A stretch of 64,000 bases of DNA from Actinotalea lenta. Its GTDB lineage: Bacteria > Actinomycetota > Actinomycetes > Actinomycetales > Cellulomonadaceae. Positions 1-64,000 of this stretch are shown piece after piece. The notes beneath the pieces are model-generated. The model had not been told where the DNA came from and did not search any database. It saw nothing but the letters and a program-made list of their open reading frames with translations. The DNA lies in NCBI RefSeq assembly GCF_030586465.1, contig NZ_JAUQYP010000001.1, forward strand, positions 558,001-622,000. The letters run 5' to 3'. The translations under genes were made by a program, and so were the position numbers. The first letter of the stretch is position 1; each line of letters begins with the position of its first letter.

Positions 1-300
1 GTCGGTGCGCAGCGGCTCCCGCACCTGGTGCGCTACCTGCGGGCGGCCCGGCACCGGCTCGGCAAGGCCGCGGAGAGCCCGTCACGCGACGAGGCCCTCG
101 CCTGGCAGGTGCACGAGCTCGTGCAGGAGTACGAGGGCGCGCTCGCGAAGGCGGCGGCCGCGCCTCCCGACCTGGAGCGCGACGCGAGACTTGCGCAGGT
201 GCGGTGGATGCTCGAGGAGCTCCGCGTCTCGCTGTTCGCCCAGCACCTGGGCACGCCGCAACCGGTGTCCGCCAAGCGCATCCGCACCGCGCTCGCGTGA
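1..300 (+). CDS. hrpA: ATP-dependent RNA helicase HrpA, C-terminal fragment
   Basis: Frame 1 is open from the first base to the TGA at 298-300, giving the last 99 residues of a protein whose start lies outside the window. The tail (VRYLRAARHRLGKAAE, then EALAWQVHELV, then LRVSLFAQHLGT and PVSAKRI near the end) matches what I know of the C-terminal DUF3418 region of HrpA-type DEAH-box helicases. HrpA unwinds RNA and has been linked to mRNA processing and ribosome rescue. No helicase motifs are visible because only the tail is present. The identification rests on this end alone. Confidence 0.75.
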   Translation, partial: VGAQRLPHLVRYLRAARHRLGKAAESPSRDEALAWQVHELVQEYEGALAKAAAAPPDLERDARLAQVRWMLEELRVSLFAQHLGTPQPVSAKRIRTALA

Positions 301-430
301 TCCACGTGGGAGGCGCGTCGCTGAGGCGTTCGCCGGTCCCGTTCCGGACGTGGGGGCTGGTCCCGAGCCAGTAGGCTCGACGTGCGCCGAGAGTGCTGCG
401 TGGTCGGCTGTGCGGATGGAGGGAGTGACC

Positions 431-985
431 ATGCCCCTGCGTCTGATGGACCTGGCCCTGCCGCTGCCGGTGGTCAACCGACGCACCACGGCGCTGGAAG
501 CAGCCCGGCGGATCGCCGGCGACCGGCTCTCCGCCCTGGTGGTGGCCGGCGACGACGGCACCCCCGCGTTCGTCGTCCCCGCCGTCGACGTCCTCGGGCT
601 GCTCATCCCGCTCTACCTGCGGGAGGACACCCGGCTGGCCGGCGTGCTCGACGAGTCCGCCGCGGAGGAGCTGTGGGGACAGGCCGACCGCCGCACCATC
701 GGCGAGCTGCTGGACTCCGAGGACGTGCGCGTCTACGACATCCTCCGGGTGGACCCGGACGCCACCCTCGTGGAGGTCGCCACCCTGATGGCCGCCGCGC
801 ACACGTCGATCGCGCTGGTCGAGGCCGAGCACGTCCACCGGGGGCACGGCACCCATGCCACACCTGCCGGCGACCGCGAGACCGACGAGCCCCGCGCCGT
901 GGAGGAGGTCGAGCCGCACTTCATCACGTTGCCCACCGTGCTGGACGCCGCTCTCACCGCACGCGGGGGTGGCCGGACCGCATGA
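431..985 (+). CDS. CBS-domain protein
   Basis: 184 residues, cytoplasmic, no membrane segment. Two halves read like paired CBS motifs: residues 1-60 (LPVVNRRTTALEAARRIA then LSALVVAGDDGTPAFVV) and about 95-135 (VYDILRVDPDATLVEVATLMAAAHTSIALVE). CBS pairs bind adenine nucleotides or similar ligands and usually regulate a partner. The ATG at 431 was chosen because GGAGGGAG lies just upstream; in-frame ATG 416 and GTG 425 are alternatives. The stop overlaps the start of the membrane carrier that follows (ATGA, 982-985), so the two are translationally coupled and this protein probably controls that transporter. The second CBS half carries an extra charged His/Glu-rich stretch. Confidence 0.8.
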   Translation: MPLRLMDLALPLPVVNRRTTALEAARRIAGDRLSALVVAGDDGTPAFVVPAVDVLGLLIPLYLREDTRLAGVLDESAAEELWGQADRRTIGELLDSEDVRVYDILRVDPDATLVEVATLMAAAHTSIALVEAEHVHRGHGTHATPAGDRETDEPRAVEEVEPHFITLPTVLDAALTARGGGRTA

Positions 986-2265
986 CGATCCAGGTCGTCG
1001 CCGGCCTCGTGGTCTTCCTCGGGGCCTACGTGCTCATCGCCACCGAGAAGCTCCCGCGCGCCACCGTGGCGCTCACGGGCGGTGCGCTCATGGTGCTGCT
1101 CGGCGCCACCGACGAGGCGGGGATCTTCTTCTCCGAGGAAGCCGGGATCGACTGGCACGTCATCTTCCTGCTGCTCGGCATGATGATGATCGTCGGCATC
1201 CTGCGCCAGAGCGGGGCGTTCGAGTACCTGGCGATCTGGGCCGCCAAGCGGGCCCGCGGGCGCCCCTTCGTGGTCATGGCGATGCTCATCGTCATCACCG
1301 CGATGCTCAGCGCGGCGCTGGACAACGTCACGACCGTGCTGCTGGTGGCCCCCGTGACGCTGCTCATCGCCGACCGGCTCGGGGTGCCGCCCGTGCCGTT
1401 CCTCATCACCCAGGTGATGGCCTCGAACATCGGCGGTGCCGCCACCCTGATCGGCGACCCGCCGAACATCATCGTTGCCAGTCGTGCGAACCTCACGTTC
1501 CTGGACTTCCTCGAGCACCTGACGCCGCTGGTCATCGGCCTCATGATCGTGTTCATCGGGCTCGCGTGGCTGCTCTTCGGCCGAAGGCTGCACCACGACG
1601 CCGAACGGGCCGCCAAGGTGATGGCGCTCAACGAGCGTGAGGCGATCAAGGACACCCGGCTGCTCATCACCTCGGTCGCCGTGATCGCCCTGGTGCTCGC
1701 CGGGTTCGCGCTGCAGGGCGTGACCCACCTGGACCCCGCGGTGGTCGCACTGCTGGGCGCGGGGCTGCTCGCGCTCCTGACGCGGCTCGAGGCCCGCAAG
1801 GTCGTCGCGGACGTCGAGTGGGAGACGCTGCTGTTCTTCGCGGGCCTGTTCGTCATGGTCGGTGGCCTGGTCAACCTCGGCGTGATCGACCAGCTCGGCA
1901 AGGCCGCGACAGACGCGGTGGGCACCAACTACGCCGGTGCCGGGGTCGCGCTGCTGGTGGGCTCGGCCCTGGTGTCCGGGATCATCGACAACATCCCCTA
2001 CGTGGCGACCATGGCGCCGCTCGTCGCAGACCTGGTGCACGCCGGGGGCGCGGCGGCCGAACCGCTCTGGTGGGCTCTGACGATGGGCGCTGACCTCGGT
2101 GGCAACGCCACCGCGGTCGGGGCGAGCGCGAACGTCGTGGTGCTCGGCATCGCCCGGCGCTACGGGCACCCCATCTCGTTCTGGGAGTTCACCAAGTACG
2201 GCCTGCTGGTCACCGGCGTGACCGTGGCGCTCTCCGTTCCCTACCTGCTGATCCGCTACTTCTGA
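982..2265 (+). CDS. SLC13/ArsB-type integral membrane carrier
   Basis: 427 residues with about ten hydrophobic spans. It has the twofold repeat of the ion transporter superfamily: DNVTTVLL (about residue 114) followed by NIGGAATLIGDPPNI (about 150-163), echoed by DNIPYVATM (about 336) and DLGGNATAVGASANV (about 370). These repeats are typical of ArsB, NhaD and SLC13/citrate-type carriers, in which they line the substrate and cation site. The substrate cannot be told from sequence; arsenite, Na+/H+ exchange or dicarboxylate/sulfate are all possible. It is coupled by a 4-nt overlap to the CBS-domain gene upstream. Residues FFSEEAGIDWHVIFLLLGMMMIVGI match the N-terminal half of ArsB-like proteins well. 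Confidence 0.85.
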   Translation: MTIQVVAGLVVFLGAYVLIATEKLPRATVALTGGALMVLLGATDEAGIFFSEEAGIDWHVIFLLLGMMMIVGILRQSGAFEYLAIWAAKRARGRPFVVMAMLIVITAMLSAALDNVTTVLLVAPVTLLIADRLGVPPVPFLITQVMASNIGGAATLIGDPPNIIVASRANLTFLDFLEHLTPLVIGLMIVFIGLAWLLFGRRLHHDAERAAKVMALNEREAIKDTRLLITSVAVIALVLAGFALQGVTHLDPAVVALLGAGLLALLTRLEARKVVADVEWETLLFFAGLFVMVGGLVNLGVIDQLGKAATDAVGTNYAGAGVALLVGSALVSGIIDNIPYVATMAPLVADLVHAGGAAAEPLWWALTMGADLGGNATAVGASANVVVLGIARRYGHPISFWEFTKYGLLVTGVTVALSVPYLLIRYF

Positions 2266-2353
2266 ACGAGCGGGCCGGCACACGATCGCGCCGTCGGCCG
2301 CCCCTGTGGAGGGCCGCGCGGCCACGTCCGACGCCGCTGCTACCGTCCCGGCC

Positions 2354-2920
2354 ATGAGGTGCTTCGGGGACGGCGACCCGCTCTACGAGCAGTACCACGA
2401 CACCGAGTGGGGCGTTCCGGAGCACGGCGAGCACGCGCTGTTCGAGAGGTTCTGCCTCGAGGCGTTCCAGTCCGGTCTCGCCTGGATCACGATCCTGCGC
2501 AAGCGCGAGGCCTTCCGTGCCGCGTTCGCCGACTTCGACCCCGAGGTGGTGGCCGGTTACGACGCGCACGACGTCGCGCGGCTGATGGGTGACGCAGGAA
2601 TCGTGCGGAACCGGGCCAAGATCGATGCGACCCTCGCGAACGCGCGTGCCGTGCTCGAGCTGCACGACGCGGGCCGGTCGCTGAGCGAGCTGGTCTGGTC
2701 CCACGCGCCGGCCGACCCGGTCCGCGACCCCCGCGCCGTCACGTTCTCCGACGTCCCGGCGAGCACCCCGGCGTCCCGGGCGCTGGCCGCGGAGCTCAAG
2801 TCGGTCGGCTTCCGGTTCGTCGGCCCGACCACCGCCTACGCGGCGATGCAAGCCTGTGGCCTGGTGGACGACCACCTGGCAGGCTGCCCTGTGGTCACTC
2901 GCCGAACGCCTCACAGCTGA
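2354..2920 (+). CDS. tag: DNA-3-methyladenine glycosylase I
   Basis: 188 residues, the normal Tag length. Tag removes 3-methyladenine from alkylated DNA as the first step of base excision repair. The family zinc ligands are visible: Cys3 and His15 (MRCFGDGDPLYEQYHDTEWG) and the C-terminal His/Cys of DDHLAGC. The conserved stretches FERFCLEAFQSGLAWITIL and SVGFRFVGPTTAYAAMQA are also present. The ATG at 2354 is the natural start, since family members begin M-x-R-C or MRC. There is no strong ribosome binding site, so translation may be leaderless. The 3' end overlaps the convergent lipoprotein gene by 26 bp. Confidence 0.95.
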   Translation: MRCFGDGDPLYEQYHDTEWGVPEHGEHALFERFCLEAFQSGLAWITILRKREAFRAAFADFDPEVVAGYDAHDVARLMGDAGIVRNRAKIDATLANARAVLELHDAGRSLSELVWSHAPADPVRDPRAVTFSDVPASTPASRALAAELKSVGFRFVGPTTAYAAMQACGLVDDHLAGCPVVTRRTPHS

Positions 2921-3620
2921 TGTCGCCCGGAGCCTGCTCGACGAGCGAGGTGTGGTCGGCGTCCGAGGCCCAGGCGGCGGCTGCGGGGACGGTCATGCCT
3001 GATGTCTGGTCCGACGCCGGGTAGAACGCCACGCCCTCGGAGCCCTGGCAGTACTCGAGCAGGGCGGGCTTCCCGTCCGGAGCGTGGGTCGCGATCGCGT
3101 CGACCACCATCCAGGTCGGCGTGCCGTCCTGCGTCATCCCGGTGAGCTTCAGCAGGAGCAGCAGGTTCACTCCCGTGGGCTCCGGGAGCCCACCCGCGCC
3201 CGGCTGGGCCAGGCCCTCGATCGACCACGGGCAGTACTCCTGCGCATCGCCGTCGAAGCACGCACCGAAGACCTGCGTCAGGCCCAGGTCCTCACCGTCG
3301 ACGGTGGTGGTCGCGCCGCTGTCGGAGAAGGTCGTGACCAGCTCCCCGCCGATCAGGCTGCCCGGCTCGGGAAAGCCCGGTGGCAGGGCCGCCGGGTCGG
3401 TGGACGCAGGAGCAGTGGGCGCAGGAGCAGTGGGCGCAGGGGCCGTGGGCGCGGGGGCCGGCGTACCGACGGCGCCGGGCGAGGTGGCGCCGGACGTCGG
3501 ACTCCCGGTGGAGGTGGAACCGGAGTCCGGCGAGGAGAGTCCGGCGTCCGGTGCGGTGCAGCCGCCCGCCAGCGTGGCGACGGCGAGCGCCGCCACGCGG
3601 GTGCGACGACGTGCTTCCAT
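2895..3620 (-). CDS. Putative secreted lipoprotein with Pro/Ala/Thr linker
   Basis: 241 residues. Basic N-terminus, hydrophobic segment and lipobox (LAGGC, Cys21) indicate export and lipid anchoring to the outer face of the membrane. Residues about 25-80 are a Ser/Thr/Pro linker that includes a tandem APAPT repeat (DNA repeat near 3405-3465). The mature domain has four or five Cys (FGACFDGDAQEYCPW, LLEYCQG, DISCEAF) that could pair in disulfides. I recognise no catalytic motif and do not assign a function. The gene is convergent with tag. Confidence 0.75.
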   Translation of the reverse strand: MEARRRTRVAALAVATLAGGCTAPDAGLSSPDSGSTSTGSPTSGATSPGAVGTPAPAPTAPAPTAPAPTAPASTDPAALPPGFPEPGSLIGGELVTTFSDSGATTTVDGEDLGLTQVFGACFDGDAQEYCPWSIEGLAQPGAGGLPEPTGVNLLLLLKLTGMTQDGTPTWMVVDAIATHAPDGKPALLEYCQGSEGVAFYPASDQTSGMTVPAAAAWASDADHTSLVEQAPGDISCEAFGE

Positions 3621-3659
3621 GGATCCCCAGTCTTCGGCCCGAGCGTCACAACGCGTCGG

Positions 3660-4091
3660 TCAGGCGAGGCCGCCCGGCTCGGCTGCCCGCACCGTCAGCT
3701 CGCGGACCAGGTCGACGTCGCCGTCCAGCCACGCGACCGTGTGCCAGTCCGGGTGGTGCAGCCAGCGCAGCTGGTCATGACCCTCCAGGGGTCGCGGGTC
3801 GCCGTGCGTGAGTACCGCCGCCCACACGCGCATGACGTGCCGCGGCGTGATCGGCCACCGGCCGTCGGCCGGACCGGCGATCTCCGTGCCGAGCTGCACG
3901 CGCACGCCGAGCTCCTCGTCGAGCTCACGGTGCAGCGCCTGCTGGGGGGTCTCGCCTGGTTCGACCTTGCCGCCCGGCAGCTCCCACCGACCGGCGACGT
4001 GTGCGGGCCGGGTGCGGCGCGCGGCGAGCAGCCGGCGTGGGGCTGCGAGGTCGTCCACCACGGCGGCGGCGACGACGAGGATCGGCGACAC
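3660..4091 (-). CDS. Nudix hydrolase (MutT-like)
   Basis: 143 residues. A complete Nudix box lies at about 40-62, from GGKVEPGET through RELDEELGV, fitting GX5EX7REUXEEXGU, with the Glu pair for metal binding. The preceding RPAHVAGRWELPGG is typical of MutT/CTP-pyrophosphohydrolase-like members that hydrolyse oxidised or non-canonical NTPs. The exact substrate is not predictable. The gene lies 52 bp downstream of the small LuxR-type gene on the same strand, so they may share a transcript. Confidence 0.9.
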   Translation of the reverse strand: MSPILVVAAAVVDDLAAPRRLLAARRTRPAHVAGRWELPGGKVEPGETPQQALHRELDEELGVRVQLGTEIAGPADGRWPITPRHVMRVWAAVLTHGDPRPLEGHDQLRWLHHPDWHTVAWLDGDVDLVRELTVRAAEPGGLA

Positions 4092-4143
4092 GGGCTCAGT
4101 CTGGCAGCGTCGCCAGGTCGGGGGGAGCCCGCGGTCGCCTCGC

Positions 4144-4377
4144 TCAGCGCAGGCCGAACTGGCGGGCGCGCGCCACGGCGTCGGCGCGGGTGGAGACGCC
4201 GAGCTTGCGGTAGACGCTGCGCACCTGGGACTTCACGGTGTTGCGGCTGACCCACAGCCGGCTGGCGATCTCTTCGAGGGTGGTGTCCTCGTCGAGGTTG
4301 GACAGGATCACGCGCTCACGACGAGTCAGGGTGCGCTGGGCCGGAACCATGTGCAGGTCAACGGTCTCGACAGCCAT
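4144..4377 (-). CDS. Small LuxR/GerE-type HTH DNA-binding protein
   Basis: 77 residues, almost entirely a LuxR C-terminal helix-turn-helix (LTRRERVILSNLDEDTTLEEIASRLWVSRNTVKSQVRSVYRKLGV, residues 17-60). There is no receiver or ligand-binding domain, so it is an orphan output domain of the GerE type. Such proteins bind DNA as dimers through the second half of the HTH (SRNTVKSQVRSVYRKLG). It ends RARQFGLR. The ATG at 4377 has GGAGGA directly upstream, and that site lies in a predicted 5' hairpin (see 4382-4434). It sits between the glycine-cleavage operon and the Nudix gene; its target is unknown. Confidence 0.88.
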   Translation of the reverse strand: MAVETVDLHMVPAQRTLTRRERVILSNLDEDTTLEEIASRLWVSRNTVKSQVRSVYRKLGVSTRADAVARARQFGLR

Positions 4378-4381
4378 GTCG

Positions 4382-4434
4382 TCCTCCAGGTGTTCGCGGT
4401 GCCGGGGGACACCGCCTCAGCGGGTACACCTGGA
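4382..4434 (-). promoter_or_regulatory. Nested hairpin covering the ribosome binding site of the LuxR-type gene
   Basis: Two nested perfect inverted repeats lie in the 5' leader of the 77-residue regulator: TCCAGGTGT (4385-4393) with ACACCTGGA (4426-4434), and inside it GCGGTG (4396-4401) with CACCGC (4410-4415). The Shine-Dalgarno core (GGAGGA on the minus strand, 4382-4387) overlaps the foot of the outer stem. The fold could limit translation or act as an operator. Seen directly; function is inferred. Confidence 0.5.
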
Positions 4435-4737
4435 GAGAGCAACCGCGCCGCGCGGCATGACGCGGTTTTCACCCGCAGTTTCGCCACCCGGGAGCAGCGA
4501 CGGGGCGCCATAGGAGGCGAGACCGTGGCAGATTCCGGCGTCGGCGCAGGTCAGGCCGACATGTCGCGGATCGAGGGGGTCGGCCGCCACAGCTCGGGTC
4601 ACGCGCGAGCGATCACCCGATCGGAGTACATCGACCGCGGGGCGTCGACCCGACGCTCCCTCCTGAGGACCGGTCGCCGCCGCCCTCGCCACCCGCACCC
4701 GCTGTGGCTCTGGCCGCGAGCCTTCCTGCCGCCGACC
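4435..4737. other. Intergenic region without a convincing gene
   Basis: About 300 bp between the LuxR-type gene and gcvH. Open frames here have atypical composition and no homology I recognise. It must contain the promoter of the LuxR-type gene and the 3' end of the gcv transcript. No clear terminator hairpin or FliA-type promoter was found. Confidence 0.4.
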
Positions 4738-5109
4738 TCACTCGCCGACGAGCGCTGCGTACTGCTCCGCGGTGAGGAGCTCGCCGCCGTCCCCGCTCAC
4801 GGCGACCCTGAGCAGCCATCCGGCGCCGTACGGGTCCGCGTTGACCACGGACGGGTCGTCCACCGCGGCGCTGTTGACCTCGACCACGGTGCCGTCGACG
4901 GGGGCGAACAGCTCCGACACCGACTTCGTCGACTCGATCTCGCCACACACCTCTCCGGCGGTGATGGTCGCGCCGACCTCGGGAAGCTCGAGGTACACGA
5001 CGTCTCCCAACGCGTCGGCGGCGTGCGCCGTGATGCCCACGGTGGCGGGGTCGCCCGCGGCGACCCACTCGTGCTCGGCCGTGTACTGCAGCTCGGTGGG
5101 GTTGCTCAC
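4738..5109 (-). CDS. gcvH: Glycine cleavage system H protein
   Basis: 123 residues, standard length. GcvH carries the lipoyl arm that shuttles the aminomethyl group from GcvP to GcvT and is reoxidised by lipoamide dehydrogenase. The lipoylation site is Lys62 in [10 protein letters not shown]. Flanking family motifs are YTAEHEWV near the start, [23 protein letters not shown] before the site, and [13 protein letters not shown] after it. It is the third gene of gcvP-gcvT-gcvH, 51 bp after gcvT. That gap holds the AAGGAGAAACG ribosome binding site. Control by the glycine riboswitch upstream of gcvP is expected. Confidence 0.97.
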
Positions 5110-5160
5110 GACGTTTCTCCTTGCTCGGCGGTTGCCGCCGATCGTGCCACGGGGGCGAGG

Positions 5161-6317
5161 TCAGGGACGACGGTAGAAGGGCAGGGCGACGACGTGCACA
5201 GGTTCGGGACGGCCACGGACGTCCACGGCCAGCGCCGTGCCCTCCGCGCTGACCTCCGGCGTGACGTAGGCCATCGCGATCGGCACGCCGAGCGTCGGCG
5301 ACGGGGCACCGGACGTGACCCGACCCACCGGAGCCCCGCTGCGGGTGGTCACCACGTAACCCTGCCGGGCCGCGCGCCGGGACTCACCGACCAGGCCCAC
5401 CAGGACGCGCGCGGGCGCGGCATGCGCGCGGGCGTCCAGCGCGGCGCGCCCTATGAAGTCGACGGGGCGGCCGTGTGCGTCGGTCTTCTCGAGCTTGACC
5501 ACCCGGCCCAGTCCCGCGGCGTACGGCGTGACGGTCAGGTCGAGCTCGTGCCCGTACAGCGGCATCCCGGCCTCCAGGCGCAGGCTGTCGCGCGCCGCGA
5601 GCCCGGCGGGCACCAGGCCGAACGGCTCGCCGGCCGCGAGCAGCGCCCGCCACAGCGGCACCCCGACGGACGCGGCGTCGACGAAGAGCTCGAAGCCGTC
5701 CTCGCCGGTGTACCCGGTGCGGGCGATCAGCACGGGCCGCGGCTCGCCGTCGACGTCGAACGTGCCCTCGAGCGCGGCGTAGTAGCGCAGCTCGACCAGC
5801 CCCTCCGCGACCAGTCCGGGGGTCGACCGGAGGATCTCCAGCGCCCGGGGGCCCTGGACCGCGACCAGGGCGGTGGTGTCCGTGCGGTCCTGGACCGCGA
5901 CGTCGAGGTCGCCGACCCGGTCCCGCAGCGCGGCCAGCACGGGGTCGTGGTTGGCAGCGTTGGCCACCACCAGGTACTCGGCATCGCCGGTGCGGTAGAC
6001 GATCAGGTCGTCCAGCACGGCCCCGGACTCCACACAGATCATCGTGTAGCGGGCCTTGCCGACCGCCATCCTGGAGAACGAGCCGACCAGGGCGTGGTCC
6101 AGGAACGCGCCCGCGTCCGGCCCGAGCACCACGAGCTCGGCCATGTGGGACAGGTCGAACAGGCCGGCTGCAGTGCGCACCGCGGTGTGCTCGGCGATGT
6201 CTGAGCGGTAGCGCAGCGGCATCGACCACCCGGCGAACGGCACCAGGGTCGCCCCCAGGGCCACGTGCTCGTCGTTCAACGGACTGGGTCGGGCGTCGGC
6301 CGCGACGGCGTCGTCGC

Positions 6318-6321
<4 letters not shown>
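5161..6321 (-). CDS. gcvT: Glycine cleavage system T protein (aminomethyltransferase)
   Basis: 386 residues. GcvT transfers the methylene carbon from the H-protein aminomethyl arm to tetrahydrofolate and releases ammonia. Recognisable stretches are [43 protein letters not shown], the folate-site region [15 protein letters not shown], and the C-terminal beta-barrel part ([27 protein letters not shown]). The ATG at 6321 overlaps the gcvP stop (ATGA, 6318-6321), so translation is coupled. A longer start at 6351 would lie inside gcvP and is less likely. Confidence 0.96.
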
Positions 6322-9245
<2,924 letters not shown>

Positions 9246-9289
9246 AGGGCGGCTCCCGGGTCAGGTCCGGCGCGCGCCGGAGTGCTGGG

Positions 9290-9494
9290 GCCTCCCCGCT
9301 CTGTCCTCCGGGGCAACGCCCCGACCTGAGAGATTGGCCGGGTGCGGCCCCGCGGGGATCACCCGACGTGCACCGTCGGTGGGCCGTCGTCGGCCACTTT
9401 CCAGAGTTGCCTCGCCGTGGCGGTACTGGGGCCTGAGAGATTCCCGGGGAGGGTTGCTCCTTCGGCGCCTCGCGAGAGGCTCTCCCGCCACGGC
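9290..9494 (-). promoter_or_regulatory. Tandem glycine riboswitch
   Basis: On the minus strand two glycine aptamers follow each other. The first has the P1 arm CCGTGGCGG (9485-9493) pairing with CCGCCACGG, the signature GCGCCGAAGGAGCAA, then GGAATCTCTCAGGC. The second starts after CTCTGGAAAG, with CACCGACGGTGCA, AATCTCTCAGGT and the closing GGACAGAGCGGGGAGG. These are the hallmark conserved blocks of the family. A GC-rich palindrome (CCGGCGCGCGCCGG) between aptamer 2 and gcvP probably belongs to the expression platform. Known role: glycine binding turns on gcv expression to degrade excess glycine. Confidence 0.95.
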
Positions 9495-9593
9495 TCGAGC
9501 GGCGTGTTCGGTTGTGCGCCGACGACGGACGCCGGACGTCGCGAGGATAGTCCCGTCCACCCCGCGCCACGAGCCCTGTCCGAGGGCCGGGCG

Positions 9594-10043
9594 TCAGAGC
9601 CCCAGGACCACGGTCGCCGTCGTCGTCGCGCCTGCAGCCAGCGCGGCGGACACCGCACTGCGCACGGCCGCGAGGCTACCCTCCGCGAGCGCCGCGCCGC
9701 CGGCCCCTGAGCCGGCGGCCCACAGCACCCCGGACACCTGCGGCGGGCGCACTCCCTCAGGCAGCTCGACCACCGCAGCGGCCCGCACCAACGGGTCGTC
9801 CGCGCGCCGCACCTGCACGTCACGCACCTCCGCAAGCCGGGCGACGGTCCGCAGCAGCTGGGTGCGGCGACGCTCGCTCGCGCAGAAGGTCACCGCGATG
9901 GTCCCGCTGCCGGCATCCACCGACCCGGTGGACAGCGAGTCGAAGCTCACGCCGCGCGAGGAGAACACGCTCGTCAGCGCGGTCAGGGTGCCCGGACGGT
10001 CCGCCCCGCGCACGAGCGCCACCCAGTGCTCGTCGGCGGTCAT
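9594..10043 (-). CDS. ACT-domain protein
   Basis: 149 residues. The N-terminal half reads as an ACT domain (HWVALVRGADRPGTLTALTSVFSSRGVSFDSLSTG), the ligand-binding fold found in amino-acid metabolic enzymes and regulators. DRPGTLTALTSVF is the ligand-loop signature. The second half (RAAAVVELPEGVRPPQVSGVLWAAGSG) is less clear. The start ATG 10043 overlaps the stop of the dehydrogenase-like gene upstream (ATGA, 10040-10043), so the two are coupled. It may sense an amino acid and modulate its partner. No catalytic motif is visible. Confidence 0.75.
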   Translation of the reverse strand: MTADEHWVALVRGADRPGTLTALTSVFSSRGVSFDSLSTGSVDAGSGTIAVTFCASERRRTQLLRTVARLAEVRDVQVRRADDPLVRAAAVVELPEGVRPPQVSGVLWAAGSGAGGAALAEGSLAAVRSAVSAALAAGATTTATVVLGL

Positions 10044-11104
10044 GCCCGAGCCTCCCACGGCGCCAGCGACGCGTGGATCCGGTCGGCGCAGGCGAGCAGG
10101 CGCTCCGCCTCGTCAGCCGCCAGGTCGTCGAGGAGCACGCGGGTCCAGCCGTCGGGCCCCAGGACCACCGGCGCCCCGAGCACCCCGGTGAGCCGGCGGC
10201 CGCCCACCACGACCTCACCCGCGAGCTGCACCTGGCCCGCGACCACGATCTCTCGCCCGTCCAGCACCGTCTCCAGCAGATCGACCGTCGCGCCCGCCGT
10301 CCCGGTCGCGGTCTTCGCGCCGCTCGTGTGCGTCAGCCACGGACGGATCACCGCGCGCAGGTCAGCGGGCAGGGCGTCGACCCGGGCGTACGCGCTCGCG
10401 ACGTCCAGGTCGAGCAGCTCACGCTGGGCGGCAGCGACCTCCGCGTCGAAGGTCCCCAGGGAGCGGCCCGTGCGCAGGCCGTCGACCGCTGCTCGCCGCT
10501 CACCGGCGTCCAGCCCGCTGACCCGCACGGTGGACCACAGCGGGACCAGGTCCGTGCCGTGCTGGCCGGCGACGAACCCGCCGATCCGGTGCCGGCGCAG
10601 CCCCAGCGACACCGCCACCTCACGCCGGAAGCGCAACGTGTCGAGCCACGCTCCCATCCCGATGACCCGGTGCCGACCGAGCTCACGCGCCAGCACGGCC
10701 ACGCCGAGCTCGACCGGGTTGGAGACCACCACGACGACCTCGTGCCCCGAGCCGTGCTCGGCGAGGGCCCGCGCGTACTCGGCTACCACGCCGTGGTTGG
10801 CGGCGGCGAGCTGCGACCGGTCGATGCTGCCCCCGGGGGCCGCGGGCGTGGTCATCCCGGCCGCGACCACGACCACATCGGCCACCACGTCTGCCGGGTC
10901 CAGCGCGACGTCGATCAGGGGGGCGTGCTCGTCGTACGCGTCGATGAGATCGGCACGCAGCCCGTACGTCGCCCGCCCGGACGCCCCGCCGCGGCGCCCG
11001 ACGAGCTGGAGCCGGGAGGTGGGGGGCAGCACCCGGCGCTCGATGAGCTGGGTGCACACCTGACGGCCCACGTCCCCGGTCGCTCCCAGCACGGCGATGT
11101 CCAC
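10040..11104 (-). CDS. Malate/lactate dehydrogenase-family protein of uncertain substrate
   Basis: 354 residues. Rossmann NAD site GATGDVG (7-13), SNPVE (about 129-133) and the catalytic elements LDTLRFR (Asp and Arg) and GQHGTD (His) match the LDH/MDH fold. The mobile substrate loop is unusual: where malate dehydrogenases have two arginines in RKPGM-x-R, this protein has AGMTTPAAPGGSIDRSQL, so the first substrate arginine is absent. It may therefore act on a different 2-hydroxy acid or have lost activity. It is coupled to the ACT-domain gene and is longer than a typical MDH (about 330). Confidence 0.7.
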   Translation of the reverse strand: MDIAVLGATGDVGRQVCTQLIERRVLPPTSRLQLVGRRGGASGRATYGLRADLIDAYDEHAPLIDVALDPADVVADVVVVAAGMTTPAAPGGSIDRSQLAAANHGVVAEYARALAEHGSGHEVVVVVSNPVELGVAVLARELGRHRVIGMGAWLDTLRFRREVAVSLGLRRHRIGGFVAGQHGTDLVPLWSTVRVSGLDAGERRAAVDGLRTGRSLGTFDAEVAAAQRELLDLDVASAYARVDALPADLRAVIRPWLTHTSGAKTATGTAGATVDLLETVLDGREIVVAGQVQLAGEVVVGGRRLTGVLGAPVVLGPDGWTRVLLDDLAADEAERLLACADRIHASLAPWEARA

Positions 11105-11193
11105 CCCGTGAGCCTAAGGGCCGGGCCGCAGCACCCCGCTCGGACGACGTCGAGTGCGCGTCGGCCGGGGCGCACCCACGGGGCTGGAGGGCT

Positions 11194-11685
11194 TCAGCTC
11201 CCGAGCGCGTCCCGGACGTGATCGACGATCGCGTCGGCAGCGGCCTCGATCTCGGCGAGCGTCTGCTCGAAGACCTCCTGCGGGCCGTACCAGGGGTCGT
11301 CCACGTCCAGCAGGTGCTCGGGACCTCCGGTGGGCGCCGAGGGGTCGAACGAGCGGTACAGCCGCACGTCGACGTCAGTGCCGGCGATGCGGCGCAGCGC
11401 ACGCGCATGCCCACTGGTCATGGCCAGCACGAGGTCCCGTTCGGCAAGCTCGGCGGCCGTGACGCGGCGCGCCCGGTGCTCGGGTACGCGGTAGCCGTGC
11501 GCGCTCAGGGTGCGGCGCGCCCGCCGGTCGATCGGGTTGCCGCGCTCCTCGTCGCTCACCCCGGTGGATTCCACGGTCACGCGGTCGCCCAGGCCGGCGG
11601 ACTCGAACCGGTCGCGGAGCACGACCTCGGCCATCGGGGACCGGCAGATGTTGCCGGTGCACACGGTCATCACGCGGTAGGTCAT
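11194..11685 (-). CDS. Low-molecular-weight protein-tyrosine phosphatase
   Basis: 163 residues, family-typical. The P-loop VCTGNICRSPMAE (residues 7-19; nucleophile Cys8, Arg14) and the C-terminal DPWYG with its catalytic Asp define the enzyme, which dephosphorylates tyrosine via a phosphocysteine. In actinobacteria such enzymes regulate tyrosine-kinase-dependent exopolysaccharide or signalling functions. ATG 11685 (MTYRVMTVCTGN) fits the family start. The leader upstream is unusual: an RNA-like structured element and a 12-codon mini-ORF with an ideal Shine-Dalgarno site lie at 11751-11943 on the same strand. Confidence 0.93.
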   Translation of the reverse strand: MTYRVMTVCTGNICRSPMAEVVLRDRFESAGLGDRVTVESTGVSDEERGNPIDRRARRTLSAHGYRVPEHRARRVTAAELAERDLVLAMTSGHARALRRIAGTDVDVRLYRSFDPSAPTGGPEHLLDVDDPWYGPQEVFEQTLAEIEAAADAIVDHVRDALGS

Positions 11686-11750
11686 CGGACCATTGTGGCG
11701 GGCCCGCGAGCACCGCTCACGTGATGCCACGGGACGTCGCGGGCACGGAA

Positions 11751-11816
11751 CAGCCCGTGGGCTGCCGGTCTGCGACCGACGTGTCGCGCTGGACGAGGCG
11801 CGACCCCCACGGGCTG
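11751..11816 (-). ncRNA. Multi-stem inverted-repeat element (candidate structured leader or terminator)
   Basis: A perfect 11-bp outer stem (CAGCCCGTGGG 11751-11761 with CCCACGGGCTG 11806-11816) encloses two further perfect hairpins: GTCGCGC/GCGCGAC (11783-11789, 11798-11804) and CGGTC/GACCG (11766-11770, 11774-11778). Together they make a three-way-junction-like fold. It lies between the mini-ORF and the phosphatase gene. The minus strand is preferred from its neighbours, but the symmetry does not prove it. Confidence 0.5.
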
Positions 11817-11837
11817 CGGTGACTGCCGGGAATTCGC

Positions 11838-11853
11838 TGCCGCCGGTGCGGCA
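11838..11853 (-). repeat. Small hairpin downstream of the mini-ORF
   Basis: A perfect 6-bp inverted repeat, TGCCGC (11838-11843) and GCGGCA (11848-11853), with a 4-nt loop. It lies 34 nt downstream of the mini-ORF stop and before the larger folded element, consistent with one continuous structured leader. Confidence 0.4.
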
Positions 11854-11886
11854 ACCCGGAGCCGGTCCGTCCGTTGCTGGCGGCGA

Positions 11887-11925
11887 CTAGCGGACAGCCA
11901 CCTCACGCGTCCTGGAAGACTTCAC
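11887..11925 (-). CDS. Candidate 12-residue leader peptide / mini-ORF
   Basis: A GTG-initiated 12-codon frame (VKSSRTREVAVR then TAG). A near-perfect Shine-Dalgarno sequence, AAAGGAGGTGG (minus strand, 11933-11943), lies 7 nt before the GTG. This is far stronger than for most genes in the window. It has four basic residues and ends shortly before hairpins that lead to the phosphatase gene. The short length, strong ribosome binding site and following structures suggest a translated leader or small regulatory mRNA. No function is assigned, and coding is inferred from the ribosome binding site only. Confidence 0.45.
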   Translation of the reverse strand: MKSSRTREVAVR

Positions 11926-12011
11926 TTCTGGACCACCTCCTTTCCCGTGTCCGCAGACCGTACGTCGCGCCGAGGCCCGGTGCCAAGGGTTAAGTCACGT
12001 ATCGTCGACGG

Positions 12012-13919
12012 ATGCTTCGACGACACCGGCGGCTTGCCGCCGCGGTCGCACTCGCAGGACTGACGATCGCAGTGGCCGCGTGCACCGCGAACGAGCCCCC
12101 CGTCACCGAGCGCTCGAGTACGACCCGCTCGACCACGCCACCGCCGCAGCAGCCGGACCTCCAGCTCCCCTCGGCCCCCACCACGGTGCTGGACGACGCG
12201 ACCGGCGTCGCCGCCAGCCGGGCGCTGTTCGCCGACGCCCCCGTGGTGGTGCTGGCTCCGGCCGACGACACGGCGGCCCAGCTCTGGGCCGCGTCGGCCG
12301 CGGTAGCGCTCGGGGCACCGATGCTGCTGGTCCAGCCGGAGCCGAGCTCGACCGGGACGGTCGGCCCGTCGGCCGCCACACCTGCGGACGGCACGTCCTC
12401 GGCCGGCACGTCCTCGGCCGGCGCGTCCTCGGCCGGCGCGTCCTCGGCTGGCACGTCCTCGGCCGCTACCCCCTCCGCGTCGCGGCAGGCAGCGGAGGCG
12501 CCGTGGCGCGCGGAGGTCCGCCGCCTCGGCGCCAAGGCCGTGCTGGCGGTGGGCGACCTGCGCCCGTCCCTCGCCGGGCTGACCGTGGTGCACGCACCGG
12601 ATCCCACGGCGTTCGACCCGTCGCTCGGGCTCGGGTCAGGGACCGCCCTGCGGGTGCCGGTCGGCGACGCGGTGGCGGCGGTGGCCGGGCTGGACCGGGC
12701 GCACCCCGCCCTCCTGGTCCCCGCAGGCCCCACAGGGGGGCCGAGCGTGAGCCCGAGTGCCCCCACCTCGGGCGCTCCCACCCCCAGCGCCCCCACCTCG
12801 GGCACCCCCACCTCGGGCACCCCCACACCCAGCGCCGCAGCCGGGCCCGCCCTGCCTCGAACCACGCCCGCTCCAGCCCCCGGCGACGGGGTGCTCCTGA
12901 CGGACGGCGACGCGAGCACGCTCGCCGCCGTGGCGACAGCGCGTGCGGCCGGGCTGCCGGTCGCGACCGTGCCCGGCGGCGACCCCCGCGCGAGCAGCGC
13001 GACGGTTCGGGCCGTCGCCTCCGTCACCGACCGGAGCAGCCATGTCCTGGCGGTGGGCCCGGCCTTCTCGGCGCTCGGTGGGGCAACACAGGTGGACTGG
13101 CGGGTCCGCACCGCCGCGACCGGCACCGAGCTGCCCGGCGGCGGCCAGCTGGTGTTCTCCCACCGCAGGCTCGTCGCGCTGTACGGCACGCCGGGCGACC
13201 CGAGACTCGGCGTCCTGGGTGAGCAGGACCTGCCGGCCACCCTTGAGCGCGCCGACGACCTGGCGGGCACGTACCAGGGGCTCACGAAGGACAGGGTCGA
13301 GCCCAGCCTGGAGATCATCGCCACCATCGCCTCGCGCGGGGCTGGGCCGGACGGGAACTACTCGGACGAGCGGCCTGCCGCTGACCTGCTCCCGTGGGTC
13401 AAGGCAGCCCAGGAGCACGGCGAGTTCGTCATCCTCGACCTGCAGCCAGGGCGTACCGACTTCCTCACCCAGGCCAAGGAGTACGAGGAGCTCCTGTCCT
13501 ACCCGAACGTCGGTCTCGCGCTCGACCCGGAATGGCGGCTGAAGCCGGACCAGGTGCACCTGCGTCAGATCGGCTCGGTGGGTATCGACGAGGTCAACGC
13601 GGTGGTCACGTGGCTGGCGGACCTGACCCGGCGCGAGCAGCTGCCGCAGAAGGCGCTGGTGCTGCACCAGTTCTCGCTGTCGATGATCCACGACCGCGAG
13701 AAGCTGGACACCTCGCGCCCCGAGCTGGCGATCGTCGTCCACGCCGACGGCCAGGGCGGCCAGCCGGCCAAGGCCGGGACCTGGCGCGCACTGCAGCGCA
13801 ACGCGCCGAGCGGGCTGCACTGGGGATGGAAGAACTTCCTCGACGAGGACCACCCGGTCCTCACACCGGAACAGACCTACCAGGTCACGCCCGCCCCGGT
13901 GCTCGTCACCTATCAGTGA
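12012..13919 (+). CDS. Lipoprotein with cell-wall-binding-repeat-2-like segments and low-complexity repeats
   Basis: 635 residues. Signal peptide with lipobox VAAC (Cys24). Residues about 68-100 (APVVVLAPADDTAAQLWAAS, then ALGAPMLLV) and EVRRLGAKAVLAVGD resemble CWB2 repeats that attach proteins to wall polymers. Two low-complexity linkers follow: five copies of a 15-bp unit encoding TSSAG/ASSAG (12391-12465), and an APTSGTPTSG stretch near residues 250-280. The C-terminal 230 residues (RVEPSLEIIATIASRGAGPDGNYSD, LDPEWRLKP, WGWKNFLDED) look like a folded domain, perhaps a TIM-barrel glycosidase-like fold, which I cannot name. Probably surface-anchored. Confidence 0.7.
   Translation: MLRRHRRLAAAVALAGLTIAVAACTANEPPVTERSSTTRSTTPPPQQPDLQLPSAPTTVLDDATGVAASRALFADAPVVVLAPADDTAAQLWAASAAVALGAPMLLVQPEPSSTGTVGPSAATPADGTSSAGTSSAGASSAGASSAGTSSAATPSASRQAAEAPWRAEVRRLGAKAVLAVGDLRPSLAGLTVVHAPDPTAFDPSLGLGSGTALRVPVGDAVAAVAGLDRAHPALLVPAGPTGGPSVSPSAPTSGAPTPSAPTSGTPTSGTPTPSAAAGPALPRTTPAPAPGDGVLLTDGDASTLAAVATARAAGLPVATVPGGDPRASSATVRAVASVTDRSSHVLAVGPAFSALGGATQVDWRVRTAATGTELPGGGQLVFSHRRLVALYGTPGDPRLGVLGEQDLPATLERADDLAGTYQGLTKDRVEPSLEIIATIASRGAGPDGNYSDERPAADLLPWVKAAQEHGEFVILDLQPGRTDFLTQAKEYEELLSYPNVGLALDPEWRLKPDQVHLRQIGSVGIDEVNAVVTWLADLTRREQLPQKALVLHQFSLSMIHDREKLDTSRPELAIVVHADGQGGQPAKAGTWRALQRNAPSGLHWGWKNFLDEDHPVLTPEQTYQVTPAPVLVTYQ
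12391..12465 (+). repeat. Five tandem 15-bp units within the lipoprotein gene
   Basis: Five consecutive copies of a unit close to GCACGTCCTCGGCCG, with one or two substitutions, each encoding five residues (TSSAG or ASSAG). Being in-frame, copy-number change would lengthen or shorten the linker without a frameshift. Confidence 0.85.
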
Positions 13920-13928
13920 CGCGCGACC

Positions 13929-14087
13929 TCACGCAGCGGGCTGCCGGGGGACGTAGCCGGCGGTCGCGAGCTGTCCGGCCATCGCGGCCCAGCGGGCGAG
14001 CGTGGCAGGCGGGACGGAGAGGTCGTGGAGACCCGCGGTGATCTCGTCGAAGCTGGACTGGGTTCCCGTGAAACCGTTCTCCGGCAT
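13929..14087 (-). CDS. Small hypothetical protein
   Basis: 52 residues from ATG 14087, with AGAGG upstream; longer in-frame starts would need an improbable N-terminus. The sequence, MPENGFTGTQSSFDEITAGL then HDLSVPPATLARWAAMAGQL and ATAGYVPRQPAA, is soluble and probably helical, with no motif that I recognise. It is convergent with the lipoprotein gene (9 bp between stops) and lies beside the start of the flagellar island. Coding is supported by composition and the ribosome binding site only. Confidence 0.5.
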   Translation of the reverse strand: MPENGFTGTQSSFDEITAGLHDLSVPPATLARWAAMAGQLATAGYVPRQPAA

Positions 14088-14323
14088 GGCTCGCGCCTCT
14101 CGTTCGGCAGCCCGGCTGACCCCAGGGGCCCCGTGGCTTTGCGTCCCCGCCTCTCGACGGGTTTGCCTTGTCGCTGACGTGCCAAGGTTAGCCACCTGAC
14201 CTGGGAAGACGTCTGTCGCGGCGGCCGACCACCCGTTCGGAGCACACATTTCACCCACGCGTCTCCGCGCGGTTCACCCGACCGGACGTAGCGGCGGTAC
14301 GGCACAGCCACCCGTCCCCACCT

Positions 14324-14349
14324 CTCACACCGGGCCCGCACCTGCCGAT
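14324..14349 (+). promoter_or_regulatory. FliA-type promoter of the M15 carboxypeptidase gene
   Basis: CTCACA (14324-14329), 14-nt spacer, GCCGAT (14344-14349), the same two boxes and spacing as the other flagellar promoters in this window, here on the plus strand. It lies 25 nt upstream of the GTG at 14374. This places the peptidase gene in the FliA regulon (inference). Confidence 0.7.
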
Positions 14350-14373
14350 GGGAACCCTGTCGAGAGGGGGCAC

Positions 14374-14988
14374 GTGGACGCCATCACCGCGATCAACCAG
14401 CGCATCGCCGAGATCCAGGCCACGATCGACGGCCTCGCCGCACGCCCGGTGGGCGCCGTGGCGACGTCCTCGGCCAGCTTCGCCGACGCGCTCAGCGCGG
14501 TGAACGCCACCGACTCCGTCGCCGGCCTCGCCCCCGTGGGTGCTGCCTCCCTGACCGACGTCGGTGCCGGCGGGTCGCGGGTCAACGCCGACAACGTGCC
14601 ACTCGCCTACCTCCCGTACGGCAACGGGAAGGTCCCGCTGTCCCAGCTGAGCCCTGTCGAGGGGACCTCGGCGCGGCTGTGGCCGCCGGCGGCGCGCTCG
14701 TTCGAGGCGATGCGGGCCGCCGCCGGCGCGGACGGGATGTCGATCGGCGTCACCGACTCCTACCGCCCCTACGACGCGCAGGTGGACGTCGCCGCGCGCA
14801 AGGGCCTGTACTCCCAGGGCGGCCTCGCCGCCGTGCCGGGAACCAGTCGGCACGGGTGGGGCATGGCGCTGGACCTGAAGCTGGATGCGGACGCGCAGGC
14901 GTGGATGAGCCGGCACGGCACCGAGTACGGCTTCGTCCAGGACGTCCCGCGCGAGCCGTGGCACTGGGAGTACCAGCCGAACCACTGA
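14374..14988 (+). CDS. D-alanyl-D-alanine carboxypeptidase-family (M15/VanY-like) peptidase, flagellum-associated
   Basis: 204 residues. The C-terminal domain has the LAS metallopeptidase zinc signature: GTSRHGWGMALDL (SxHxxGxAxD, about residues 153-167) and EPWHWEY (second His, near the end), plus the substrate motif DSYRPYDAQ. Such enzymes cleave D-Ala-D-Ala or peptide cross-bridges in peptidoglycan. The N-terminus (AITAINQRIAEIQATIDGL) is a short coiled coil followed by a linker; no signal peptide is visible, as expected for export through the flagellar type III system. A FliA-type promoter precedes it and no FlgJ is present, so a role in opening the wall for the rod is likely. GTG start at 14374 after GAGAGGGGG. 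Confidence 0.85.
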   Translation: MDAITAINQRIAEIQATIDGLAARPVGAVATSSASFADALSAVNATDSVAGLAPVGAASLTDVGAGGSRVNADNVPLAYLPYGNGKVPLSQLSPVEGTSARLWPPAARSFEAMRAAAGADGMSIGVTDSYRPYDAQVDVAARKGLYSQGGLAAVPGTSRHGWGMALDLKLDADAQAWMSRHGTEYGFVQDVPREPWHWEYQPNH

Positions 14989-15046
14989 GCGGACCGGTCA
15001 CGGCCACTCGGACGGCAGCGCACCGGGATCGGCGCGTCGGGGGCTG

Positions 15047-15541
15047 TCAGAGGACCAGGACGGAGACCCTGCCCTTGCCGTAGCCGCTGATCGAGAGCTC
15101 CATGTCGACGCGGCGCACGAACGCCAGCACCCACTTGGACACGTCGGCCGGGAGCTGCTCCCCGGGCCGGTAGGACTGGTAGAGCTTCACGTGCGGCGCG
15201 TCGTCCGCGTTGAACACCGACGCCGCGACGTTCAGGACCTCGGCGACGTTCTCGTACAGCGTGTCCGGCAGAACGCCGTCGTCGGCGGCCACCTCGGCCT
15301 GCACGACCGGGATGAGTGCGATGGCGGCGCCGGCGTGCGCCGCCAGGGACAGCTCGAGCAGGACGATCGCCCGCAACGCCATCCGGTCGTCGGTGTACAC
15401 GCCGACGACGGCGCCCGGGGCGGTGCCAGGGTTGACCGCCCCCGTGCCGATGGTCGCCTCGACCTCGCGGCCCAGCAGGCCCTCGAACAGCTCACGCACC
15501 GCCGGCGCGGAGGGCAGTGGTGTTCCCGTCATGGTGCTCAT
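15047..15541 (-). CDS. Divergent CheX/CheC-like protein
   Basis: 164 residues, last gene of the cheB unit. It has no close family match that I can name, but LYENVAEVLNVAASVFN (about residues 105-121) resembles the phosphatase signature (D/S-x3-E-x2-N) of CheC/CheX/FliY, with Glu in the first position, and a Pro lies about 22 residues later. The overall layout (a VVGVYTDDRMALRAIVLL strand-helix, then the E-x2-N helix) fits the CheC fold. It may dephosphorylate one of the two CheY proteins. It starts at ATG 15541 (alternative 15532), 7 bp after the cheY stop. Confidence 0.5.
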   Translation of the reverse strand: MSTMTGTPLPSAPAVRELFEGLLGREVEATIGTGAVNPGTAPGAVVGVYTDDRMALRAIVLLELSLAAHAGAAIALIPVVQAEVAADDGVLPDTLYENVAEVLNVAASVFNADDAPHVKLYQSYRPGEQLPADVSKWVLAFVRRVDMELSISGYGKGRVSVLVL

Positions 15542-15548
15542 CGCCGTC

Positions 15549-15908
15549 TCACGCGAGGAAGGGGTCGATCGTCTCGCGGAACGTGTCCGCCGTGAAGGGC
15601 TTGGCGATGAGGAACAGCGCCCCGGCTGCCTCGGCCTGCTCCCGCATCTCCGGCGAGCCCTCCGAGGTGACGAAGCCGAGCGGGATGTCCATCCCGGCTG
15701 CACGCATCGCGCGGAGCATGTCGATCCCCGTCATCTCGGGCATGTTCCAGTCCGAGAGCACGAGGTCCGGATCCACGTCCCTGGCGAGCTGGAGCGACTC
15801 GGCGCCGTCCGACGCCTCGGTGATGTCCCACTCGTACCCCGCCTGGCGCAGGGTGCGGATGACGATCTGCCGCATCACACGGCTGTCGTCGGCGACGACC
15901 ACTCTCAT
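15549..15908 (-). CDS. cheY: CheY-type single-domain response regulator
   Basis: 119 residues, a receiver domain only. The acidic pocket VVADDS, phospho-acceptor Asp in LVLSDWNMPEMTG (about residue 54), Thr/Ser in FVTSEGS and Lys in IAKPF are all present. When phosphorylated by CheA such proteins bind the flagellar switch (FliM/FliN) to change rotation. This is the second CheY in the cluster. It lies downstream of cheX and before the CheX-like gene. The ATG at 15908 was chosen over 15917 because members begin M-R-V/A. Which of the two CheY proteins binds the motor is not decidable here. Confidence 0.93.
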   Translation of the reverse strand: MRVVVADDSRVMRQIVIRTLRQAGYEWDITEASDGAESLQLARDVDPDLVLSDWNMPEMTGIDMLRAMRAAGMDIPLGFVTSEGSPEMREQAEAAGALFLIAKPFTADTFRETIDPFLA

Positions 15909-15963
15909 GCTGACCACCCGTTCCTGATCGGCCCCACCTCGTGGGCGGGGGTCCCAGCGTCGA

Positions 15964-16425
15964 TCACGGCAGGCTCCACAACGAGATGCCGAGAGGCCGG
16001 CCGCGCCACGCGAACTGCGCGTCGTGGAGCAGCACCGCGCCGTCGGCCGGCGGCTCCGCCGCGACCTGCGGAAGCGTGAGTGGACCCGGATCCGGGACCA
16101 GTGCCTTGACGTTGCCTCCCACGACGTTGGCGATCTCGCCCACGGCGTCGACGAAGTCCGCGTCCGAGACCTCCTCGTCCTGCGCCATCATGAGGAGCGC
16201 CCGGGTGAGCAGCATCGCCGTCTCGTGCTCGGTGCCGAGCATCACCCGTCCGGGATGCTCCCCGTGGACGTCGACCCACGCGTACGTCGCGTCGGCCGGG
16301 GCCTCGACGTCCTCGACGGACGGCTGGAGTGCGCCGGGCTCCGGGTCGATCATCGCCGAGAACACCTCCTCGGCGATGGCGAAGACCGTCTCGGAGAACA
16401 CGCTCATGTCGATCGCGGCGCTCAT
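15964..16425 (-). CDS. cheX: CheX-type chemotaxis phosphatase
   Basis: 153 residues. The CheX/CheC helix FVDAVGEIANVVGGNVKAL carries the D-x3-E-x2-N signature whose Glu and Asn hydrolyse CheY phosphate. Upstream, YAWVDVHGEHPGRVMLGTEHETAM fits the first beta sheet of the domain. It has one active-site helix, as in CheX. It sits between the two cheY genes, with its start overlapping the upstream cheY stop (ATGA, 16422-16425). No CheZ is present, so this is the likely signal-termination enzyme. Confidence 0.85.
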   Translation of the reverse strand: MSAAIDMSVFSETVFAIAEEVFSAMIDPEPGALQPSVEDVEAPADATYAWVDVHGEHPGRVMLGTEHETAMLLTRALLMMAQDEEVSDADFVDAVGEIANVVGGNVKALVPDPGPLTLPQVAAEPPADGAVLLHDAQFAWRGRPLGISLWSLP

Positions 16426-16805
16426 GCCGACTCCTCGTATTCGACCAGCCCGAGCAGCTGGAGCTTGTCCCGGATGGCGTCCGGGGTGAACGGCTTGATG
16501 AGGTACTCGTGCGCTCCGGCGGCGAGTGCCTTGACGATCTGGCTGTGCTCGCTCTCGGTCGTCACCATCATCAGCGTGATGTCCCGCCAGTCCGGGTTCT
16601 CCCGGGCCGCGACCACGAACTCGTAGCCCGTCATGACCGGCATGTTCCAGTCGATGCAGGCCAGCTCGACCGGGCCCTCCTCCTCCAGGACGTCGAGGGC
16701 CGCCTGTCCGTGCTCCGCCTCGAGCGTCTCGAATCCCAGCGCCCGCAGCGCGGCCACGACGATGCGCCGCATCGTGCGCGAGTCGTCGATCACCAGTGCT
16801 CTCAT
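16422..16805 (-). CDS. cheY: CheY-type response regulator
   Basis: 127 residues, receiver domain only. Acidic pair VIDDS (residues 5-9), phospho-acceptor Asp in CIDWNMPVMTG (about 52), Thr in MVTTESE and Lys in YLIKPFT. It is coupled on both sides by 4-nt overlaps: with cheR (16802-16805) and cheX (16422-16425). Position directly after cheB-cheR and before cheX supports a role as a main chemotaxis regulator. Paralogous to the CheY at 15549-15908, but the two are clearly diverged. Confidence 0.94.
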   Translation of the reverse strand: MRALVIDDSRTMRRIVVAALRALGFETLEAEHGQAALDVLEEEGPVELACIDWNMPVMTGYEFVVAARENPDWRDITLMMVTTESEHSQIVKALAAGAHEYLIKPFTPDAIRDKLQLLGLVEYEESA

Positions 16806-17623
16806 GCTGCCCTCCTGGCTGCGAGTCGGTAGACGGAACCACGCTCGTGGCTGACCCGCTCCCAACCGTCGTCGATCCCGATGGTCGTCTCGGCCGCCCC
16901 CAGCAGCAGGTAGCCGCCCGGTCTGATCGCCTGACTCACCCGGCGCAGCACGTCGCGCTTGGTGGCCAGGTCGAAGTAGATGAGCACGTTGCGCAGGAAC
17001 ACCACGTCGAAGGGGCCACCGCCGGGCGGGGCCTCGAGCAGGTTGTGCCGCGCGAACGTGGTGGCGGCGCGCAGCGCGGCGGCGACCTCCCAGTCCGCGC
17101 CCTGCCGGGTGAAGTGCTTGACCAGCATCGGCGCCGGCACCCCACGGTTGACCTCGAGCTGGTTGTACCGGCCAGCCCTGGCCCGGTCGACCATCTTCTG
17201 GTTCAGGTCCGTGCCCAGGATCTGCACTCGCCTCGTGGTCACCAGGTCCTCGAGGGTCATCGCGATGGAGTAGGGCTCCTGGCCGCTCGAGCACGCGGCG
17301 GACCAGATCTTGAGCACGGCACCGGGCCGCTGCGCGAGCAGCTCGGGCACGATGTGCCTGCTCAGCGTCGTGAAGGGTTGGGCGTCGCGAAACCAGGACG
17401 TCTCGTTGGTCGTCAACGCCTCCACCACCGCCTCGAGCGAGGCGGGGCTGGCGACCTGCCGCACGCCGCGCACGTAGGCGTCCACGTCCATCGATCCGGT
17501 GGCCCGCGCCAGCGGCATCAGGCGACTCTCGACCAGATACTCCTTGCCGGCCTCCAGCTGGATGGCACTGCGCCTGCGCACCAGGTCCGCGACCCAGGCG
17601 AAGGTGTCCGGAGCCAGGGTCAT
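16802..17623 (-). CDS. cheR: Chemoreceptor glutamate methyltransferase CheR
   Basis: 273 residues. CheR uses S-adenosylmethionine to methylate receptor glutamates during adaptation. The N-terminal helical domain (FAWVADLVRRRSAIQLEAGKEYLVESRL) is followed by TNETSWFRD, the SAM motif IWSAACSSGQEPYSIAM (about 105-121), GTDLNQKMVDRA, and FDVVFLRNVLIYF. These are the standard CheR blocks. There is no C-terminal TPR. Start and stop overlap cheB and cheY (ATGA at 17620-17623 and 16802-16805). Confidence 0.96.
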   Translation of the reverse strand: MTLAPDTFAWVADLVRRRSAIQLEAGKEYLVESRLMPLARATGSMDVDAYVRGVRQVASPASLEAVVEALTTNETSWFRDAQPFTTLSRHIVPELLAQRPGAVLKIWSAACSSGQEPYSIAMTLEDLVTTRRVQILGTDLNQKMVDRARAGRYNQLEVNRGVPAPMLVKHFTRQGADWEVAAALRAATTFARHNLLEAPPGGGPFDVVFLRNVLIYFDLATKRDVLRRVSQAIRPGGYLLLGAAETTIGIDDGWERVSHERGSVYRLAARRAA

Positions 17624-18735
17624 CGCGGGCCTCCCACGTGCTGCTGATCGGGGAGCCCGACGCCGCGCAGCACGGCCTGGGCGATCTCGGTGATGGGCAG
17701 CACGGCGTGGGCGAGCCCCGCAGTGGCGACCGCTCCCGGCATGCCCCACACCACGCTGGTGGGCTCGTCCTGCACGATCACCGAGCCGCCGGCGGCCACC
17801 AGCGCCTGGCTGCCCGTGCGACCGTCGGAGCCCATGCCGGTGAGCACCACGCCCAGCAGGTCGCCACCGAAGACCACGACCGCGGACCTGAACATCACGT
17901 CCACGGCCGGGCGGCAGAAGTTGACCGGGGGATCCTGCTGCAGGTGCGTCCGGGCACCCGACGCGGTGCGCCGTACCTCCAGGTGCTGGTCGCCCGGGGC
18001 GACGTACACCCAGCCGGGCTGCAGGTCCATCCCCTCGGTCGCCTCGACGACGCGGTTCGGACCCAGCCGGTCCAGACGGGCGGCGAGCTGTCGGGTGAAC
18101 ACCGGCGGCATGTGCTGGACCACGAGCATGGGCACCGGCAGCGGCCGGTTGAGCCCGGTCAGGACGGTGGACAGCGCCTCCGGGCCCCCCGTCGAGGAAC
18201 CCAGGACGACGGCCCGCGGCCGGGACGGCCGCGCCGGCGCCGGACGCAGCCGGACGGCGCGCTGCACGGCCGGGTGCGGGACGGGAACGGCTGACTGCCG
18301 GGGGGCCGCTGCCCGCGGGAGGCCGGGTTTGCGCACCAGGGCCTTGAGACGGGGGATCAGCTCGTCGGCGACCCGGGCCAGGGACTCCTGCACGCTCCCG
18401 ACGTTCGCCGGCTTGGTGACGTAGTCCGTCGCACCTGCGGCCAGGGCGTCCAGTGTGGCCGCCGCGCCGCGCTCGGTGAGCGTGGAGAACATGATGATGG
18501 GCATCCGATGGCCGTCACGGCGCAGGGCGCGCACCGCCTCGATGCCCGTCATGACCGGCATCTCGATGTCCATGGTCACGGCGTCCGGCTTGAGCTGGGC
18601 CACCTTGCTCAGCGCGATCTGGCCGTTCGCCGCGACGCCCACGACGTCGATGGCAGGGTCCGAGGACAGGGCGTCGGTGACGAGGCGGCGCACGACGACG
18701 GAGTCGTCGACGACCAGCACCGTGATGCGTGACAC
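17620..18735 (-). CDS. cheB: Chemotaxis response regulator / methylesterase CheB
   Basis: 371 residues. An N-terminal receiver (VVDDS, phospho-acceptor Asp in TMDIEMPVMTG) is joined by a Pro/Arg-rich linker (about 135-175) to the methylesterase domain. That domain has the catalytic triad Ser (GSSTGGPEAL), His (VVQHMPPVFT) and Asp (TGMGSDGRTG). CheB removes methyl groups from the receptors and is activated by CheA. First gene of the minus-strand unit cheB-cheR-cheY-cheX-cheY-(cheX-like). A FliA-type promoter lies 47 bp upstream (18782-18807). Confidence 0.97.
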   Translation of the reverse strand: MSRITVLVVDDSVVVRRLVTDALSSDPAIDVVGVAANGQIALSKVAQLKPDAVTMDIEMPVMTGIEAVRALRRDGHRMPIIMFSTLTERGAAATLDALAAGATDYVTKPANVGSVQESLARVADELIPRLKALVRKPGLPRAAAPRQSAVPVPHPAVQRAVRLRPAPARPSRPRAVVLGSSTGGPEALSTVLTGLNRPLPVPMLVVQHMPPVFTRQLAARLDRLGPNRVVEATEGMDLQPGWVYVAPGDQHLEVRRTASGARTHLQQDPPVNFCRPAVDVMFRSAVVVFGGDLLGVVLTGMGSDGRTGSQALVAAGGSVIVQDEPTSVVWGMPGAVATAGLAHAVLPITEIAQAVLRGVGLPDQQHVGGPR

Positions 18736-18781
18736 GCGCGCCTCCTCGTGAACGCCGCGGCTGGTCCGCGGCAGGGATCCG

Positions 18782-18807
18782 ATCGGCCGTGACGGGCCGG
18801 TGTTGAG
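18782..18807 (-). promoter_or_regulatory. FliA-type promoter of the cheB unit
   Basis: On the minus strand CTCAAC (18802-18807), 14-nt spacer, GCCGAT (18782-18787), between the mcp stop and the cheB start. Box sequences and spacing are identical to those before fliC and flgB. Confidence 0.75.
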
Positions 18808-18814
18808 TGGTGGG

Positions 18815-20482
18815 TCAGAAGCGGAAGCTGGCCACCTCGGACCGCAGCGCGTCGGACATCGCCGCCACGCCCGCAGCGTCGTCGTGCAGCCGTGCGGCGA
18901 CGCCGCTGGACTCCTCCGCGCCCTCCGCGAGCCCCCCGACGGCGCCCGCGATCGCGACGAAGCCCTCGGCCGCGTCGTTGATCTGGCGGGACATCTCGAT
19001 GGCGGTCGCGCTCTGCTGGTCGACCGCCGCGGCGATCGCGCTCTGGTACTCGTCGATCCGCCGCACGACCTGTGCGATCTCCTCGATCACGCTCACCGCG
19101 GCCACCGTCTGCGTACGGTTCGCGTCGATCCTGCGGGCGATGTCCTCGGTGGCCTTGGCGGTCTCCTGGGCGAGCTCCTTGACCTCCCCCGCCACCACCG
19201 CGAAGCCCTTGCCGGCCTCCCCGGCCCGCGCAGCCTCGATCGTGGCGTTCAACGCCAGCAGGTTGGTCTGCTCGGCGATCTGGGTGATCGCCGTGACGAC
19301 GTTGCCGATCTCCGCGGCGCTGTCACCGAGGGCGCTCACGGTCCCGGCGGCATTCCTGGACGCCTCGACCGCCCGGGCGGCGTACCCGGCGGCCTCGGTC
19401 GCCGAGCGCTGGATGTCCTCGATCGAGGAGGCCATCTCGCCGGCCTGGGCGGACAGCTGCTCCACGGTGGTCGAGGCCTCGGTCGCCGCGCCCGCGACCA
19501 GCTCGGCCCCGGACGTCGCATCCTGGGACTGCGCGGCCACCTGCGCCGAGCCCTCGTCCAGGTTCCGGGCCGTGCCGGCCAGCTCGGACGCGCGCTCGAG
19601 GACCCCGGTCAGCGCTGCGCGCAGCGCCCGCTGCGCGCTCGTCAGGGCCTGAGCCATCTGGCCGATCTCGTCCCGGGAGGCCAGGTCCGCCTGCACGGTG
19701 AGGTCGCCCCGCGCCATCGCGTCGAGCGACCCCTTCACCACGGCGACCGCCCGCCGGATCGACCGGGCCGTGAGCAGCCCGAACCCGGCCAGCACCAGGA
19801 CGCCCAGGCCGATCAGCGCGAGGACGAGACGCAACGCCTCCGCCGAACGCGTGGCCGCCACGGCCGCCGCGTCCCCCATCCGGGTGGTCACGTCGTCCAG
19901 GGCCTTGGCGATCGCCTCCGTGTACGCCCGGGAGAGCGGTTCCGCGGCGCTGCCGAGCACCGTCCCGTAGGCCGCCATGTCGTCCGACTTCGCTGCGGGA
20001 AGGAGGTACGTGTCCCGGACCTGCAGCCACTGCTGGTGCGCCTCGACGAAGTCGGACCACCCTTGGAGGTCGCCGGCGCCGGCCTTCTCGGCCGCGGCGA
20101 TCTCGGCCGCGATCGTGGTGTCCATCGTCTGGAGCCTGGTCAGCCAGGGGCTCTGCAGCGTCGCGCTCTGCGTCGCGGCGATCTGGGCGACGATGCCCTC
20201 CGAGGTGGCGAGGTCGACCCGGATCTGTGCGACCCGGGCCGCCACGTCCCGCTGGAGCGCGGCGAGGGACGCCGTCCGCGCGGCCTGGTCCTGCATCGCG
20301 GCAACCGTCGCGACGCCGACGCCGATGGCCAGCAGAGCGACGACCGCGACCAGCACCAGGATGCGCGCCTGGATCGAGCCGCGGGCCGTCACGCCGCGCG
20401 CGGCCCGGAGCGCGGTCCCCAGAACGCGGCGCAGGTGACTCGGACCCGCCTCGCCGTCCGGTGACTTCCTCGGTCCACGCAT
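18815..20482 (-). CDS. Methyl-accepting chemotaxis protein
   Basis: 555 residues. TM1 at about 40-62 and TM2 at about 215-240 bracket a helical extracellular sensor of about 150 residues, which resembles a four-helix-bundle sensor. A HAMP region follows ([27 protein letters not shown]), then the signalling domain with the conserved tip [22 protein letters not shown]-type sequence (about residues 390-420). ATG 20482 is chosen because GAGGAGAGGGA precedes it. It has no C-terminal CheR-docking pentapeptide (ends EVASFRF). It is the only receptor in the window, third in cheA-cheW-mcp. The ligand is unknown. Confidence 0.94.
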
Positions 20483-20598
20483 CGTCGCGTCCCTCTCCTC
20501 GTTCGTCGGGGAGGCGGCGACGTGGGCCGGCAACGCGCCGCGGGACACGGGGACTCCTGGGCGCCGTGCAGGGCCGTTGTCGCGGCCTCCGGTGGGGA

Positions 20599-21024
20599 TC
20601 AAGCGGCCTGCGCGGTCGCCTTCTGGACGTCGAGCGCCATGAGCAGACTGGTGGGCAGCTTGTAGGCGCCCACGATGAGCTCGCGCAGCGCGGGGTCGAG
20701 CGTGTCCGGCGGGGTCTCGAACTGGGACTCGGCGACGTCGATGACGTCGCCGACCTCGTCGACGAGCAGGCTGATCGGCTCGCCGTCCACCTGGACGACG
20801 ACCATCATCGGCTCGGCGTCCTCCGCGAGCGGCGCCAGCCCGAGGCGGTGGCGCAGGTCGATCGAGAGCACCACCTCCCCGCGCAGGTTCACCAGTCCGG
20901 CGACACCGGACGGGGCGAGCGGGACCGGGGTGCGGTCCTGGGACCGCAGCGCCTCCTGGACCAGGAGGACGTCGACGCCGTAGTGGGCGCCGCCGAGGAC
21001 GAAGGTCGCGAGCTGTCGGCTCAT
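20599..21024 (-). CDS. cheW: Chemotaxis coupling protein CheW
   Basis: 141 residues, a single CheW domain: [43 protein letters not shown], and [24 protein letters not shown]. CheW links receptors to CheA in the signalling array at the membrane. It starts 1 bp after the cheA stop, so it is translated with cheA; the receptor gene follows after a 116-bp gap in which I see no gene. Confidence 0.95.
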
Positions 21025-21025
21025 G

Positions 21026-23416
21026 TCACACCTCCACGAGGGCGAACGCGTCGGCCGCCTCGTCGTCGAAGAACATCGGGTCGGCCGCAGCCACCGCGGC
21101 TCGGACGTCCAGCAGCTCGGTGACGCGGTCCTTGAGGACGGTCGAGCCGACCAGGCCCATGTCCCCGAGCTCGCTGTGCTGGGTGACGGTGTCGTCGACG
21201 ATGTCGACGATCTCGTCCACCACGATCGCCACGGCACGATCGCCGCGCGTGTAGACCACCACGACGATCTCGTCGCGCTGGTCGGACATCGAGCCCAGCA
21301 CCCGGTCCAGCCGCACCACCGGCGTGATGGAACCGCGGTACTGCATGACCTCCCGGCTGCCCACGTGCTCGAGCACGTCGACCGGCAGCCGCTCCAGGCG
21401 GGTGACCGCGGACAGCGGGATCGCCACACGGCGCCCGTCGCCGATGCCCGCCACGAGCACCTGCTCGACCTCGGCACGCACCGCGTGCTCGTCCTCGCTC
21501 GACCGCCGCGCCTGCTCGACGCTCTCGGAGGCGAGGCTGCGCCGGGCCAGGCCCTGGATGTCCAGGATCAGGGCGACCTGGCCGTCGCCCATCAGCGTCG
21601 CACCGGCGTACAGGCCGATCGCCTTGAGCCGGCCGGACAGCGGCTTGACGACGATCTCCTCGGTGTTCAGCACGCGGTCCACGAGCAACCCGAAGCGCAC
21701 CGTGTCGGTCTGGAGCACCGCGATGGTCGCGTGCGAGCCCTCCCGGCCGGGGCGGCCGAACACCTCGCGCAGGTCGACCAGCGGCAGCAGGTCCCCCCGC
21801 AGCCGGTAGACCGGGGCCGAGCGGATGTACTCCACCCCGCCCTGCTCCGCCTCGACGTCGAGGGCCACCAGCTCCAGCAGGCTGACCTGCGGGATCGCAT
21901 AGGTCTGCCGGTCGCACTCGACCGTGACCGCAGGCATGATCGCCAAGGTCAGGGGGATGCGCAGCCGCCACGTGGTGCCACGTCCGGGAGTCGAGTCGAC
22001 GTCCACCGCGCCGCCGATCGCCTCGATCTTGGTCCGCACGACGTCCATGCCCACCCCGCGGCCGGACACGTTGGTCACGGTGGCGGCGGTGGAGAAGCCG
22101 GGCAGGAACAGCAGCTGGAGGAGATCGGCCGGAGCCATCTGGTCCACCTGGGCGACGGTGCGCAGGCCCTTCTCGACGGCCTTGGCGGCCACGACGTCCG
22201 GGTCGATGCCCTTGCCGTCGTCGTTCACCTCGACGATCACCTGCCCGCCGGCGTGGTACGCCCGCAGGGACAGCACGCCCTGGGCGGGCTTGCCCGCAGC
22301 GGTGCGGTCGGCAGCCGCCTCGATGCCGTGGTCGACGGCGTTGCGGATGAGGTGGGTCAGCGGGTCCTTGATCGCCTCGAGCAGGCTGCGGTCCAGCTCG
22401 GTGTCCCCCCCGATCATCTCCAGCCTGACCTGCTTGTGGCAGGCGGCAGCGAGGTCACGCACCATGCGCGGGACCTTGGACCACACGTGCTCGATGGGCT
22501 GCATGCGCGTCTTCATGACGCCCTCCTGCAGCTCCGAGGCGATCAGGCTGAGCCGCTGGGACGCGCGAGCGAGGTCGATGTCGCCCTCGTTGGCCAGCCG
22601 CGCGATCGCGTTGCGAGCCAGGACGAGCTCGCTGACCTGACGCATCAGCGCGTCCAGCAGGTCCACGTCCACCCGGATCGACGTGTCGGTCGCGGTCCGG
22701 GCCGCGTGCTCGGACTCGCCCGACGGCGTGATCGGCTCCGACGCCTCGTGGGGGTGCGGCACCTCGGGAGCCGGGGGCGCCGGATCCTCGGTCAGGACGG
22801 TCGTCCCGGGCATCTCGGCGGACGCGCTCGGCGCCGCACGCTTGGTCGCGCGCTTGGCGGCGGGCTTGGTGGCGGCCTTGACGGCACGCTCGGGGGCTGC
22901 GGCGCGCTCGGACTCCATCTGCTCCTCCTCAGCAGGCGCGGCCTCAGACGCGGTCTCGGCCACGGGCTCGACGACGGGCTGGGCGACGGGCTGGGCGCTC
23001 CCGTCGGTGGTAGGCGCCTCGGACACGTGCTCACCGGCGAGCACCGCCTCCAGCAGGCGGACCGTCGGTGCGACATCCACGGAGCCTTCGCCACCGCTGC
23101 GCTCGATCTCGCGCAGCAGCTCACGCACGCCGTCAACCATGCGCAGCAGCACGTCAGTGGTCGGCTGGTCCATGGACCGCTTGCCGTCCCGGAGCTCGAC
23201 CAGCAGGTTCTCCCCGACGTGCGTGAGGCTCTCGAGCTTGCCGAACGCCAGGAACCCACTGGTCCCCTTGATCGTGTGGATCGTGCGGAAGACACTTCCG
23301 AGCAGCTCACGCGAGCCCGGCGCGCTCTCGAGGGCGACCAGGTCCGAGTCGAGCTGGTCCAGGTTCTCGTGGCTCTCCACGAGGAACTCGTGGACGATCT
23401 CGTCCAAGTCCTCCAC
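21026..23416 (-). CDS. cheA: Chemotaxis histidine kinase CheA with two CheW-like domains
   Basis: 796 residues. HPt domain with phospho-His47 (FRTIHTIKGTSGF), then a long Ala/Pro/Glu/Lys-rich linker (about 130-240) without an obvious P2 domain. The dimerisation helices are at about 246-305. The ATPase domain (306-490) has the N box HLIRNAVDHGIE, G1 NDDGKGID, and the glycine-rich SGRGVGMDVV and GRGTTWRL. The CheW-like P5 domain (about 495-640) is followed by a second CheW-like domain (about 655-780). CheA autophosphorylates in response to receptors and passes phosphate to CheY and CheB. Preceded by a FliA-type promoter. Confidence 0.96.
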   Translation of the reverse strand: MEDLDEIVHEFLVESHENLDQLDSDLVALESAPGSRELLGSVFRTIHTIKGTSGFLAFGKLESLTHVGENLLVELRDGKRSMDQPTTDVLLRMVDGVRELLREIERSGGEGSVDVAPTVRLLEAVLAGEHVSEAPTTDGSAQPVAQPVVEPVAETASEAAPAEEEQMESERAAAPERAVKAATKPAAKRATKRAAPSASAEMPGTTVLTEDPAPPAPEVPHPHEASEPITPSGESEHAARTATDTSIRVDVDLLDALMRQVSELVLARNAIARLANEGDIDLARASQRLSLIASELQEGVMKTRMQPIEHVWSKVPRMVRDLAAACHKQVRLEMIGGDTELDRSLLEAIKDPLTHLIRNAVDHGIEAAADRTAAGKPAQGVLSLRAYHAGGQVIVEVNDDGKGIDPDVVAAKAVEKGLRTVAQVDQMAPADLLQLLFLPGFSTAATVTNVSGRGVGMDVVRTKIEAIGGAVDVDSTPGRGTTWRLRIPLTLAIMPAVTVECDRQTYAIPQVSLLELVALDVEAEQGGVEYIRSAPVYRLRGDLLPLVDLREVFGRPGREGSHATIAVLQTDTVRFGLLVDRVLNTEEIVVKPLSGRLKAIGLYAGATLMGDGQVALILDIQGLARRSLASESVEQARRSSEDEHAVRAEVEQVLVAGIGDGRRVAIPLSAVTRLERLPVDVLEHVGSREVMQYRGSITPVVRLDRVLGSMSDQRDEIVVVVYTRGDRAVAIVVDEIVDIVDDTVTQHSELGDMGLVGSTVLKDRVTELLDVRAAVAAADPMFFDDEAADAFALVEV

Positions 23417-23466
23417 GTCCGCCTCCCAGACACCGCTGACGGGTTCTCCCGTCGTTCGGTGGCCTG

Positions 23467-23492
23467 ATCGGTCGCCGGGGCGCCGTGATGAG
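23467..23492 (-). promoter_or_regulatory. FliA-type promoter of cheA-cheW-mcp
   Basis: On the minus strand CTCATC (23487-23492), 14-nt spacer, ACCGAT (23467-23472), about 50 bp before the cheA start. One mismatch in the -10 box (A for G) relative to the other sites; spacing is identical. Confidence 0.65.
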
Positions 23493-23604
23493 GCGTCGTC
23501 CGCGGTGGGCGCTCAGGGACCTGCCCGGCGCCGCGACAAGACGGCACGAAACGGACGCCGGGCGCCCGGCTGCTCACCCGGATGCCGCAACCCGGCGGCG
23601 TCGC

Positions 23605-23844
23605 TCAGGTCGTCGGCGGCCGCAGCGCTCGAAGTGACTCCACCGTCGCCTCGTCGCCCCCGGAGCGGGCGGCTTCCTCGTTGGCCCGCTTGACGGCCTC
23701 GAGGACCTCGGCCCGGTTCACCCGGACCGACCGGGGCGCGTCGATCCCGATGCGGACCCCGTCGCTGCGCACGTCGATCACGGTGATGACGATGTCGTCA
23801 CCGATGATCAGGCGCTCACCGACGCGGCGCGACAGGACCAGCAT
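23605..23844 (-). CDS. csrA: Carbon storage regulator CsrA
   Basis: 79 residues. Starts MLVLSRRVGERLIIGDDIVI, followed by the RNA-binding strands and RVNRAEVLEAVKRANEEA. The family Arg in the RAEV region that contacts GGA motifs is present. CsrA represses translation of target mRNAs; in Gram-positives it targets flagellin mRNA and is sequestered by FliW, which is encoded at 53859-54296. Last gene of the flbD-to-flhF unit, 49 bp after flhF. The C-terminal 25 residues are longer than in E. coli CsrA (61 residues). Confidence 0.96.
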   Translation of the reverse strand: MLVLSRRVGERLIIGDDIVITVIDVRSDGVRIGIDAPRSVRVNRAEVLEAVKRANEEAARSGGDEATVESLRALRPPTT

Positions 23845-23893
23845 GCACGGGAGACTATCTGCTCAGGTGCGTGACGTCGCCGTTCGCGCCCGA

Positions 23894-25228
23894 TCAGTCC
23901 CAGCGGGCGTCGTCCGCGAGACGCTCGCCGAGGACCGCCGCCCACACCACGGGGGAGGCGGGCAGGCCGTCGAGCCAGCCCACCGGGACGCCGAGGTTGA
24001 GCACCGTGCCGGGCGCCTGGGCGTCGAACGTGTGGGCCGCGGCCACCGCGTCGAACGGCCTGCGGGCCCCCACGGCGCGCAGCCACCGCCGGATCTGCAC
24101 GCCGCGCAGCCGCGCGTCGACCGCCGCCCACGCCTCGTCCGGTGCGAGCGAGTCCAGCAGCAGAGCGCCCGCAGCCGTGCCCGCGACTCCGAGGGCGACC
24201 ACGAGCGGAGCGTCCTGCGGGACGCGCTCACGCAGCCGGCCGGCCGCCGCCGTCGTCTGGACGCGGCGCCCGTGCCCCGGCAGGGCGTCGACCTCGCCTG
24301 CCAGCACCACGTCGTGGGGGGCCAGCCCGGCGCGCTGCGCCATCTGCGTCGCGGTCCGCACCGCGAGCTCGGCAGGCCCGGCCACCACCACCATGGTGCC
24401 AGGCACGAGGTGCGTGCCCCGGGGCCGGTCGAAGGTCCGCACCAGGCCGGAGAGTGGGACGTCGGCGTTCGGGTCGAACGCAGCGAGCAGCCGGGTCGGG
24501 ATTCCGAGCTCGAGCAGCGCCGCGACGCTCGCCCCGGGCCGGACCTCGTCCGGGACGGTCGGACCCGCGTCCCAGGTCTCGGCGGCGTCGGAGGGTCCGG
24601 CCCCGGCGGTCTCACCGGGACCGGGCTCCGGGGGCGAGGAGGGCGCGGAGGCGGCTGCGGAGCCTCCTGGCCGGGCGATCCGGGGGGGCGCAGGCGCCGG
24701 GGCCCAGGCAGGACCCGGGTCGACCCGCTCGGCGCTGCCCGACCCGGTCCCCGCGTCGGGCGTAGCCGGCCCGGTCCCCGCGTCGGGCGTGGCCGGCCCG
24801 GTCCCTGCGTCGGGCGTAGCCGGAGCGGCCGGCGCGTCGGAGGCTGCCGGCGCGTCGGCCTGCGGCTCGGCCGTGATGCGCTGGACCGAGGCGAGCACCT
24901 CGGCGAAGGCAGACCCGGCCGTGGAGACCCGGGGGTCGGCCTCAACCGCGTCGGCGGCCGCGAGCAGGGCGTCGAGCCCGACCGGCTCGGCCGTTGTTCC
25001 GGTGGGGCGGTGCGCCTGCTCGGGTGCGGGGCGGGCGCGAGTACCTCGCCGCGGCTTGTCGGGCACCTCGACCGTCAGCTCGTAGTGCTCGCGTGCGAAG
25101 AACCCGGCGATGCCGCCCGTCCGGACACGCTCGGCACGCACGATCTGGGCGTCCGGGCCCATCTCGTCCCGGACCCGGAGCATGAGGGAACGCAGATCCT
25201 GCCCGTCAAGCAGCAATCGCGTGGACAT
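23894..25228 (-). CDS. flhF: FlhF-like protein with degenerate GTPase domain
   Basis: 444 residues. The N-terminus (LLLDGQDLRSLMLRVRDEMGPDAQIVRAERV, then GGIAGFFAREHYELTVEV) and the position after flhA indicate FlhF. Residues about 60-215 are a Pro/Ala/Gly linker with three copies of ATPDAGTGP (DNA about 24745-24830). The SRP-type GTPase region is recognisable by order, but the P-loop is lost: VVVAGPAELAVRTATQMAQRAG stands where G-x4-GKT should be, so GTP hydrolysis is unlikely. FlhF normally sets flagellar position and number with FlhG, which is absent here. Overlaps flhA by 23 bp. Confidence 0.7.
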   Translation of the reverse strand: MSTRLLLDGQDLRSLMLRVRDEMGPDAQIVRAERVRTGGIAGFFAREHYELTVEVPDKPRRGTRARPAPEQAHRPTGTTAEPVGLDALLAAADAVEADPRVSTAGSAFAEVLASVQRITAEPQADAPAASDAPAAPATPDAGTGPATPDAGTGPATPDAGTGSGSAERVDPGPAWAPAPAPPRIARPGGSAAASAPSSPPEPGPGETAGAGPSDAAETWDAGPTVPDEVRPGASVAALLELGIPTRLLAAFDPNADVPLSGLVRTFDRPRGTHLVPGTMVVVAGPAELAVRTATQMAQRAGLAPHDVVLAGEVDALPGHGRRVQTTAAAGRLRERVPQDAPLVVALGVAGTAAGALLLDSLAPDEAWAAVDARLRGVQIRRWLRAVGARRPFDAVAAAHTFDAQAPGTVLNLGVPVGWLDGLPASPVVWAAVLGERLADDARWD

Positions 25229-27263
25229 CGGTCACCACACCCACCGTCTCGATCCGCAGCCCCGCCCCCGTCACCTCGCTGTAGGACAGCACAGGAAGGG
25301 TGGGAAGCGACAGCACCACGGTACGGCGCAGCGCGGGACGCAGGGCGGGGGCGCACACCAGGACCGCCTGACGGCCCCCGGACTCCGCCTGAGAGACCTG
25401 GGTGCGCAGCGAGGACAGCAGGCTGTCGACCCGCGCGGGGGGGAGCAGCAGCTGCGCGCCGCCGTCCGCCGGCCTGATCGCCTCGACCAGGCTGTGCTCG
25501 AGCGTCGGGTCCAGGGTGATCACCCGCAGCACCCCGTCGCTCGCGTACGGCGCGGCGAGCGCCGGACCAAGACCGCCCCGGGCGGCCTCCACCAGGCCCT
25601 CGGGGTCCGTGGAGACCTTGGCGCGCAGGGTCAGGGCCTCGTAGATCCGGCCCAGGTCCCGCACGGGGACGCGCTCGACCAGCAGTCCCTGCAGGACACG
25701 CTGCACCTCGCCCAGGGTCAGGAGGTTGGGCACCAGCTCGTCCACCACGGAGGGGTTGACCTGCTTGACGCCCTCGGTGAGCACCCGCACGTCCTCGCGG
25801 GACAGCAGCCGCGGCGCGTGCGCGTCCACGATCGCACCCAGGTGGGTGATGAGCACGGAGACCCGGTCCACCACGGTGGCGCCCACCAGCTCCGCGGAGT
25901 GCCGCAGCTCGGCCGGGATCCACTTGCCCGCCAGCCCGAAGACCGGCTCGACCACCGAGGTCCCCGGTAGCCCGTCGAGGCTGTCGCCCAGCGCGAGCAG
26001 CCGGCCGGACGGCGCCTCGCCGCGACCCACCTCGACGCCGGAAATCTTGACCACGTACGTCGAGTGCGGCAGGTCCACGGAGTCCCTGGTGCGCACCGGG
26101 GGGACCACCACGCCCAGCTCGAGCGCGATCTTGCGGCGCAGTCCGCGGACCCGGGCGAGGAGGTCACCGTCCCCGCCGCCGCCGACCAGGTCCACCAGGT
26201 CGGGCGCGAGGAGGATCTCCAGCGCCGGGACCCGCATCTGCTCGATCAGCTGCTCGGGGCTGTCCGAGGACGGCGTGGTGGCGACCTCGAGCTCCTGGGA
26301 CTGCGCGGCAGCCGTCTCCCTGGCCTTGGCCGCCTTGATCCGCTGCGCAACGATCAGGAGCAGGCTGCCGACCAGCACGAACGGCACCTTGGGCATGCCC
26401 GGCACGATGGCGAGCCCGATCGCCGCCGCACCTGCGATCAGCAGCGCGGTGCGGCTCTGGGTCAGCTGGGAGCTCGCTGCGGTCCCCATGTCCGACTCGG
26501 CCGTCGCCCGCGTCACGATCAGACCGGTGGACACCGACATCAGCAGGGCCGGGATCTGGGAGACCAGGCCGTCGCCCACGGTCAGCAGGCTGAAGCGGTT
26601 GATCGCGTCGCCCGCGGACATGCCCATCTGGAGCATGCCGACCGCGAAGCCACCCAGCAGGTTGATGACCGTGATGATGATCCCCGCGATCGCGTCGCCC
26701 TTGACGAACTTGGAGCCGCCGTCCATCGCCCCGTAGAAGTCGGCCTCGGCGGCGACCTCCTTGCGGCGCCGACGGGCCTCGTCCTCGTCGATGAGGCCCG
26801 AGTTGAGGTCCGCGTCGATGGCCATCTGCTTGCCGGGCATCGCGTCGAGGGTGAACCGGGCGCCGACCTCGGCCACCCGCCCGGCACCGTTCGTGATCAC
26901 CGCGAACTGGATGACCACCAGGATGAGGAAGATCACCAGGCCGATCACGAGCGAGCCGCCCACCACGTAGTGCCCGAACGCGTCGATCACGTGGCCGGCG
27001 TAGCCGTCCTTGAGGACCAGGCGGGTCGAGGCCACGTTCAGCCCCAGCCGGAACAGCGTGAGCACCAGCAGCAGGGACGGGAACACCGAGAAGTCCAGCG
27101 GCTTGGTGACGTACATGCTGGTCAGCAGCACCACGAGGGACAAGGCGATGTTGGTGACGATGAGGACGTCGAGCACGTAGGCCGGCAGCGGCACCACGAG
27201 AAGCAGCACGATGCCGACCACGCCTGCGGGCACGGACAGCTGGGTGAGGTTGGTGAGCTTCAT
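25206..27263 (-). CDS. flhA: Flagellar type III export gate protein FlhA
   Basis: 685 residues. About eight N-terminal membrane segments (residues 10-330), including the FHIPEP-region equivalents (ARFTLDAMPGKQMAIDADLNSGLIDEDEARRRR and DGGSKFVKGDAIAGI). A cytoplasmic domain of about 330 residues binds export chaperones. FlhA forms the nonameric ring of the export gate and uses proton motive force to move flagellar subunits. ATG 27263 matches the family start. The gene follows flhB by 46 bp and overlaps the flhF-like gene. Confidence 0.97.
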   Translation of the reverse strand: MKLTNLTQLSVPAGVVGIVLLLVVPLPAYVLDVLIVTNIALSLVVLLTSMYVTKPLDFSVFPSLLLVLTLFRLGLNVASTRLVLKDGYAGHVIDAFGHYVVGGSLVIGLVIFLILVVIQFAVITNGAGRVAEVGARFTLDAMPGKQMAIDADLNSGLIDEDEARRRRKEVAAEADFYGAMDGGSKFVKGDAIAGIIITVINLLGGFAVGMLQMGMSAGDAINRFSLLTVGDGLVSQIPALLMSVSTGLIVTRATAESDMGTAASSQLTQSRTALLIAGAAAIGLAIVPGMPKVPFVLVGSLLLIVAQRIKAAKARETAAAQSQELEVATTPSSDSPEQLIEQMRVPALEILLAPDLVDLVGGGGDGDLLARVRGLRRKIALELGVVVPPVRTRDSVDLPHSTYVVKISGVEVGRGEAPSGRLLALGDSLDGLPGTSVVEPVFGLAGKWIPAELRHSAELVGATVVDRVSVLITHLGAIVDAHAPRLLSREDVRVLTEGVKQVNPSVVDELVPNLLTLGEVQRVLQGLLVERVPVRDLGRIYEALTLRAKVSTDPEGLVEAARGGLGPALAAPYASDGVLRVITLDPTLEHSLVEAIRPADGGAQLLLPPARVDSLLSSLRTQVSQAESGGRQAVLVCAPALRPALRRTVVLSLPTLPVLSYSEVTGAGLRIETVGVVTDVHAIAA

Positions 27264-27309
27264 CGTCGGGCTCCTGGGTCGAGGGCCGGGCTGGTGAGGC
27301 GGGCGGTGG

Positions 27310-28425
27310 TCATGCGGCCACCGCCCCGTCGAGCGTGGTCGGGCCGCCCGGGGCTCGGTGGATGCCCTGGGCGGAGCCGCGGCGGCGCAGCGCCATGACG
27401 AAGGCGAGCACCCGCGCGACGGCGACGTACAGGTGCGCCGGGATCTCGTGGCCGATCTCGCACGCCGCGTGCAGGGCCCGCGCGAGCGGCACGTCCTCGA
27501 CCATCGGGACCCGCTTGTCCGCGGCCTCCTTGCGGATGCGCGCCGCCACGTGGCCGGCACCCTTGGCGACCACCTTCGGGGCGCCGCTTCCCGGCTGGTA
27601 ACGCAGCGCGACGGCGACGTGCGTGGGGTTGACCAGGACGACGTCGGCGTCCGCTACTGACGCGATCATCCGGTTGCGGCTCATGGCGAGCTGCCTCGAC
27701 CGGATCTGACCCTTGACCAGCGGGTCACCGTCGGACTGCTTCTGCTCGTCCTTGATCTCCTTCTTGGACATCCGGGTCTTCTTGCGGTTCCGCTTGGCGA
27801 TGACGAACACGTCGAACGCCGCGAGCACGAGACCCGCCAGGACGGCGGTGCGCACCAGGCCCGAGACGCCGCCGGACGCGGCAGTCAGTACCGAGGACAA
27901 CGAGTGCGTGCCGGAGCCGAGCATGAGCGGCACCATGCCCTGGACCACCGACCAGAGCACCGCGCCGATCGCCGCGGTCTTCAGCGCGGCCTTGGCGCCC
28001 TGCCACAGGGACTGCATCCCGAACACCCGCTTGGCGCCCTTGGCGATGTTGAACTGCTCGAACTTCGGCTTGAGGCGCTTGCCCGAGACGTGCACGCCGC
28101 CCTGCGCCGCGGAAGCCACCACCGCCGCGAGGACGACCGCCCCGAGCAGCGGCGCCAGGGTCGAGATGATCGATCCCAGCCCGTCGCTCAGCGCCTTCGT
28201 CGCCGACCCCACGTCCGGGTTCGCGATCACGTCCCGAACCGTCTCGAGCTGGCGCCGGCCGGCGCTCGACGCCGAGGACGCCACCATCGGCAGCACGAGG
28301 GCGCCGACCCCCACGCCGAGCCAGGCGGACAGGTCCTGCGACTTCTGCAGCGCACCGTCCCGCCGCAGCTCCTTCATCCGCTTCGGGGTGGCCTTCTCGG
28401 TGCGCTCCTGAGCGTCGTTGCTCAC
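27310..28425 (-). CDS. flhB: Flagellar export switch protein FlhB
   Basis: 371 residues. Starts SNDAQERTEKATPKRMKELRRDG; four membrane spans follow, then the cytoplasmic domain with the self-cleaving NPTH (ADVVLVNPTHVAVALRY, about 265-268). Cleavage switches export from hook-type to filament-type substrates, with FliK as the ruler. The GTG start at 28425 overlaps the fliR stop (GTGA, 28422-28425). The tail after the cleavage domain is slightly long and Pro/Gly-rich. Confidence 0.97.
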   Translation of the reverse strand: MSNDAQERTEKATPKRMKELRRDGALQKSQDLSAWLGVGVGALVLPMVASSASSAGRRQLETVRDVIANPDVGSATKALSDGLGSIISTLAPLLGAVVLAAVVASAAQGGVHVSGKRLKPKFEQFNIAKGAKRVFGMQSLWQGAKAALKTAAIGAVLWSVVQGMVPLMLGSGTHSLSSVLTAASGGVSGLVRTAVLAGLVLAAFDVFVIAKRNRKKTRMSKKEIKDEQKQSDGDPLVKGQIRSRQLAMSRNRMIASVADADVVLVNPTHVAVALRYQPGSGAPKVVAKGAGHVAARIRKEAADKRVPMVEDVPLARALHAACEIGHEIPAHLYVAVARVLAFVMALRRRGSAQGIHRAPGGPTTLDGAVAA

Positions 28426-29213
28426 CGGCCCACCCCCATGAGGTCGGACACCGAGGTGTCGGTGAGCGCCTCGACCACGTGCGGCAGGGCCAGGTAGGCC
28501 GTGACGCCCAAGGTCAGGGTGAGCAGGATCTTCAGCGGGAAGCCCAGCGCGAAGGCGTTCAGCGCCGGGGCGACCCTGGTCAGCAGGCCCAGGCCCACGT
28601 CGGCCAGGAAGAGCACTGCGATCAGCGGGCCGGCGATCTGCAGCGCGGACACGAACAGCTGCGTCACCCCCGTCGTCAGGGCGTGGGCGAGGACCGACAG
28701 GTCCAGCCCGGCCCCCAGGGGCAGCGCGTCGAACGTGCGCGCCAGGCCCGCGAGCACCACCTGGTACGCGTTCGACGCGAACAGGAGTGCCAGCGTGGTC
28801 AGCTGGTAGAGGCGGGACCACTGCGCGCCGGAGGTCATGGACATCGGGTCGAACGCACTGGCGAGCTGGAAGCCGCCGAACAGGTCGATCGCGGCCCCCG
28901 CGGCCTGCACGGCCGCGAACACCATCGCGACGACGAACCCGAGCGCGGCCCCGGTCACGACCTGGAGCACCACGTCGCCCAGGAAGGTCGCGGTCCCCGA
29001 CGCGATCTCGGTGCCGGCCGGCGCGCCCGCCGCTGCCGCCGCACGCGCCGCCCGGGGCGCCATCGCGAGAGCGAGGCCCATCGCAAGCATGGCCTTGACG
29101 GTGCCCGGCACCGCGCGGTGCGCAAACGGCGGGGCGATCACCAGGAACGCCGCGATCCGCACCCCGGCGAGCATGACGACCTCGACGGTGGCCAGCGGGA
29201 AGACGAGCTGCAC
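28422..29213 (-). CDS. fliR: Flagellar export protein FliR
   Basis: 263 residues, about six hydrophobic segments. FliR with FliP and FliQ forms the helical entry core of the flagellar type III export gate. Family features include IAAFLVIAPPFAHRAVPGTVKAMLAMGL near the start, DLFGGFQLASAFDPMSMTSG, and VGLGLLTRVAPALNAFALGFPLKI. It starts 3 bp after the fliQ stop and is followed immediately by flhB. Confidence 0.96.
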   Translation of the reverse strand: MQLVFPLATVEVVMLAGVRIAAFLVIAPPFAHRAVPGTVKAMLAMGLALAMAPRAARAAAAAGAPAGTEIASGTATFLGDVVLQVVTGAALGFVVAMVFAAVQAAGAAIDLFGGFQLASAFDPMSMTSGAQWSRLYQLTTLALLFASNAYQVVLAGLARTFDALPLGAGLDLSVLAHALTTGVTQLFVSALQIAGPLIAVLFLADVGLGLLTRVAPALNAFALGFPLKILLTLTLGVTAYLALPHVVEALTDTSVSDLMGVGR

Positions 29214-29216
29214 GGC

Positions 29217-29489
29217 TCAGCCCCCCAGCAGGGTCGGGATCCGGCCGAACATCTGGGTGGTGAAGGACACCACCTCGCCGATCATCCAGTGCCCCGCGAT
29301 CAGCAACGCGATCGCCACCGCGATCGCCTTCGGCACGAACGACAGCGTCACCTCCTGCACCTGCGTGATCGACTGCAGCAGGGAGACCGCGAAGCCCACC
29401 ACGAGCGCGGTGATGAGGATGGGCGCGGCGAGCTTGCCCGCCAGGATCAGTGCCTGGAGACCGATGTCGAGAACGGCGGAGGTGTCCAT
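29217..29489 (-). CDS. fliQ: Flagellar export protein FliQ
   Basis: 90 residues with two membrane helices (about 12-38 and 50-75). Family motifs are LILAGKLAAPILITALVVGF, SITQVQEVTLSFVPK and GHWMIGEVVSFT. FliQ wraps FliP in the export gate. Its start overlaps the fliP stop by one base (TGATG-type junction at 29489). Confidence 0.97.
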   Translation of the reverse strand: MDTSAVLDIGLQALILAGKLAAPILITALVVGFAVSLLQSITQVQEVTLSFVPKAIAVAIALLIAGHWMIGEVVSFTTQMFGRIPTLLGG

Positions 29490-30343
29490 CAGCCGAAGCT
29501 CCCCAGCAGCGACGTGACGACCAGGCCCCAGCCGTCCACCAGCACGAACAGCAGCAGCTTGAACGGCAGCGACACCATCACCGGCGGCAGCATCATCATG
29601 CCCATGCTCATCAGGGACGCCGAGACGACCAGGTCGATGACCAGGAACGGCACGAAGATCACGAACCCGATGAGGAACGCCGACCGCAGCTCGGAGAGCA
29701 TGAACGCCGGGATCAGGGTGGTCATCTCCACGTCGGCGGGCGTGTCCGGGTTCGGCCGGTCCGCGGCCCGCTCGATCAGGGCGATGTCCGACTCGCGGGT
29801 CTGCCCGAGCATGAAGGTCCGCAGCGGACCCTGACCGACGTCGACGGCCTCGGAGAACGTCATCTCACCGTGCAGGTAGGGCTGCACCGCGGTCGAGTTC
29901 ACCTCGCTGAGCACGGGAGCCATCACGAACAGGGACAGGAAGAGCGCGAGCCCGGCGATCACCTGGTTGGGGGGCACGCCCTGCAGCCCCAGCGCGTTCC
30001 GGGTCAGGGCGAGGACGACGAAGATCTTGGTGAAGCCCGTCATCATCAGCAGCAGCGACGGCGCCACCGACAGCAGGGTGATGGTCAGCAGGACCACGAC
30101 GGGGCTGCTGGGCTGGCCGTCGATGCCGTTGATGTCCACGCTCACGGTCGGGCCAGGCGCGCTCGGGTCTGCCGGCGCGGTCGGCGCGGCGGGATCCGTG
30201 GGCGGCGCGGCGGCGTAGGCGACCTGCGTGCTCAGGACGGCGAAGCCGATCGCGAGCAGCAGGATGAGGCCGAGCACCGTCAGGCTCGGGCGCCGTCGTG
30301 CGGCGGAGGGCCGCCCGGGGCGAGCGACCTGCTGGGCAGTCAA
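29489..30343 (-). CDS. fliP: Flagellar export protein FliP
   Basis: About 284 residues. N-terminal membrane helix or signal (LTVLGLILLLAIGFAVLSTQVAYA), then a short Pro/Ala linker and the conserved core: LLTITLLSVAPSLLLMMTGFTKIFVVL, RNALGLQGVPPNQVIAGLALFLS, TLIPAFMLSELRSAFLIGF, VSASLMSMGMMMLPP. FliP forms the pentameric heart of the export gate. The start is uncertain; TTG 30343 overlaps the fliO stop (TTGA, 30340-30343) and includes the whole signal region, so it is preferred. No strong ribosome binding site is present. Confidence 0.94.
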   Translation of the reverse strand: MTAQQVARPGRPSAARRRPSLTVLGLILLLAIGFAVLSTQVAYAAAPPTDPAAPTAPADPSAPGPTVSVDINGIDGQPSSPVVVLLTITLLSVAPSLLLMMTGFTKIFVVLALTRNALGLQGVPPNQVIAGLALFLSLFVMAPVLSEVNSTAVQPYLHGEMTFSEAVDVGQGPLRTFMLGQTRESDIALIERAADRPNPDTPADVEMTTLIPAFMLSELRSAFLIGFVIFVPFLVIDLVVSASLMSMGMMMLPPVMVSLPFKLLLFVLVDGWGLVVTSLLGSFG

Positions 30344-30894
30344 CGCCGGATGGTCCGTTCCTGCACCGCAGCCACCGCCTGACGCCAGGTGGCCGGCGCC
30401 AGGATCGATCCCTCGAGGGGGCTGCGGGGCGTGGGAACCGCGGGCGTCCGTGCCGCGGGGGTCGACGGGTGGATGGCGCGCGCGGCGGGCCGCGTGCTGG
30501 ACGCTCTCGACGACGTCGCGAGCGCGAGGACGGACGTGGCCGGCTCGTCGTCGGTGACGTCGTCCGCGAGGACCTCGTCGAGGTCGACCAGCCGTGCGAG
30601 GTCGGCGGGGTCGATCTCGGTGCGCGCGTCGGGCTCGACGTCCTGGACCGCGGTGAGCTCGGTGAGCAGCGAGACCCCCTGGTCGGTGACCCCCAGCAGG
30701 AGCCGGCGGCCCTCGACCTCGACCACCGTGACGCCCGCGTGCCGGCCCAGGCTCTGCCGGCCGACCACGCGCACGGTCGCGGCCTTGATGCGCGTGCCGC
30801 CGGAGGTCTTGCGGGCCAGCCACCACAGCAGGCCGAGCACGACCGCCAGCGCGAGCAGCACGCGCAGGCCGAGGACGAGTCCGGAGGAATCCAT
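30340..30894 (-). CDS. fliO: Flagellar biosynthesis protein FliO
   Basis: 184 residues. One N-terminal membrane helix (VLGLRVLLALAVVLGLLWWLARK) and the FliO domain with RVVGRQSLGRHAGVTVVEVEGRRLLLGVTDQGVSLLTEL. FliO aids assembly of the FliP ring. The C-terminal 90 residues are a Ser/Thr/Pro/Ala-rich cytoplasmic tail without recognisable motifs, longer than in E. coli. The start abuts the fliN stop, sharing one base. Confidence 0.93.
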   Translation of the reverse strand: MDSSGLVLGLRVLLALAVVLGLLWWLARKTSGGTRIKAATVRVVGRQSLGRHAGVTVVEVEGRRLLLGVTDQGVSLLTELTAVQDVEPDARTEIDPADLARLVDLDEVLADDVTDDEPATSVLALATSSRASSTRPAARAIHPSTPAARTPAVPTPRSPLEGSILAPATWRQAVAAVQERTIRR

Positions 30895-31619
30895 CAGGAG
30901 GCGCTCTCCGTGACGATCTCGGTGATCCGGATGCCGTAGTCCTCGTCCACGACGACGACCTCACCGCGAGCGACGAGGCGGCCGTTGACCAGGACGTCGG
31001 CGGGGGCCCCGGCCGCGCGGTCCAGCTCGAGGATCGTGCCGGGCACCAGGTCCAGCACCTGGCGGACCGGGAGCTTGGTGCGCCCGATCTCCGCCGTGAG
31101 CGTCATCTCGACGTCGTGCAGCAGGCGCATGCCGTACGAGTCGGCGCGCGAGCCGGCGGCGGGGGCGGCGGCGGGGGCGGCGTCGCGCTGGTGCGGGACG
31201 TCGGAGACCGTCTGACGGATCCGCAGACCGAACCACGCGACGGCGGTGCCCAAGGTGTCCACGAGGGCGAAGGTGCGCACGTCGGGCGCCGCGAGCGCGT
31301 CGGCGACCGGGGCTTCGACGGCCTCGTCGAGCACGCCCGTCCCGAGGGTCCGGCCCGCGGCCTCCAGCGCAGGCCGCACGGCGTCGGCCAGCGAGAGGCC
31401 GACGGCCGTGGCCAGCGCCGCCGCGACCGCCTCCCCGGCGACGGCGACCAGGTCGGCGCTCGTGGCGCCCACGAACCCGGCTCGCACGGAGGCGGCGTCG
31501 GGCTCCGGCATCCCGGCCTGGGTCGCGTCGACGACCTCGAGCGGAACCGGCGAGGGCAGCGCGGTGGCGAACGCCTGGGCGGCCGCCTCGGCGGTCGCGA
31601 CGTCGGTGGGGACGGACAT
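30894..31619 (-). CDS. fliN: Flagellar motor switch protein FliN (extended, FliY-like)
   Basis: 241 residues. The C-terminal 85 residues form the FliN/SpoA domain (LLHDVEMTLTAEIGRTKLPVRQVLDLVPGTILELDR, VLVNGRLVARGEVVVVDEDYGIRITEIV). The N-terminal 150 residues are an Ala-rich domain (FVGATSADLVAVAGEAVAAAL) that may be a CheC-like remnant as in FliY, but no clear E-x2-N catalytic helix is seen. FliN sits at the base of the C-ring and binds CheY-P and the FliH/FliI export complex. It lies 8 bp after fliM. Confidence 0.94.
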   Translation of the reverse strand: MSVPTDVATAEAAAQAFATALPSPVPLEVVDATQAGMPEPDAASVRAGFVGATSADLVAVAGEAVAAALATAVGLSLADAVRPALEAAGRTLGTGVLDEAVEAPVADALAAPDVRTFALVDTLGTAVAWFGLRIRQTVSDVPHQRDAAPAAAPAAGSRADSYGMRLLHDVEMTLTAEIGRTKLPVRQVLDLVPGTILELDRAAGAPADVLVNGRLVARGEVVVVDEDYGIRITEIVTESAS

Positions 31620-31627
31620 GGTGCTCC

Positions 31628-32551
31628 TCAGTGCTCCTTGCGGTCTGCGGCCACGACCAGGCAGGCCAGCCGCTTGCCGTTGCTCCCGATGGCCGCCTTG
31701 GCCAGCACGACGTCGTCCACGACGACGTCCAGCGGCGTGTCGGACCGGTGCTGCAGCCCGATGACGTCGCCGACCTGCAGCTCGCCGATCTCGTCGGTGG
31801 TCACCGTCAGCGGCTGGAACCGCACGGCGACGCCCACCGGGACGTCGCGTACCTGGGCGGACAGCGCACGGACCGCCGCGTCGTGGTCGCGCAGCTCGTC
31901 GGGTGTGCGCGCATCCGTGCCGTCGGCTTCACGCAGCGCGGCGAGCACCGCGTCGGCGGGCAGCATCAAGGTGGCCTCGTCGTGCCGGTTGCCCAGCTCG
32001 ATGACGAACGTGGCGACCAGCACCGTCTCCTGGGCGGCGGCGGCCTGGACGAACTGCGGTGCGTACTGCACCGACTTCGCGGTGAGCTCGAGGCGGGTGA
32101 CGGACGTGAACGCGTAGGCCAGCTCGTGCAGGCCGGTCTGCACCAGCTCACGCAGCAGCTGCCACTCGATCTCTGTCATCTCGCGGTCGGCGGGACCGAT
32201 GGGCTGGCCCGGGCCGCCGAGCAGGTAGTCGACCCAGACCATCCCCGCGTCGACGGGAAGCTGCAGCACGCCCGTGGCGCGAGCCGGCTCCACGCCGCAC
32301 AGGATCATCAGGCTGGTCGACGGGAGCGGCCGGATGTACTCGTCATAGGTGCGCAGCTCGACCCCGTCCAGGGCGATCTGGGCGACCACGCGGGTGCGGG
32401 ACGTCAGCAGCGTGCCCCACTGGCGCGCGAAGGTCTCCATCGCGACTTCGAGGATCCGCGCGTGCTCGCGCGCGAGCGTCATGGGACGCCGGAAGTCGTA
32501 GAGCTCCGGCTCCGCCGAACGCTGGCGGCGCTTCGCAGGGGCTGCGTTCAC
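31628..32551 (-). CDS. fliM: Flagellar motor switch protein FliM
   Basis: 307 residues from GTG 32551. The N-terminus has YDFRRPMTLAREHARILEVAMETFARQW, then the CheC-like middle domain (VWVDYLLGGPG, EMTEIEWQLLRELVQTGLHEL) and the SpoA domain (VRFQPLTVTTDEIGELQVGDVIGL). FliM receives CheY-P and controls rotation direction. The canonical N-terminal CheY-binding peptide (LSQ-x-EID) is not seen; SAEPELYDF takes its place. The start is uncertain because upstream in-frame codons exist to 32671. Confidence 0.94.
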   Translation of the reverse strand: MNAAPAKRRQRSAEPELYDFRRPMTLAREHARILEVAMETFARQWGTLLTSRTRVVAQIALDGVELRTYDEYIRPLPSTSLMILCGVEPARATGVLQLPVDAGMVWVDYLLGGPGQPIGPADREMTEIEWQLLRELVQTGLHELAYAFTSVTRLELTAKSVQYAPQFVQAAAAQETVLVATFVIELGNRHDEATLMLPADAVLAALREADGTDARTPDELRDHDAAVRALSAQVRDVPVGVAVRFQPLTVTTDEIGELQVGDVIGLQHRSDTPLDVVVDDVVLAKAAIGSNGKRLACLVVAADRKEH

Positions 32552-32690
32552 GCGCTGCCCATCGGCCGGTTGCGGGCAGGCATGAGGCGTCGCGAGCCAC
32601 AGGTTCGGCGCAGGCGTCGAATCACCCGGCAAGGTGCCCCACCGGCGTACCGTCGGGGCGGGACCGGTCACGGTGGACCGGTGATCGGAC

Positions 32691-32733
32691 CCGGGCGTCG
32701 TGCCCGGTAGCGGGCCCGGGCCTCCTGCCCGGG
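32691..32733. repeat. Two GC hairpins in the fliL-fliM gap
   Basis: CCGGGC (32691-32696) pairs with GCCCGG (32702-32707), and CCCGGGC (32715-32721) with GCCCGGG (32727-32733); loops are 5 nt each. They lie in the 244-bp gap between fliL and fliM, the largest gap of the unit, and may act as an attenuator or as mRNA processing or stability elements. Confidence 0.5.
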
Positions 32734-32795
32734 ACGTGGGTGGCCGACCGGTGGGGCCGGCCGCGCGAGGGCCGCTCAGCCCCCGCGCGTCGTCG

Positions 32796-33320
32796 TCACT
32801 GCGTGACGAAGTCCGTGAAGTAGACGTCCATCACCTCGCCCTCGTAGGCGTGCTCGAGCTCGGCGCGCAGCTCCGCCTTCAGGGCAGCGCGCTTGGCGAC
32901 GTCGTTGACCGCGTCGAGCGGCTTCTGGGAGAACAGCGCGATCGCGAGGTCCAGGGCCTTGGCGGTCTCGGGGTCCTGGTGGACGCTGTCGGTGAGCTGT
33001 AGCGCGATGCCCAGTCGCAGGTAGTGCCCACCGGCCAGGTTGATGCTCACCGAGTCGATGACGAGCACCTTCCCCGGCTTGTACGTGGGAGCCGCCGATG
33101 CGGCCGGCGTCCCGTGCGCGGAGGCTCCGGCGGACTTCGGCTTCAGGACGAACCAGTAGCCGGCGCCGGCCGCGAGCAGCACCACGACGAGGATGATCGC
33201 GATCAGCGCCTTCTTGCCCTTCTTGGCGGGCACCTCGTCGGCGCCACCGGCCACGGCGCCGGATCCGCCCTTGGCACCGATCTTCTTCTTGTCGGAGACC
33301 ACGCGCGTCTCGGTAGCCAT
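32796..33320 (-). CDS. fliL: Flagellar basal body-associated protein FliL
   Basis: 174 residues. Basic cytoplasmic N-terminus, one membrane helix (ALIAIILVVVLLAAGAGYWFV, about 38-58), then an external FliL domain (VLVIDSVSINLAGGHYLRLGIALQLT, ELRAELEHAYEGEVMDVYFTDFV). FliL forms a ring around the MotA/MotB stator and supports its activity. ATG 33320 lies 5 bp after the motB stop. Followed by a 244-bp gap before fliM that contains hairpins. Confidence 0.95.
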   Translation of the reverse strand: MATETRVVSDKKKIGAKGGSGAVAGGADEVPAKKGKKALIAIILVVVLLAAGAGYWFVLKPKSAGASAHGTPAASAAPTYKPGKVLVIDSVSINLAGGHYLRLGIALQLTDSVHQDPETAKALDLAIALFSQKPLDAVNDVAKRAALKAELRAELEHAYEGEVMDVYFTDFVTQ

Positions 33321-33325
33321 CGGTG

Positions 33326-34213
33326 TCACCCCTTCTTCGCTGCGATCTCGGGCAGGTACTTGCGGATCTCGTCCGAGACCGAGGTCAGGATCACGAGGTC
33401 CACCCTGCGGTTGGCGCTGTTCGGGTCGCCGTGGTCGTGGGAGACCGGTCGCTGGTCGCTGAAGCCGGTCGCGGAGATTCGGGCGCCCGGCACGCCGCCC
33501 GTCTCGACCAGGCGGCGCAGGACCTTGACGGCGCGGTCGGCGGAGAGCTCCCAGTTGGTCGCGTAGAGGCGCCCGTCGGTCGGGTTGGAGTTGGTGTGGC
33601 CCTCGACCGAGAGCTCGTCGCCGATGCCGCGCAGCACGGGGGCCATCGAGTCGAGCACCGCCTGGGCGGTCGCTGTGAGGGTGGCCGAGCCCTCGGAGAA
33701 GAACACGTCGTCCGCCTTGAGACCGACGACCAGGCCGCGGGCAGTGACCTGGTAGGACACCCGGTCGCTCAGTCCCTCCTTGGCGAGCCGGGCGGCGATC
33801 GCGTCGGCGATCGTGGACAGCCGGCCGTACTCGGTGACGGCCAGGTCGTAGTTCTTCTGCTCCTGCGTCAGGTCGGTGGTCGGGGTGGGCGGCTGGGTGG
33901 CCTGGGCGTCCACGACCGACGACGTGAAGTCCGGGGAGATCTGATACGTGTCCAGGCCGCTGAGCACGCCGCTGCCGCCGGCCATCATGGACGGCGCCTT
34001 GTGCCCGAAGCCGATCGCCAGGGACTGCTTGAGCTGCTCGAACTTGATCACGTCGACCTTGCTCATCGCGAACAGCACGATGAACAGGCCCACGAGCACC
34101 GTCATCATGTCGGCGTAGGAGACCGCCCACCGTTCGTGGTTCTCGTGCTCCTCATGCTCCTCGCGCTTCGTGCGGGAGCGCCCGTGGCTGCCGTGTCCGT
34201 GGCCGGAGCTCAT
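33326..34213 (-). CDS. motB: Flagellar stator protein MotB
   Basis: 295 residues. The N-terminal cytoplasmic stretch is rich in His and Glu (HGHGSHGRSRTKREEHEEHENHE). The single membrane helix carries the proton-binding Asp35 in WAVSYADMMTVLVGLFIVLFAM, followed by the plug region and the OmpA-like peptidoglycan-binding domain (VEGHTNSNPTDGRLYATNWELSADRA, ANRRVDLVI). It anchors the stator to the wall. The start overlaps the motA stop (ATGA, 34210-34213). The sequence favours H+ as the coupling ion, but this is not certain. Confidence 0.97.
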   Translation of the reverse strand: MSSGHGHGSHGRSRTKREEHEEHENHERWAVSYADMMTVLVGLFIVLFAMSKVDVIKFEQLKQSLAIGFGHKAPSMMAGGSGVLSGLDTYQISPDFTSSVVDAQATQPPTPTTDLTQEQKNYDLAVTEYGRLSTIADAIAARLAKEGLSDRVSYQVTARGLVVGLKADDVFFSEGSATLTATAQAVLDSMAPVLRGIGDELSVEGHTNSNPTDGRLYATNWELSADRAVKVLRRLVETGGVPGARISATGFSDQRPVSHDHGDPNSANRRVDLVILTSVSDEIRKYLPEIAAKKG

Positions 34214-34974
34214 GCGGCCTCCTTGACGGTGCCGGGCGGCATGAGGCTGCGCAGCCGCTGCCCGACCAGCCGCGGGTTGGCACCGGCCTGGATGGCCAGC
34301 AGGCCCTCGACGGCCATCTCCATGTGCGCGACCTCGAGCTCCGAGACGCGCGCGATCCGGGAGGAGATCGGCAACCAGATCAGGTTGGCGGTCAGCAGGC
34401 CCCACAGGGTCGCGACGAACGCAGAGCCGATCATCTCGCCGAGCTGCTCGGGGTTGGACAGGTTGCCGAGCACGTGCACCAGGGCCACGACGGTGCCGAT
34501 GATGCCGATCGTCGGCGCGTAGCCGCCCATGTTCGAGAAGAACTTGGCGCTGACCTTGTCGGCCGCCTTCTTGGACTGGATCTTGGCCTCGAGCATGTCC
34601 CGCAGGTCGTCCGGGTCGGTCCCGTCGATGGCCGACTGCAGGCCCTCGCGCAGGAACTCGTCCTCGACGCCCCTGGCCGCCTCCTCGAGGGCCAGCAGAC
34701 CCTCACGACGAGCCTTGTCCGCGAGCTTGACGATCGCATCGACCGTCTCGTCGCCGTCCGGGAACTTGTACATCAGCCAGGTGTTCAGGCTCTTGACCGT
34801 GCGGAGCACGTCCTTGATGGTGCTGCTGGCCAGGCCGGCACCGATCGTGCCCCCGAGCACGAGCACCATGGGCGGGATGAGGATCACCGAGGTGGGGCTG
34901 GATCCCTCGAGGATGATCGAGAGGATCACCATGCCGAACGCGAGCGCGATCCCTGCGAAGGTTGCCGGATCCAT
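34210..34974 (-). CDS. motA: Flagellar stator protein MotA
   Basis: 254 residues with four membrane segments (about 3-22, 32-50, 150-170, 180-200). Characteristic MotA stretches are PPMVLVLGGTIGAGLASS, GLLALEEAARGVEDEFLREGLQSAIDGTD, NMGGYAPTIGIIGTVVALVHVL and IGSAFVATLWGLLTANLIWLPI. MotA with MotB forms the proton channel that drives rotation. Its start shares one base with the flbD stop (TGATG, 34972-34976). Confidence 0.97.
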   Translation of the reverse strand: MDPATFAGIALAFGMVILSIILEGSSPTSVILIPPMVLVLGGTIGAGLASSTIKDVLRTVKSLNTWLMYKFPDGDETVDAIVKLADKARREGLLALEEAARGVEDEFLREGLQSAIDGTDPDDLRDMLEAKIQSKKAADKVSAKFFSNMGGYAPTIGIIGTVVALVHVLGNLSNPEQLGEMIGSAFVATLWGLLTANLIWLPISSRIARVSELEVAHMEMAVEGLLAIQAGANPRLVGQRLRSLMPPGTVKEAA

Positions 34975-35258
34975 CAGTCACCGTCCGGCACGGGGCTCAA
35001 TCCGCGGGAGCCGGGCCGGAGCTCGGTCACGGCGGCGACCTGCTCCGCGTCGGACTCGTGGGCGAGGACCATGGTCTGGGCCACGACGCGCGCGCGGTAG
35101 GCGACGACGAGCTCGGTGACCTCCTCCATCGACTCCGCGACGATGTACTTCGTCCCGTCGATGAGGGTCAGGATCGTGTCCGGGGTGCTCTCCACACGTT
35201 GGAGCAGGTCCGGGTTCACCGCGAAGCGCGGTCCGTTGAGTCGCGTGACGACGATCAT
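34974..35258 (-). CDS. flbD: FlbD-family flagellar protein (SwrD-like)
   Basis: 94 residues. Starts MIVVTRLNGPRFAVNPDLLQRVESTPDTILTLIDGTKYIV, the hallmark of the FlbD/SwrD family, which in Bacillus raises motor power. The C-terminal 40 residues are variable. It is the first gene of the unit reaching to csrA. ATG 35258 was chosen because AGGGATGG lies at good distance upstream; ATG 35267 is an alternative. A FliA-type promoter sits about 55 bp upstream. Confidence 0.93.
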   Translation of the reverse strand: MIVVTRLNGPRFAVNPDLLQRVESTPDTILTLIDGTKYIVAESMEEVTELVVAYRARVVAQTMVLAHESDAEQVAAVTELRPGSRGLSPVPDGD

Positions 35259-35312
35259 CGTGTCCATCCCTGGTCTGCATCCGGGCCCTTCCATGAGCCC
35301 TTCGGAGGTCTG

Positions 35313-35338
35313 ATCGGCCGGGGGGCGCGACCCCTGAG
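35313..35338 (-). promoter_or_regulatory. FliA-type promoter of the flbD-motA-...-csrA unit
   Basis: On the minus strand CTCAGG (35333-35338), 14-nt spacer, GCCGAT (35313-35318). The -35 box is preceded by GGCAAACC, a sequence also found before the flgB promoter. It lies 55 bp before the flbD start. Confidence 0.72.
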
Positions 35339-35360
35339 GGTTTGCCGACGGCCGCCTTGG

Positions 35361-35421
35361 CGCCCCACGCCCCACCACGCCCCACGCCCCACGCCCCACG
35401 CCCCCACGCCCCCACGCCCCC
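35361..35421. repeat. Tandem CGCCCCA heptamer array
   Basis: About eight consecutive copies of a heptamer CGCCCCA, the last copies extended to CGCCCCCA, on the plus strand. It lies between the flbD promoter and the hairpin repeat. No coding frame explains it. A simple repeat of this type is prone to slippage. Confidence 0.85.
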
Positions 35422-35426
35422 AGAGC

Positions 35427-35465
35427 GTGAAGCGATTCCGTCGGATAGCGACGGTTTCGCTTCAC
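35427..35465 (-). terminator. Hairpin repeat, copy 1 (probable terminator)
   Basis: GTGAAGCGA (35427-35435) pairs with TCGCTTCAC (35457-35465), and CCGTCG (35438-35443) with CGACGG (35449-35454), around the loop GATAG. It overlaps the stop codon of the AbiEi/DUF559-type gene. A 22-bp core (35440-35461) recurs exactly at 36485-36506 on the other side of that gene. Confidence 0.7.
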
Positions 35466-36409
35466 CCCCTGCCCACGCCGCAGCCAGCGCCGCACGGGTG
35501 AGGGGTGCCCGCCCAGCCACGCGCCGCGAGCGCGGTAGCGACCTGGGCCGCGGTCCGGCACGGGGCGACGGCCACGTGTCGCCAGCGGTACCGCAGCGTC
35601 AGGTCGCCACGGGCGATCAATACGGCGTTGTCCCGCCAGACGTCGGCGTCGCGGCGTGCTGCTGCGTGCCAGAGGGCACCGTCGAGTTCGACAACGACGC
35701 CGAAGTCGCGATAGCGCGTGTCAGCACGGACCCACTGGCCGTCGACGACGTCACGCACCTGGAGGTCGGCGGTCGGCAGCCGGTGACGCCGCTCGACGTC
35801 GCGGTGGTACCGCAGCTCGAGGGGCGACTCGACGCCTGCCTCCGCGAGCCCGCACAGCTCGAGGGCCAGAGCGCGCCCGCGGACCGTCGGCCGATCCAGG
35901 AGCGCCTCACGGACCTGCGCAGGCGGGGCACCGGCCCGCGAGGCGTCCGTGAGGAGCCCGACGACGTCGTCCGTCGAGTCCGCCCCCGCGATCAGGTCCA
36001 CGATCGTGTGGACCAGCTCGACCGTGCGCAGGCGGCCGAACGCGGGGGGCATCGGTTCCCGGCGGTAGATCCGAACCCCGGCCGAGGGGCGCACGGCGCG
36101 CGAGCGCGGGATGCTGAGCTCGATCGGCCGCGGCGGACGGTCGAGCATCTCGTGGCGATAGGCCGCGCTCCGGTGGCTCAGCGCAGCCCCGGCACCCGCG
36201 TACAGGAGCGCTGCTCGCGCCGAGGCCTGCCAGCCCACGGGTCCGCTGAACGTCGCCAGCACTCCGTGGTGCAGGCGCTGCCAGTGGCCGGCACGAACCC
36301 GCCGGTCGAGCCACGAGCCCGAGAAGCCAAGGCTGAGCGCCTGCCCCGTCGTCACGACGCCGTCCTGCCGAGCCGCCAGCCTCGCCAGCGCGTCGTCCGT
36401 CCTCGCCAC
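35462..36409 (-). CDS. AbiEi-type N-terminal / DUF559-like C-terminal domain protein
   Basis: 315 residues from GTG 36409, which has a GGGGGG stretch before it; longer starts would run through the hairpin repeat. Residues 1-55 (TDDALARLAARQDGVVTTGQAL, WLDRRVRAGHWQRLHHGVLA) match the winged-helix N-terminus of AbiEi-type antitoxin regulators. The C-terminal 100 residues (VRADTRYRDFGVVVELDGALWH, then DVWRDNAVLIARGDLTLRYRW) resemble the DUF559/Vsr endonuclease-like fold. Such genes are common orphans in actinobacteria. No partner toxin is adjacent. It interrupts the flagellar island and is flanked by a hairpin repeat, so it may have been inserted. Confidence 0.7.
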   Translation of the reverse strand: MARTDDALARLAARQDGVVTTGQALSLGFSGSWLDRRVRAGHWQRLHHGVLATFSGPVGWQASARAALLYAGAGAALSHRSAAYRHEMLDRPPRPIELSIPRSRAVRPSAGVRIYRREPMPPAFGRLRTVELVHTIVDLIAGADSTDDVVGLLTDASRAGAPPAQVREALLDRPTVRGRALALELCGLAEAGVESPLELRYHRDVERRHRLPTADLQVRDVVDGQWVRADTRYRDFGVVVELDGALWHAAARRDADVWRDNAVLIARGDLTLRYRWRHVAVAPCRTAAQVATALAARGWAGTPHPCGAGCGVGRG

Positions 36410-36471
36410 CCCCCGAGCCAACCGCCGTTCGCCGGATCGCGGGGGTGCCTGTGGACAACGCGCCCCGGAGC

Positions 36472-36510
36472 GTGCAGCAAGAGCGTCGGATAGCGACGGT
36501 TTCGCTGCAC
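36472..36510. repeat. Hairpin repeat, copy 2
   Basis: GTGCAGC (36472-36478) pairs with GCTGCAC (36504-36510), and CGTCG (36484-36488) with CGACG (36494-36498), again around the loop GATAG. Shares an exact 22-bp core with copy 1 in the same orientation; the outer arms differ but remain complementary, a REP-like pattern of compensatory change. Confidence 0.7.
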
Positions 36511-36563
36511 CCTTCGCAGCCGAGGCATGGGCGGGTGGGGGTGCGATCGCACGGCGCAAGCAC

Positions 36564-36594
36564 GGCCCGGCACCCGGGTCTCGGGTGCCGGGCC
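36564..36594 (-). terminator. Terminator of the flgB-flgE unit
   Basis: A perfect 13-bp stem, GGCCCGGCACCCG (36564-36576) and CGGGTGCCGGGCC (36582-36594), with a 5-nt loop, 34 bp beyond the flgE stop. There is no U-run, as usual in high-GC actinobacteria. Confidence 0.8.
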
Positions 36595-36628
36595 GGCGTC
36601 CGTGGCGCGCGGCCTGCGGCTGCGCAGG

Positions 36629-37804
36629 TCAGCGCTTGAGGTTGACGAGCTCCTGGAGGACCTCGTCGGACGTGGTGATCACGCGGGAGTTCGCCTGGAA
36701 GCCGCGCTGGGCGATGATGAGGCTGGTGAACTCGGCCGAGAGGTCGACGTTGGACATCTCCAGGGCGCCGCCCGTGAGGGTGCCGCGGCCGTTCGACCCC
36801 GGCGTCCCCACCTGCGCCGCGCCGGAGTTGACCGTGGTCCGGTAGCTCGACCCCCCGGCCTTCTCCAGGCCGCCCGGGTTCGAGAACGCCGCGAGCGCGA
36901 TCCGGCCGATGGGCTGCTTGAGGCCGTTCGAGAACGAGCCGAGCAGCGTGCCGTCGGCCCCGATGGTGAACGACTGGAGCGTGCCCGCGGCACGGCCGTC
37001 CTGGGTCTTGGACTCCACGGAGGTGATGCCGGCGTAGCCGGTCAGGGTGGACAGGTCCACCGTCATCCCACCGGCCAGCGCCAGGGTGCCCCCGGACGCG
37101 AGCGTGCCGTCGGCGTTGAACGTGAGCGAGCCGGTGCCGGCGTCCGCGCCGGTCGCGGCCACGTCCCACCCCGCAGCCGTCCGGGTGAAGGCCAGGTTGA
37201 GCTGTGCCTTGTTGCCGGCCGCGTCGTAGGTGTCGATGGACCGGTTGAGCACCGTGCCGGCCGGCGCGTCGGCAGGGAGGTTGCCCTCGAACGAGGCGTT
37301 CAGCGTCGGCGCCGCCCCCATGAGCGTGGCGATCGGCAGCCGCAGGTCCGTCAGGGGACCGTTCGTGTCGACGGCGCCCGCAGCGTCGGCCGCCCAGCCC
37401 TGCACCAGCCCACCCTCCGGGGTCACCAGCTGACCGTTGGCGTCGAAGCTGAACGACCCGGCTCGGGTGTAGAGCGTCTCCGTGCCCGAGCGGACCGCGA
37501 AGAACCCGTCACCGGAGATCATCATGTCGGTCGAGCGGTTGGTGAGCTGGGCCGCCCCCTGCTGGAAGTTGGTCGCGATGCCCGCGGTGCGCACGCCGAG
37601 ACCGATCTGCGCGGGGTTGGTGCCGCCGGTGCCGTTCTGCGGGGCGCCGGCGGCGGCGACCAGCTGCGACAGCGTGTCGGAGAACATCGCCTGCGACGAC
37701 TTGTAGCCCGTGGTGTTGACGTTCGCGATGTTGTTGCCCGTGACGTCGAGCATCGTCTGGTGCGCGCGCAGGCCGCTGATGCCGGAGAAGAGCGAGCGGA
37801 GCAT
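36629..37804 (-). CDS. flgE: Flagellar hook protein FlgE
   Basis: 391 residues. The N-terminal FlgE/F/G rod-hook motif (SLFSGISGLRAHQTMLDVTGNNIANVNTTGYKSS) and the C-terminal helix (LSAEFTSLIIAQRGFQANSRVITTSDEVLQELVNLKR) flank a variable domain (D1/D2), with GDGFFAVR after the N-terminus. FlgE polymerises into the hook. It is the only FlgE/F/G-family gene in the window; no distal-rod FlgG was found. Last gene before the terminator. It lies 27 bp after flgD. Confidence 0.93.
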   Translation of the reverse strand: MLRSLFSGISGLRAHQTMLDVTGNNIANVNTTGYKSSQAMFSDTLSQLVAAAGAPQNGTGGTNPAQIGLGVRTAGIATNFQQGAAQLTNRSTDMMISGDGFFAVRSGTETLYTRAGSFSFDANGQLVTPEGGLVQGWAADAAGAVDTNGPLTDLRLPIATLMGAAPTLNASFEGNLPADAPAGTVLNRSIDTYDAAGNKAQLNLAFTRTAAGWDVAATGADAGTGSLTFNADGTLASGGTLALAGGMTVDLSTLTGYAGITSVESKTQDGRAAGTLQSFTIGADGTLLGSFSNGLKQPIGRIALAAFSNPGGLEKAGGSSYRTTVNSGAAQVGTPGSNGRGTLTGGALEMSNVDLSAEFTSLIIAQRGFQANSRVITTSDEVLQELVNLKR

Positions 37805-37831
37805 GTCAGTTCCCTTCGATGGTGGCCGGCG

Positions 37832-38323
37832 TCAGGCGGCCGGGGTGGAGGTCTGGGTGTCGGAGGAGCCCGAGGAGCTCGAGCCGGACGTGGACTCCGG
37901 TGCGACGGTGCCGATCGAGCGCACTGAGTCCAGCGGCACCGTGGCGTCGCCCACGGTCACCATGGGGGTCTTCCCCGCGAACGAGACACCGGAGGCGACA
38001 TCGGTGTGCGTCACACCGTCGGAGTCCGTGTAGCTCACCTGCTGGCCCACGAGGCCGGTCGCGGCGATCCTCATCTGCAGCGCGAAGCTCTCGCGCGTCG
38101 TGTCCGCCAGGGTGGTGAGCTGCTCCATGGAGGCCAGCTGGGTGGACTGCGCCATCATCTCGTTCGTGTCGAGCGGCGACGACGGATCCTGGTTCTTCAG
38201 CTGGGCGACCAGCAGGGTGAGGAAGCTCTGCTGGTCCATCTGGGTCTTGGGCGCAGCGGCCGGCGTGGAGCCGGCGTAGAGGCTCGTGCTCGCCGAGGTC
38301 GCGGCGGTGGCGCCGTCGATCAT
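37832..38323 (-). CDS. flgD: Flagellar hook assembly scaffold FlgD
   Basis: 163 residues. The N-terminal FlgD motif is FLTLLVAQLKNQDPSSPLDTNEMMAQSTQLASMEQL (about 30-65), followed by a short domain with VGQQVSYTDSDGV and ATVPLDSV. FlgD caps the growing hook. The C-terminal tudor/Fn3 half is shorter than in E. coli, ending in a Ser/Thr tail. It lies between fliK and flgE. Confidence 0.93.
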   Translation of the reverse strand: MIDGATAATSASTSLYAGSTPAAAPKTQMDQQSFLTLLVAQLKNQDPSSPLDTNEMMAQSTQLASMEQLTTLADTTRESFALQMRIAATGLVGQQVSYTDSDGVTHTDVASGVSFAGKTPMVTVGDATVPLDSVRSIGTVAPESTSGSSSSGSSDTQTSTPAA

Positions 38324-38332
38324 GGACGTCTC

Positions 38333-39919
38333 CTAGAGCTCGAGGTCGAGGCCGCCGAGGGAGCGGCCGGGGCGGATGGTGGCGACGCGCGGTGCGCCGA
38401 CGGGGATCGGCTCCCGGCGCGGGGCGCCGAAGCCCCGCGACTCGGCACCGGCACCGCCCCCGGAGTGGTCGCCGAGGTCGAGATCGGCGGACATCCCGGT
38501 GGCGGCCAGGTCGCGACGCAGGTCGGGAAGGGCCTGCCGCAGCGCGTTCCGGGCCTGGTCGGTGGCTCCGAGGAGCTCGATGCGCACGCCGTCGTGCGCG
38601 ATGTGCGCCACCACGCGCACCGGGCCGATGCTGTCCGGCTCGACACGCATCGTGAGCACGTGGTCTCCGAGCGGCGCGGTGCGCAGGGCGCCCAGCCGGA
38701 CACCGAGCTGGTCGGCCAGCGGCGGCGGGATGGCCGCGCCGGCGGGCGGTGCCGCCGGTGCGGTGGCCGGCGGCTGGGTCGTCGGCTGCACGTGCTGCAC
38801 GGGTGCCGCCGCCTGGACCTGGGTCGCGTCCGGCTGCACCGGCCCCTGCGGTGTCGACGGCACGGGCTGCTGTCCGGGGACCTGCGGCCCCGGGGCCTGG
38901 GCGGGCGCGGCCTGCTGGGTCGGCACGGCCGCTCCGTCGGCGCCGGAGGTCGAGTCATGGTGCTGGGCGGCGACGGGGTGGCCGGGGCCGCCCGTCGGCG
39001 CCGCGTCTCCCGGACCGGCCGCGGCCTGCCCGACGGCCTTGTCCTGCGCCCCGACGCCCGGGTTCGGGCCGGGTGCGCCCTGGGTCGCCGGGGCCTGGGT
39101 CGCCGAAGCCTGGGTCGCCACGGTCTGGGTCGCCGAGGCCTGGGTCGCGCCGTGGGTCGCCGAAGCCTGGGTCGCCGCGGTCTGGGTCGCCGCGCCATGG
39201 GTCGCCACGGTCTGGGTCGCCGCGCCATGGGTCGCCGCGGCCGGTACCGACGTCCCCGTCCCGGCAGCCGACGCGTGTCCGGCTGCCGCCGGGACCGCAG
39301 CCGCCGCCGCGCCGGCGGCACCTGCCTTGCCGGCGGTCGGCGTTCCGGCCGTCACGGCGGACGTGCCCGAGCCGACCTTCGAGCCCGCCGCGACGCTCGT
39401 GCCACTCCCGGCGGAGGCAACCGCGGCGCCACTCGCGGCACCCGCCAAGGTCGCCGCGGCAGCGCGGACCACATCCGCACCCTGCACCGTCGCCCCGACC
39501 TGGGTCGGGACCGCCGTCGCCCCGGCCTCGGAGCCGTGCTCCGGGTGGGTGCCCGCACCGTCGGACGAGCCGCCCGCCGCGTCGCCGTGCTTCGCGTCCT
39601 TGGAGGCACCGTGGGCCGAGCCGTGCGCCTGGTCCGTCCGCGACCGGTTCGCGGGCTCGTCGGCCCCCGAGCCGGCCGCCTTGTCGGGCGCGTGCTTCGG
39701 GCCCCGGTCGGCACGATCCGTGGCCGGTCCGCGGGTGTCGCCACGCGGTCCCTGCACCGCGTGCGCGGCGCTCGGCGGGTCGTCGTGCGTCCGACCGCCG
39801 TGGTCGGCGCTCATCGCGGCCATGGTCGCGTCGAACGCCCCGGGGTCACCGGCGGGCGCCGGCGTGCGCGGGGCGCGAGGGGGGGCCGCCGCCGGGGCGG
39901 CTCCGCACGTGGCGATCAT
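38333..39919 (-). CDS. fliK: Flagellar hook-length control protein FliK
   Basis: 528 residues, mostly low-complexity. The N-terminal 400 residues are Ala/Gly/Pro/Thr-rich, with tandem THGAATQT / ATQASATQ repeats (DNA 39085-39245) that suit a flexible ruler. The C-terminal domain (about 405-500) has the FliK substrate-switch pattern: LRTAPLGDHVLTMRVEPDSIGPVRVVAHIAHDGVRIEL. FliK measures the hook and triggers the FlhB switch. ATG 39919 follows CAGGAGG and overlaps the fliJ stop (ATGA, 39916-39919). Confidence 0.9.
   Translation of the reverse strand: MIATCGAAPAAAPPRAPRTPAPAGDPGAFDATMAAMSADHGGRTHDDPPSAAHAVQGPRGDTRGPATDRADRGPKHAPDKAAGSGADEPANRSRTDQAHGSAHGASKDAKHGDAAGGSSDGAGTHPEHGSEAGATAVPTQVGATVQGADVVRAAAATLAGAASGAAVASAGSGTSVAAGSKVGSGTSAVTAGTPTAGKAGAAGAAAAAVPAAAGHASAAGTGTSVPAAATHGAATQTVATHGAATQTAATQASATHGATQASATQTVATQASATQAPATQGAPGPNPGVGAQDKAVGQAAAGPGDAAPTGGPGHPVAAQHHDSTSGADGAAVPTQQAAPAQAPGPQVPGQQPVPSTPQGPVQPDATQVQAAAPVQHVQPTTQPPATAPAAPPAGAAIPPPLADQLGVRLGALRTAPLGDHVLTMRVEPDSIGPVRVVAHIAHDGVRIELLGATDQARNALRQALPDLRRDLAATGMSADLDLGDHSGGGAGAESRGFGAPRREPIPVGAPRVATIRPGRSLGGLDLEL
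39085..39245 (-). repeat. In-frame tandem repeats in fliK
   Basis: Several imperfect copies of units built on GGGTCGCC with GCC-rich joins, including a pair of about 30-bp direct repeats (around 39175-39240). They encode ATQT/ATQA-type repeats in the ruler region of FliK. Copy-number changes in multiples of 3 bp would alter hook length. Confidence 0.75.
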
Positions 39920-40356
39920 CGATCCTCCTGGTCGGTCAGGTCGTCCGGGCGGCGCCGGGCCGCGGCCTCGTCGAGCGCCTGCTGCTCGACCCGCTCGTCG
40001 TCGGCCCGCACCAGCTCCTCGTGACGTTCGGCGAGCTTGTCGAGCATCGAGACCTTCGTGCGCGACACGGTCCACGCGTCGGCCGCGAGCTCCGCACGAC
40101 GGGACGCGACGTCGAGCGCGACCGTCGCCTCGTCCACCAGCCCCACGAGAGCCGCGCGGGCCGCGACGGCGCTGCGCCAGACCAGCTCGTCGCCGTGCCG
40201 GGGGAACACCGTCCCCGCCATCAACGAGCCGAGCTCGTCGCGCTCCTCCTCGGCCTGCCGCGCCGACGCGTTCGCGCGGGCCAGATCGGCCGCGGCCTGC
40301 TCCTCCTGGAGCCGGCGGAGCCGCAGCAGGCCGGCCAGCCGGAATCGGCGCTGCAT
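39916..40356 (-). CDS. fliJ: Flagellar export chaperone/stalk protein FliJ
   Basis: 146 residues, almost all coiled coil. It opens with FRLAGLLRLRRLQEEQAAADLARANASARQAEEERDEL, characteristic of FliJ, which forms the stalk of the FliI ATPase ring and activates it through FlhA. It shares one base with the fliI stop (TGATG, 40354-40358) and 4 nt with fliK. The identification uses position as well as sequence, since FliJ is poorly conserved. Confidence 0.88.
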   Translation of the reverse strand: MQRRFRLAGLLRLRRLQEEQAAADLARANASARQAEEERDELGSLMAGTVFPRHGDELVWRSAVAARAALVGLVDEATVALDVASRRAELAADAWTVSRTKVSMLDKLAERHEELVRADDERVEQQALDEAAARRRPDDLTDQEDR

Positions 40357-41708
40357 CAGCGGCCTCCCATCGCGGCGACGAGCCGGTCGAGTCGCGCCCA
40401 CGAGTCCCCGGCGTCGGCGATCTCGTCCATGCCCTGGCGCAGGAACGCGTCGATCGCGTCGGCGTTCGCCACGGCGGCGTCGACCAGGGGGTTGCTGCCG
40501 GCGACGTAGGCACCCACGTCCAGCAGGTCCTGCGCGCGACGGCGAGCGGCCAGCACCTGGCGCAGGCGGACGGCGAGCTCACGCTGCGCAGGCGCCGTGA
40601 CGCGGGAGGCCACCCGGGAGACGGACCCGAGCACGTCCACCGAGGGGAAGTGCCCGGCGGTGGCCAGCTCGCGGGTGAGAACCACGTGCCCGTCCAGGAT
40701 CGACCGGGCCGCGTCGGCGATCGGCTCGTTGTGGTCGTCGCCGTCCACCAGCACCGTGTAGATCCCGGTGACCGAACCGCGCTCCGCGGTGCCGGCGCGC
40801 TCCAGGAGCTGGGCGAGCAGCGAGAACGTGGACGGCGGGTAGCCGCGGGTGGCGGGGGGCTCGCCCACCGAGAGGCCGATCTCCCGCTGAGCCATCGCGA
40901 CGCGGGTCAACGAGTCCATCATCAGTACGACGTCACGACCCGCGGAGCGGAACTCCTCCGCGATGCGGGTGGCGACGTACGCGGCGCGCAGTCGCACGAG
41001 CGGTGGCTCGTCGGACGTCGCCACGACGACCACGGACCGGGCGAGGCCCTCGGGGCCGAGGTCGTCCTCGAGGAACTCGCGCACCTCACGTCCGCGTTCG
41101 CCGACGAGCGCGATCACGGACACCTCCGCCTCCGTGCCGCGGGCGATCATGGACAGCAGGCTCGACTTGCCGACCCCGGAGCCGGCGAACAGGCCGATGC
41201 GCTGTCCGCGGCCGACGGTGGTCATGGTGTCCAGGGCGCGCACACCCAGGCTCAGCGGGGTGTCCACCCGGGCGCGTGCCAGCGCGCTCGGCGCCTGACC
41301 GGTGATCGGCTCGCGGCGGGCGGTGGCCAGCGGCCCCAGCCCGTCGGCCGGACGTCCGAGGCCGTCGAGCACCCGGCCCAGCAGCCCGTCGCCCACCGGT
41401 GCCGTCAGGGCGCGCCCCGTGCCGCGGACGGGCAGGCCGGTCCGCAACCCGTGCACCGCCCCCAAAGGCATGCAGCGCAGCGTCGTCGCGGTCGAGGCGA
41501 CCACCTCGACCGGCACGGACGCGCCCGGCTCACCGACCTCGAGCATGTCGCCCACCGCTCCGGACAGGCCCGTGACGTCCACGGAGAGCCCCACCACGGC
41601 CTGCACGCGGCCCACCCGCTCGGGCGCGGCGACAGCGCAGGCACGGTCCAGCGCGCCGGCGCCGAGCACGGCGTCGAGCAGGGAGCGCGACGGTGCGAGG
41701 AGGCTCAC
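40356..41708 (-). CDS. fliI: Flagellum-specific ATPase FliI
   Basis: 450 residues. Walker A GLFAGSGVGKSSLL (about 172-185), Walker B VVLMMDSLTRVAMAQ and the F1-beta-like motif GYPPSTFSLLAQLLERAG. FliI hexamers energise loading of export substrates, on the cytoplasmic side beneath the C-ring. Length and domain order match the family. Coupled on both sides: ATGA with fliH (41705-41708) and TGATG with fliJ. Confidence 0.97.
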   Translation of the reverse strand: MSLLAPSRSLLDAVLGAGALDRACAVAAPERVGRVQAVVGLSVDVTGLSGAVGDMLEVGEPGASVPVEVVASTATTLRCMPLGAVHGLRTGLPVRGTGRALTAPVGDGLLGRVLDGLGRPADGLGPLATARREPITGQAPSALARARVDTPLSLGVRALDTMTTVGRGQRIGLFAGSGVGKSSLLSMIARGTEAEVSVIALVGERGREVREFLEDDLGPEGLARSVVVVATSDEPPLVRLRAAYVATRIAEEFRSAGRDVVLMMDSLTRVAMAQREIGLSVGEPPATRGYPPSTFSLLAQLLERAGTAERGSVTGIYTVLVDGDDHNEPIADAARSILDGHVVLTRELATAGHFPSVDVLGSVSRVASRVTAPAQRELAVRLRQVLAARRRAQDLLDVGAYVAGSNPLVDAAVANADAIDAFLRQGMDEIADAGDSWARLDRLVAAMGGR

Positions 41709-42307
41709 GAGTCCTCCCCCAGCAGCGCACGCCGTGCGCGATCCAACGCGGTGGCGACCTGGGCGTCCAGGAAGCCGTCGGCCAGCTCGCTGACGGCGTC
41801 GCCCGCAGCGACCCGCGGGTCCGCGACCAGAGTCACGTCCTCGGGAAGGGCGACGCCGGCGGCCAGCAGCGCCGCATGGTCGGCCGGCGCGAGGCGCACG
41901 GCCTGAACGCCCAGCGAGGGCTCGGCGGACAGCGCGCGGTCCAGTGCGGCCCGCGCCGACGTGGGACCGTCCGAGAGCTCGCGGCCCAGCACGGCCTCGG
42001 CGAGCTCGAGCGCCGCGTGGGCGAGCACCCGCCGCGCGTCGGTCACCACCGGGATCACGCGGTCGTCGGCTGCCCGGGCGGCCAGGCTCAGCCGCTGGAC
42101 CGCGGCCCGGACCTCGTCGTCGCGACGCTGCTCGGCCGCCTGGTGCTCGGCCGTCAGCCGAGCGCGGACCTGCTCGCCCTGCTCGGCGGCCACGCGCGCA
42201 CCCGCCGCCCAGCCGGCGGCATACCCGGCCGCGCGCTCCTGCTCGCGCGTTCCGCGGGAAGCCGCCGCGAGCGGCGCGAGGCGGAAGCTGGTGGCGTCAG
42301 GAGACAT
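41705..42307 (-). CDS. fliH: Flagellar assembly protein FliH
   Basis: 200 residues. The N-terminal region has a Gly/Ala repeat (GYAAGWAAGARVAAEQGEQVRARL), a short version of the FliH GxxxG segment, then a helical stretch and the stalk-like C-terminal domain (SAEPSLGVQAVRLAPADHAALLA, VTLVADPRVAAGDAVSELADGFLDAQV). FliH regulates FliI and tethers it to FliN. It overlaps fliG by 11 bp. Confidence 0.9.
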   Translation of the reverse strand: MSPDATSFRLAPLAAASRGTREQERAAGYAAGWAAGARVAAEQGEQVRARLTAEHQAAEQRRDDEVRAAVQRLSLAARAADDRVIPVVTDARRVLAHAALELAEAVLGRELSDGPTSARAALDRALSAEPSLGVQAVRLAPADHAALLAAGVALPEDVTLVADPRVAAGDAVSELADGFLDAQVATALDRARRALLGEDS

Positions 42308-43310
42308 ACTCGTCCTCGCCCTCGCGGCGGATGACGATCTGGCCGGTCTCCTCGAGCTGGCGGATCGCCTGCACGACGGAGGCCCGCGCCTCCTCCACGA
42401 CGGACATCCGCACCGGACCGAGCAGGTCGATCTCCTCGACGAGGTTCTCCCGCGCGCGCTCGGACAGGTTGGCCAGGATCTTGTCCCGGACCTCGTCCGA
42501 CGCACCCTTGAGGGCGGTGGCGAGCGAGGACATCTCCACGCCGCGCAGCACGAGCTGGATGGCCCGGTCCTCGAGCATGGTGATGTCCGCGAACACGAAC
42601 ATCCGGCTGCGGACCTCCTCCGCGAGGTCCTTGTCCCGCTGCTCGAGGCCCTCGAGGATCGCCTTCTCCGTGGTGGGGTCGGCACGGTTGATGATCTCGA
42701 CCAGGGGCTGCACGCCGCCGATCGCCGACGCCTCGGTGGGTGTGAGCACCGCAGAGGCCTTGCGCTGCAGGGTCTCGGCGACCACGCTCACCACGTCCGG
42801 CGAGGCGCGCTCCATCAACGCGATCCGGTGCGCGACCTCGGCCTGCACGTCCGGCGGCAGACCGGTCATGATCTGCGAGGCGTGCTCGGCGCGCAGGTGC
42901 GCCATCACGAGGGCGATGGTCTGCGGGTGCTCGCCGTTGAGCAGGCCGACGATCTGGCGTGCGTCGGCGTACTGCAGGAACTCGAACGGCTGTCCCTGGA
43001 GCGAGGACGCCAGGCGCTCGATCATGTCGGCTGCCCGATCCCGGCCCACCGACGCCTCGAGGAGCTGCTGGGCGAACGTCAGGCCGCCGCGGCCCACCAG
43101 CCCGCGCGGGCCCATCGAGGCCTTGTAGAACTCCTCGATCACGGACTCCGCGGCGCTCGCGTCGATGCGCTCGAGCCGCGCGATCTCGGTGGTCAGCTCC
43201 TCGATCTCGGACTCGTCGAGCTGGGCCATCACGCGGGCCGCCTGCTCCTTGCCGAGCTGGACCAGCAGCAGCGCAGCCTTCTGGGTGCCCGTCATCAGGG
43301 CCGCGGACAT
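42297..43310 (-). CDS. fliG: Flagellar motor switch protein FliG
   Basis: 337 residues. The N-terminal domain (TGTQKAALLLVQLGKEQAARVMAQL), middle EHPQ motif (LLNGEHPQTIALVMAHLRAE, about 125-145) and C-terminal torque helix (VEMSSLATALKGASDEVRDKILANLSERARENLVEEIDL) with its charged residues are all present. FliG couples the C-ring to MotA. It starts in a one-base overlap with the fliF stop (43308-43312). Confidence 0.97.
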   Translation of the reverse strand: MSAALMTGTQKAALLLVQLGKEQAARVMAQLDESEIEELTTEIARLERIDASAAESVIEEFYKASMGPRGLVGRGGLTFAQQLLEASVGRDRAADMIERLASSLQGQPFEFLQYADARQIVGLLNGEHPQTIALVMAHLRAEHASQIMTGLPPDVQAEVAHRIALMERASPDVVSVVAETLQRKASAVLTPTEASAIGGVQPLVEIINRADPTTEKAILEGLEQRDKDLAEEVRSRMFVFADITMLEDRAIQLVLRGVEMSSLATALKGASDEVRDKILANLSERARENLVEEIDLLGPVRMSVVEEARASVVQAIRQLEETGQIVIRREGEDEYVS

Positions 43311-44923
43311 CACGACCTCCCTGCCGTGAGCCAGCCGCGCAGGACCTCGGCGACCTCGGCCGGCTGCTCGGCGGCCATGGCCAGGACGTCGTCGCGCTTC
43401 GAGTCGGGAACCACCGGGGCCTGCGGGAGGGCCCGTGCCTCGCCGGCCGCCTCGAGCGCCTCGGCCTTGGCCGCCTCGAGCAGCTGAAGGTCGCCGAGGT
43501 CGATGGCCTCGCGCCTGGTCTGCCGGCTGCGCCGCATGCCCATGACGATCAGCAGGATCAGCGAGATCAGTACGACGCCCGCGATCGCCCCGGTCTTGAC
43601 GAGCTCGGTCTGCCGGTCTGCCGTCGCCTGCTTGTCGGCCGCGGCGAGCGCCTGCTGCGCCTGGGCGGCCGCGGTGGTGTCGAACGGCATCTGGGTGACC
43701 GAGACGACGTCGCCGCGGGTGGTGTCCACGCCGGCTGCGGCCGCGATGGACGTCTGCAGGTCGGTCAGGTTCAGGCCGGTGAGCTTGTCGGACACGATCA
43801 CGGAGACGGACTGGCGACGGACGGTGCCCGGTGCCGTGACCATCTTCTCCGTCACCTTGTTGAGCGGGTTGTTCACCGTCGCCGACTCCTTGTGATAGGT
43901 GCCGGAGCTCCCCGTGCCGGTCGCTGTGCCGGTCCCCGTGCCCGTCGCCGACCCCGTGCCGGTGCTCGGGGTGGTCACGGCGCCGGTCTGGCCGAGCACG
44001 CCGCCGACGACCTGGCCGTTCCCGGCGTAGTCCTCGACGGTGGTGGAGGAGTTGATGGGCGGCAGGGTCGGGCTCGGCGCCGAGTAGGACTCGGTGGTCC
44101 GCTGGGTCTGGTCGAAGTTGAGGTCCGCCGTGACGCTGACGACGGCGTTGCCCGGGCCGAGCACCGTGTCCAGCATCTGCTGGACGCTGTCCTGGACGCG
44201 CGCCTCGTAGTCCGAGACCTGACCGTTCTGCAGCACGCTGCCGCCCTCGCCGCCCACCGCGGACAGCACGTGCCCGGCCGCGTCCACCACGGAGACGTCG
44301 GACGGCTTCATGTTCTCGATGCCGGCGGAGACCAGGTGCACGATGGACTGGACCTGGTCGGCCCCGAGCGTCGCGCCGGGGGCGGTCTTGACGAACACCG
44401 ACGCCGTCGGGTCGGACGTCGTGGACACGAACACGCTCTTCTCCGGCAGCGCCAGGTGCACCGACGCGGTCGTCACGCCGTCGATCGCCGCGATCGTCTT
44501 GGCCAGCTCGCCCTCGAGCGCGCGCTGGTAGGTCACCTGCTGCTGGAACTCCGAGGAGGTCATGCCCATCGAGTCCAGCAGCGAGTAGCCGCCGCCGTCG
44601 GAGCCGGTGGGCAGGCCCGCCGCCGCGGCCGAGAGCCGCAGCTGGTAGACCTGGTTGGCCGGCACCATGATCGTCGAGCCGCCGTCGGTGAGCTGGTAGC
44701 TCACGCCCTTGGAGGTGAGCTGATCCACGATCGCGGACGCGTCCGACGCGGACAGGTTGGCGAACAAGGGCGCCATCGTCGGCTTGGACAGCCACGCGGA
44801 CAGCGCGAGGCCCCCGAGCAGCAGCACGGCCACGCCGATCACGGCAAGGGTGCGCTGCGCGACGGAGAACTCCCGCGCGGTCCTGGTGAGGCGGCCCAGC
44901 AGGCCGCTGATCGGGGCGGGCAT
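43310..44923 (-). CDS. fliF: Flagellar MS-ring protein FliF
   Basis: 537 residues. TM1 at about 24-46 (RTLAVIGVAVLLLGGLALSAWL) and TM2 at about 440-462 (GVVLISLILLIVMGM) enclose the ring-building domains: AIVDQLTSKGVSYQL, YQRALEGELAKTIAAIDGV, VSVTADLNFDQTQRT. A Gly/Thr-rich low-complexity insert (STGTGSATGTGTGTATGTGSSG) lies near residues 310-335. FliF is the assembly base of the flagellum. The cytoplasmic C-terminal tail binds FliG. Confidence 0.97.
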   Translation of the reverse strand: MPAPISGLLGRLTRTAREFSVAQRTLAVIGVAVLLLGGLALSAWLSKPTMAPLFANLSASDASAIVDQLTSKGVSYQLTDGGSTIMVPANQVYQLRLSAAAAGLPTGSDGGGYSLLDSMGMTSSEFQQQVTYQRALEGELAKTIAAIDGVTTASVHLALPEKSVFVSTTSDPTASVFVKTAPGATLGADQVQSIVHLVSAGIENMKPSDVSVVDAAGHVLSAVGGEGGSVLQNGQVSDYEARVQDSVQQMLDTVLGPGNAVVSVTADLNFDQTQRTTESYSAPSPTLPPINSSTTVEDYAGNGQVVGGVLGQTGAVTTPSTGTGSATGTGTGTATGTGSSGTYHKESATVNNPLNKVTEKMVTAPGTVRRQSVSVIVSDKLTGLNLTDLQTSIAAAAGVDTTRGDVVSVTQMPFDTTAAAQAQQALAAADKQATADRQTELVKTGAIAGVVLISLILLIVMGMRRSRQTRREAIDLGDLQLLEAAKAEALEAAGEARALPQAPVVPDSKRDDVLAMAAEQPAEVAEVLRGWLTAGRS

Positions 44924-45237
44924 CAGGCCTGCATCCTCATGATCTCGGTGAACGCCTCGATGGCCTTGTTGCGCAACGCGCTGGTCAGCTCCATCGCCAC
45001 CGACGCCTCGGAGGCCGCGATGGTGTAGTCGTGGATGTCGTTCAGGTCACCCGTGACCGCCTTGACGGCGAGGCCGTCGGCCGTGGACTGCATCGCCTGC
45101 AGGTGGTCCACCTGACCGGCCAGGGTGCCGCCGAACACGGCTCCCGACGTCGGGTCGGTCGGGGTCGTCGCGGTGGCGCCCCCGACTGCCCCCGGGCCCG
45201 GCAGACCGCCGAGCGCACCGATCGCCTGGATGCTCAT
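44923..45237 (-). CDS. fliE: Flagellar hook-basal body protein FliE
   Basis: 104 residues. The C-terminal 55 residues match Fli[57 protein letters not shown]. FliE joins the MS ring to the rod. The N-terminal third is Gly/Ala-rich and poorly conserved. Third gene after flgB-flgC; its stop shares a base with the fliF start. Confidence 0.95.
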
Positions 45238-45239
45238 CG

Positions 45240-45638
45240 TCAACGTCCGATCTGCAGTGCTGCGGTGTAGGACTCCTTGGCCCGGTCGATGACGGCCGCG
45301 TTCGCCTGGTAGGCGCGCTGGGCCATGATCAGCTGGGTCATCTGGGTCGACAGGTCGATGTCCGGGTAGCGCACGTAGCCCTTGGCGTCCGCGAACGGGT
45401 TGTCCGGCTCGTAGACCAGGCGTCCCGCGGCGGAGCCGAGCACCATGCCGTCGACCTGGGCGCCAGCGGGCCGGCCGTAGTCCACGGCCGAGGCCTCGAC
45501 GTAGCGGGCCCGGAACGCCTCCTGGCTGGTGGGGCGCACCGTGTTGAGGTTCGCCAGGTTGTCGGAGATCGCGTTGAGCCACGTCTGGTAGACGCTCATG
45601 CCCGACCCGGCGATGCCGATCGCGTCGAAGGTGCCCAT
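45240..45638 (-). CDS. flgC: Flagellar proximal rod protein FlgC
   Basis: 132 residues. N-terminal rod motif [39 protein letters not shown], and C-terminal [28 protein letters not shown]. FlgC is part of the proximal rod with FlgB. It shares a base with flgB and is followed 2 bp later by fliE. Length is standard. Confidence 0.96.
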
Positions 45639-45979
45639 CAGATGCTCTTCATCGCCGCGCGCATCAGGCTGAACTCCTGGTTCACGGCCTGGGTGGCCAG
45701 CTGGTAGCGCAGCTGGGTCTGGATGTTCAGCACCGTCTCGGTCTGCAGGTCGACGTTGTTGCCGTCCTGGCGGGGGGCGGCCAGCGACTGGCTGGTGGTG
45801 ATGTCACCGACCCCGGAGCCGTCGGCGACGGCAGCGGCGAGCGAGTCCTCGAAGGTGACCCGGCCGGCCAGGAAGCCGGGGGTCTGGATGTTGGCGACGT
45901 TGTCCGCGATGACACGCTGGCGCAGCGCCAAGCCGTCCAGGGCGGTGTTCATCGCCACGAAGGAGACCGAGTCGAACAC
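45638..45979 (-). CDS. flgB: Flagellar proximal rod protein FlgB
   Basis: 113 residues from GTG 45979, which has GAGGTGGC before it; upstream in-frame ATG 46057 would overlap the promoter -10 box and is rejected. Rod motif [41 protein letters not shown], and C-terminal [26 protein letters not shown]. First gene of flgB-flgC-fliE-fliF-fliG-fliH-fliI-fliJ-fliK-flgD-flgE. Confidence 0.95.
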
Positions 45980-46055
45980 GGCCGCCACCTCTCGAGGTGC
46001 GCAAGGGCGGCCGTTCCATGGCCTCCGGGGCGAGCGATCCGTGCTCGCCGGGACC

Positions 46056-46081
46056 ATCGGCGCCGCTGCGGCGGCGTTGAG
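46056..46081 (-). promoter_or_regulatory. FliA-type promoter of the flgB unit
   Basis: On the minus strand CTCAAC (46076-46081), 14-nt spacer, GCCGAT (46056-46061), 77 bp upstream of the flgB GTG. A GGCAAACC element precedes the -35 box, as at the flbD promoter. Confidence 0.75.
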
Positions 46082-46187
46082 GGGTTTGCCGACGCCGAAT
46101 CACGAGGTCACGGTGACATCACCCGAAGGGGGCACCAAGATCCGCCCGACCCGGACACCTCGGGCACCCGGCGATCAGGGGGTCCTG

Positions 46188-46493
46188 TCAGGCGGGGAGG
46201 TCGACGTAGACCGGAGCCGACTCGGCGCGGCCGCGCAGGGTGCGGGTCGCCGCGAGCTGGCGGCGGCTGAGGGCAGCGGCCTCGGCCAGGCGGCGGGAGA
46301 CCTCGAGTTGACGGTTGAGGATCGCGCGGGCCCGGTCCGCCAGGGCGGCGGGCATCGGTCCCAGGTGGCTCGGCGGGGCCCAGCGGTCCGGCGGGTTCTC
46401 CGCGATGCGGTCGAGGGTGAGCATCTCCTCCGCGACCACCAGGTCCAGCTCGAGCGCGTCCAGGGCCTCGCGCCAGGCGTCGTCGAAGGTCAC
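46188..46493 (-). CDS. FliT-like small flagellar protein
   Basis: 101 residues from GTG 46493, one base after the fliS stop. Helical and Ala/Leu-rich: TFDDAWREALDALELDLVVAEEML, then RARAILNRQLEVSRRLAEAAAL. Position after fliD-fliS suggests a FliT-type chaperone for the filament cap FliD, but the sequence alone is too divergent to prove it. It could instead be an unrelated late flagellar protein. It is the last gene before the flgB promoter region. Confidence 0.65.
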   Translation of the reverse strand: MTFDDAWREALDALELDLVVAEEMLTLDRIAENPPDRWAPPSHLGPMPAALADRARAILNRQLEVSRRLAEAAALSRRQLAATRTLRGRAESAPVYVDLPA

Positions 46494-46494
46494 G

Positions 46495-46929
46495 TCAGCC
46501 GACCCCGAGCACGCCACCGGCGGCGGCGTAGGCGCCGCGCTGCGCCGGGACGGTGGGCGTCAGGGACGCGGCCGCGTCGTGCCACGCGTCACGCAGGGGC
46601 TCCACGACGCGCCGGCACCCGGCGGTGCGCTCCGGGTCGCCGGACATGTTCGCCCCGACCAGCTCGGTGAGCAGGAAGGAGTACACGCTCATGAGCTGCT
46701 GGCCCCCGTCCCACGCGTCGGTGTCCAGGGTCCCGGAGAGCTCGCTGACGATGTCCTGCGCGTGCACCAGCTGCTGGCCCGCGCCGGGCCGGTCGCCGGC
46801 GCGCTGGAGCTCCTCGGCCCGCTGCAGGTCCAGGACCAGGCGGTCGTAGAGCATCGTGAGCAGGGTGGCCGGGCTCGCGGTGCGCACGGTGTCATCCAGG
46901 TACCGGGCCCGCACTGCTGCGTAGTTCAT
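46495..46929 (-). CDS. fliS: Flagellin export chaperone FliS
   Basis: 144 residues. MNYAAVRARYLDDTVRTASPATLLTMLYDRLVLDLQRAEEL is the FliS signature (Y-x3-...-ASPxxLLxMLYD). FliS binds the flagellin C-terminus and prevents premature polymerisation. The end is an Ala/Gly tail. It lies 17 bp after fliD and just before the FliT-like gene. Confidence 0.96.
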   Translation of the reverse strand: MNYAAVRARYLDDTVRTASPATLLTMLYDRLVLDLQRAEELQRAGDRPGAGQQLVHAQDIVSELSGTLDTDAWDGGQQLMSVYSFLLTELVGANMSGDPERTAGCRRVVEPLRDAWHDAAASLTPTVPAQRGAYAAAGGVLGVG

Positions 46930-46946
46930 CGTGTCCCCTCCATGGT

Positions 46947-48299
46947 TCACGCGGACGCGCCGGACGACGCGCTGAGCGAGCTCAGCTGCGAGGCCAGCCA
47001 GGTGGACTGCGACTTGAGGTTCGACAGGGCCGACTCCATCGCGGTGTACGTCGTCTCCAGGGTCGACCGGCGCAGCGCCAGGCGGTCGTCCCAGCTGCTG
47101 ATCTGGTCCGAGAGGTCCTTGACCATGGACTGCTGCGACTGGATCTCCAGGGTCAGGGACCCGTAACCAGAGTTGGAGGCCTGGTCGCCGACCTGCTGGA
47201 CCCGGCCGGCCATGCCCGAGAGCAGGTCCTGGACCTTGCCGGGGTCCGCCGCGAGCGCGGAGGAGAACGTGCCCGAGTCGAGTGCGAACGTGCCGTCCTG
47301 GCTGAGGGTGATGCCGATCTGGGCGAGCGACATGCCGTTGACCGACGTCGAGCCCGCGTCCATCAGGTCCTGCTGGAGCAGCATGGTGGTCGAGTCCCCG
47401 GCGAACAGGCCACCGGTGACGACGGTCCGGCCCGTGGCGTCGGTGGTCGTCTTGGACGCCCGCCGCGACTGGATCTCCGAGAGTGTGGCGTTCAGGTTGT
47501 TCACCAGCCCGGACGCGAGCTTGGTGAGCGCGTCGTCGTCCCGCGCGACGGTCACGGTCACCGGGTTCGTCTCGACCGCGCTCACGGTCAGGTCCACGCC
47601 CCCGAGCACGCCGGAGAACGTGTTGGAGGCCTGGGTGACCGTCTGCGCTGCCGGCGTCCCGGCGAACAGCGTGATGCTGGCGTCCGACGCCGCCCGGATC
47701 TGGGTGGTGGTCAGGTCGGTCCACGTGCCGGTGGAGTCCTGGGACTGCACGGTGAACGCGTTCGCCTGCCCGGTGTCGGTGCCGGTGAGCTGGAGGTAGG
47801 TGGTGCCGTTCGCGCTCACGGTCGTGGCCGTCACGCCGGCGCCGGCACCGTTGAACGCCGCGACGATGTCCGCCATCGAGGTCGACTGCGCCGTGACGTT
47901 GTACGTCTGGCCGCCGCGGATCACCTGGAAGGTGGGCGGGATGGTGTAGAAGCTCGCCGGCATCTGCACCAGGGACGACTGCGACTGGGCGACGGAGTCC
48001 ACGGTGAACGTCACGGACGACGGCGTCGCATTCGAGGTGGTCGTCGCGGTGACGGAGCTGGCGCTCGACGTCGCGCTGACGGCCTTCCACGAGTCGGGGT
48101 CCGCCGCGGTCCTGGCGGCGGTGGTCAGGGACGCGACCTTGGTGTTCAGCGACTGGAGCGCCGAGACGAGCGAGGTCGCGGTGGACTGCTTGTGCTTCAG
48201 GAGCGTCTGGGGCGCCGCCTCGACCTGCATCAGCTGGTTGATGATGGACGTGGTGTCCATCCCGCTGACGATCCCCGAGATCGACGTGCTGCCTGCCAC
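46947..48299 (-). CDS. fliD: Flagellar filament cap protein FliD
   Basis: 450 residues from GTG 48299, with AAGGGAGAG upstream. The N-terminal domain (STSISGIVSGMDTTSIINQLMQVEAAPQTLLKHK) and C-terminal coiled coil (QISSWDDRLALRRSTLETTYTAMESALSNLKSQSTWLASQL) are the FliD signature. The middle includes a flagellin-hook IN-like region. FliD caps the filament and helps flagellin fold. A strong hairpin separates it from fliC, so it needs read-through or its own promoter. Confidence 0.95.
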   Translation of the reverse strand: MAGSTSISGIVSGMDTTSIINQLMQVEAAPQTLLKHKQSTATSLVSALQSLNTKVASLTTAARTAADPDSWKAVSATSSASSVTATTTSNATPSSVTFTVDSVAQSQSSLVQMPASFYTIPPTFQVIRGGQTYNVTAQSTSMADIVAAFNGAGAGVTATTVSANGTTYLQLTGTDTGQANAFTVQSQDSTGTWTDLTTTQIRAASDASITLFAGTPAAQTVTQASNTFSGVLGGVDLTVSAVETNPVTVTVARDDDALTKLASGLVNNLNATLSEIQSRRASKTTTDATGRTVVTGGLFAGDSTTMLLQQDLMDAGSTSVNGMSLAQIGITLSQDGTFALDSGTFSSALAADPGKVQDLLSGMAGRVQQVGDQASNSGYGSLTLEIQSQQSMVKDLSDQISSWDDRLALRRSTLETTYTAMESALSNLKSQSTWLASQLSSLSASSGASA

Positions 48300-48325
48300 G
48301 GGGCTCTCCCTTCCGACGTTGAGCG

Positions 48326-48361
48326 CGACCGGCGGTGGACGGGGTCGTCCACCGCCGGTCG
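48326..48361 (-). terminator. Strong terminator after fliC
   Basis: A perfect 15-bp stem, CGACCGGCGGTGGAC (48326-48340) and GTCCACCGCCGGTCG (48347-48361), with a 6-nt loop, 24 bp beyond the fliC stop. This would stop most transcripts and set a high fliC-to-fliD ratio. Confidence 0.88.
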
Positions 48362-48384
48362 TGCGGGCTATGCCCTGCGGTGGA

Positions 48385-49578
48385 TCACCGGAGCAGCTGC
48401 AGCACGCTCTGCGGCAGCGACTTGGCCTGGGCCAGCATCGCGGTGCCGGCCTGGGACAGGATCTGCGCCCGCGTGAACTGCACCATCTCGGCAGCCATGT
48501 CGGTGTCGCGGATCCGGCTCTCCGACGCCGTGAGGTTCTCGTTGGCGACGTTGAGGTTGTTGATGGTGTGGTCGAAACGGTTCTGGATCGCACCGAGGTT
48601 GGACCGCTGGGTCGAGACCTTGGTGATGGCCGAGTCGATCAGGTTGATCGCCTGGGTCGCACCGGAGGCCTGCTGGAAGACCGGCTCCGTAGCTGCCGCT
48701 TCAGTGGCAGAGGCACCCGCGGCCGGGGTGGCCCCCGTGAAGGTCAGGCCCGTGGCGGTTGCTGCCACCGTGACGGCACCCGAACCGAGCGCCGCGTCAG
48801 CGGCCGACTGGATCGCGGCGACGGATGACGCCGTGTCCGTGGCGCTGGAGAAGTCCACCGAGGTCAGATCGAACGACTTCGAGCCGACCGACACCGTGCC
48901 GTTGAGCGCCGTGAACTTCGAAGCGTCGTAGGCGGTGAAGTCAACTGTCGCCCCACCAGGGCCGTTGACCGTCAGAACGGCCGGAGTCCCCCCCGCCGCC
49001 GCGGTCGTCAGGACTGCGGTGCTGGCGTTGCTCGCCGCCGTGGTGACGTCGACGCCGGCGACCCCGAGAGCGGTGGCGCTCATGTTGCCGATGGTCACGC
49101 CGATCTTGTCGTCCGCCGAGGTGTTGGCGCCGACCTGGAAGGACCCGGTGTAGGAGCCGTCCAGGAGCTTGGAGCCGTTGAACTGCGTGGTGGACGCGAT
49201 GCGGTCGAGCTCCTTGTTGAGCTCCGTCATCTCGGACTGGATCGACGCCTTGGCGTCCGTGGACAGGCCACCGTCGTTCGCGGCCTGGACGGACAGGGTG
49301 CGCATGCGCTGGAGGATCGAGTGCGTCTCGGTGAGGGCACCCTCAGCCGTCTGGACGACGCTGATGCCGTCCTGGGCGTTGCGCACGGCCTGCTGGGTGC
49401 CGTTGATCTGCGAGCGCAGACCCTCGGAGATCGACAGGCCGGCCGCGTCGTCCGCAGCGCGGTTGATCCGCAGACCCGAGGACAGCTTCTCCAGGGAGCT
49501 GTTCAGCGAGTTCTGCGTGTTGGACAGGTTGCGGTACGCGTTGAGCGCCGCGATGTTGGTGTTGACCGAGAGACCCAT
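48385..49578 (-). CDS. fliC: Flagellin
   Basis: 397 residues. The conserved N-terminal D0/D1 (MGLSVNTNIAALNAYRNLSNTQ, SSGLRINRAADDAAGLSISEGLRSQI) and C-terminal D0/D1 (RSNLGAIQNRFDHTINNLNVANENLTASESRIRDTDMAAEM, ending QAKSLPQSVLQLLR) frame a variable Ala/Thr-rich surface domain. ATG 49578 has AAGGAGG before it. It has its own FliA-type promoter and a strong terminator. CsrA may act on the leader, where GGAGG occurs, with FliW as antagonist. Confidence 0.98.
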   Translation of the reverse strand: MGLSVNTNIAALNAYRNLSNTQNSLNSSLEKLSSGLRINRAADDAAGLSISEGLRSQINGTQQAVRNAQDGISVVQTAEGALTETHSILQRMRTLSVQAANDGGLSTDAKASIQSEMTELNKELDRIASTTQFNGSKLLDGSYTGSFQVGANTSADDKIGVTIGNMSATALGVAGVDVTTAASNASTAVLTTAAAGGTPAVLTVNGPGGATVDFTAYDASKFTALNGTVSVGSKSFDLTSVDFSSATDTASSVAAIQSAADAALGSGAVTVAATATGLTFTGATPAAGASATEAAATEPVFQQASGATQAINLIDSAITKVSTQRSNLGAIQNRFDHTINNLNVANENLTASESRIRDTDMAAEMVQFTRAQILSQAGTAMLAQAKSLPQSVLQLLR

Positions 49579-49642
49579 GGTGGAACTCCTCCTTGATTCG
49601 GGTCGAATACCTGCCGCCCCTCCATGGGCGAGCACCGGGATG

Positions 49643-49668
49643 ATCGGCGCGGCGGGTGCGGTGTTGAG
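49643..49668 (-). promoter_or_regulatory. FliA-type promoter of fliC
   Basis: On the minus strand CTCAAC (49663-49668), 14-nt spacer, GCCGAT (49643-49648), 65 bp upstream of the flagellin start. Identical boxes to the cheB and flgB sites. Flagellin is the classic FliA target, so this site anchors the motif. Confidence 0.8.
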
Positions 49669-49707
49669 GGATTCGCGTTGATCAGATCGGGTGATCCGAG
49701 ACGGCGA

Positions 49708-49739
49708 GACGCCCGCCGGATGGGCTACCGGCGGGCGTC
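49708..49739 (-). terminator. Terminator of fliA
   Basis: A perfect 12-bp stem, GACGCCCGCCGG (49708-49719) and CCGGCGGGCGTC (49728-49739), with an 8-nt loop, 14 bp beyond the sigma-factor stop. Confidence 0.82.
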
Positions 49740-49753
49740 CGGCGGTGCTGGGA

Positions 49754-50641
49754 TCAGCACACCGCCCGCTCGACCTCGGGGACCGAGGTCGAGTAGGAGT
49801 CGTAGGCCGCCGCGGCGACCGACCGCTGCGTCGGCACCGTCGTGACGGTGCTGACCTGGGCGCTGGTCGCGGCGCGCGCGGCGACCTCGGCGAAGTAGGC
49901 GCGGCGCCGGCGGGCGGCCACTCCGTCCGGGCGGGAGCCCTCGGCCACCAGGTCGGGGTCGAGCGAGGCGTTGATGCCGTCCTTGAGCAGGCCGAGCGCC
50001 TCGGTGCGCAGCTGGCTGATCCGGGACTGGGTCACGCCCAGCTCCTCGGCCAGCTCGGCGACCGGACGGTCGCGGAAGAACAGCTCGGTGACGACGTACC
50101 GCAGCCGGTCGGGCAGCGAGTCGACGCCGGCCCGCAGGTACTGCATCTTCTCGTCCACCAGGAGGCTCTCCTCGGGCCCGACCGCCGCGGAGACCACGGT
50201 CTCCGCGATCGAGCCGTCGAAGCCGTCCATGCTCAGCACACGCGTCTCGCCGTCGGACCGGGCCGCGTCGATCTCCTCGACCGGCATGCCCATCGCCTCG
50301 GCGAGCTCGTCGCGGCTCGGGGCGCGGCCGAGCGAGGCCGTCAGCTCGTCCGTGACCTCCGAGAGCTGGCGCGCGCGGCGACGGGCGCCGCGCGAGACCC
50401 AGTCCATCCCCCGCAGCTCGTCGATCAGCGCGCCCTTGATGCGCAGCGCGGCGTAGCGGGCGAAGGGGACACCCGTCGACGCGTCGTAGGCCCGGGCGGC
50501 GCGGACCAGGGCGAGGTGACCGGCCGACACGAGGTCGGCACGGGACACGTGCGCCGGCACGCGGCCGAGCATCGCGTTGACGTGGTAGCCGACGAGCGCC
50601 ATGTGCTCGACGACCAGCGCGTTGGTGGGGTTCTCGTTCAC
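49754..50641 (-). CDS. fliA: FliA/WhiG-type RNA polymerase sigma factor
   Basis: 295 residues from GTG 50641, chosen because upstream codons to 50821 look non-coding; the start is not certain. Sigma-2 (LVSAGHLALVRAARAYDASTGVPFARYAALRIKGALIDELR), sigma-3 and sigma-4 (LPDRLRYVVTELFFRDRPVAELAEELGVTQSRISQLRTEAL) are present. It directs polymerase to flagellar and chemotaxis promoters. The C-terminal 60 residues (about 236-295) after sigma-4 are an Arg/Ala/Ser-rich extension, unusual for FliA. No FlgM anti-sigma gene is visible. It is divergent from flgN. Confidence 0.94.
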   Translation of the reverse strand: MNENPTNALVVEHMALVGYHVNAMLGRVPAHVSRADLVSAGHLALVRAARAYDASTGVPFARYAALRIKGALIDELRGMDWVSRGARRRARQLSEVTDELTASLGRAPSRDELAEAMGMPVEEIDAARSDGETRVLSMDGFDGSIAETVVSAAVGPEESLLVDEKMQYLRAGVDSLPDRLRYVVTELFFRDRPVAELAEELGVTQSRISQLRTEALGLLKDGINASLDPDLVAEGSRPDGVAARRRRAYFAEVAARAATSAQVSTVTTVPTQRSVAAAAYDSYSTSVPEVERAVC

Positions 50642-51017
50642 GGGGTGTGATTCGGGGGGCGGCGTGAAGCACTTGAGACCGTCCGCGGGTGACGTCGCTA
50701 CGCTGCTCCGTTCGGTGGACAACCGGGGCGCGGGTGAGTCGCCACCCTTGAACCCAGATGTCCGGTTCCGAATCCGGACAGACCCTGCCCGGTCCGACTT
50801 GTCGGCTGTGACGAGCGCCACATCCCGAACCCCTCATGCGCCCCCGGCCTTCTCATCAGGTGAGCAGGTGAACGCTCACAGAGCGCTCGGGGGACTCCTT
50901 CCGGCAGAAGTCCTCCGAAAACCGTCACATCGGCCCGTCGACAGCCGATGGGCGGTGCGACAGACACTCCGCACGCGTGGCGGGTCGCCGCCGAGCGACG
51001 GGACGAAGGGTGGTCCG
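50642..51017. other. Divergent fliA/flgN intergenic region
   Basis: 376 bp that hold the flgN promoter (50924-50949) and the unidentified fliA promoter. No extra gene is convincing here. The fliA start itself may lie further upstream than annotated, since in-frame codons continue to 50821. Confidence 0.5.
50924..50949 (+). promoter_or_regulatory. FliA-type promoter of flgN-flgK-flgL-fliW
   Basis: GTCACA (50924-50929), 14-nt spacer, GCCGAT (50944-50949) on the plus strand, 68 bp before the flgN start. The first -35 base deviates (G for C); the -10 box and spacing match. Confidence 0.68.
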
Positions 51018-51503
51018 ATGGGCCTGAACGAGCTCTCCGGGGTGCTCTGGCGCGAGCGCCAGCTCCTCGAGCTCCTGCTCTTCAAGCTGGAGGAGGAGCA
51101 GCTCATCCTGACCAGCGGGCGCACGCAGTGGCTCGGCCACGCCACCCGCGAGGTCGAGTCCGTGCTCGAGCAGATCCGCACGGCCGAGCTCGGCCGGTCG
51201 ATGGAGGCCGACGAGGCCGCGCTCGAGGTCGGCGTCCCGGTCGGCAGCGGGCTGCGCGCCATCGCGGGCGCGGCACCGGCTCCGTGGGACACCCTGCTCG
51301 CCGAGCACCACGCGGCGTTCGTCTCCCTCACCGATCAGATCAACGAGCTGGCCCAGGGCAACCGGGAGCTGCTCGCGGCGTCACACCGCGCCACGCGCGA
51401 GACCCTGATGAGCCTGCAGGAGACCGTGGACACCTACGACCCCCGCGGCGGCGCCGCCACGGCCGTGGCGGGCACCAGCCACCTGCTCGACCAGGCACTG
51501 TGA
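51018..51503 (+). CDS. flgN: FlgN-family export chaperone
   Basis: 161 residues, helical. MGLNELSGVLWRERQLLELLLFKLEEEQLILTSGRTQWLGHATREVESVLEQI matches FlgN, the chaperone of the hook-filament junction proteins FlgK and FlgL, which are encoded directly downstream. ATG 51018 has AAGGGTGG upstream. It is first in the plus-strand unit after the FliA-type promoter. Confidence 0.9.
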   Translation: MGLNELSGVLWRERQLLELLLFKLEEEQLILTSGRTQWLGHATREVESVLEQIRTAELGRSMEADEAALEVGVPVGSGLRAIAGAAPAPWDTLLAEHHAAFVSLTDQINELAQGNRELLAASHRATRETLMSLQETVDTYDPRGGAATAVAGTSHLLDQAL

Positions 51504-51513
51504 ACGGGGCCAG

Positions 51514-52956
51514 ATGAGCACCTTCTCCGGGATCTCCACCGCCCTGTCCTCGCTGATCGCCCAGCGCCAGGCGCTGGACGTGTCGGGGCAGAACATCGCC
51601 AACGCCAACACGCCCGGCTACACGCGCCAGCGCGCGGACATGTCGCCGGTGCAGGGGTCCAGCGTGCCCAGCCTGTGGTCGAGCTCCCCGGCCGCCGGCA
51701 ACGGCGTGCGGATCGACCAGATCGCCCGGCTCGGCGACGTGTTCCTGGACACCCGGCTGCGCTCGGAGACCTCCGCGTCCTCCTACGCCGCTGCCCACGC
51801 CGACACGCTCGGCCGTCTGGAGGCCACCCTGAACGAGCCGTCCGACACGGGGCTGTCGAGCGCGCTGCAGACCTTCTGGGCGGACTGGCAGGACGTCGGC
51901 AACGCTCCGGACGACACCGCAGCGCGCAAGGTGCTGCTCGGCGACGCCGAGGCCCTGGTCAGCCAGGTTCACGCCGGCTACCGCACCGTGCAGACCCAGT
52001 GGTCGCAGCTGCGGACGAGCACCGCGACCCTGGTCGACCAGGTCAACACGACCGCGGCGCAGATCGCGGACCTGAACTCCCAGATCCGCTCGATCACCGT
52101 CTCCGGCGGCAACGCCAACGAGCTGATGGACCAGCGCAGCACGCTCGTGACCTCGCTGTCCGGGCTCGTGGGCGCGACGGCACGCGAACGGTCGGACGGC
52201 ACCATGGACGTCATGGTCGCCGGCAACGCCCTGGTGCGCGCCGACCACGCGAACACGATCTCGATGACCGGGTCGTTCACGATGGCGGGTGGTCTCACCG
52301 CCGCGGGTCAGGTCGGGTTGCAGTGGGACACGGTCCCCCCGACGGCCCTCACGCTCGACGGCGGCACGATCGGCGCCAACATGGACGACCTCGCACCGGC
52401 CGGCGTGCTCGGGAACGCCGCCTCGACCTGGGACACCCTGGCGACGCAGCTCGCCTCGACCGTCAACGCGGTGCACAGCACGGGGAGCACGATCCAGACG
52501 CCCCCGACCACCGGGGTGGACTTCTTCGCCGTGGACTCCACGGTGCCGGCGGCCCTGGGGCTCTCGGTGGCCATCACGGACCCCAAGGACGTGGCGGCGG
52601 CCGGCCCGATGCCGGCGACCGTGACGGACCCGTCGTCGTGGGCGCTGGACGGCTCCGGGGCGGACACGATCAGCGCGCTGGCCGACGACCCGAACGGCGC
52701 GGACGCCATCTGGCACGGGTTCGTCGTGGACCTGGGTGTGCAGTCCCGCTCGGCCACCCAGCGCTCCACGGTTCTGGAGACCTCGCGCGCGAGCGCGGAG
52801 AACCTTCAACTGTCGGCCAGCTCGGTCGATCTCGACGAGGAGTCCACCAACATGCTCGCCTACCAGCGGGCCTACGAGGGAGCGGCTCGCGTCATGACCG
52901 CGATCGACCAGATGCTCGACACGCTGATCAACCGCACCGGCGTGGTGGGGAGGTAA
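51514..52956 (+). CDS. flgK: Hook-filament junction protein FlgK
   Basis: 480 residues. N-terminal rod-hook motif FSGISTALSSLIAQRQALDVSGQNIANANTPGYTRQRADM; C-terminal SASSVDLDEESTNMLAYQRAYEGAARVMTAIDQMLDTLINRTG. FlgK is the first junction protein between hook and filament. The middle domain contains LDTRLRSETSASSYA. It starts 10 bp after flgN and is followed by flgL after 3 bp. Confidence 0.97.
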   Translation: MSTFSGISTALSSLIAQRQALDVSGQNIANANTPGYTRQRADMSPVQGSSVPSLWSSSPAAGNGVRIDQIARLGDVFLDTRLRSETSASSYAAAHADTLGRLEATLNEPSDTGLSSALQTFWADWQDVGNAPDDTAARKVLLGDAEALVSQVHAGYRTVQTQWSQLRTSTATLVDQVNTTAAQIADLNSQIRSITVSGGNANELMDQRSTLVTSLSGLVGATARERSDGTMDVMVAGNALVRADHANTISMTGSFTMAGGLTAAGQVGLQWDTVPPTALTLDGGTIGANMDDLAPAGVLGNAASTWDTLATQLASTVNAVHSTGSTIQTPPTTGVDFFAVDSTVPAALGLSVAITDPKDVAAAGPMPATVTDPSSWALDGSGADTISALADDPNGADAIWHGFVVDLGVQSRSATQRSTVLETSRASAENLQLSASSVDLDEESTNMLAYQRAYEGAARVMTAIDQMLDTLINRTGVVGR

Positions 52957-52959
52957 CCC

Positions 52960-53862
52960 GTGATCGGACGCGTCACCCAGCAGACGCTGCAACGCTCGAC
53001 GCTGGCCAACCTGCAGCTCAACCTGAGCAAGATGTCCGACCTGCAGGCCCAGATGTCCAGCGGCAAGAAGATCACCAAGCCGTCGGACGACCCGGCAGGC
53101 ACCGCCCAGGCCCTGAGCCTGCGGGCGCAGAACCGCGCCACCACGCAGTACCAGCGCAACGCGCAGGACGGCGAGGCCTGGCTGACCACGATCGACACCG
53201 CGATGCAGACGTCCGTGACCACGCTGCGCCGGGTGCGCGACCTCGTGGTCCAGTCCGGCTCGGGTGCGCTGAACGCGACCGGTCGCGAGGCGCTCGCCAC
53301 CGAGATCGAGGGCCTGCGCGACAGCCTGCTCGGCCAGGCGAACACCAGCTACCTCGGGCGCTCGGTGTTCGCGGGGTCCTCGAATGCCGGTGCCGCGTTC
53401 AGAGTCGACTCCACGACGACGCCACCCACCTACACGTGGACCGGCAGCCCCGACGCCTCGGTGCAGCGGCGGCTCGCCCCCGACACCACGGTGCGAGCCG
53501 ACGCCGACGGGTCTGCGTTCTTCGGCGACGGGGCGACCTCCGTCTTCACCATGCTGGACGACATCGCCGCGGGACTGCGGGCCGGGACCGACGTGACCAG
53601 CAAGCTGGACGACATCGACACCCGCACGTCGTCGATGCTGGGCGAGCTGTCGAACGTCGGTACGCGGACCAATCAGATCAAGGCCGCGCAGAGCAACAAC
53701 GCGCTGGCGCTGCAGGACGTCAGCACCCGGCTGTCGGGGGTCGAGGACATCGACCTCGCCCAGACCGTCGTAGAGCTGCAGATGCAGGAGGTCGCGTACA
53801 AGGGTGCACTCGGAGCCACGGCGCGCGTGCTGCAGCCAACCCTGATGGACTTCCTGCGATGA
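52960..53862 (+). CDS. flgL: Hook-filament junction protein FlgL
   Basis: 300 residues from GTG 52960. It begins IGRVTQQTLQRSTLANLQLNLSKMSDLQAQMSSGKKITKPSDDPAG, the flagellin-like N-terminus of FlgL, and ends LAQTVVELQMQEVAYKGALGATARVLQPTLMDFLR. FlgL is the second junction protein. Its stop overlaps the fliW start (ATGA, 53859-53862). Confidence 0.96.
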   Translation: MIGRVTQQTLQRSTLANLQLNLSKMSDLQAQMSSGKKITKPSDDPAGTAQALSLRAQNRATTQYQRNAQDGEAWLTTIDTAMQTSVTTLRRVRDLVVQSGSGALNATGREALATEIEGLRDSLLGQANTSYLGRSVFAGSSNAGAAFRVDSTTTPPTYTWTGSPDASVQRRLAPDTTVRADADGSAFFGDGATSVFTMLDDIAAGLRAGTDVTSKLDDIDTRTSSMLGELSNVGTRTNQIKAAQSNNALALQDVSTRLSGVEDIDLAQTVVELQMQEVAYKGALGATARVLQPTLMDFLR

Positions 53863-54296
53863 GCGCCCCGACCACCGAGCTAAGGATCGGCATGGCCACC
53901 CGGACCGACACCGACGCACCCGCGATCGAGTTCTGCGAGGCCCCCCTGGGCCTGATGGGGCTGCGGCACTTCCGGCTGCACGCCCTGGACGACGCGGGCT
54001 ACCTGTTCGCGCTGCGCAGCGTCGAGGCGGAGGGCGTCAGGCTGTTCGTCGTGCCGCCGGAGGTCTACTTCCCGACCTACGCGCCCCGGATCCCGGCCGA
54101 CGCGCTCACCGCGCTCGAGCTCGGGGACCAGGAGCCGGCGGTGCTGACCGTGGTCACGCCCGGCGACGGGGAGCACGCCCCCACCGCCAACCTGCTGGCG
54201 CCCGTCGTGGTCAACCCCACCACGGGCGCGGCGCTGCAGGTGGTCCTGGACTCCGACGAGTGGCCCCTACGGGCGCAGTTCACCGTCCAGGGCTGA
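53859..54296 (+). CDS. fliW: Flagellar assembly factor FliW
   Basis: 145 residues. The FliW fold is visible: IEFCEAPLGLMGLRHFRLHALDD, YLFALRSVEAEGVRLFVVPPEVYFPTYAP, VLTVVTPGD, TANLLAPVVVNPTTGAALQVVLD. FliW binds flagellin or CsrA in exchange, so flagellin export frees CsrA repression. ATG 53859 overlaps flgL; ATG 53892 is a possible shorter start. It probably works with csrA at 23605-23844. Confidence 0.95.
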   Translation: MSAPTTELRIGMATRTDTDAPAIEFCEAPLGLMGLRHFRLHALDDAGYLFALRSVEAEGVRLFVVPPEVYFPTYAPRIPADALTALELGDQEPAVLTVVTPGDGEHAPTANLLAPVVVNPTTGAALQVVLDSDEWPLRAQFTVQG

Positions 54297-54353
54297 CGAG
54301 GCTCAGCGAGCGACGGGCGGCGCCGGTCGAGCAGTGGGGAGGAGGTGACGAGA

Positions 54354-55184
54354 GTGACGGGCACGAGCACCGCGTCCGCGGCTCCCGCCGCCCCGTGGCG
54401 ACCGACCTGGACACCCGGTCCTGAGCTCGGACCGCCCCACCGGAGCCAGCGGGCGCTCGTGCCCGTCCAGCGCGCCGGGGGTGTCGCCGGCACGAGCACG
54501 CCACCCACGCCGACCCTGCGCGGCCTCGGCGTGGACACTCGGTCGCTCGCGGTCCCGCGGCGGAGCAACCGCCGACCCCGCACCACGGTGCTCAGCTGCT
54601 CCGCGGTGGCCCTGCATGCCGCGGGACACGTGCTGACCGGCCGGACGCCGGACGTCGACGCGCTCGCGGAGGTCGTGGAGTCGGACCCGATGTTCGTGCT
54701 GCGTGTGCTGCACCTGGCGAACCAGCTCACCGCCCGCGGGCACACGGCGGACACCGTGCCTGCGGCGCTCACGGTGCTCGGGCGCGACCGGTTCGGCTGG
54801 CTGCTCGGCGATCTGCGGCACGATGCGGCGCGCCGGCCGATCGCCGGCGTGTGGCGGGCCCTGGCCCGTGGACTGGCCGCCGAGGTGCTGTCCGGCGGCG
54901 ACCGCGAGGCCTTCACCGCGGGCCTGCTCACCGGACTCGCCGACGCACTCGGCGTCCCCGTGCCGCTGGTCCTGGAGGTGTCTGGGGTCTCCCGGGAGAT
55001 GGTCGCAGCCGTGACCACGGGCGCGGGGAGCTGGGCCCGCGGTCTGCACGCGGCCATCGCTTTCGAGAGGCACAGCTCGGCCGGCGCCCGCCGGTCGGGA
55101 CTCGAGCTCGTCGATGTGTACGACATCTGCCAGCGGGCGACGTCGGAGGCCAAGGCCACCGCGCGGGCGCTGGGCTCACGATGA
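54354..55184 (+). CDS. Degenerate HDOD-like protein
   Basis: 276 residues from GTG 54354, with GGGAGGAGG at ideal distance (GTG 54345 is an alternative). The first 75 residues are Pro/Arg-rich and probably disordered. The rest resembles an HDOD domain: LAEVVESDPMFVLRVLHLANQL, ALTVLGRDRFGWLL, and it parallels the C-terminal half of the next gene, including the end (ELVDVYDICQRATSEAKATARAL versus the homologous DVSDTYVTCLADALQTAR). HDOD domains act in signal output and often partner with c-di-GMP proteins. No metal-binding HD is seen. Confidence 0.65.
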   Translation: MTGTSTASAAPAAPWRPTWTPGPELGPPHRSQRALVPVQRAGGVAGTSTPPTPTLRGLGVDTRSLAVPRRSNRRPRTTVLSCSAVALHAAGHVLTGRTPDVDALAEVVESDPMFVLRVLHLANQLTARGHTADTVPAALTVLGRDRFGWLLGDLRHDAARRPIAGVWRALARGLAAEVLSGGDREAFTAGLLTGLADALGVPVPLVLEVSGVSREMVAAVTTGAGSWARGLHAAIAFERHSSAGARRSGLELVDVYDICQRATSEAKATARALGSR

Positions 55185-55194
55185 GAGGAACGAC

Positions 55195-56433
55195 GTGAAC
55201 CACACCGCGCCGCAGACCGGGCTCGGCCCCCGTCTCGAGGCCCGCCACCGCACCACGGTGCACCGCGAGACGATCGTTGCCGTCGACAACTCGGTGCTCG
55301 GGTACCGCATCACCGTGACGCTCGAGGACGGCCTGTCGCTGACGAGCTCGTCCCCGCAGGTCCGCGACGAGATCCTGCACGAGCAGTACCTCGCGCTCGA
55401 CCTCGCCTCCCTGGTCGCCGATCGGGACGTGTTCCTCCCGGCGGTGGGCGCGATGCTGGACGGCTTCCTCCCCTCTCCCCCCGGCGGCAGCCGCCTGGTG
55501 CTGGACCTGCCGCACGGCTTCGAGCTGCGCGAGGACGCGAGCCGTCGGGCCACAGCGCTGCGCGGCCTCGGCGTCGAGCTGGGGCTGCAGGCCTTCGCCG
55601 CCACCCCCCAGCAGATCGCGCTCCTGCCTGCCCTGGACTACGTCACGGTGGACCCCGAGGTGCTGGTCCAGCCGCTCGAGGACGTGGTCCGTGCGGCCCA
55701 CGCCGGAGGCGTCCGGGTCCTGGCCACGCACGTCCACGACGTGCACGTCCAGGCCCGCTGCCTGGTGGCCGGTGTCGACGCGCTGCGCGGTGGCGTGGCC
55801 GAACGCGCGGCCTCGGCGCGACAGCTCCAGGGACCCAAGGTGCTCAGCCCCGGACAGCTGCAGTGCATGGCCGTGCTCCACCTGCTGCACCAGCCCGAGG
55901 TGGACCTGTCCGAGGTGGCGCAGGTGATCGACACCGACCCGGTGCTGACGCTGCGGGTCCTGCACCTGGTCAACTCCGGCGCGTTCGCCCTGGTGTCGCG
56001 GGTGGACACGGTGCAGCGGGCGGTGGTGCTGCTGGGCGTCCGCGAGGTGACCGCGCTGATCGCCGCCCTGGCGATCGACGCTCGCACCGGCGCCATGGAC
56101 AGCCTGTGGCAGATCCTGGCCCGCGCGCTCACCTGCGAGGCGCTCGCCGGCGACGCCGCGGCCTACACGGTCGGCATGCTCTCGGCCCTGATCGAGCAGC
56201 TCGGCGTCCCGGCCGAGGTCGTGCTGGAGAAGGTCGGGGTCTCGGAGGTCGTCACCGACGCTGTGCAGGACCAGGCGGGTGAGCTGGGCCCGGTGCTGCG
56301 CGCGGTCATCGCGCACGAGGCGTGCGACACCGAGGGCGTCGTGGACGCCGGCTACCGTCCCGCGGACGTCTCGGACACGTACGTCACCTGCCTGGCCGAC
56401 GCCCTTCAGACCGCCCGAGCCGCAGGAGCCTGA
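55195..56433 (+). CDS. EAL-HDOD (YuxH-like) protein with degenerate EAL half
   Basis: 412 residues from GTG 55195 with GAGAGGAA upstream. The N-terminal half (HRETIVAVDNSVLGYRITV, ALDYVTVDPEVLVQPLEDVVRAAHAGGVRVLATHVHDVHVQARCLVAGVDALRGG) has the beta-alpha order of EAL domains but lacks the EAL signature and metal residues, so it is probably not a phosphodiesterase. The HDOD half starts at about 215 (LSPGQLQCMAVLHLLHQPEVDLSEVAQVIDTDPVLTLRVLHLVNSGAF). It follows the HDOD-like gene by 10 bp, in the flgN-fliW orientation. Convergent with the GH13 gene, overlapping by 28 bp. Confidence 0.78.
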   Translation: MNHTAPQTGLGPRLEARHRTTVHRETIVAVDNSVLGYRITVTLEDGLSLTSSSPQVRDEILHEQYLALDLASLVADRDVFLPAVGAMLDGFLPSPPGGSRLVLDLPHGFELREDASRRATALRGLGVELGLQAFAATPQQIALLPALDYVTVDPEVLVQPLEDVVRAAHAGGVRVLATHVHDVHVQARCLVAGVDALRGGVAERAASARQLQGPKVLSPGQLQCMAVLHLLHQPEVDLSEVAQVIDTDPVLTLRVLHLVNSGAFALVSRVDTVQRAVVLLGVREVTALIAALAIDARTGAMDSLWQILARALTCEALAGDAAAYTVGMLSALIEQLGVPAEVVLEKVGVSEVVTDAVQDQAGELGPVLRAVIAHEACDTEGVVDAGYRPADVSDTYVTCLADALQTARAAGA

Positions 56434-58343
56434 GCCGCCCCTGCGCGGGGGAGGGTGTAGAGGTGGGCGGCCGGGATCGGGGGGAGGAGGACCCGCCCCG
56501 CCTCGGTGCGCGGCGGGGTGCCGGCAAGAGTGCGTGGCTCGCCAGCGCCGGCCAGGCCCAGTGCCGCAAGCGGGATGGCCACGGCCTCGTCCGGGTCGCG
56601 GACGACGTGCACCAGCAGCCGTTCCTCGGGATGCTCGCGCAGGTAGGTGAGCGAACCGGGTCGCACGTCCAGCCAGCGCAGTCCCCCGCGCCGCAGCGCG
56701 ACGTGGTCGCGCCGCAGGGCTGTCCAGCTCAGGTAGGCCTCGAGGGTCTCGGCGTCCCACGCTGCACGCCGGTCCCAAGGGAAGGGAGTGCGTGAGTGCT
56801 CGCCGTTCACGCCGGTCAGCCCCAGCTCGTCCCCGGCGAACACAGCCGGGACCCCGGGCAGGGTCATCTGCAGGGCCAGGCCGAGCAGGTGCCGCTCACG
56901 GCCGAGCCCGTCGCGGTCGACCCAGCCGTGGGTCCCGCCGCCCGTCACGGTCCGGAACCGCGGCGTGTCGTGCGTGTCCAGGTGGGCCGTCGACGCCGTC
57001 CACGCGCGCCATCCCATCGCCGCGTGCACCTGCCGGATCGTGGCCGCCAGGTCGTCGCCGCCGAGCACCGGGACGTCCACCGGCGCGCCCAGGAAGGGCA
57101 GCCCGTGGCGCACCCCGGGACCCGCCTCCGAGCCGCCGTTCAACCAGGCCCAGACCGGGCGGGTGAAGCCGTTGTAGTCCATCGTGCCGTGCCAGCCGTC
57201 ACCGACGAGGTCGTCGGTCGCGTCGTGGCCGTGCTCGGCCAGCAGCCAGCCGGGATCGGCGCCGGACTCCGCCGCGACATCGGCCATGGTCCGCCGCACG
57301 GCCGTCGCGACCTGGTGCGTCAGGTCGATCGTGCCGAGCCGCCCGGTCATGTTGGCGACGTCGATCCGCCACCCGTCCAGCCCGTCGCGCAGCCCCCGGG
57401 CGACCACCGACGCGTCCCCGTCGTACAACCGTCGCGCGAGCTCCGCGGACCGGTGGTCGAGCTTGGGCAGGCTCTTGATCCCCCACCACGCCTGGTACTC
57501 GTGGGGGTGCTCGTCGAAGTAGTAGAAGGCGGCCTCGGGACTCGCCGCGTCGGCCTGGGCGCGGCGGAACCACTCGTGGCCGACGCCGGTGTGGTTGAGG
57601 GTGAGGTCCCCGACCACCCGGATTCCCCGGTCGTGCGCGGCGTCGATGAGCCGGCGCCACGCGGCGTCCCCGCCGAGCGCCGGGTCCACCCGGTCGAAGG
57701 TCACCGCGTCGTAGCGGTGGACCGAGCGCGCCTCGAACACCGGCGTGAGGTAGAGGACTGTCGCGCCCAGCCGTTCGAGGTGATCCAGGTGCGCTGCGAC
57801 GCCGTCCAGGTCGCCGCCGTACCACTGGACCGGGCTGTGCGGACCTTCCCAGATGACCGGGTCGTCCCAGCCGGCCGGTTCGGCCCAGGACGGCACGTCA
57901 CGTCCGGCCACCCCGCGCGCGAAGCGATCCGGGAACACCTGGTAGACCAGCTGGTCGGCCACCCAGTCGGGCGGCCCGGGGTGCGCGATCAGCCGGAAGT
58001 CGTGCGCGTCGGTGACGTCGTGGTCGTGCACGCCCGCCGCGTTCAGCCACGTGTAGCCACCGGCCGCACCACCGGTTCCGATGAGGAACCGGTACCTCGT
58101 CACGTCGCCCTCGGTCGGGATCTGCGCGCGCCACCAGGTGCCGCCGACGTCGGTTCGTTCGACCTCGGCCTGCGTCCACGCGGGCTCGGCGTCCCGCAGC
58201 CGTCGGACCGCCACGCGCGCCTCGGCCCCGGAACGCCCCTGCGTGTGCGGCACGAGCACCCGCAGGACGGCGCTGCCGTCGCGCTGCTCGAGGTAGTGCG
58301 CGGAGCCGTCGTGGTGGGGCTGCGCCCACAGCGGGGCCCTCAC
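56406..58343 (-). CDS. Glycoside hydrolase family 13 enzyme (neopullulanase/maltogenic-type)
   Basis: 645 residues. An N-terminal beta domain (about 1-115) precedes the (beta/alpha)8 barrel. Visible catalytic residues are Asp328 (GLDGWRIDVAN, nucleophile), Glu370 (GWLLAEHGHD, acid) and Asp459 (LDTHDTPRF). YGGDLDGVAAHLDHLERLGATVLYLTPVF and GDLTLNHTG are the early GH13 regions. There is no signal peptide, so it acts in the cytoplasm on imported maltodextrins. The GTG start at 58343 overlaps the malG-like stop (GTGA). Confidence 0.9.
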   Translation of the reverse strand: MRAPLWAQPHHDGSAHYLEQRDGSAVLRVLVPHTQGRSGAEARVAVRRLRDAEPAWTQAEVERTDVGGTWWRAQIPTEGDVTRYRFLIGTGGAAGGYTWLNAAGVHDHDVTDAHDFRLIAHPGPPDWVADQLVYQVFPDRFARGVAGRDVPSWAEPAGWDDPVIWEGPHSPVQWYGGDLDGVAAHLDHLERLGATVLYLTPVFEARSVHRYDAVTFDRVDPALGGDAAWRRLIDAAHDRGIRVVGDLTLNHTGVGHEWFRRAQADAASPEAAFYYFDEHPHEYQAWWGIKSLPKLDHRSAELARRLYDGDASVVARGLRDGLDGWRIDVANMTGRLGTIDLTHQVATAVRRTMADVAAESGADPGWLLAEHGHDATDDLVGDGWHGTMDYNGFTRPVWAWLNGGSEAGPGVRHGLPFLGAPVDVPVLGGDDLAATIRQVHAAMGWRAWTASTAHLDTHDTPRFRTVTGGGTHGWVDRDGLGRERHLLGLALQMTLPGVPAVFAGDELGLTGVNGEHSRTPFPWDRRAAWDAETLEAYLSWTALRRDHVALRRGGLRWLDVRPGSLTYLREHPEERLLVHVVRDPDEAVAIPLAALGLAGAGEPRTLAGTPPRTEAGRVLLPPIPAAHLYTLPRAGAAQAPAARAV

Positions 58344-59295
58344 CCCTTCACCGCGCCCGCGGTGATCCCGCCGACGATGTACTTCTGCAGGTACTGGAAC
58401 AGGGCCACCACGGGTATCGACGCGAGCACCGCGGCGGCCGCGAACCAACCGAGGTTGTTCGAGCGGTCCCCGTCCAGCACGGTGTACATCCCCACTGCGA
58501 GGGTCTTGACCGCGGTCTGGCGCAGGAAGATCGACGCGAGCAGGAACTCGCCGATCACGCTGACGAACGCGAGCAGGCCGGTGACGGCAAGGATCGGGCG
58601 CACCAGCGGAAGGATGATCTGGAAGTACACCTGGGCGTGGCCCGCCCCGTCGATCTTCGCCGCCTCGTCGAGCTCCTTGGGCACCGAGTCGAAGAAGCCC
58701 TTGATGAGCCACACCTGACCGAGCGAGCCGCCCATGAGCAGCACGATGTAGCCGAGCAGCGTGTCCAGCCCCAGCGCGGGTACCACCTTGCCGACCTCGC
58801 TGAACAGCTGGAACAGCGCCACCACGGCGAGGAACTGCGGGAACATCTGGATCAGCAGCAGGGTCAGCAGGCCGCCGCGGCGTCCCCGGAACCGGAACCG
58901 GGAGAAGGCGTAGGCGGCCATCGCGGAGAAGAAGACCTGCGCGGTCACGACCACCGCGGCGACCAGGATCGTGTTGAGGTACCACCGGGCGTACGGCCGG
59001 TTGGGGTTGGTGAACAGCGACTCGTAGTGCGTGAAGGAGAAGTCCGTCGGGATCAGGCTCGTCGAGGAGACCGAGCCGATCGGGTTGAACGACGCGGACA
59101 GCACGTACAGCACCGGGACGAGCGCGTAGACGATCGCGACGACCCCCACCACGTGCCGCCAGCCGATCTCGCGCCACCAGCGCGCACCGTGCGGGCGGAC
59201 GTCGTTCGGGTCACGCCGCAGCGGGGGGCCGCCCACCGGTGCTCGCGTGGGGGTGGAGGTCGGGGCGGCGACGGAGGGCCTGGCCGAGGTGCTCA

Positions 59296-59296
<1 letters not shown>
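58340..59296 (-). CDS. malG: ABC transporter permease, MalG-like
   Basis: 318 residues with a long Pro/Arg-rich cytoplasmic N-terminus and six membrane spans. The EAA loop is present (SVPKELDEAAKIDGAGHAQVYFQIILPLVRPI), as are YLNTILVAAVVVTAQVFFSAMAAYAFSRF and MFPQFLAVVALFQLF. It is the second permease of the maltodextrin importer. Its start shares a base with the malF-like stop, and its stop overlaps the GH13 start. No ATP-binding subunit is adjacent, so an ATPase from elsewhere (MsiK type in actinobacteria) is presumed. Confidence 0.9.
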
Positions 59297-60903
<1,607 letters not shown>

Positions 60904-60992
60904 GGCGGTGCTCCCGGGTCGTGCTGTGGCCGGGTGGGGGCGCGGTCGCCTGGCCGGTCGTGCGCCGCGCTGCGCGGGGTCGGGGCCCCGCG

Positions 60993-61031
60993 GCGGTGGG
61001 GTCCGGGCACCAGGTGCCCGGACCCCACCGC
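60993..61031 (-). terminator. Perfect 19-bp hairpin between malE- and malF-like genes
   Basis: Arms at 60993-61011 and 61013-61031 are fully complementary (outer bases GCGGTGGGG / CCCCACCGC). It sits in the 176-bp gap between the binding-protein and permease genes. Such intercistronic hairpins give partial termination or protect the upstream mRNA, so that binding protein exceeds permease. No U-run. Confidence 0.78.
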
Positions 61032-61079
61032 GTGTGACGACCTCCGACGGTCAGCCCGCGGTGGTCGTCGTCCGACGGG

Positions 61080-62405
61080 TCACGACCCGGCGATCGCCGT
61101 CCGGATCGCGGTGGCGGCGTCCTTCATGGACTGCTCCGGGTCCTTGCCGGCGACGATGTCCGCGTAGGCGACACCCAGCGGCTGCCAGACCTCGGCCATG
61201 GCCGGGATCGCGGGCATGGGGTCGGCCTTCTCCGCGGCCTGGGCGATCACGGCGAAGTCCGGGTTGTCCTGCTGGATCGAGTCGCGCACTGCCGTCATGG
61301 CGGGCGGCAGGTTGGCCTTCTCGTACAGCGTGGTCATCGCGTCGACGTTGTTGACCCCGTTGATGATGAAGTCCTGTGCGAAGGACTTGTTCTTGCCCTT
61401 GGACGCGACGTAGAAGGCCTGCGCACCCATGAACGGCTGAGCGGGGTTCATGCCCTTGAAGCCGGGGATCGGCTGCAGCGTGTAGCCGTCGTTGCCCAGG
61501 CCCTTGCGGACGTCGTTGAGCGCCCAAGGTCCGGAGATCATGCAGGCGGCCTTGCCGTCGGCGAACAGCGAGATGTTGTTGTCGCTGGAGATCGACGTGC
61601 GCAGCACGTTCTGACCCTTCTCGCCGAGCTCACCGATCTTCTTCGCGGCTGCCAGGCCGCCGGGCGAGTCCAGACCGAGGTCGTTCGGGTTGTAGTTGCC
61701 GTCCGCGTCCTTGCCGAACAGGTAGCCACCTGCCGAGGTGAACAGCGGCTCCATGTGGTACGCGTCGCCGTTCTCGCCCACCGGGAGATTGAGCGCGGAC
61801 TCGACGGTGCCTGCGTCCACGGCCTTCTGGCCCGCGGCGATCGCGTCGTCGAGAGTGGCGAACGTGGTGTCCCCGACCACGGACTTGTTGCAGAACAGCG
61901 CGAGCGACTCGACGCCGTAGGGCAGACCGTAGAGCTGCGAGTCGTAGGTCACGGCCTTGATGGCCGTCGGCGAGTACTTGGCGACCTGGTCGGCGGGGAG
62001 CTGCAGCGGGTCGATCGCTCCGTTCTGCACCAGCTGGCCGATCCAGTCGTGCGCGCCCACCAGGACGTCCGGCCCGTTGCCGGCCTGGTTGGCGGTGATG
62101 AATGCGGCCCGCGTGTCGGTCACGGCCTGCACCCCGACGGTGATGCCGTTGGCCGCGGCGTAGGTGTCGGCCACTGCCTGCATGGCCGCGAGGTGGGTGT
62201 CGTCCGTCCAGATCACGAGGTCCTCGTTGCCACGGACCGGGGCGGCGTCGGTCGCCGACTCGGACGGGGTGGCGCTCTCGGTGGCGGTCTCGGTGGCGGG
62301 CGAGGTGGCACCCCCGGTCGTCGTGTCCGTCGTTCCTGACGAGCACGCGGCCAGCAGCAGGCCGGCGCCGACGGCGACAGCCATACCGCGAGGGATCCTG
62401 CGCAT
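61080..62405 (-). CDS. malE: Maltose/maltodextrin-type solute-binding lipoprotein
   Basis: 441 residues. Signal peptide with lipobox LLAAC (Cys21), then a Thr/Ser linker and the family-1 solute-binding fold: LVIWTDDTHLAAMQAVADTYAA, GPDVLVGAHDWIGQLVQNGAIDPL, YGLPYGVESLALFCNKSVV, FADGKAACMISGPWALNDV, and AFYVASKGKNKSFAQDFI. It binds the sugar outside the membrane. It is the first gene of the mal-type operon, divergent from the LacI-type regulator. Confidence 0.93.
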   Translation of the reverse strand: MRRIPRGMAVAVGAGLLLAACSSGTTDTTTGGATSPATETATESATPSESATDAAPVRGNEDLVIWTDDTHLAAMQAVADTYAAANGITVGVQAVTDTRAAFITANQAGNGPDVLVGAHDWIGQLVQNGAIDPLQLPADQVAKYSPTAIKAVTYDSQLYGLPYGVESLALFCNKSVVGDTTFATLDDAIAAGQKAVDAGTVESALNLPVGENGDAYHMEPLFTSAGGYLFGKDADGNYNPNDLGLDSPGGLAAAKKIGELGEKGQNVLRTSISSDNNISLFADGKAACMISGPWALNDVRKGLGNDGYTLQPIPGFKGMNPAQPFMGAQAFYVASKGKNKSFAQDFIINGVNNVDAMTTLYEKANLPPAMTAVRDSIQQDNPDFAVIAQAAEKADPMPAIPAMAEVWQPLGVAYADIVAGKDPEQSMKDAATAIRTAIAGS

Positions 62406-62504
62406 GTCTTTCCTCCATCATCGGTGGTTCGCGCCGTCCGGCGCCCCGATGAGGGGGCACTGGCAGCTGCGGCAGTACGGCGAAGGTAGCAAGCCCTTAC
62501 ATTC

Positions 62505-62522
62505 ACTGCAAGAACTTTCAGT
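62505..62522. promoter_or_regulatory. Candidate LacI-family operator
   Basis: An 18-bp near-palindrome: ACTGCAAG (62505-62512), AA, CTTTCAGT (62515-62522), with 7 of 8 positions symmetrical. It lies in the 147-bp divergent gap between the malE-like gene and the LacI-type gene. LacI-family regulators of sugar operons bind such sites with a central symmetrical core and could repress both directions. Confidence 0.65.
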
Positions 62523-62552
62523 ATCACGATTCGGCCACTATGCTCGCTGGGC

Positions 62553-63581
62553 GTGAGGCTTCGGCTGGTCGACATCGCCCAACGCGCCGGCGTGAGTGAG
62601 GCGACGGTCTCACGCGTGCTCAACGAGAAGCAGGTGTCCGACGCCGCCCGCGACAAGGTCCTCACCGCGATCGACGTCCTGGGCTACGAGCGCCCGGCCC
62701 GGCTGCGGCGACGCGCGACCGGCCTGGTGGGTCTCGTGGTCCCCGAGCTGACCAACCCGGTGTTCCCGCTGTTCGCCCAGCTCATCGAGACGGCGCTGGC
62801 CAAGCACGGGTACGTGCCGCTGCTGTGCACCCAGACACCCAACGGCCTGCACGAGGACGAGTACGTCGAGATGCTGCTCGAGCAGGGCACCTCGGGGATC
62901 ATCTTCGTCTCCGGGATCCATGCGATCACCGAGGCCGACACCGACCGCTACGCCCGGCTGCGCGCCAGCGGCATCCCCATCGTCCTCATCAACGGCCACC
63001 AGCCCGACGTCGACGCACCGAGCCTGTCCCAGGACGACCGGGCGGCGGTCGAGCTCGGCGTGGAGCACCTGCGCCAGCTCGGCCACAACCGGCTCGGCCT
63101 CGCGGTCGGCCCCTCCCGTTACACGCCCGCGAGCCGCCGCAGCACCGCGTTCGCCCACGCTGTCGAACGACGCCCGGGGCTGGTGGGTACCGCGGAGCAC
63201 ACCCAGTACACCGTCGAGGGTGGCGCTGCCGCGGCGCACGTCCTGCTCGACGGGGGCGTGACCGGAATCCTGTGCGGCTCCGACGTCATGGCGATGGGCG
63301 TCGTGCGCGCCGCGCGCCAGCGGGGCCTGCGCGTCCCGGAGGACGTCTCGGTGATCGGCTCCGACGACGGCATGCTCGCGCAGTACTCCGACCCGCCACT
63401 GACCACCATCCGCCAGGACGTGGCCGGCATGTCCGCCGCGGCCGTCAGAGCTCTGCTCGAGGAGATCGGCGGGACGCCCTCGCCACGCCGCGAGCACCTG
63501 TTCGCCCCCGAGCTCGTGGTCCGACGGTCCACCGGGCCCGCCCCCGCCCTGCGGTCCGCGGTCGCGGTCGAGAACGGCTGA
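62553..63581 (+). CDS. malR: LacI-family transcriptional regulator of the maltodextrin operon
   Basis: 342 residues from GTG 62553. N-terminal HTH LVDIAQRAGVSEATVSRVLNEKQVSDAARDKVLTAIDVLGY (about 4-45), then the periplasmic-binding-like effector domain (GLVGLVVPELTNPVFPLFAQLIETAL, GIIFVSGIHAIT, GILCGSDVMAMGVVRAARQRGLRVPEDVSVIGSDD). It probably represses the divergent mal-type operon until maltose or maltodextrin binds. The symbol is inferred from context; the effector is not proven. Confidence 0.9.
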   Translation: MRLRLVDIAQRAGVSEATVSRVLNEKQVSDAARDKVLTAIDVLGYERPARLRRRATGLVGLVVPELTNPVFPLFAQLIETALAKHGYVPLLCTQTPNGLHEDEYVEMLLEQGTSGIIFVSGIHAITEADTDRYARLRASGIPIVLINGHQPDVDAPSLSQDDRAAVELGVEHLRQLGHNRLGLAVGPSRYTPASRRSTAFAHAVERRPGLVGTAEHTQYTVEGGAAAAHVLLDGGVTGILCGSDVMAMGVVRAARQRGLRVPEDVSVIGSDDGMLAQYSDPPLTTIRQDVAGMSAAAVRALLEEIGGTPSPRREHLFAPELVVRRSTGPAPALRSAVAVENG

Positions 63582-63609
63582 GGGTCGTCACGACGGTGCT
63601 GCGCGGTCC

Positions 63610-63627
63610 GTCCGCCTCCGGGCGGAC
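63610..63627 (+). terminator. Terminator after the LacI-type gene
   Basis: A 7-bp stem GTCCGCC (63610-63616) with GGCGGAC (63621-63627) and a 4-nt loop, 28 bp after the stop. Adjacent GC-rich bases can extend it. No U-run. Confidence 0.6.
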
Positions 63628-63667
63628 AGGGACGGGCCGTCCGGGGGGCGGCGGATAGCATCCGCCG

Positions 63668-64000
63668 GTGAGGCTCGTCGACCTGGTGCTCCCCGAGCGA
63701 CTCGGCCGGCCGTTCCGCTGGCTCGTCGCCTCCTCGTGGGTGTCCAACCTGGGCGACGGGATCGCCCTCGCCGCCGGGCCCCTGCTGGTGGCCTCGCTCA
63801 CCTCGAGCCCGTTCCTCGTCGCCCTCGCCGCCACGTTGCAGTGGCTGCCGGCCATGGTCGTCGGCCTGCTGGCCGGCGTGGTGACCGACCGGCGCGACAG
63901 ACGCCGCATCGTCGTCCTCGTCGATGGCGCACGGGTCGGGGTGCTCCTCGTGCTGACCGCGACGATCCTGACCAGGCACCTCACCATCGGGCTCGCCCTG
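63668..64000 (+). CDS. MFS transporter, N-terminal fragment
   Basis: 111 residues visible, cut by the window end; the frame is open to the last base. GTG 63668 begins VRLVDLVLPERLGRPFRWLVASSWVSNLGDGIALAAGPLLVASL, followed by two more hydrophobic spans and the loop GVVTDRRDRRRIVVLVDGARV, the MFS signature loop between spans 2 and 3. It resembles efflux-type major facilitators. The substrate is unknown. Confidence 0.85.
   Translation, partial: MRLVDLVLPERLGRPFRWLVASSWVSNLGDGIALAAGPLLVASLTSSPFLVALAATLQWLPAMVVGLLAGVVTDRRDRRRIVVLVDGARVGVLLVLTATILTRHLTIGLAL

Follow-up and report, generated by a model that had tools for sequence, protein, structure and literature searches.

In the textbook account of flagellar assembly, early and late parts are timed by transcription, through promoter classes and the export of FlgM. 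A cAMP-receptor site stands at the head of the Escherichia coli cascade, which runs from CRP through flhDC to fliA. Promoters of FliA (sigma-28) pair a GCCGAT -10 element with a TAAA- or TCAA-like -35 element at a fixed distance. The published consensus is TAAA / GCCGATAA (PMC8325347). In the sections of the reports drawn on here, Actinoplanes missouriensis is described as having no hierarchical coordination, with 33 flagellar genes transcribed simultaneously (PMC8306008) and placed under WhiG/FliA-type sigma factors (Jang et al. 2016, as cited in PMC8306008 and PMC8325347). The sections cited for CsrA state that in E. coli it protects the flhDC mRNA, where it is bound at two sites near the 5' end (PMC7652899), and that in Campylobacter jejuni it binds basal-body and hook mRNAs, with flgI, flgH and flgE strongly enriched and flgB not (1.6x, 1.6x, 0.7x and 0.9x) (PMC4894983).

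We analyzed the motility island of Actinotalea lenta within a 64,000-nucleotide stretch of its genome (the window) and compared it with the islands of its relatives. The sites, their spacing, their conservation and the hairpins described below are read directly from the DNA (Table 1). A single promoter type serves early and late operons, and their timing would therefore have to come from elsewhere; conserved CsrA-type hairpins show where to look. These hairpins and a CRP-type site above fliA represent two putative layers of control that a first-pass annotation of the window had missed.

Table 1. Features of the window, by position. Relatives scored are those bearing FliA; most come from one family, so the counts are not independent.
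Feature	Position	Strand	Sequence or identification	Occurrence
FliA-type promoter, vanY-like carboxypeptidase (14374-14988)	14324..14349	+	exact CTCA-N16-GCCGAT	also in G008, the only relative in which this start was scorable
Intragenic STCA-N16-RCCGAT match	17127	-		
FliA-type promoter, cheB-cheR-cheY-cheX	18782..18807	-	exact	<=1 mismatch in 3/6 relatives scored
Intragenic STCA-N16-RCCGAT matches	19641, 32175, 45595, 49079	+		
FliA-type promoter, cheA-cheW-mcp	23467..23492	-	ACCGAT, one base off	17/17 relatives scored
csrA	23605..23844	-	79 aa; Pfam PF02599	
FliA-type promoter, fliM	32561..32586	-	exact	<=1 mismatch in 14/17 relatives scored
CsrA-type hairpin, flbD leader	35283..35300	-	GGGCUC-AUGGAA-GGGCCC	17/20 genomes
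FliA-type promoter, flbD-motA-motB-fliL	35313..35338	-	exact	17/19 relatives scored
Second CsrA-type hairpin, flgB leader	46009..46023	-	GGCC-AUGGAAC-GGCC	
First CsrA-type hairpin, flgB leader	46029..46049	-	core GAGC-ACGGAUC-GCUC	conserved core
FliA-type promoter, flgB-flgC-fliE-fliF and following genes	46056..46081	-	exact	17/19 relatives scored
CsrA-type hairpin, fliC leader	49614..49631	-	UCGCCC-AUGGAG-GGGCGG	20/20 genomes; 30/30 rows with named loci
FliA-type promoter, fliC-fliD-fliS	49643..49668	-	exact	17/19 relatives scored
fliA (FliA/WhiG-type sigma factor)	49754..50641	-	295 aa; Pfam sigma-70 regions 2, 3, 4; between fliC and flgN	
Variant FliA-like promoter, fliA	50651..50677	-	CTCAAG..CCCGAA; 17 nt between CTCA and CCCGAA	
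Inverted repeat, between CRP-type site and fliA	50759..50780	-	TGTCCGG-N8-CCGGACA	
CRP-type palindrome, fliA-flgN intergenic	50807..50822	-	TGTGGCGCTCGTCACA	genome has 7 distinct TGTGRN6TCACA places, this one included
FliA-type promoter, flgN-flgK-flgL	50924..50949	+	GTCA, one mismatch	14/20 relatives
fliW	53892..54296	+	Pfam PF02623; relatives are CsrA antagonists	

The FliA-type promoter motif and its reach

The first-pass annotation had listed seven sites with an invariant 14-nt spacing (CTCANN-N14), 25 to 77 bp before suitably oriented genes, and all of this was borne out. Each site is present where it had been placed, on the right strand, five of them exact and two one base off (23467 and 50924), and the -10 element ends 24 to 76 nt before the called start codon (vanY 24, cheB 46, cheA 50, flbD 45, flgB 76, fliC 64, flgN 68). 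In the relatives, 94 regions upstream of cheA, flbD, flgB, fliC and flgN hold 59 exact CTCA..CCGAT matches at N16 and no more than 1 at any other spacing between 8 and 25; permitting one mismatch gives 82 matches at N16 and 26 at N14. The N14 matches (e.g., CACA in place of CTCA) share bases with the CTCACA of the N16 site. As a control, 541 other gene starts gave 14 exact N16 matches, 12 of which precede fliM.

The motif also lies far above its background frequency. When as many as two mismatches are permitted, 119 matches fall in the window and 81.6 (sd 10.2) in shuffled sequence, and the stricter STCA-N16-RCCGAT, found 77 times in the 3.31-Mb genome, occurs 13 times in the 64-kb window where 1.5 are expected (binomial p = 3e-9). 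These 13 comprise the seven noted sites, one before fliM and five that are intragenic, so that one match alone is weak evidence and the motif by itself overpredicts. Because CTCA-N16-NCCGAT equals TCAN-N15-NCCGAT, it fits the sigma-28 arrangement of -35 and -10 elements at a fixed distance, with the spacer at its classical length, and the CTCA-N16-GCCGAT sites, which are conserved at a constant spacing before early and late operons alike, look like the FliA promoters they had been taken for. The string GGCAAACC, noted before the -35 element at flbD and flgB, is literally there in the window but is not a conserved element in relatives, which show a looser A-rich pair 4 to 5 nt 5' of CTCA, the two positions being A at 74% and 53% in a matrix of 109 sites.

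The count of seven units was too low. With the fliM site (gene identity confirmed by PF02154), the N16 units number at least eight, plus fliA. The fliM -10 element ends 9 nt 5' of a GTG, which predicts a leaderless mRNA, and in the 17 matched relatives, read by eye, a GTG lies 8 to 10 nt past the -10 element; the automated first-start distance was 0 to 3 in seven rows with an earlier GTG and 7 in one with an ATG ahead of the GTG.

Elsewhere in this genome, and also in a second species, diguanylate-cyclase and chemoreceptor genes have the motif upstream. Outside the window, 12 of the 60 matches read (64 in total) lie 5 to 110 nt before a same-strand called gene start, among them 5 GGDEF and 2 MCP genes; the genome has 27 GGDEF and 10 MCP matches overall. 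In the relative G099, 16 of the 30 matches read (31 in total) lie 5 to 115 nt before a gene: 4 flagellar or che by position, 4 GGDEF (one partial and below cut-off), 3 MCP, and the remainder a Cache-HAMP receptor, HDOD, GT2, VanY and a 90-aa protein. The GGDEF loci of relatives (28 loci, 14 scorable starts) gave 0 exact and 4 one-mismatch sites, and the exact motif also stands at 3 of the 52 neighboring genes in GGDEF and MCP loci.

One promoter type with a fixed spacer is common to early (flgB, flbD) and late (fliC, flgN) operons, which supports a flat flagellar transcription, as the first-pass annotation had suggested. FlgM was likewise not found: PF04316 matches nothing in the genome, with a model that recovers only 3/14 controls, so a divergent FlgM may escape it. 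Flatness of this kind is not new, given the earlier report for A. missouriensis, and order may persist after transcription through the CsrA-type hairpins; the step at which the parts are ordered has probably shifted from transcription to RNA.

Dual promoters occur in some enteric operons, and the FliA sites at flgB and flbD could in the same way be auxiliary, a housekeeping or regulator-dependent promoter acting early and FliA adding a boost later. We regard this as unlikely because the leader hairpins in the window begin 6 to 12 nt after the -10 element, and the flgB core starts 9 nt after it, at the predicted first mRNA base, keeping a distance of 9 or 10 nt in 23/28 rows. The start codons of fliA and fliM lie at a like distance, and this steadiness hints at a transcription start shortly after the FliA -10 element.

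fliA and its upstream region

The best NCBIfam model for FliA is FliA_WhiG (E 6e-48; 163 bits, under the curated cut-off of 190). An N16 site was not found in the region upstream of fliA. The variant promoter there departs in its -35 element (CTCAAG), spacer (N17) and -10 element (CGAA/G), is present in 13 of 20 relatives and absent from 7, and ends 9 nt 5' of the GTG, so that a leaderless fliA mRNA is predicted. A genome search for CTCAAG-N17-CGARA, a pattern outside which the window's own copy (CGAAT) falls, returned 5 matches against 3 in the control, no clear excess. The promoter consensus in A. missouriensis is reportedly CTCA(N15-17)GCCGAA, which would nearly cover the fliA variant too; a literature search on that string found no relevant paper.

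With at most one mismatch, a CRP-type palindrome stands at fliA in 16 of the 21 genomes compared, the window among them, and at 0 of 355 other gene starts; it is absent at fliA in the other 5. The window copy is one mismatch from TGTGA-N6-TCACA. Measured to the aligned start of fliA, the site is 149 to 195 nt upstream, and its center in the window is ~173 nt from the GTG. This is far for textbook activation of a leaderless fliA promoter, and the site would have to act on an additional promoter or on the divergent flgN. The genome encodes a CRP/FNR-family protein (read from L100, in a search that covered PF00325 matches) that matches solved chains at E 1.5e-81. Elements resembling the inverted repeat between this site and fliA were seen by eye in some relatives.

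FliA had been proposed as the sole top regulator of a hierarchy flat at every level, a model that accommodates the shared motif of early and late operons, the failure to find FlgM and the Actinoplanes precedent. The region upstream of fliA has a variant promoter and a conserved CRP-type palindrome but no N16 site; the sequence thus does not place FliA at the top, and FliA appears to give an incomplete account of control; with conserved CsrA-type hairpins in three leaders as well, we consider the model improbable. Recognition of some sites, such as the fliA variant, by another FliA-like sigma factor is quite improbable. A sigma paralogue, 35% identical, is encoded at G000:C1:1891065, and the fliA promoter does differ in -35, spacer and -10, but at least nine genomes have an equally strong paralogue match and no strong FliA match, so that the paralogue is not tied to motility, and the variant pattern lacks clear enrichment.

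A.GGA hairpins in the fliC, flbD and flgB leaders

An A.GGA sequence in a 6- to 7-nt hairpin loop was found in 57 of 60 fliC, flbD and flgB leaders and at 4 of 582 control starts, the runner-up among 256 loop motifs reaching 4 of 60; the N of the loop varies while the A and the GGA are invariant. At least one flgB hairpin is present in 20/20 genomes, and the flgN (0/21) and cheB (0/7) leaders have no A.GGA hairpin. A second A.GGA falls on the Shine-Dalgarno sequence of fliC in 20/20 genomes and near the start of flbD in 19/20. At flgB, a second site overlaps the Shine-Dalgarno sequence in 1/20, and hag-type repression is therefore not claimed for that operon.

The fliC stem covaries, with 18 cells changed on both sides against a shuffled mean of 7.1 (0/500 as high), and flbD does so weakly (3 cells, shuffled mean 0.9, 24/500 as high); the covariation sets omit misfit rows (1/18 for flbD and 3/25 distinct for flgB). 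Compared with shuffled sequences, the leader folds are not clearly more stable (z -1.48, -0.12 and 0.64). A csrA match lies in the islands of 19/20 relatives, and fliW, outside most of the relatives' stretches read, adjoins flgL in many named loci. We take the A.GGA loop hairpin as a CsrA signature in three flagellar mRNAs and predict that CsrA binds there. That the hairpins do other work (mRNA ends, attenuation, ribosome standby) with A.GGA incidental is very unlikely, for although short GC-rich stems are common at such base composition and the fold energies are unremarkable, A.GGA tops all 256 loop motifs (57 against 4) with its A and GGA fixed, the hairpin is missing from the flgN and cheB leaders, and csrA and fliW lie in the island.

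A proposed two-layer model and its known counterparts

We consider it probable that a one-sigma FliA regulon, a CRP-type input at fliA and CsrA control of leaders together account for the arrangement. FliA would transcribe most or all of the motility island through CTCA-N16-NCCGAT and would drive the scattered chemoreceptor and diguanylate-cyclase genes from the same promoter type. The fliA gene itself would receive two inputs, self-amplification through its weaker, leaderless FliA-like promoter and carbon or energy state through the cAMP-receptor site. With the structural operons on together and FlgM not found, order would be set on the mRNAs: CsrA would bind the A.GGA hairpins, FliW would remove CsrA, and unexported flagellin would hold FliW. 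The transcription starts, the binding proteins and the direction of each effect we infer from the arrangement of the sites. Repression is predicted at fliC and flbD, since each hairpin there is accompanied by another A.GGA that lies on or close to the ribosome-binding site; at flgB both hairpins are clear of that site and the first stands at what is predicted to be the 5' end of the mRNA, which makes stabilization likelier, as for E. coli flhDC.

More tentatively, we think it possible, if somewhat short of probable, that in flagellated actinobacteria like this one a two-layer design replaces the classical hierarchy, in which one sigma factor fires all structural operons, chemoreceptors and diguanylate cyclases together and a CsrA-FliW checkpoint on RNA represses the motor/export operon and protects the 5' end of the first basal-body mRNA. 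CsrA would then have opposite effects on different flagellar parts and act beyond flagellin. The design is compact, conserved across the family and partly beyond, and testable in a few strains, and through it c-di-GMP synthesis, and probably cAMP as well, would be tied to a motility sigma factor.

Going by the sections cited, the island resembles A. missouriensis in its FliA/WhiG-type sigma factor and in an apparently non-hierarchical transcription of its flagellar genes, but that organism places them under zoospore developmental control and has three FliA-type sigmas (PMC13293333). In the Rubrobacter WhiG regulon, a FliA-family sigma is likewise suggested for several dgc/pde genes, there with Type IV pili rather than flagella (PMC8325347). 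As in E. coli, a cAMP-receptor-type site stands at the head and two CsrA-type sites lie near an mRNA 5' end; unlike in E. coli, no FlhDC layer is described here and the CRP-type site stands upstream of fliA itself. The Acidithiobacillus caldus CsrA is reported to act on flgC and motD mRNAs of a csrA-containing flagellar cluster, in another phylum (PMC13029372). C. jejuni CsrA-FliW offers ANGGA hexaloops in the flaA leader, kept by compensatory change, in a system that retains its RpoN/FliA hierarchy (PMC4894983); its CsrA binding to basal-body and hook mRNAs is a precedent for action on early flagellar mRNAs. The flagellin leader, with an upstream site and a Shine-Dalgarno site, and the presence of csrA and fliW recall the Bacillus subtilis Hag-FliW-CsrA system, whereas there hag is the flagellar target described and here the flbD and flgB leaders also carry hairpins, flgB two of them and no Shine-Dalgarno site (PMC6529632, PMC7652899).

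The motility island and its FliA-type promoters

Gene calls with Pfam and NCBIfam models identify a single motility island in the window (positions 558001-622000 of contig 1; genome size 3.31 Mb). It runs from vanY, the che operons, csrA, a weak FlhF match, flhA, flhB, fliR, fliQ, fliP and fliO to fliN, fliM, fliL, motB, motA, flbD, flgE to flgB, fliS, fliD, fliC and fliA, with flgN, flgK, flgL and fliW on the opposite strand, and both csrA and fliW lie inside it. fliH and fliJ are matched by NCBIfam models below cut-off, and the best NCBIfam model for the sigma factor is FliA_WhiG (E 6e-48, under the curated cut-off). The gene at the flhF position scores 29 bits against the FlhF model (cut-off 174) and could be an FlhF that has decayed or diverged; FlhF is reported absent from these actinobacterial classes in passages of a published survey (PMC10746217). 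Further features in and beside the island are listed in the table. We note that flbD is nearer to flgE in several relatives than in the window, and that the relative G008, whose island also has vanY, carries a c-di-GMP-I riboswitch (RF01051; L036:17608-17684).

Coordinates of features in the window
Feature	Position	Strand	Remark
Glycine riboswitch (RF00504)	9411-9497	-	
Ms_IGR-5 sRNA (RF02471)	11745-11950	-	
52-aa ORF	13929-14087		No Pfam hit
c-di-GMP-I-GGC riboswitch (RF03167)	14102-14175	-	Directly upstream of 52-aa ORF; divergent from vanY FliA site
Gene at flhF position	23894-25183	-	No Pfam hit; only residues 2-58 match FlhF model
fliM promoter motif	32561-32586		Exact; ends 9 nt upstream of GTG
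AbiEi-antitoxin-like ORF (PF13338)	35462-36409	-	Between flgE and flbD
101-aa protein	46188-46493	-	Downstream of fliS; no Pfam hit; matched in most relatives' islands
Inverted repeat TGTCCGG-N8-CCGGACA	50759-50780	-	Between CRP-type site and fliA
CRP-type palindrome	50807-50822	-	fliA-flgN intergenic region

The first-pass annotation had listed seven FliA-type promoter sites, and all seven (upstream of vanY, cheB, cheA, flbD, flgB, fliC and flgN) lie exactly where it put them, five matching CTCA-N16-GCCGAT exactly. The degenerate form occurs 77 times genome-wide and 13 times in the window against 1.5 expected. Because 5 of these 13 window matches are intragenic, conservation is a better test than the motif count. 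In 20 relatives (36-40 kb around fliA each), orthologous starts were mapped and upstream regions scored for CTCA..CCGAT at N16, one mismatch being tolerated; a relative was excluded where its start could not be aligned or its upstream region was not of full length, and n is stated per gene. One relative, G079, is absent from most counts: the 40 kb read at its locus (G079:C6:332000-371999; L029, L030) contain fliA and a flgN relative but hardly any further flagellar gene, a possible case of island loss or relocation.

The motif was found upstream of cheA in all 17 relatives scored, of flbD, flgB and fliC in 17/19 each, of flgN in 14/20, of cheB in 3/6 and of vanY in 1/1, and exact matches at other spacings occurred in 0 or 1 of 94 upstream regions. 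Among other gene starts (n = 541) there were 14 exact matches, 12 of them upstream of fliM, where 12/17 relatives match exactly and 14/17 within one mismatch. A GTG stands 8-10 nt past the fliM motif in the 17 matched relatives, a distance that puts the predicted transcription start on the start codon, and we predict a leaderless fliM mRNA. The classical sigma-28 spacer is 15 bases, and the motif, read as TCAN-N15-NCCGAT, has the geometry of classical sigma-28 promoters. The sigma-28 consensus is given as TAAA / GCCGATAA in the passages available from PMC8325347. The element GGCAAACC, considered as a regulator site, is present at two sites and was rejected, as it is not conserved among relatives.

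Hairpins in the fliC, flbD and flgB leaders

Among relatives, leader similarity persists downstream of the fliC, flbD and flgB promoters. A hairpin presenting A.GGA in a 6-7-nt loop is found, window included, in 20/20 fliC, 17/20 flbD and 20/20 flgB leaders, compared with 2/18 for cheA, 0/21 for flgN, 0/7 for cheB, 4/582 other starts and 1.1% of random 75-mers. A.GGA accounts for 57/60 leaders, the runner-up among all 256 motifs of the same shape for 4/60. Hairpins also occur in Georgenia and Nocardioides loci for both fliC and flgB, and in Quadrisphaera for fliC. In five loci from Actinoplanes and kin (L079, L080, L082, L083, L092) the stretch read has fliA but no flagellar cluster, and the leader comparison therefore covers none of them. 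A second A.GGA lies on the fliC ribosome-binding site in 20/20 and near the flbD start in 19/20, and is present in 1/20 for flgB. According to passages of PMC4894983 and PMC7652899, the known target of CsrA is ANGGA presented in a hexaloop.

Covariation was computed for the fliC, flbD and first flgB hairpins after omission of rows that misfit the drawn hairpin (one for flbD, three distinct ones for flgB). Two-sided changed cells numbered 18 for fliC (shuffled mean 7.1, 0/500 as high), 13 for flgB (7.5, 0/500) and 3 for flbD (0.9, 24/500). The 4-bp core of the first flgB hairpin starts 9 nt past the -10 element in 18/28 rows and 10 nt past it in 5 (11, 11, 12, 12 and 33 nt in the others), the same distance at which the fliA and fliM start codons stand from their -10, and its outer stem pairs are poorly kept. 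If transcription of flgB does start 9-10 nt past the -10, the mRNA would begin with the hairpin and the outer pairs would be untranscribed. An alternative flgB fold, in which the second hairpin competes with a start-region stem, pairs strongly in the window (0.99) and in the relative G099 (0.96), and is not counted as evidence because it is weaker or absent in many relatives.

Upstream of fliA and outside the island

The N16 motif was found upstream of fliA in 0/20 relatives. A variant, CTCAAG-N17-CGA[AG], lies near the fliA start codon in 13/20 relatives and the window, 9 nt upstream of it in 10 of these 13 and the window (script count); as a separate regulon it was rejected, since a genome-wide search gave no clear excess. 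The palindrome TGTGA-N6-TCACA stands ~170 nt upstream of fliA in 12/21 genomes exactly and in 16/21 with at most one mismatch, against 0/355 at the same place upstream of other genes, and occurs 21 times per 842 kb in all islands together; TGTGRN6TCACA has seven distinct places genome-wide. Its distance from fliA is long for direct activation. The genome has two PF00325 matches, one in a ROK-like frame (by eye) and one a CRP/FNR-family protein (L100), a candidate binding partner, with matches to the solved chains 3mzh and 3d0s (E 1.5e-81) and 4byy (1e-79), which we take to be M. tuberculosis CRP and C. glutamicum GlxR proteins. Inverted repeats similar to that between the palindrome and fliA occur in some relatives (by eye).

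Of 64 motif matches outside the window, 60 were read; 20 are intergenic by gene calls, and 12 sit 5-110 nt upstream of a same-strand gene (five GGDEF, two chemoreceptors, a glycosyltransferase, a DUF222 gene and three without Pfam hit). Scored from the family side, 26 GGDEF starts (from 27 loci) gave 5 exact matches and 8 within one mismatch, 10 chemoreceptor starts 2 and 5, and 52 neighboring genes 3 and 3. In G099, with 30 of 31 matches read, 16/30 lie 5-115 nt upstream of a gene: cheB, fliM, flbD and flgB, by position, together with four GGDEF (one partial), four chemoreceptor-type, HDOD, GT2, VanY and 90-aa protein genes. The last three have counterparts behind the motif in the window's genome (one VanY at 161 nt), and the window HDOD gene has only a one-mismatch site 131 nt upstream. 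The 90-aa protein, conserved in the two species (L102:1294-1563, L254:1222-1491) and without Pfam hit, has the motif 9 nt upstream of its start in both. At GGDEF starts of other relatives (14 scored, 28 loci) there were 0 exact and 4 one-mismatch matches, which counts against a wider GGDEF regulon. For Rubrobacter, the available part of PMC8325347 suggests that WhiG controls dgc/pde genes.

A proposed scheme and known systems

A profile search of the genome did not find FlgM, in line with its absence from later-branching actinobacterial classes as reported in passages of PMC10746217. We hypothesize that FliA would switch on the structural genes simultaneously, with the CRP-type site possibly feeding fliA, and that CsrA-FliW, acting on the fliC, flbD and flgB leaders through two geometries, is probably the checkpoint that would order their expression. 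The portions of the open-licence literature available to us mention neither leader hairpins for CsrA nor a CRP-type site upstream of fliA for actinobacteria, nor, for this group, flgB/flbD CsrA-type hairpins in a one-sigma regulon or diguanylate-cyclase members. The FliA promoter and flat transcription are of known kinds, and flagellar genes are likewise switched on together in A. missouriensis (PMC8306008). From the parts of the respective papers available, CsrA is known to bind early flagellar mRNAs in C. jejuni (PMC4894983) and is reported to act on such mRNAs in A. caldus (PMC13029372), and in E. coli it protects the flhDC mRNA through two sites close to the 5' end (PMC7652899).
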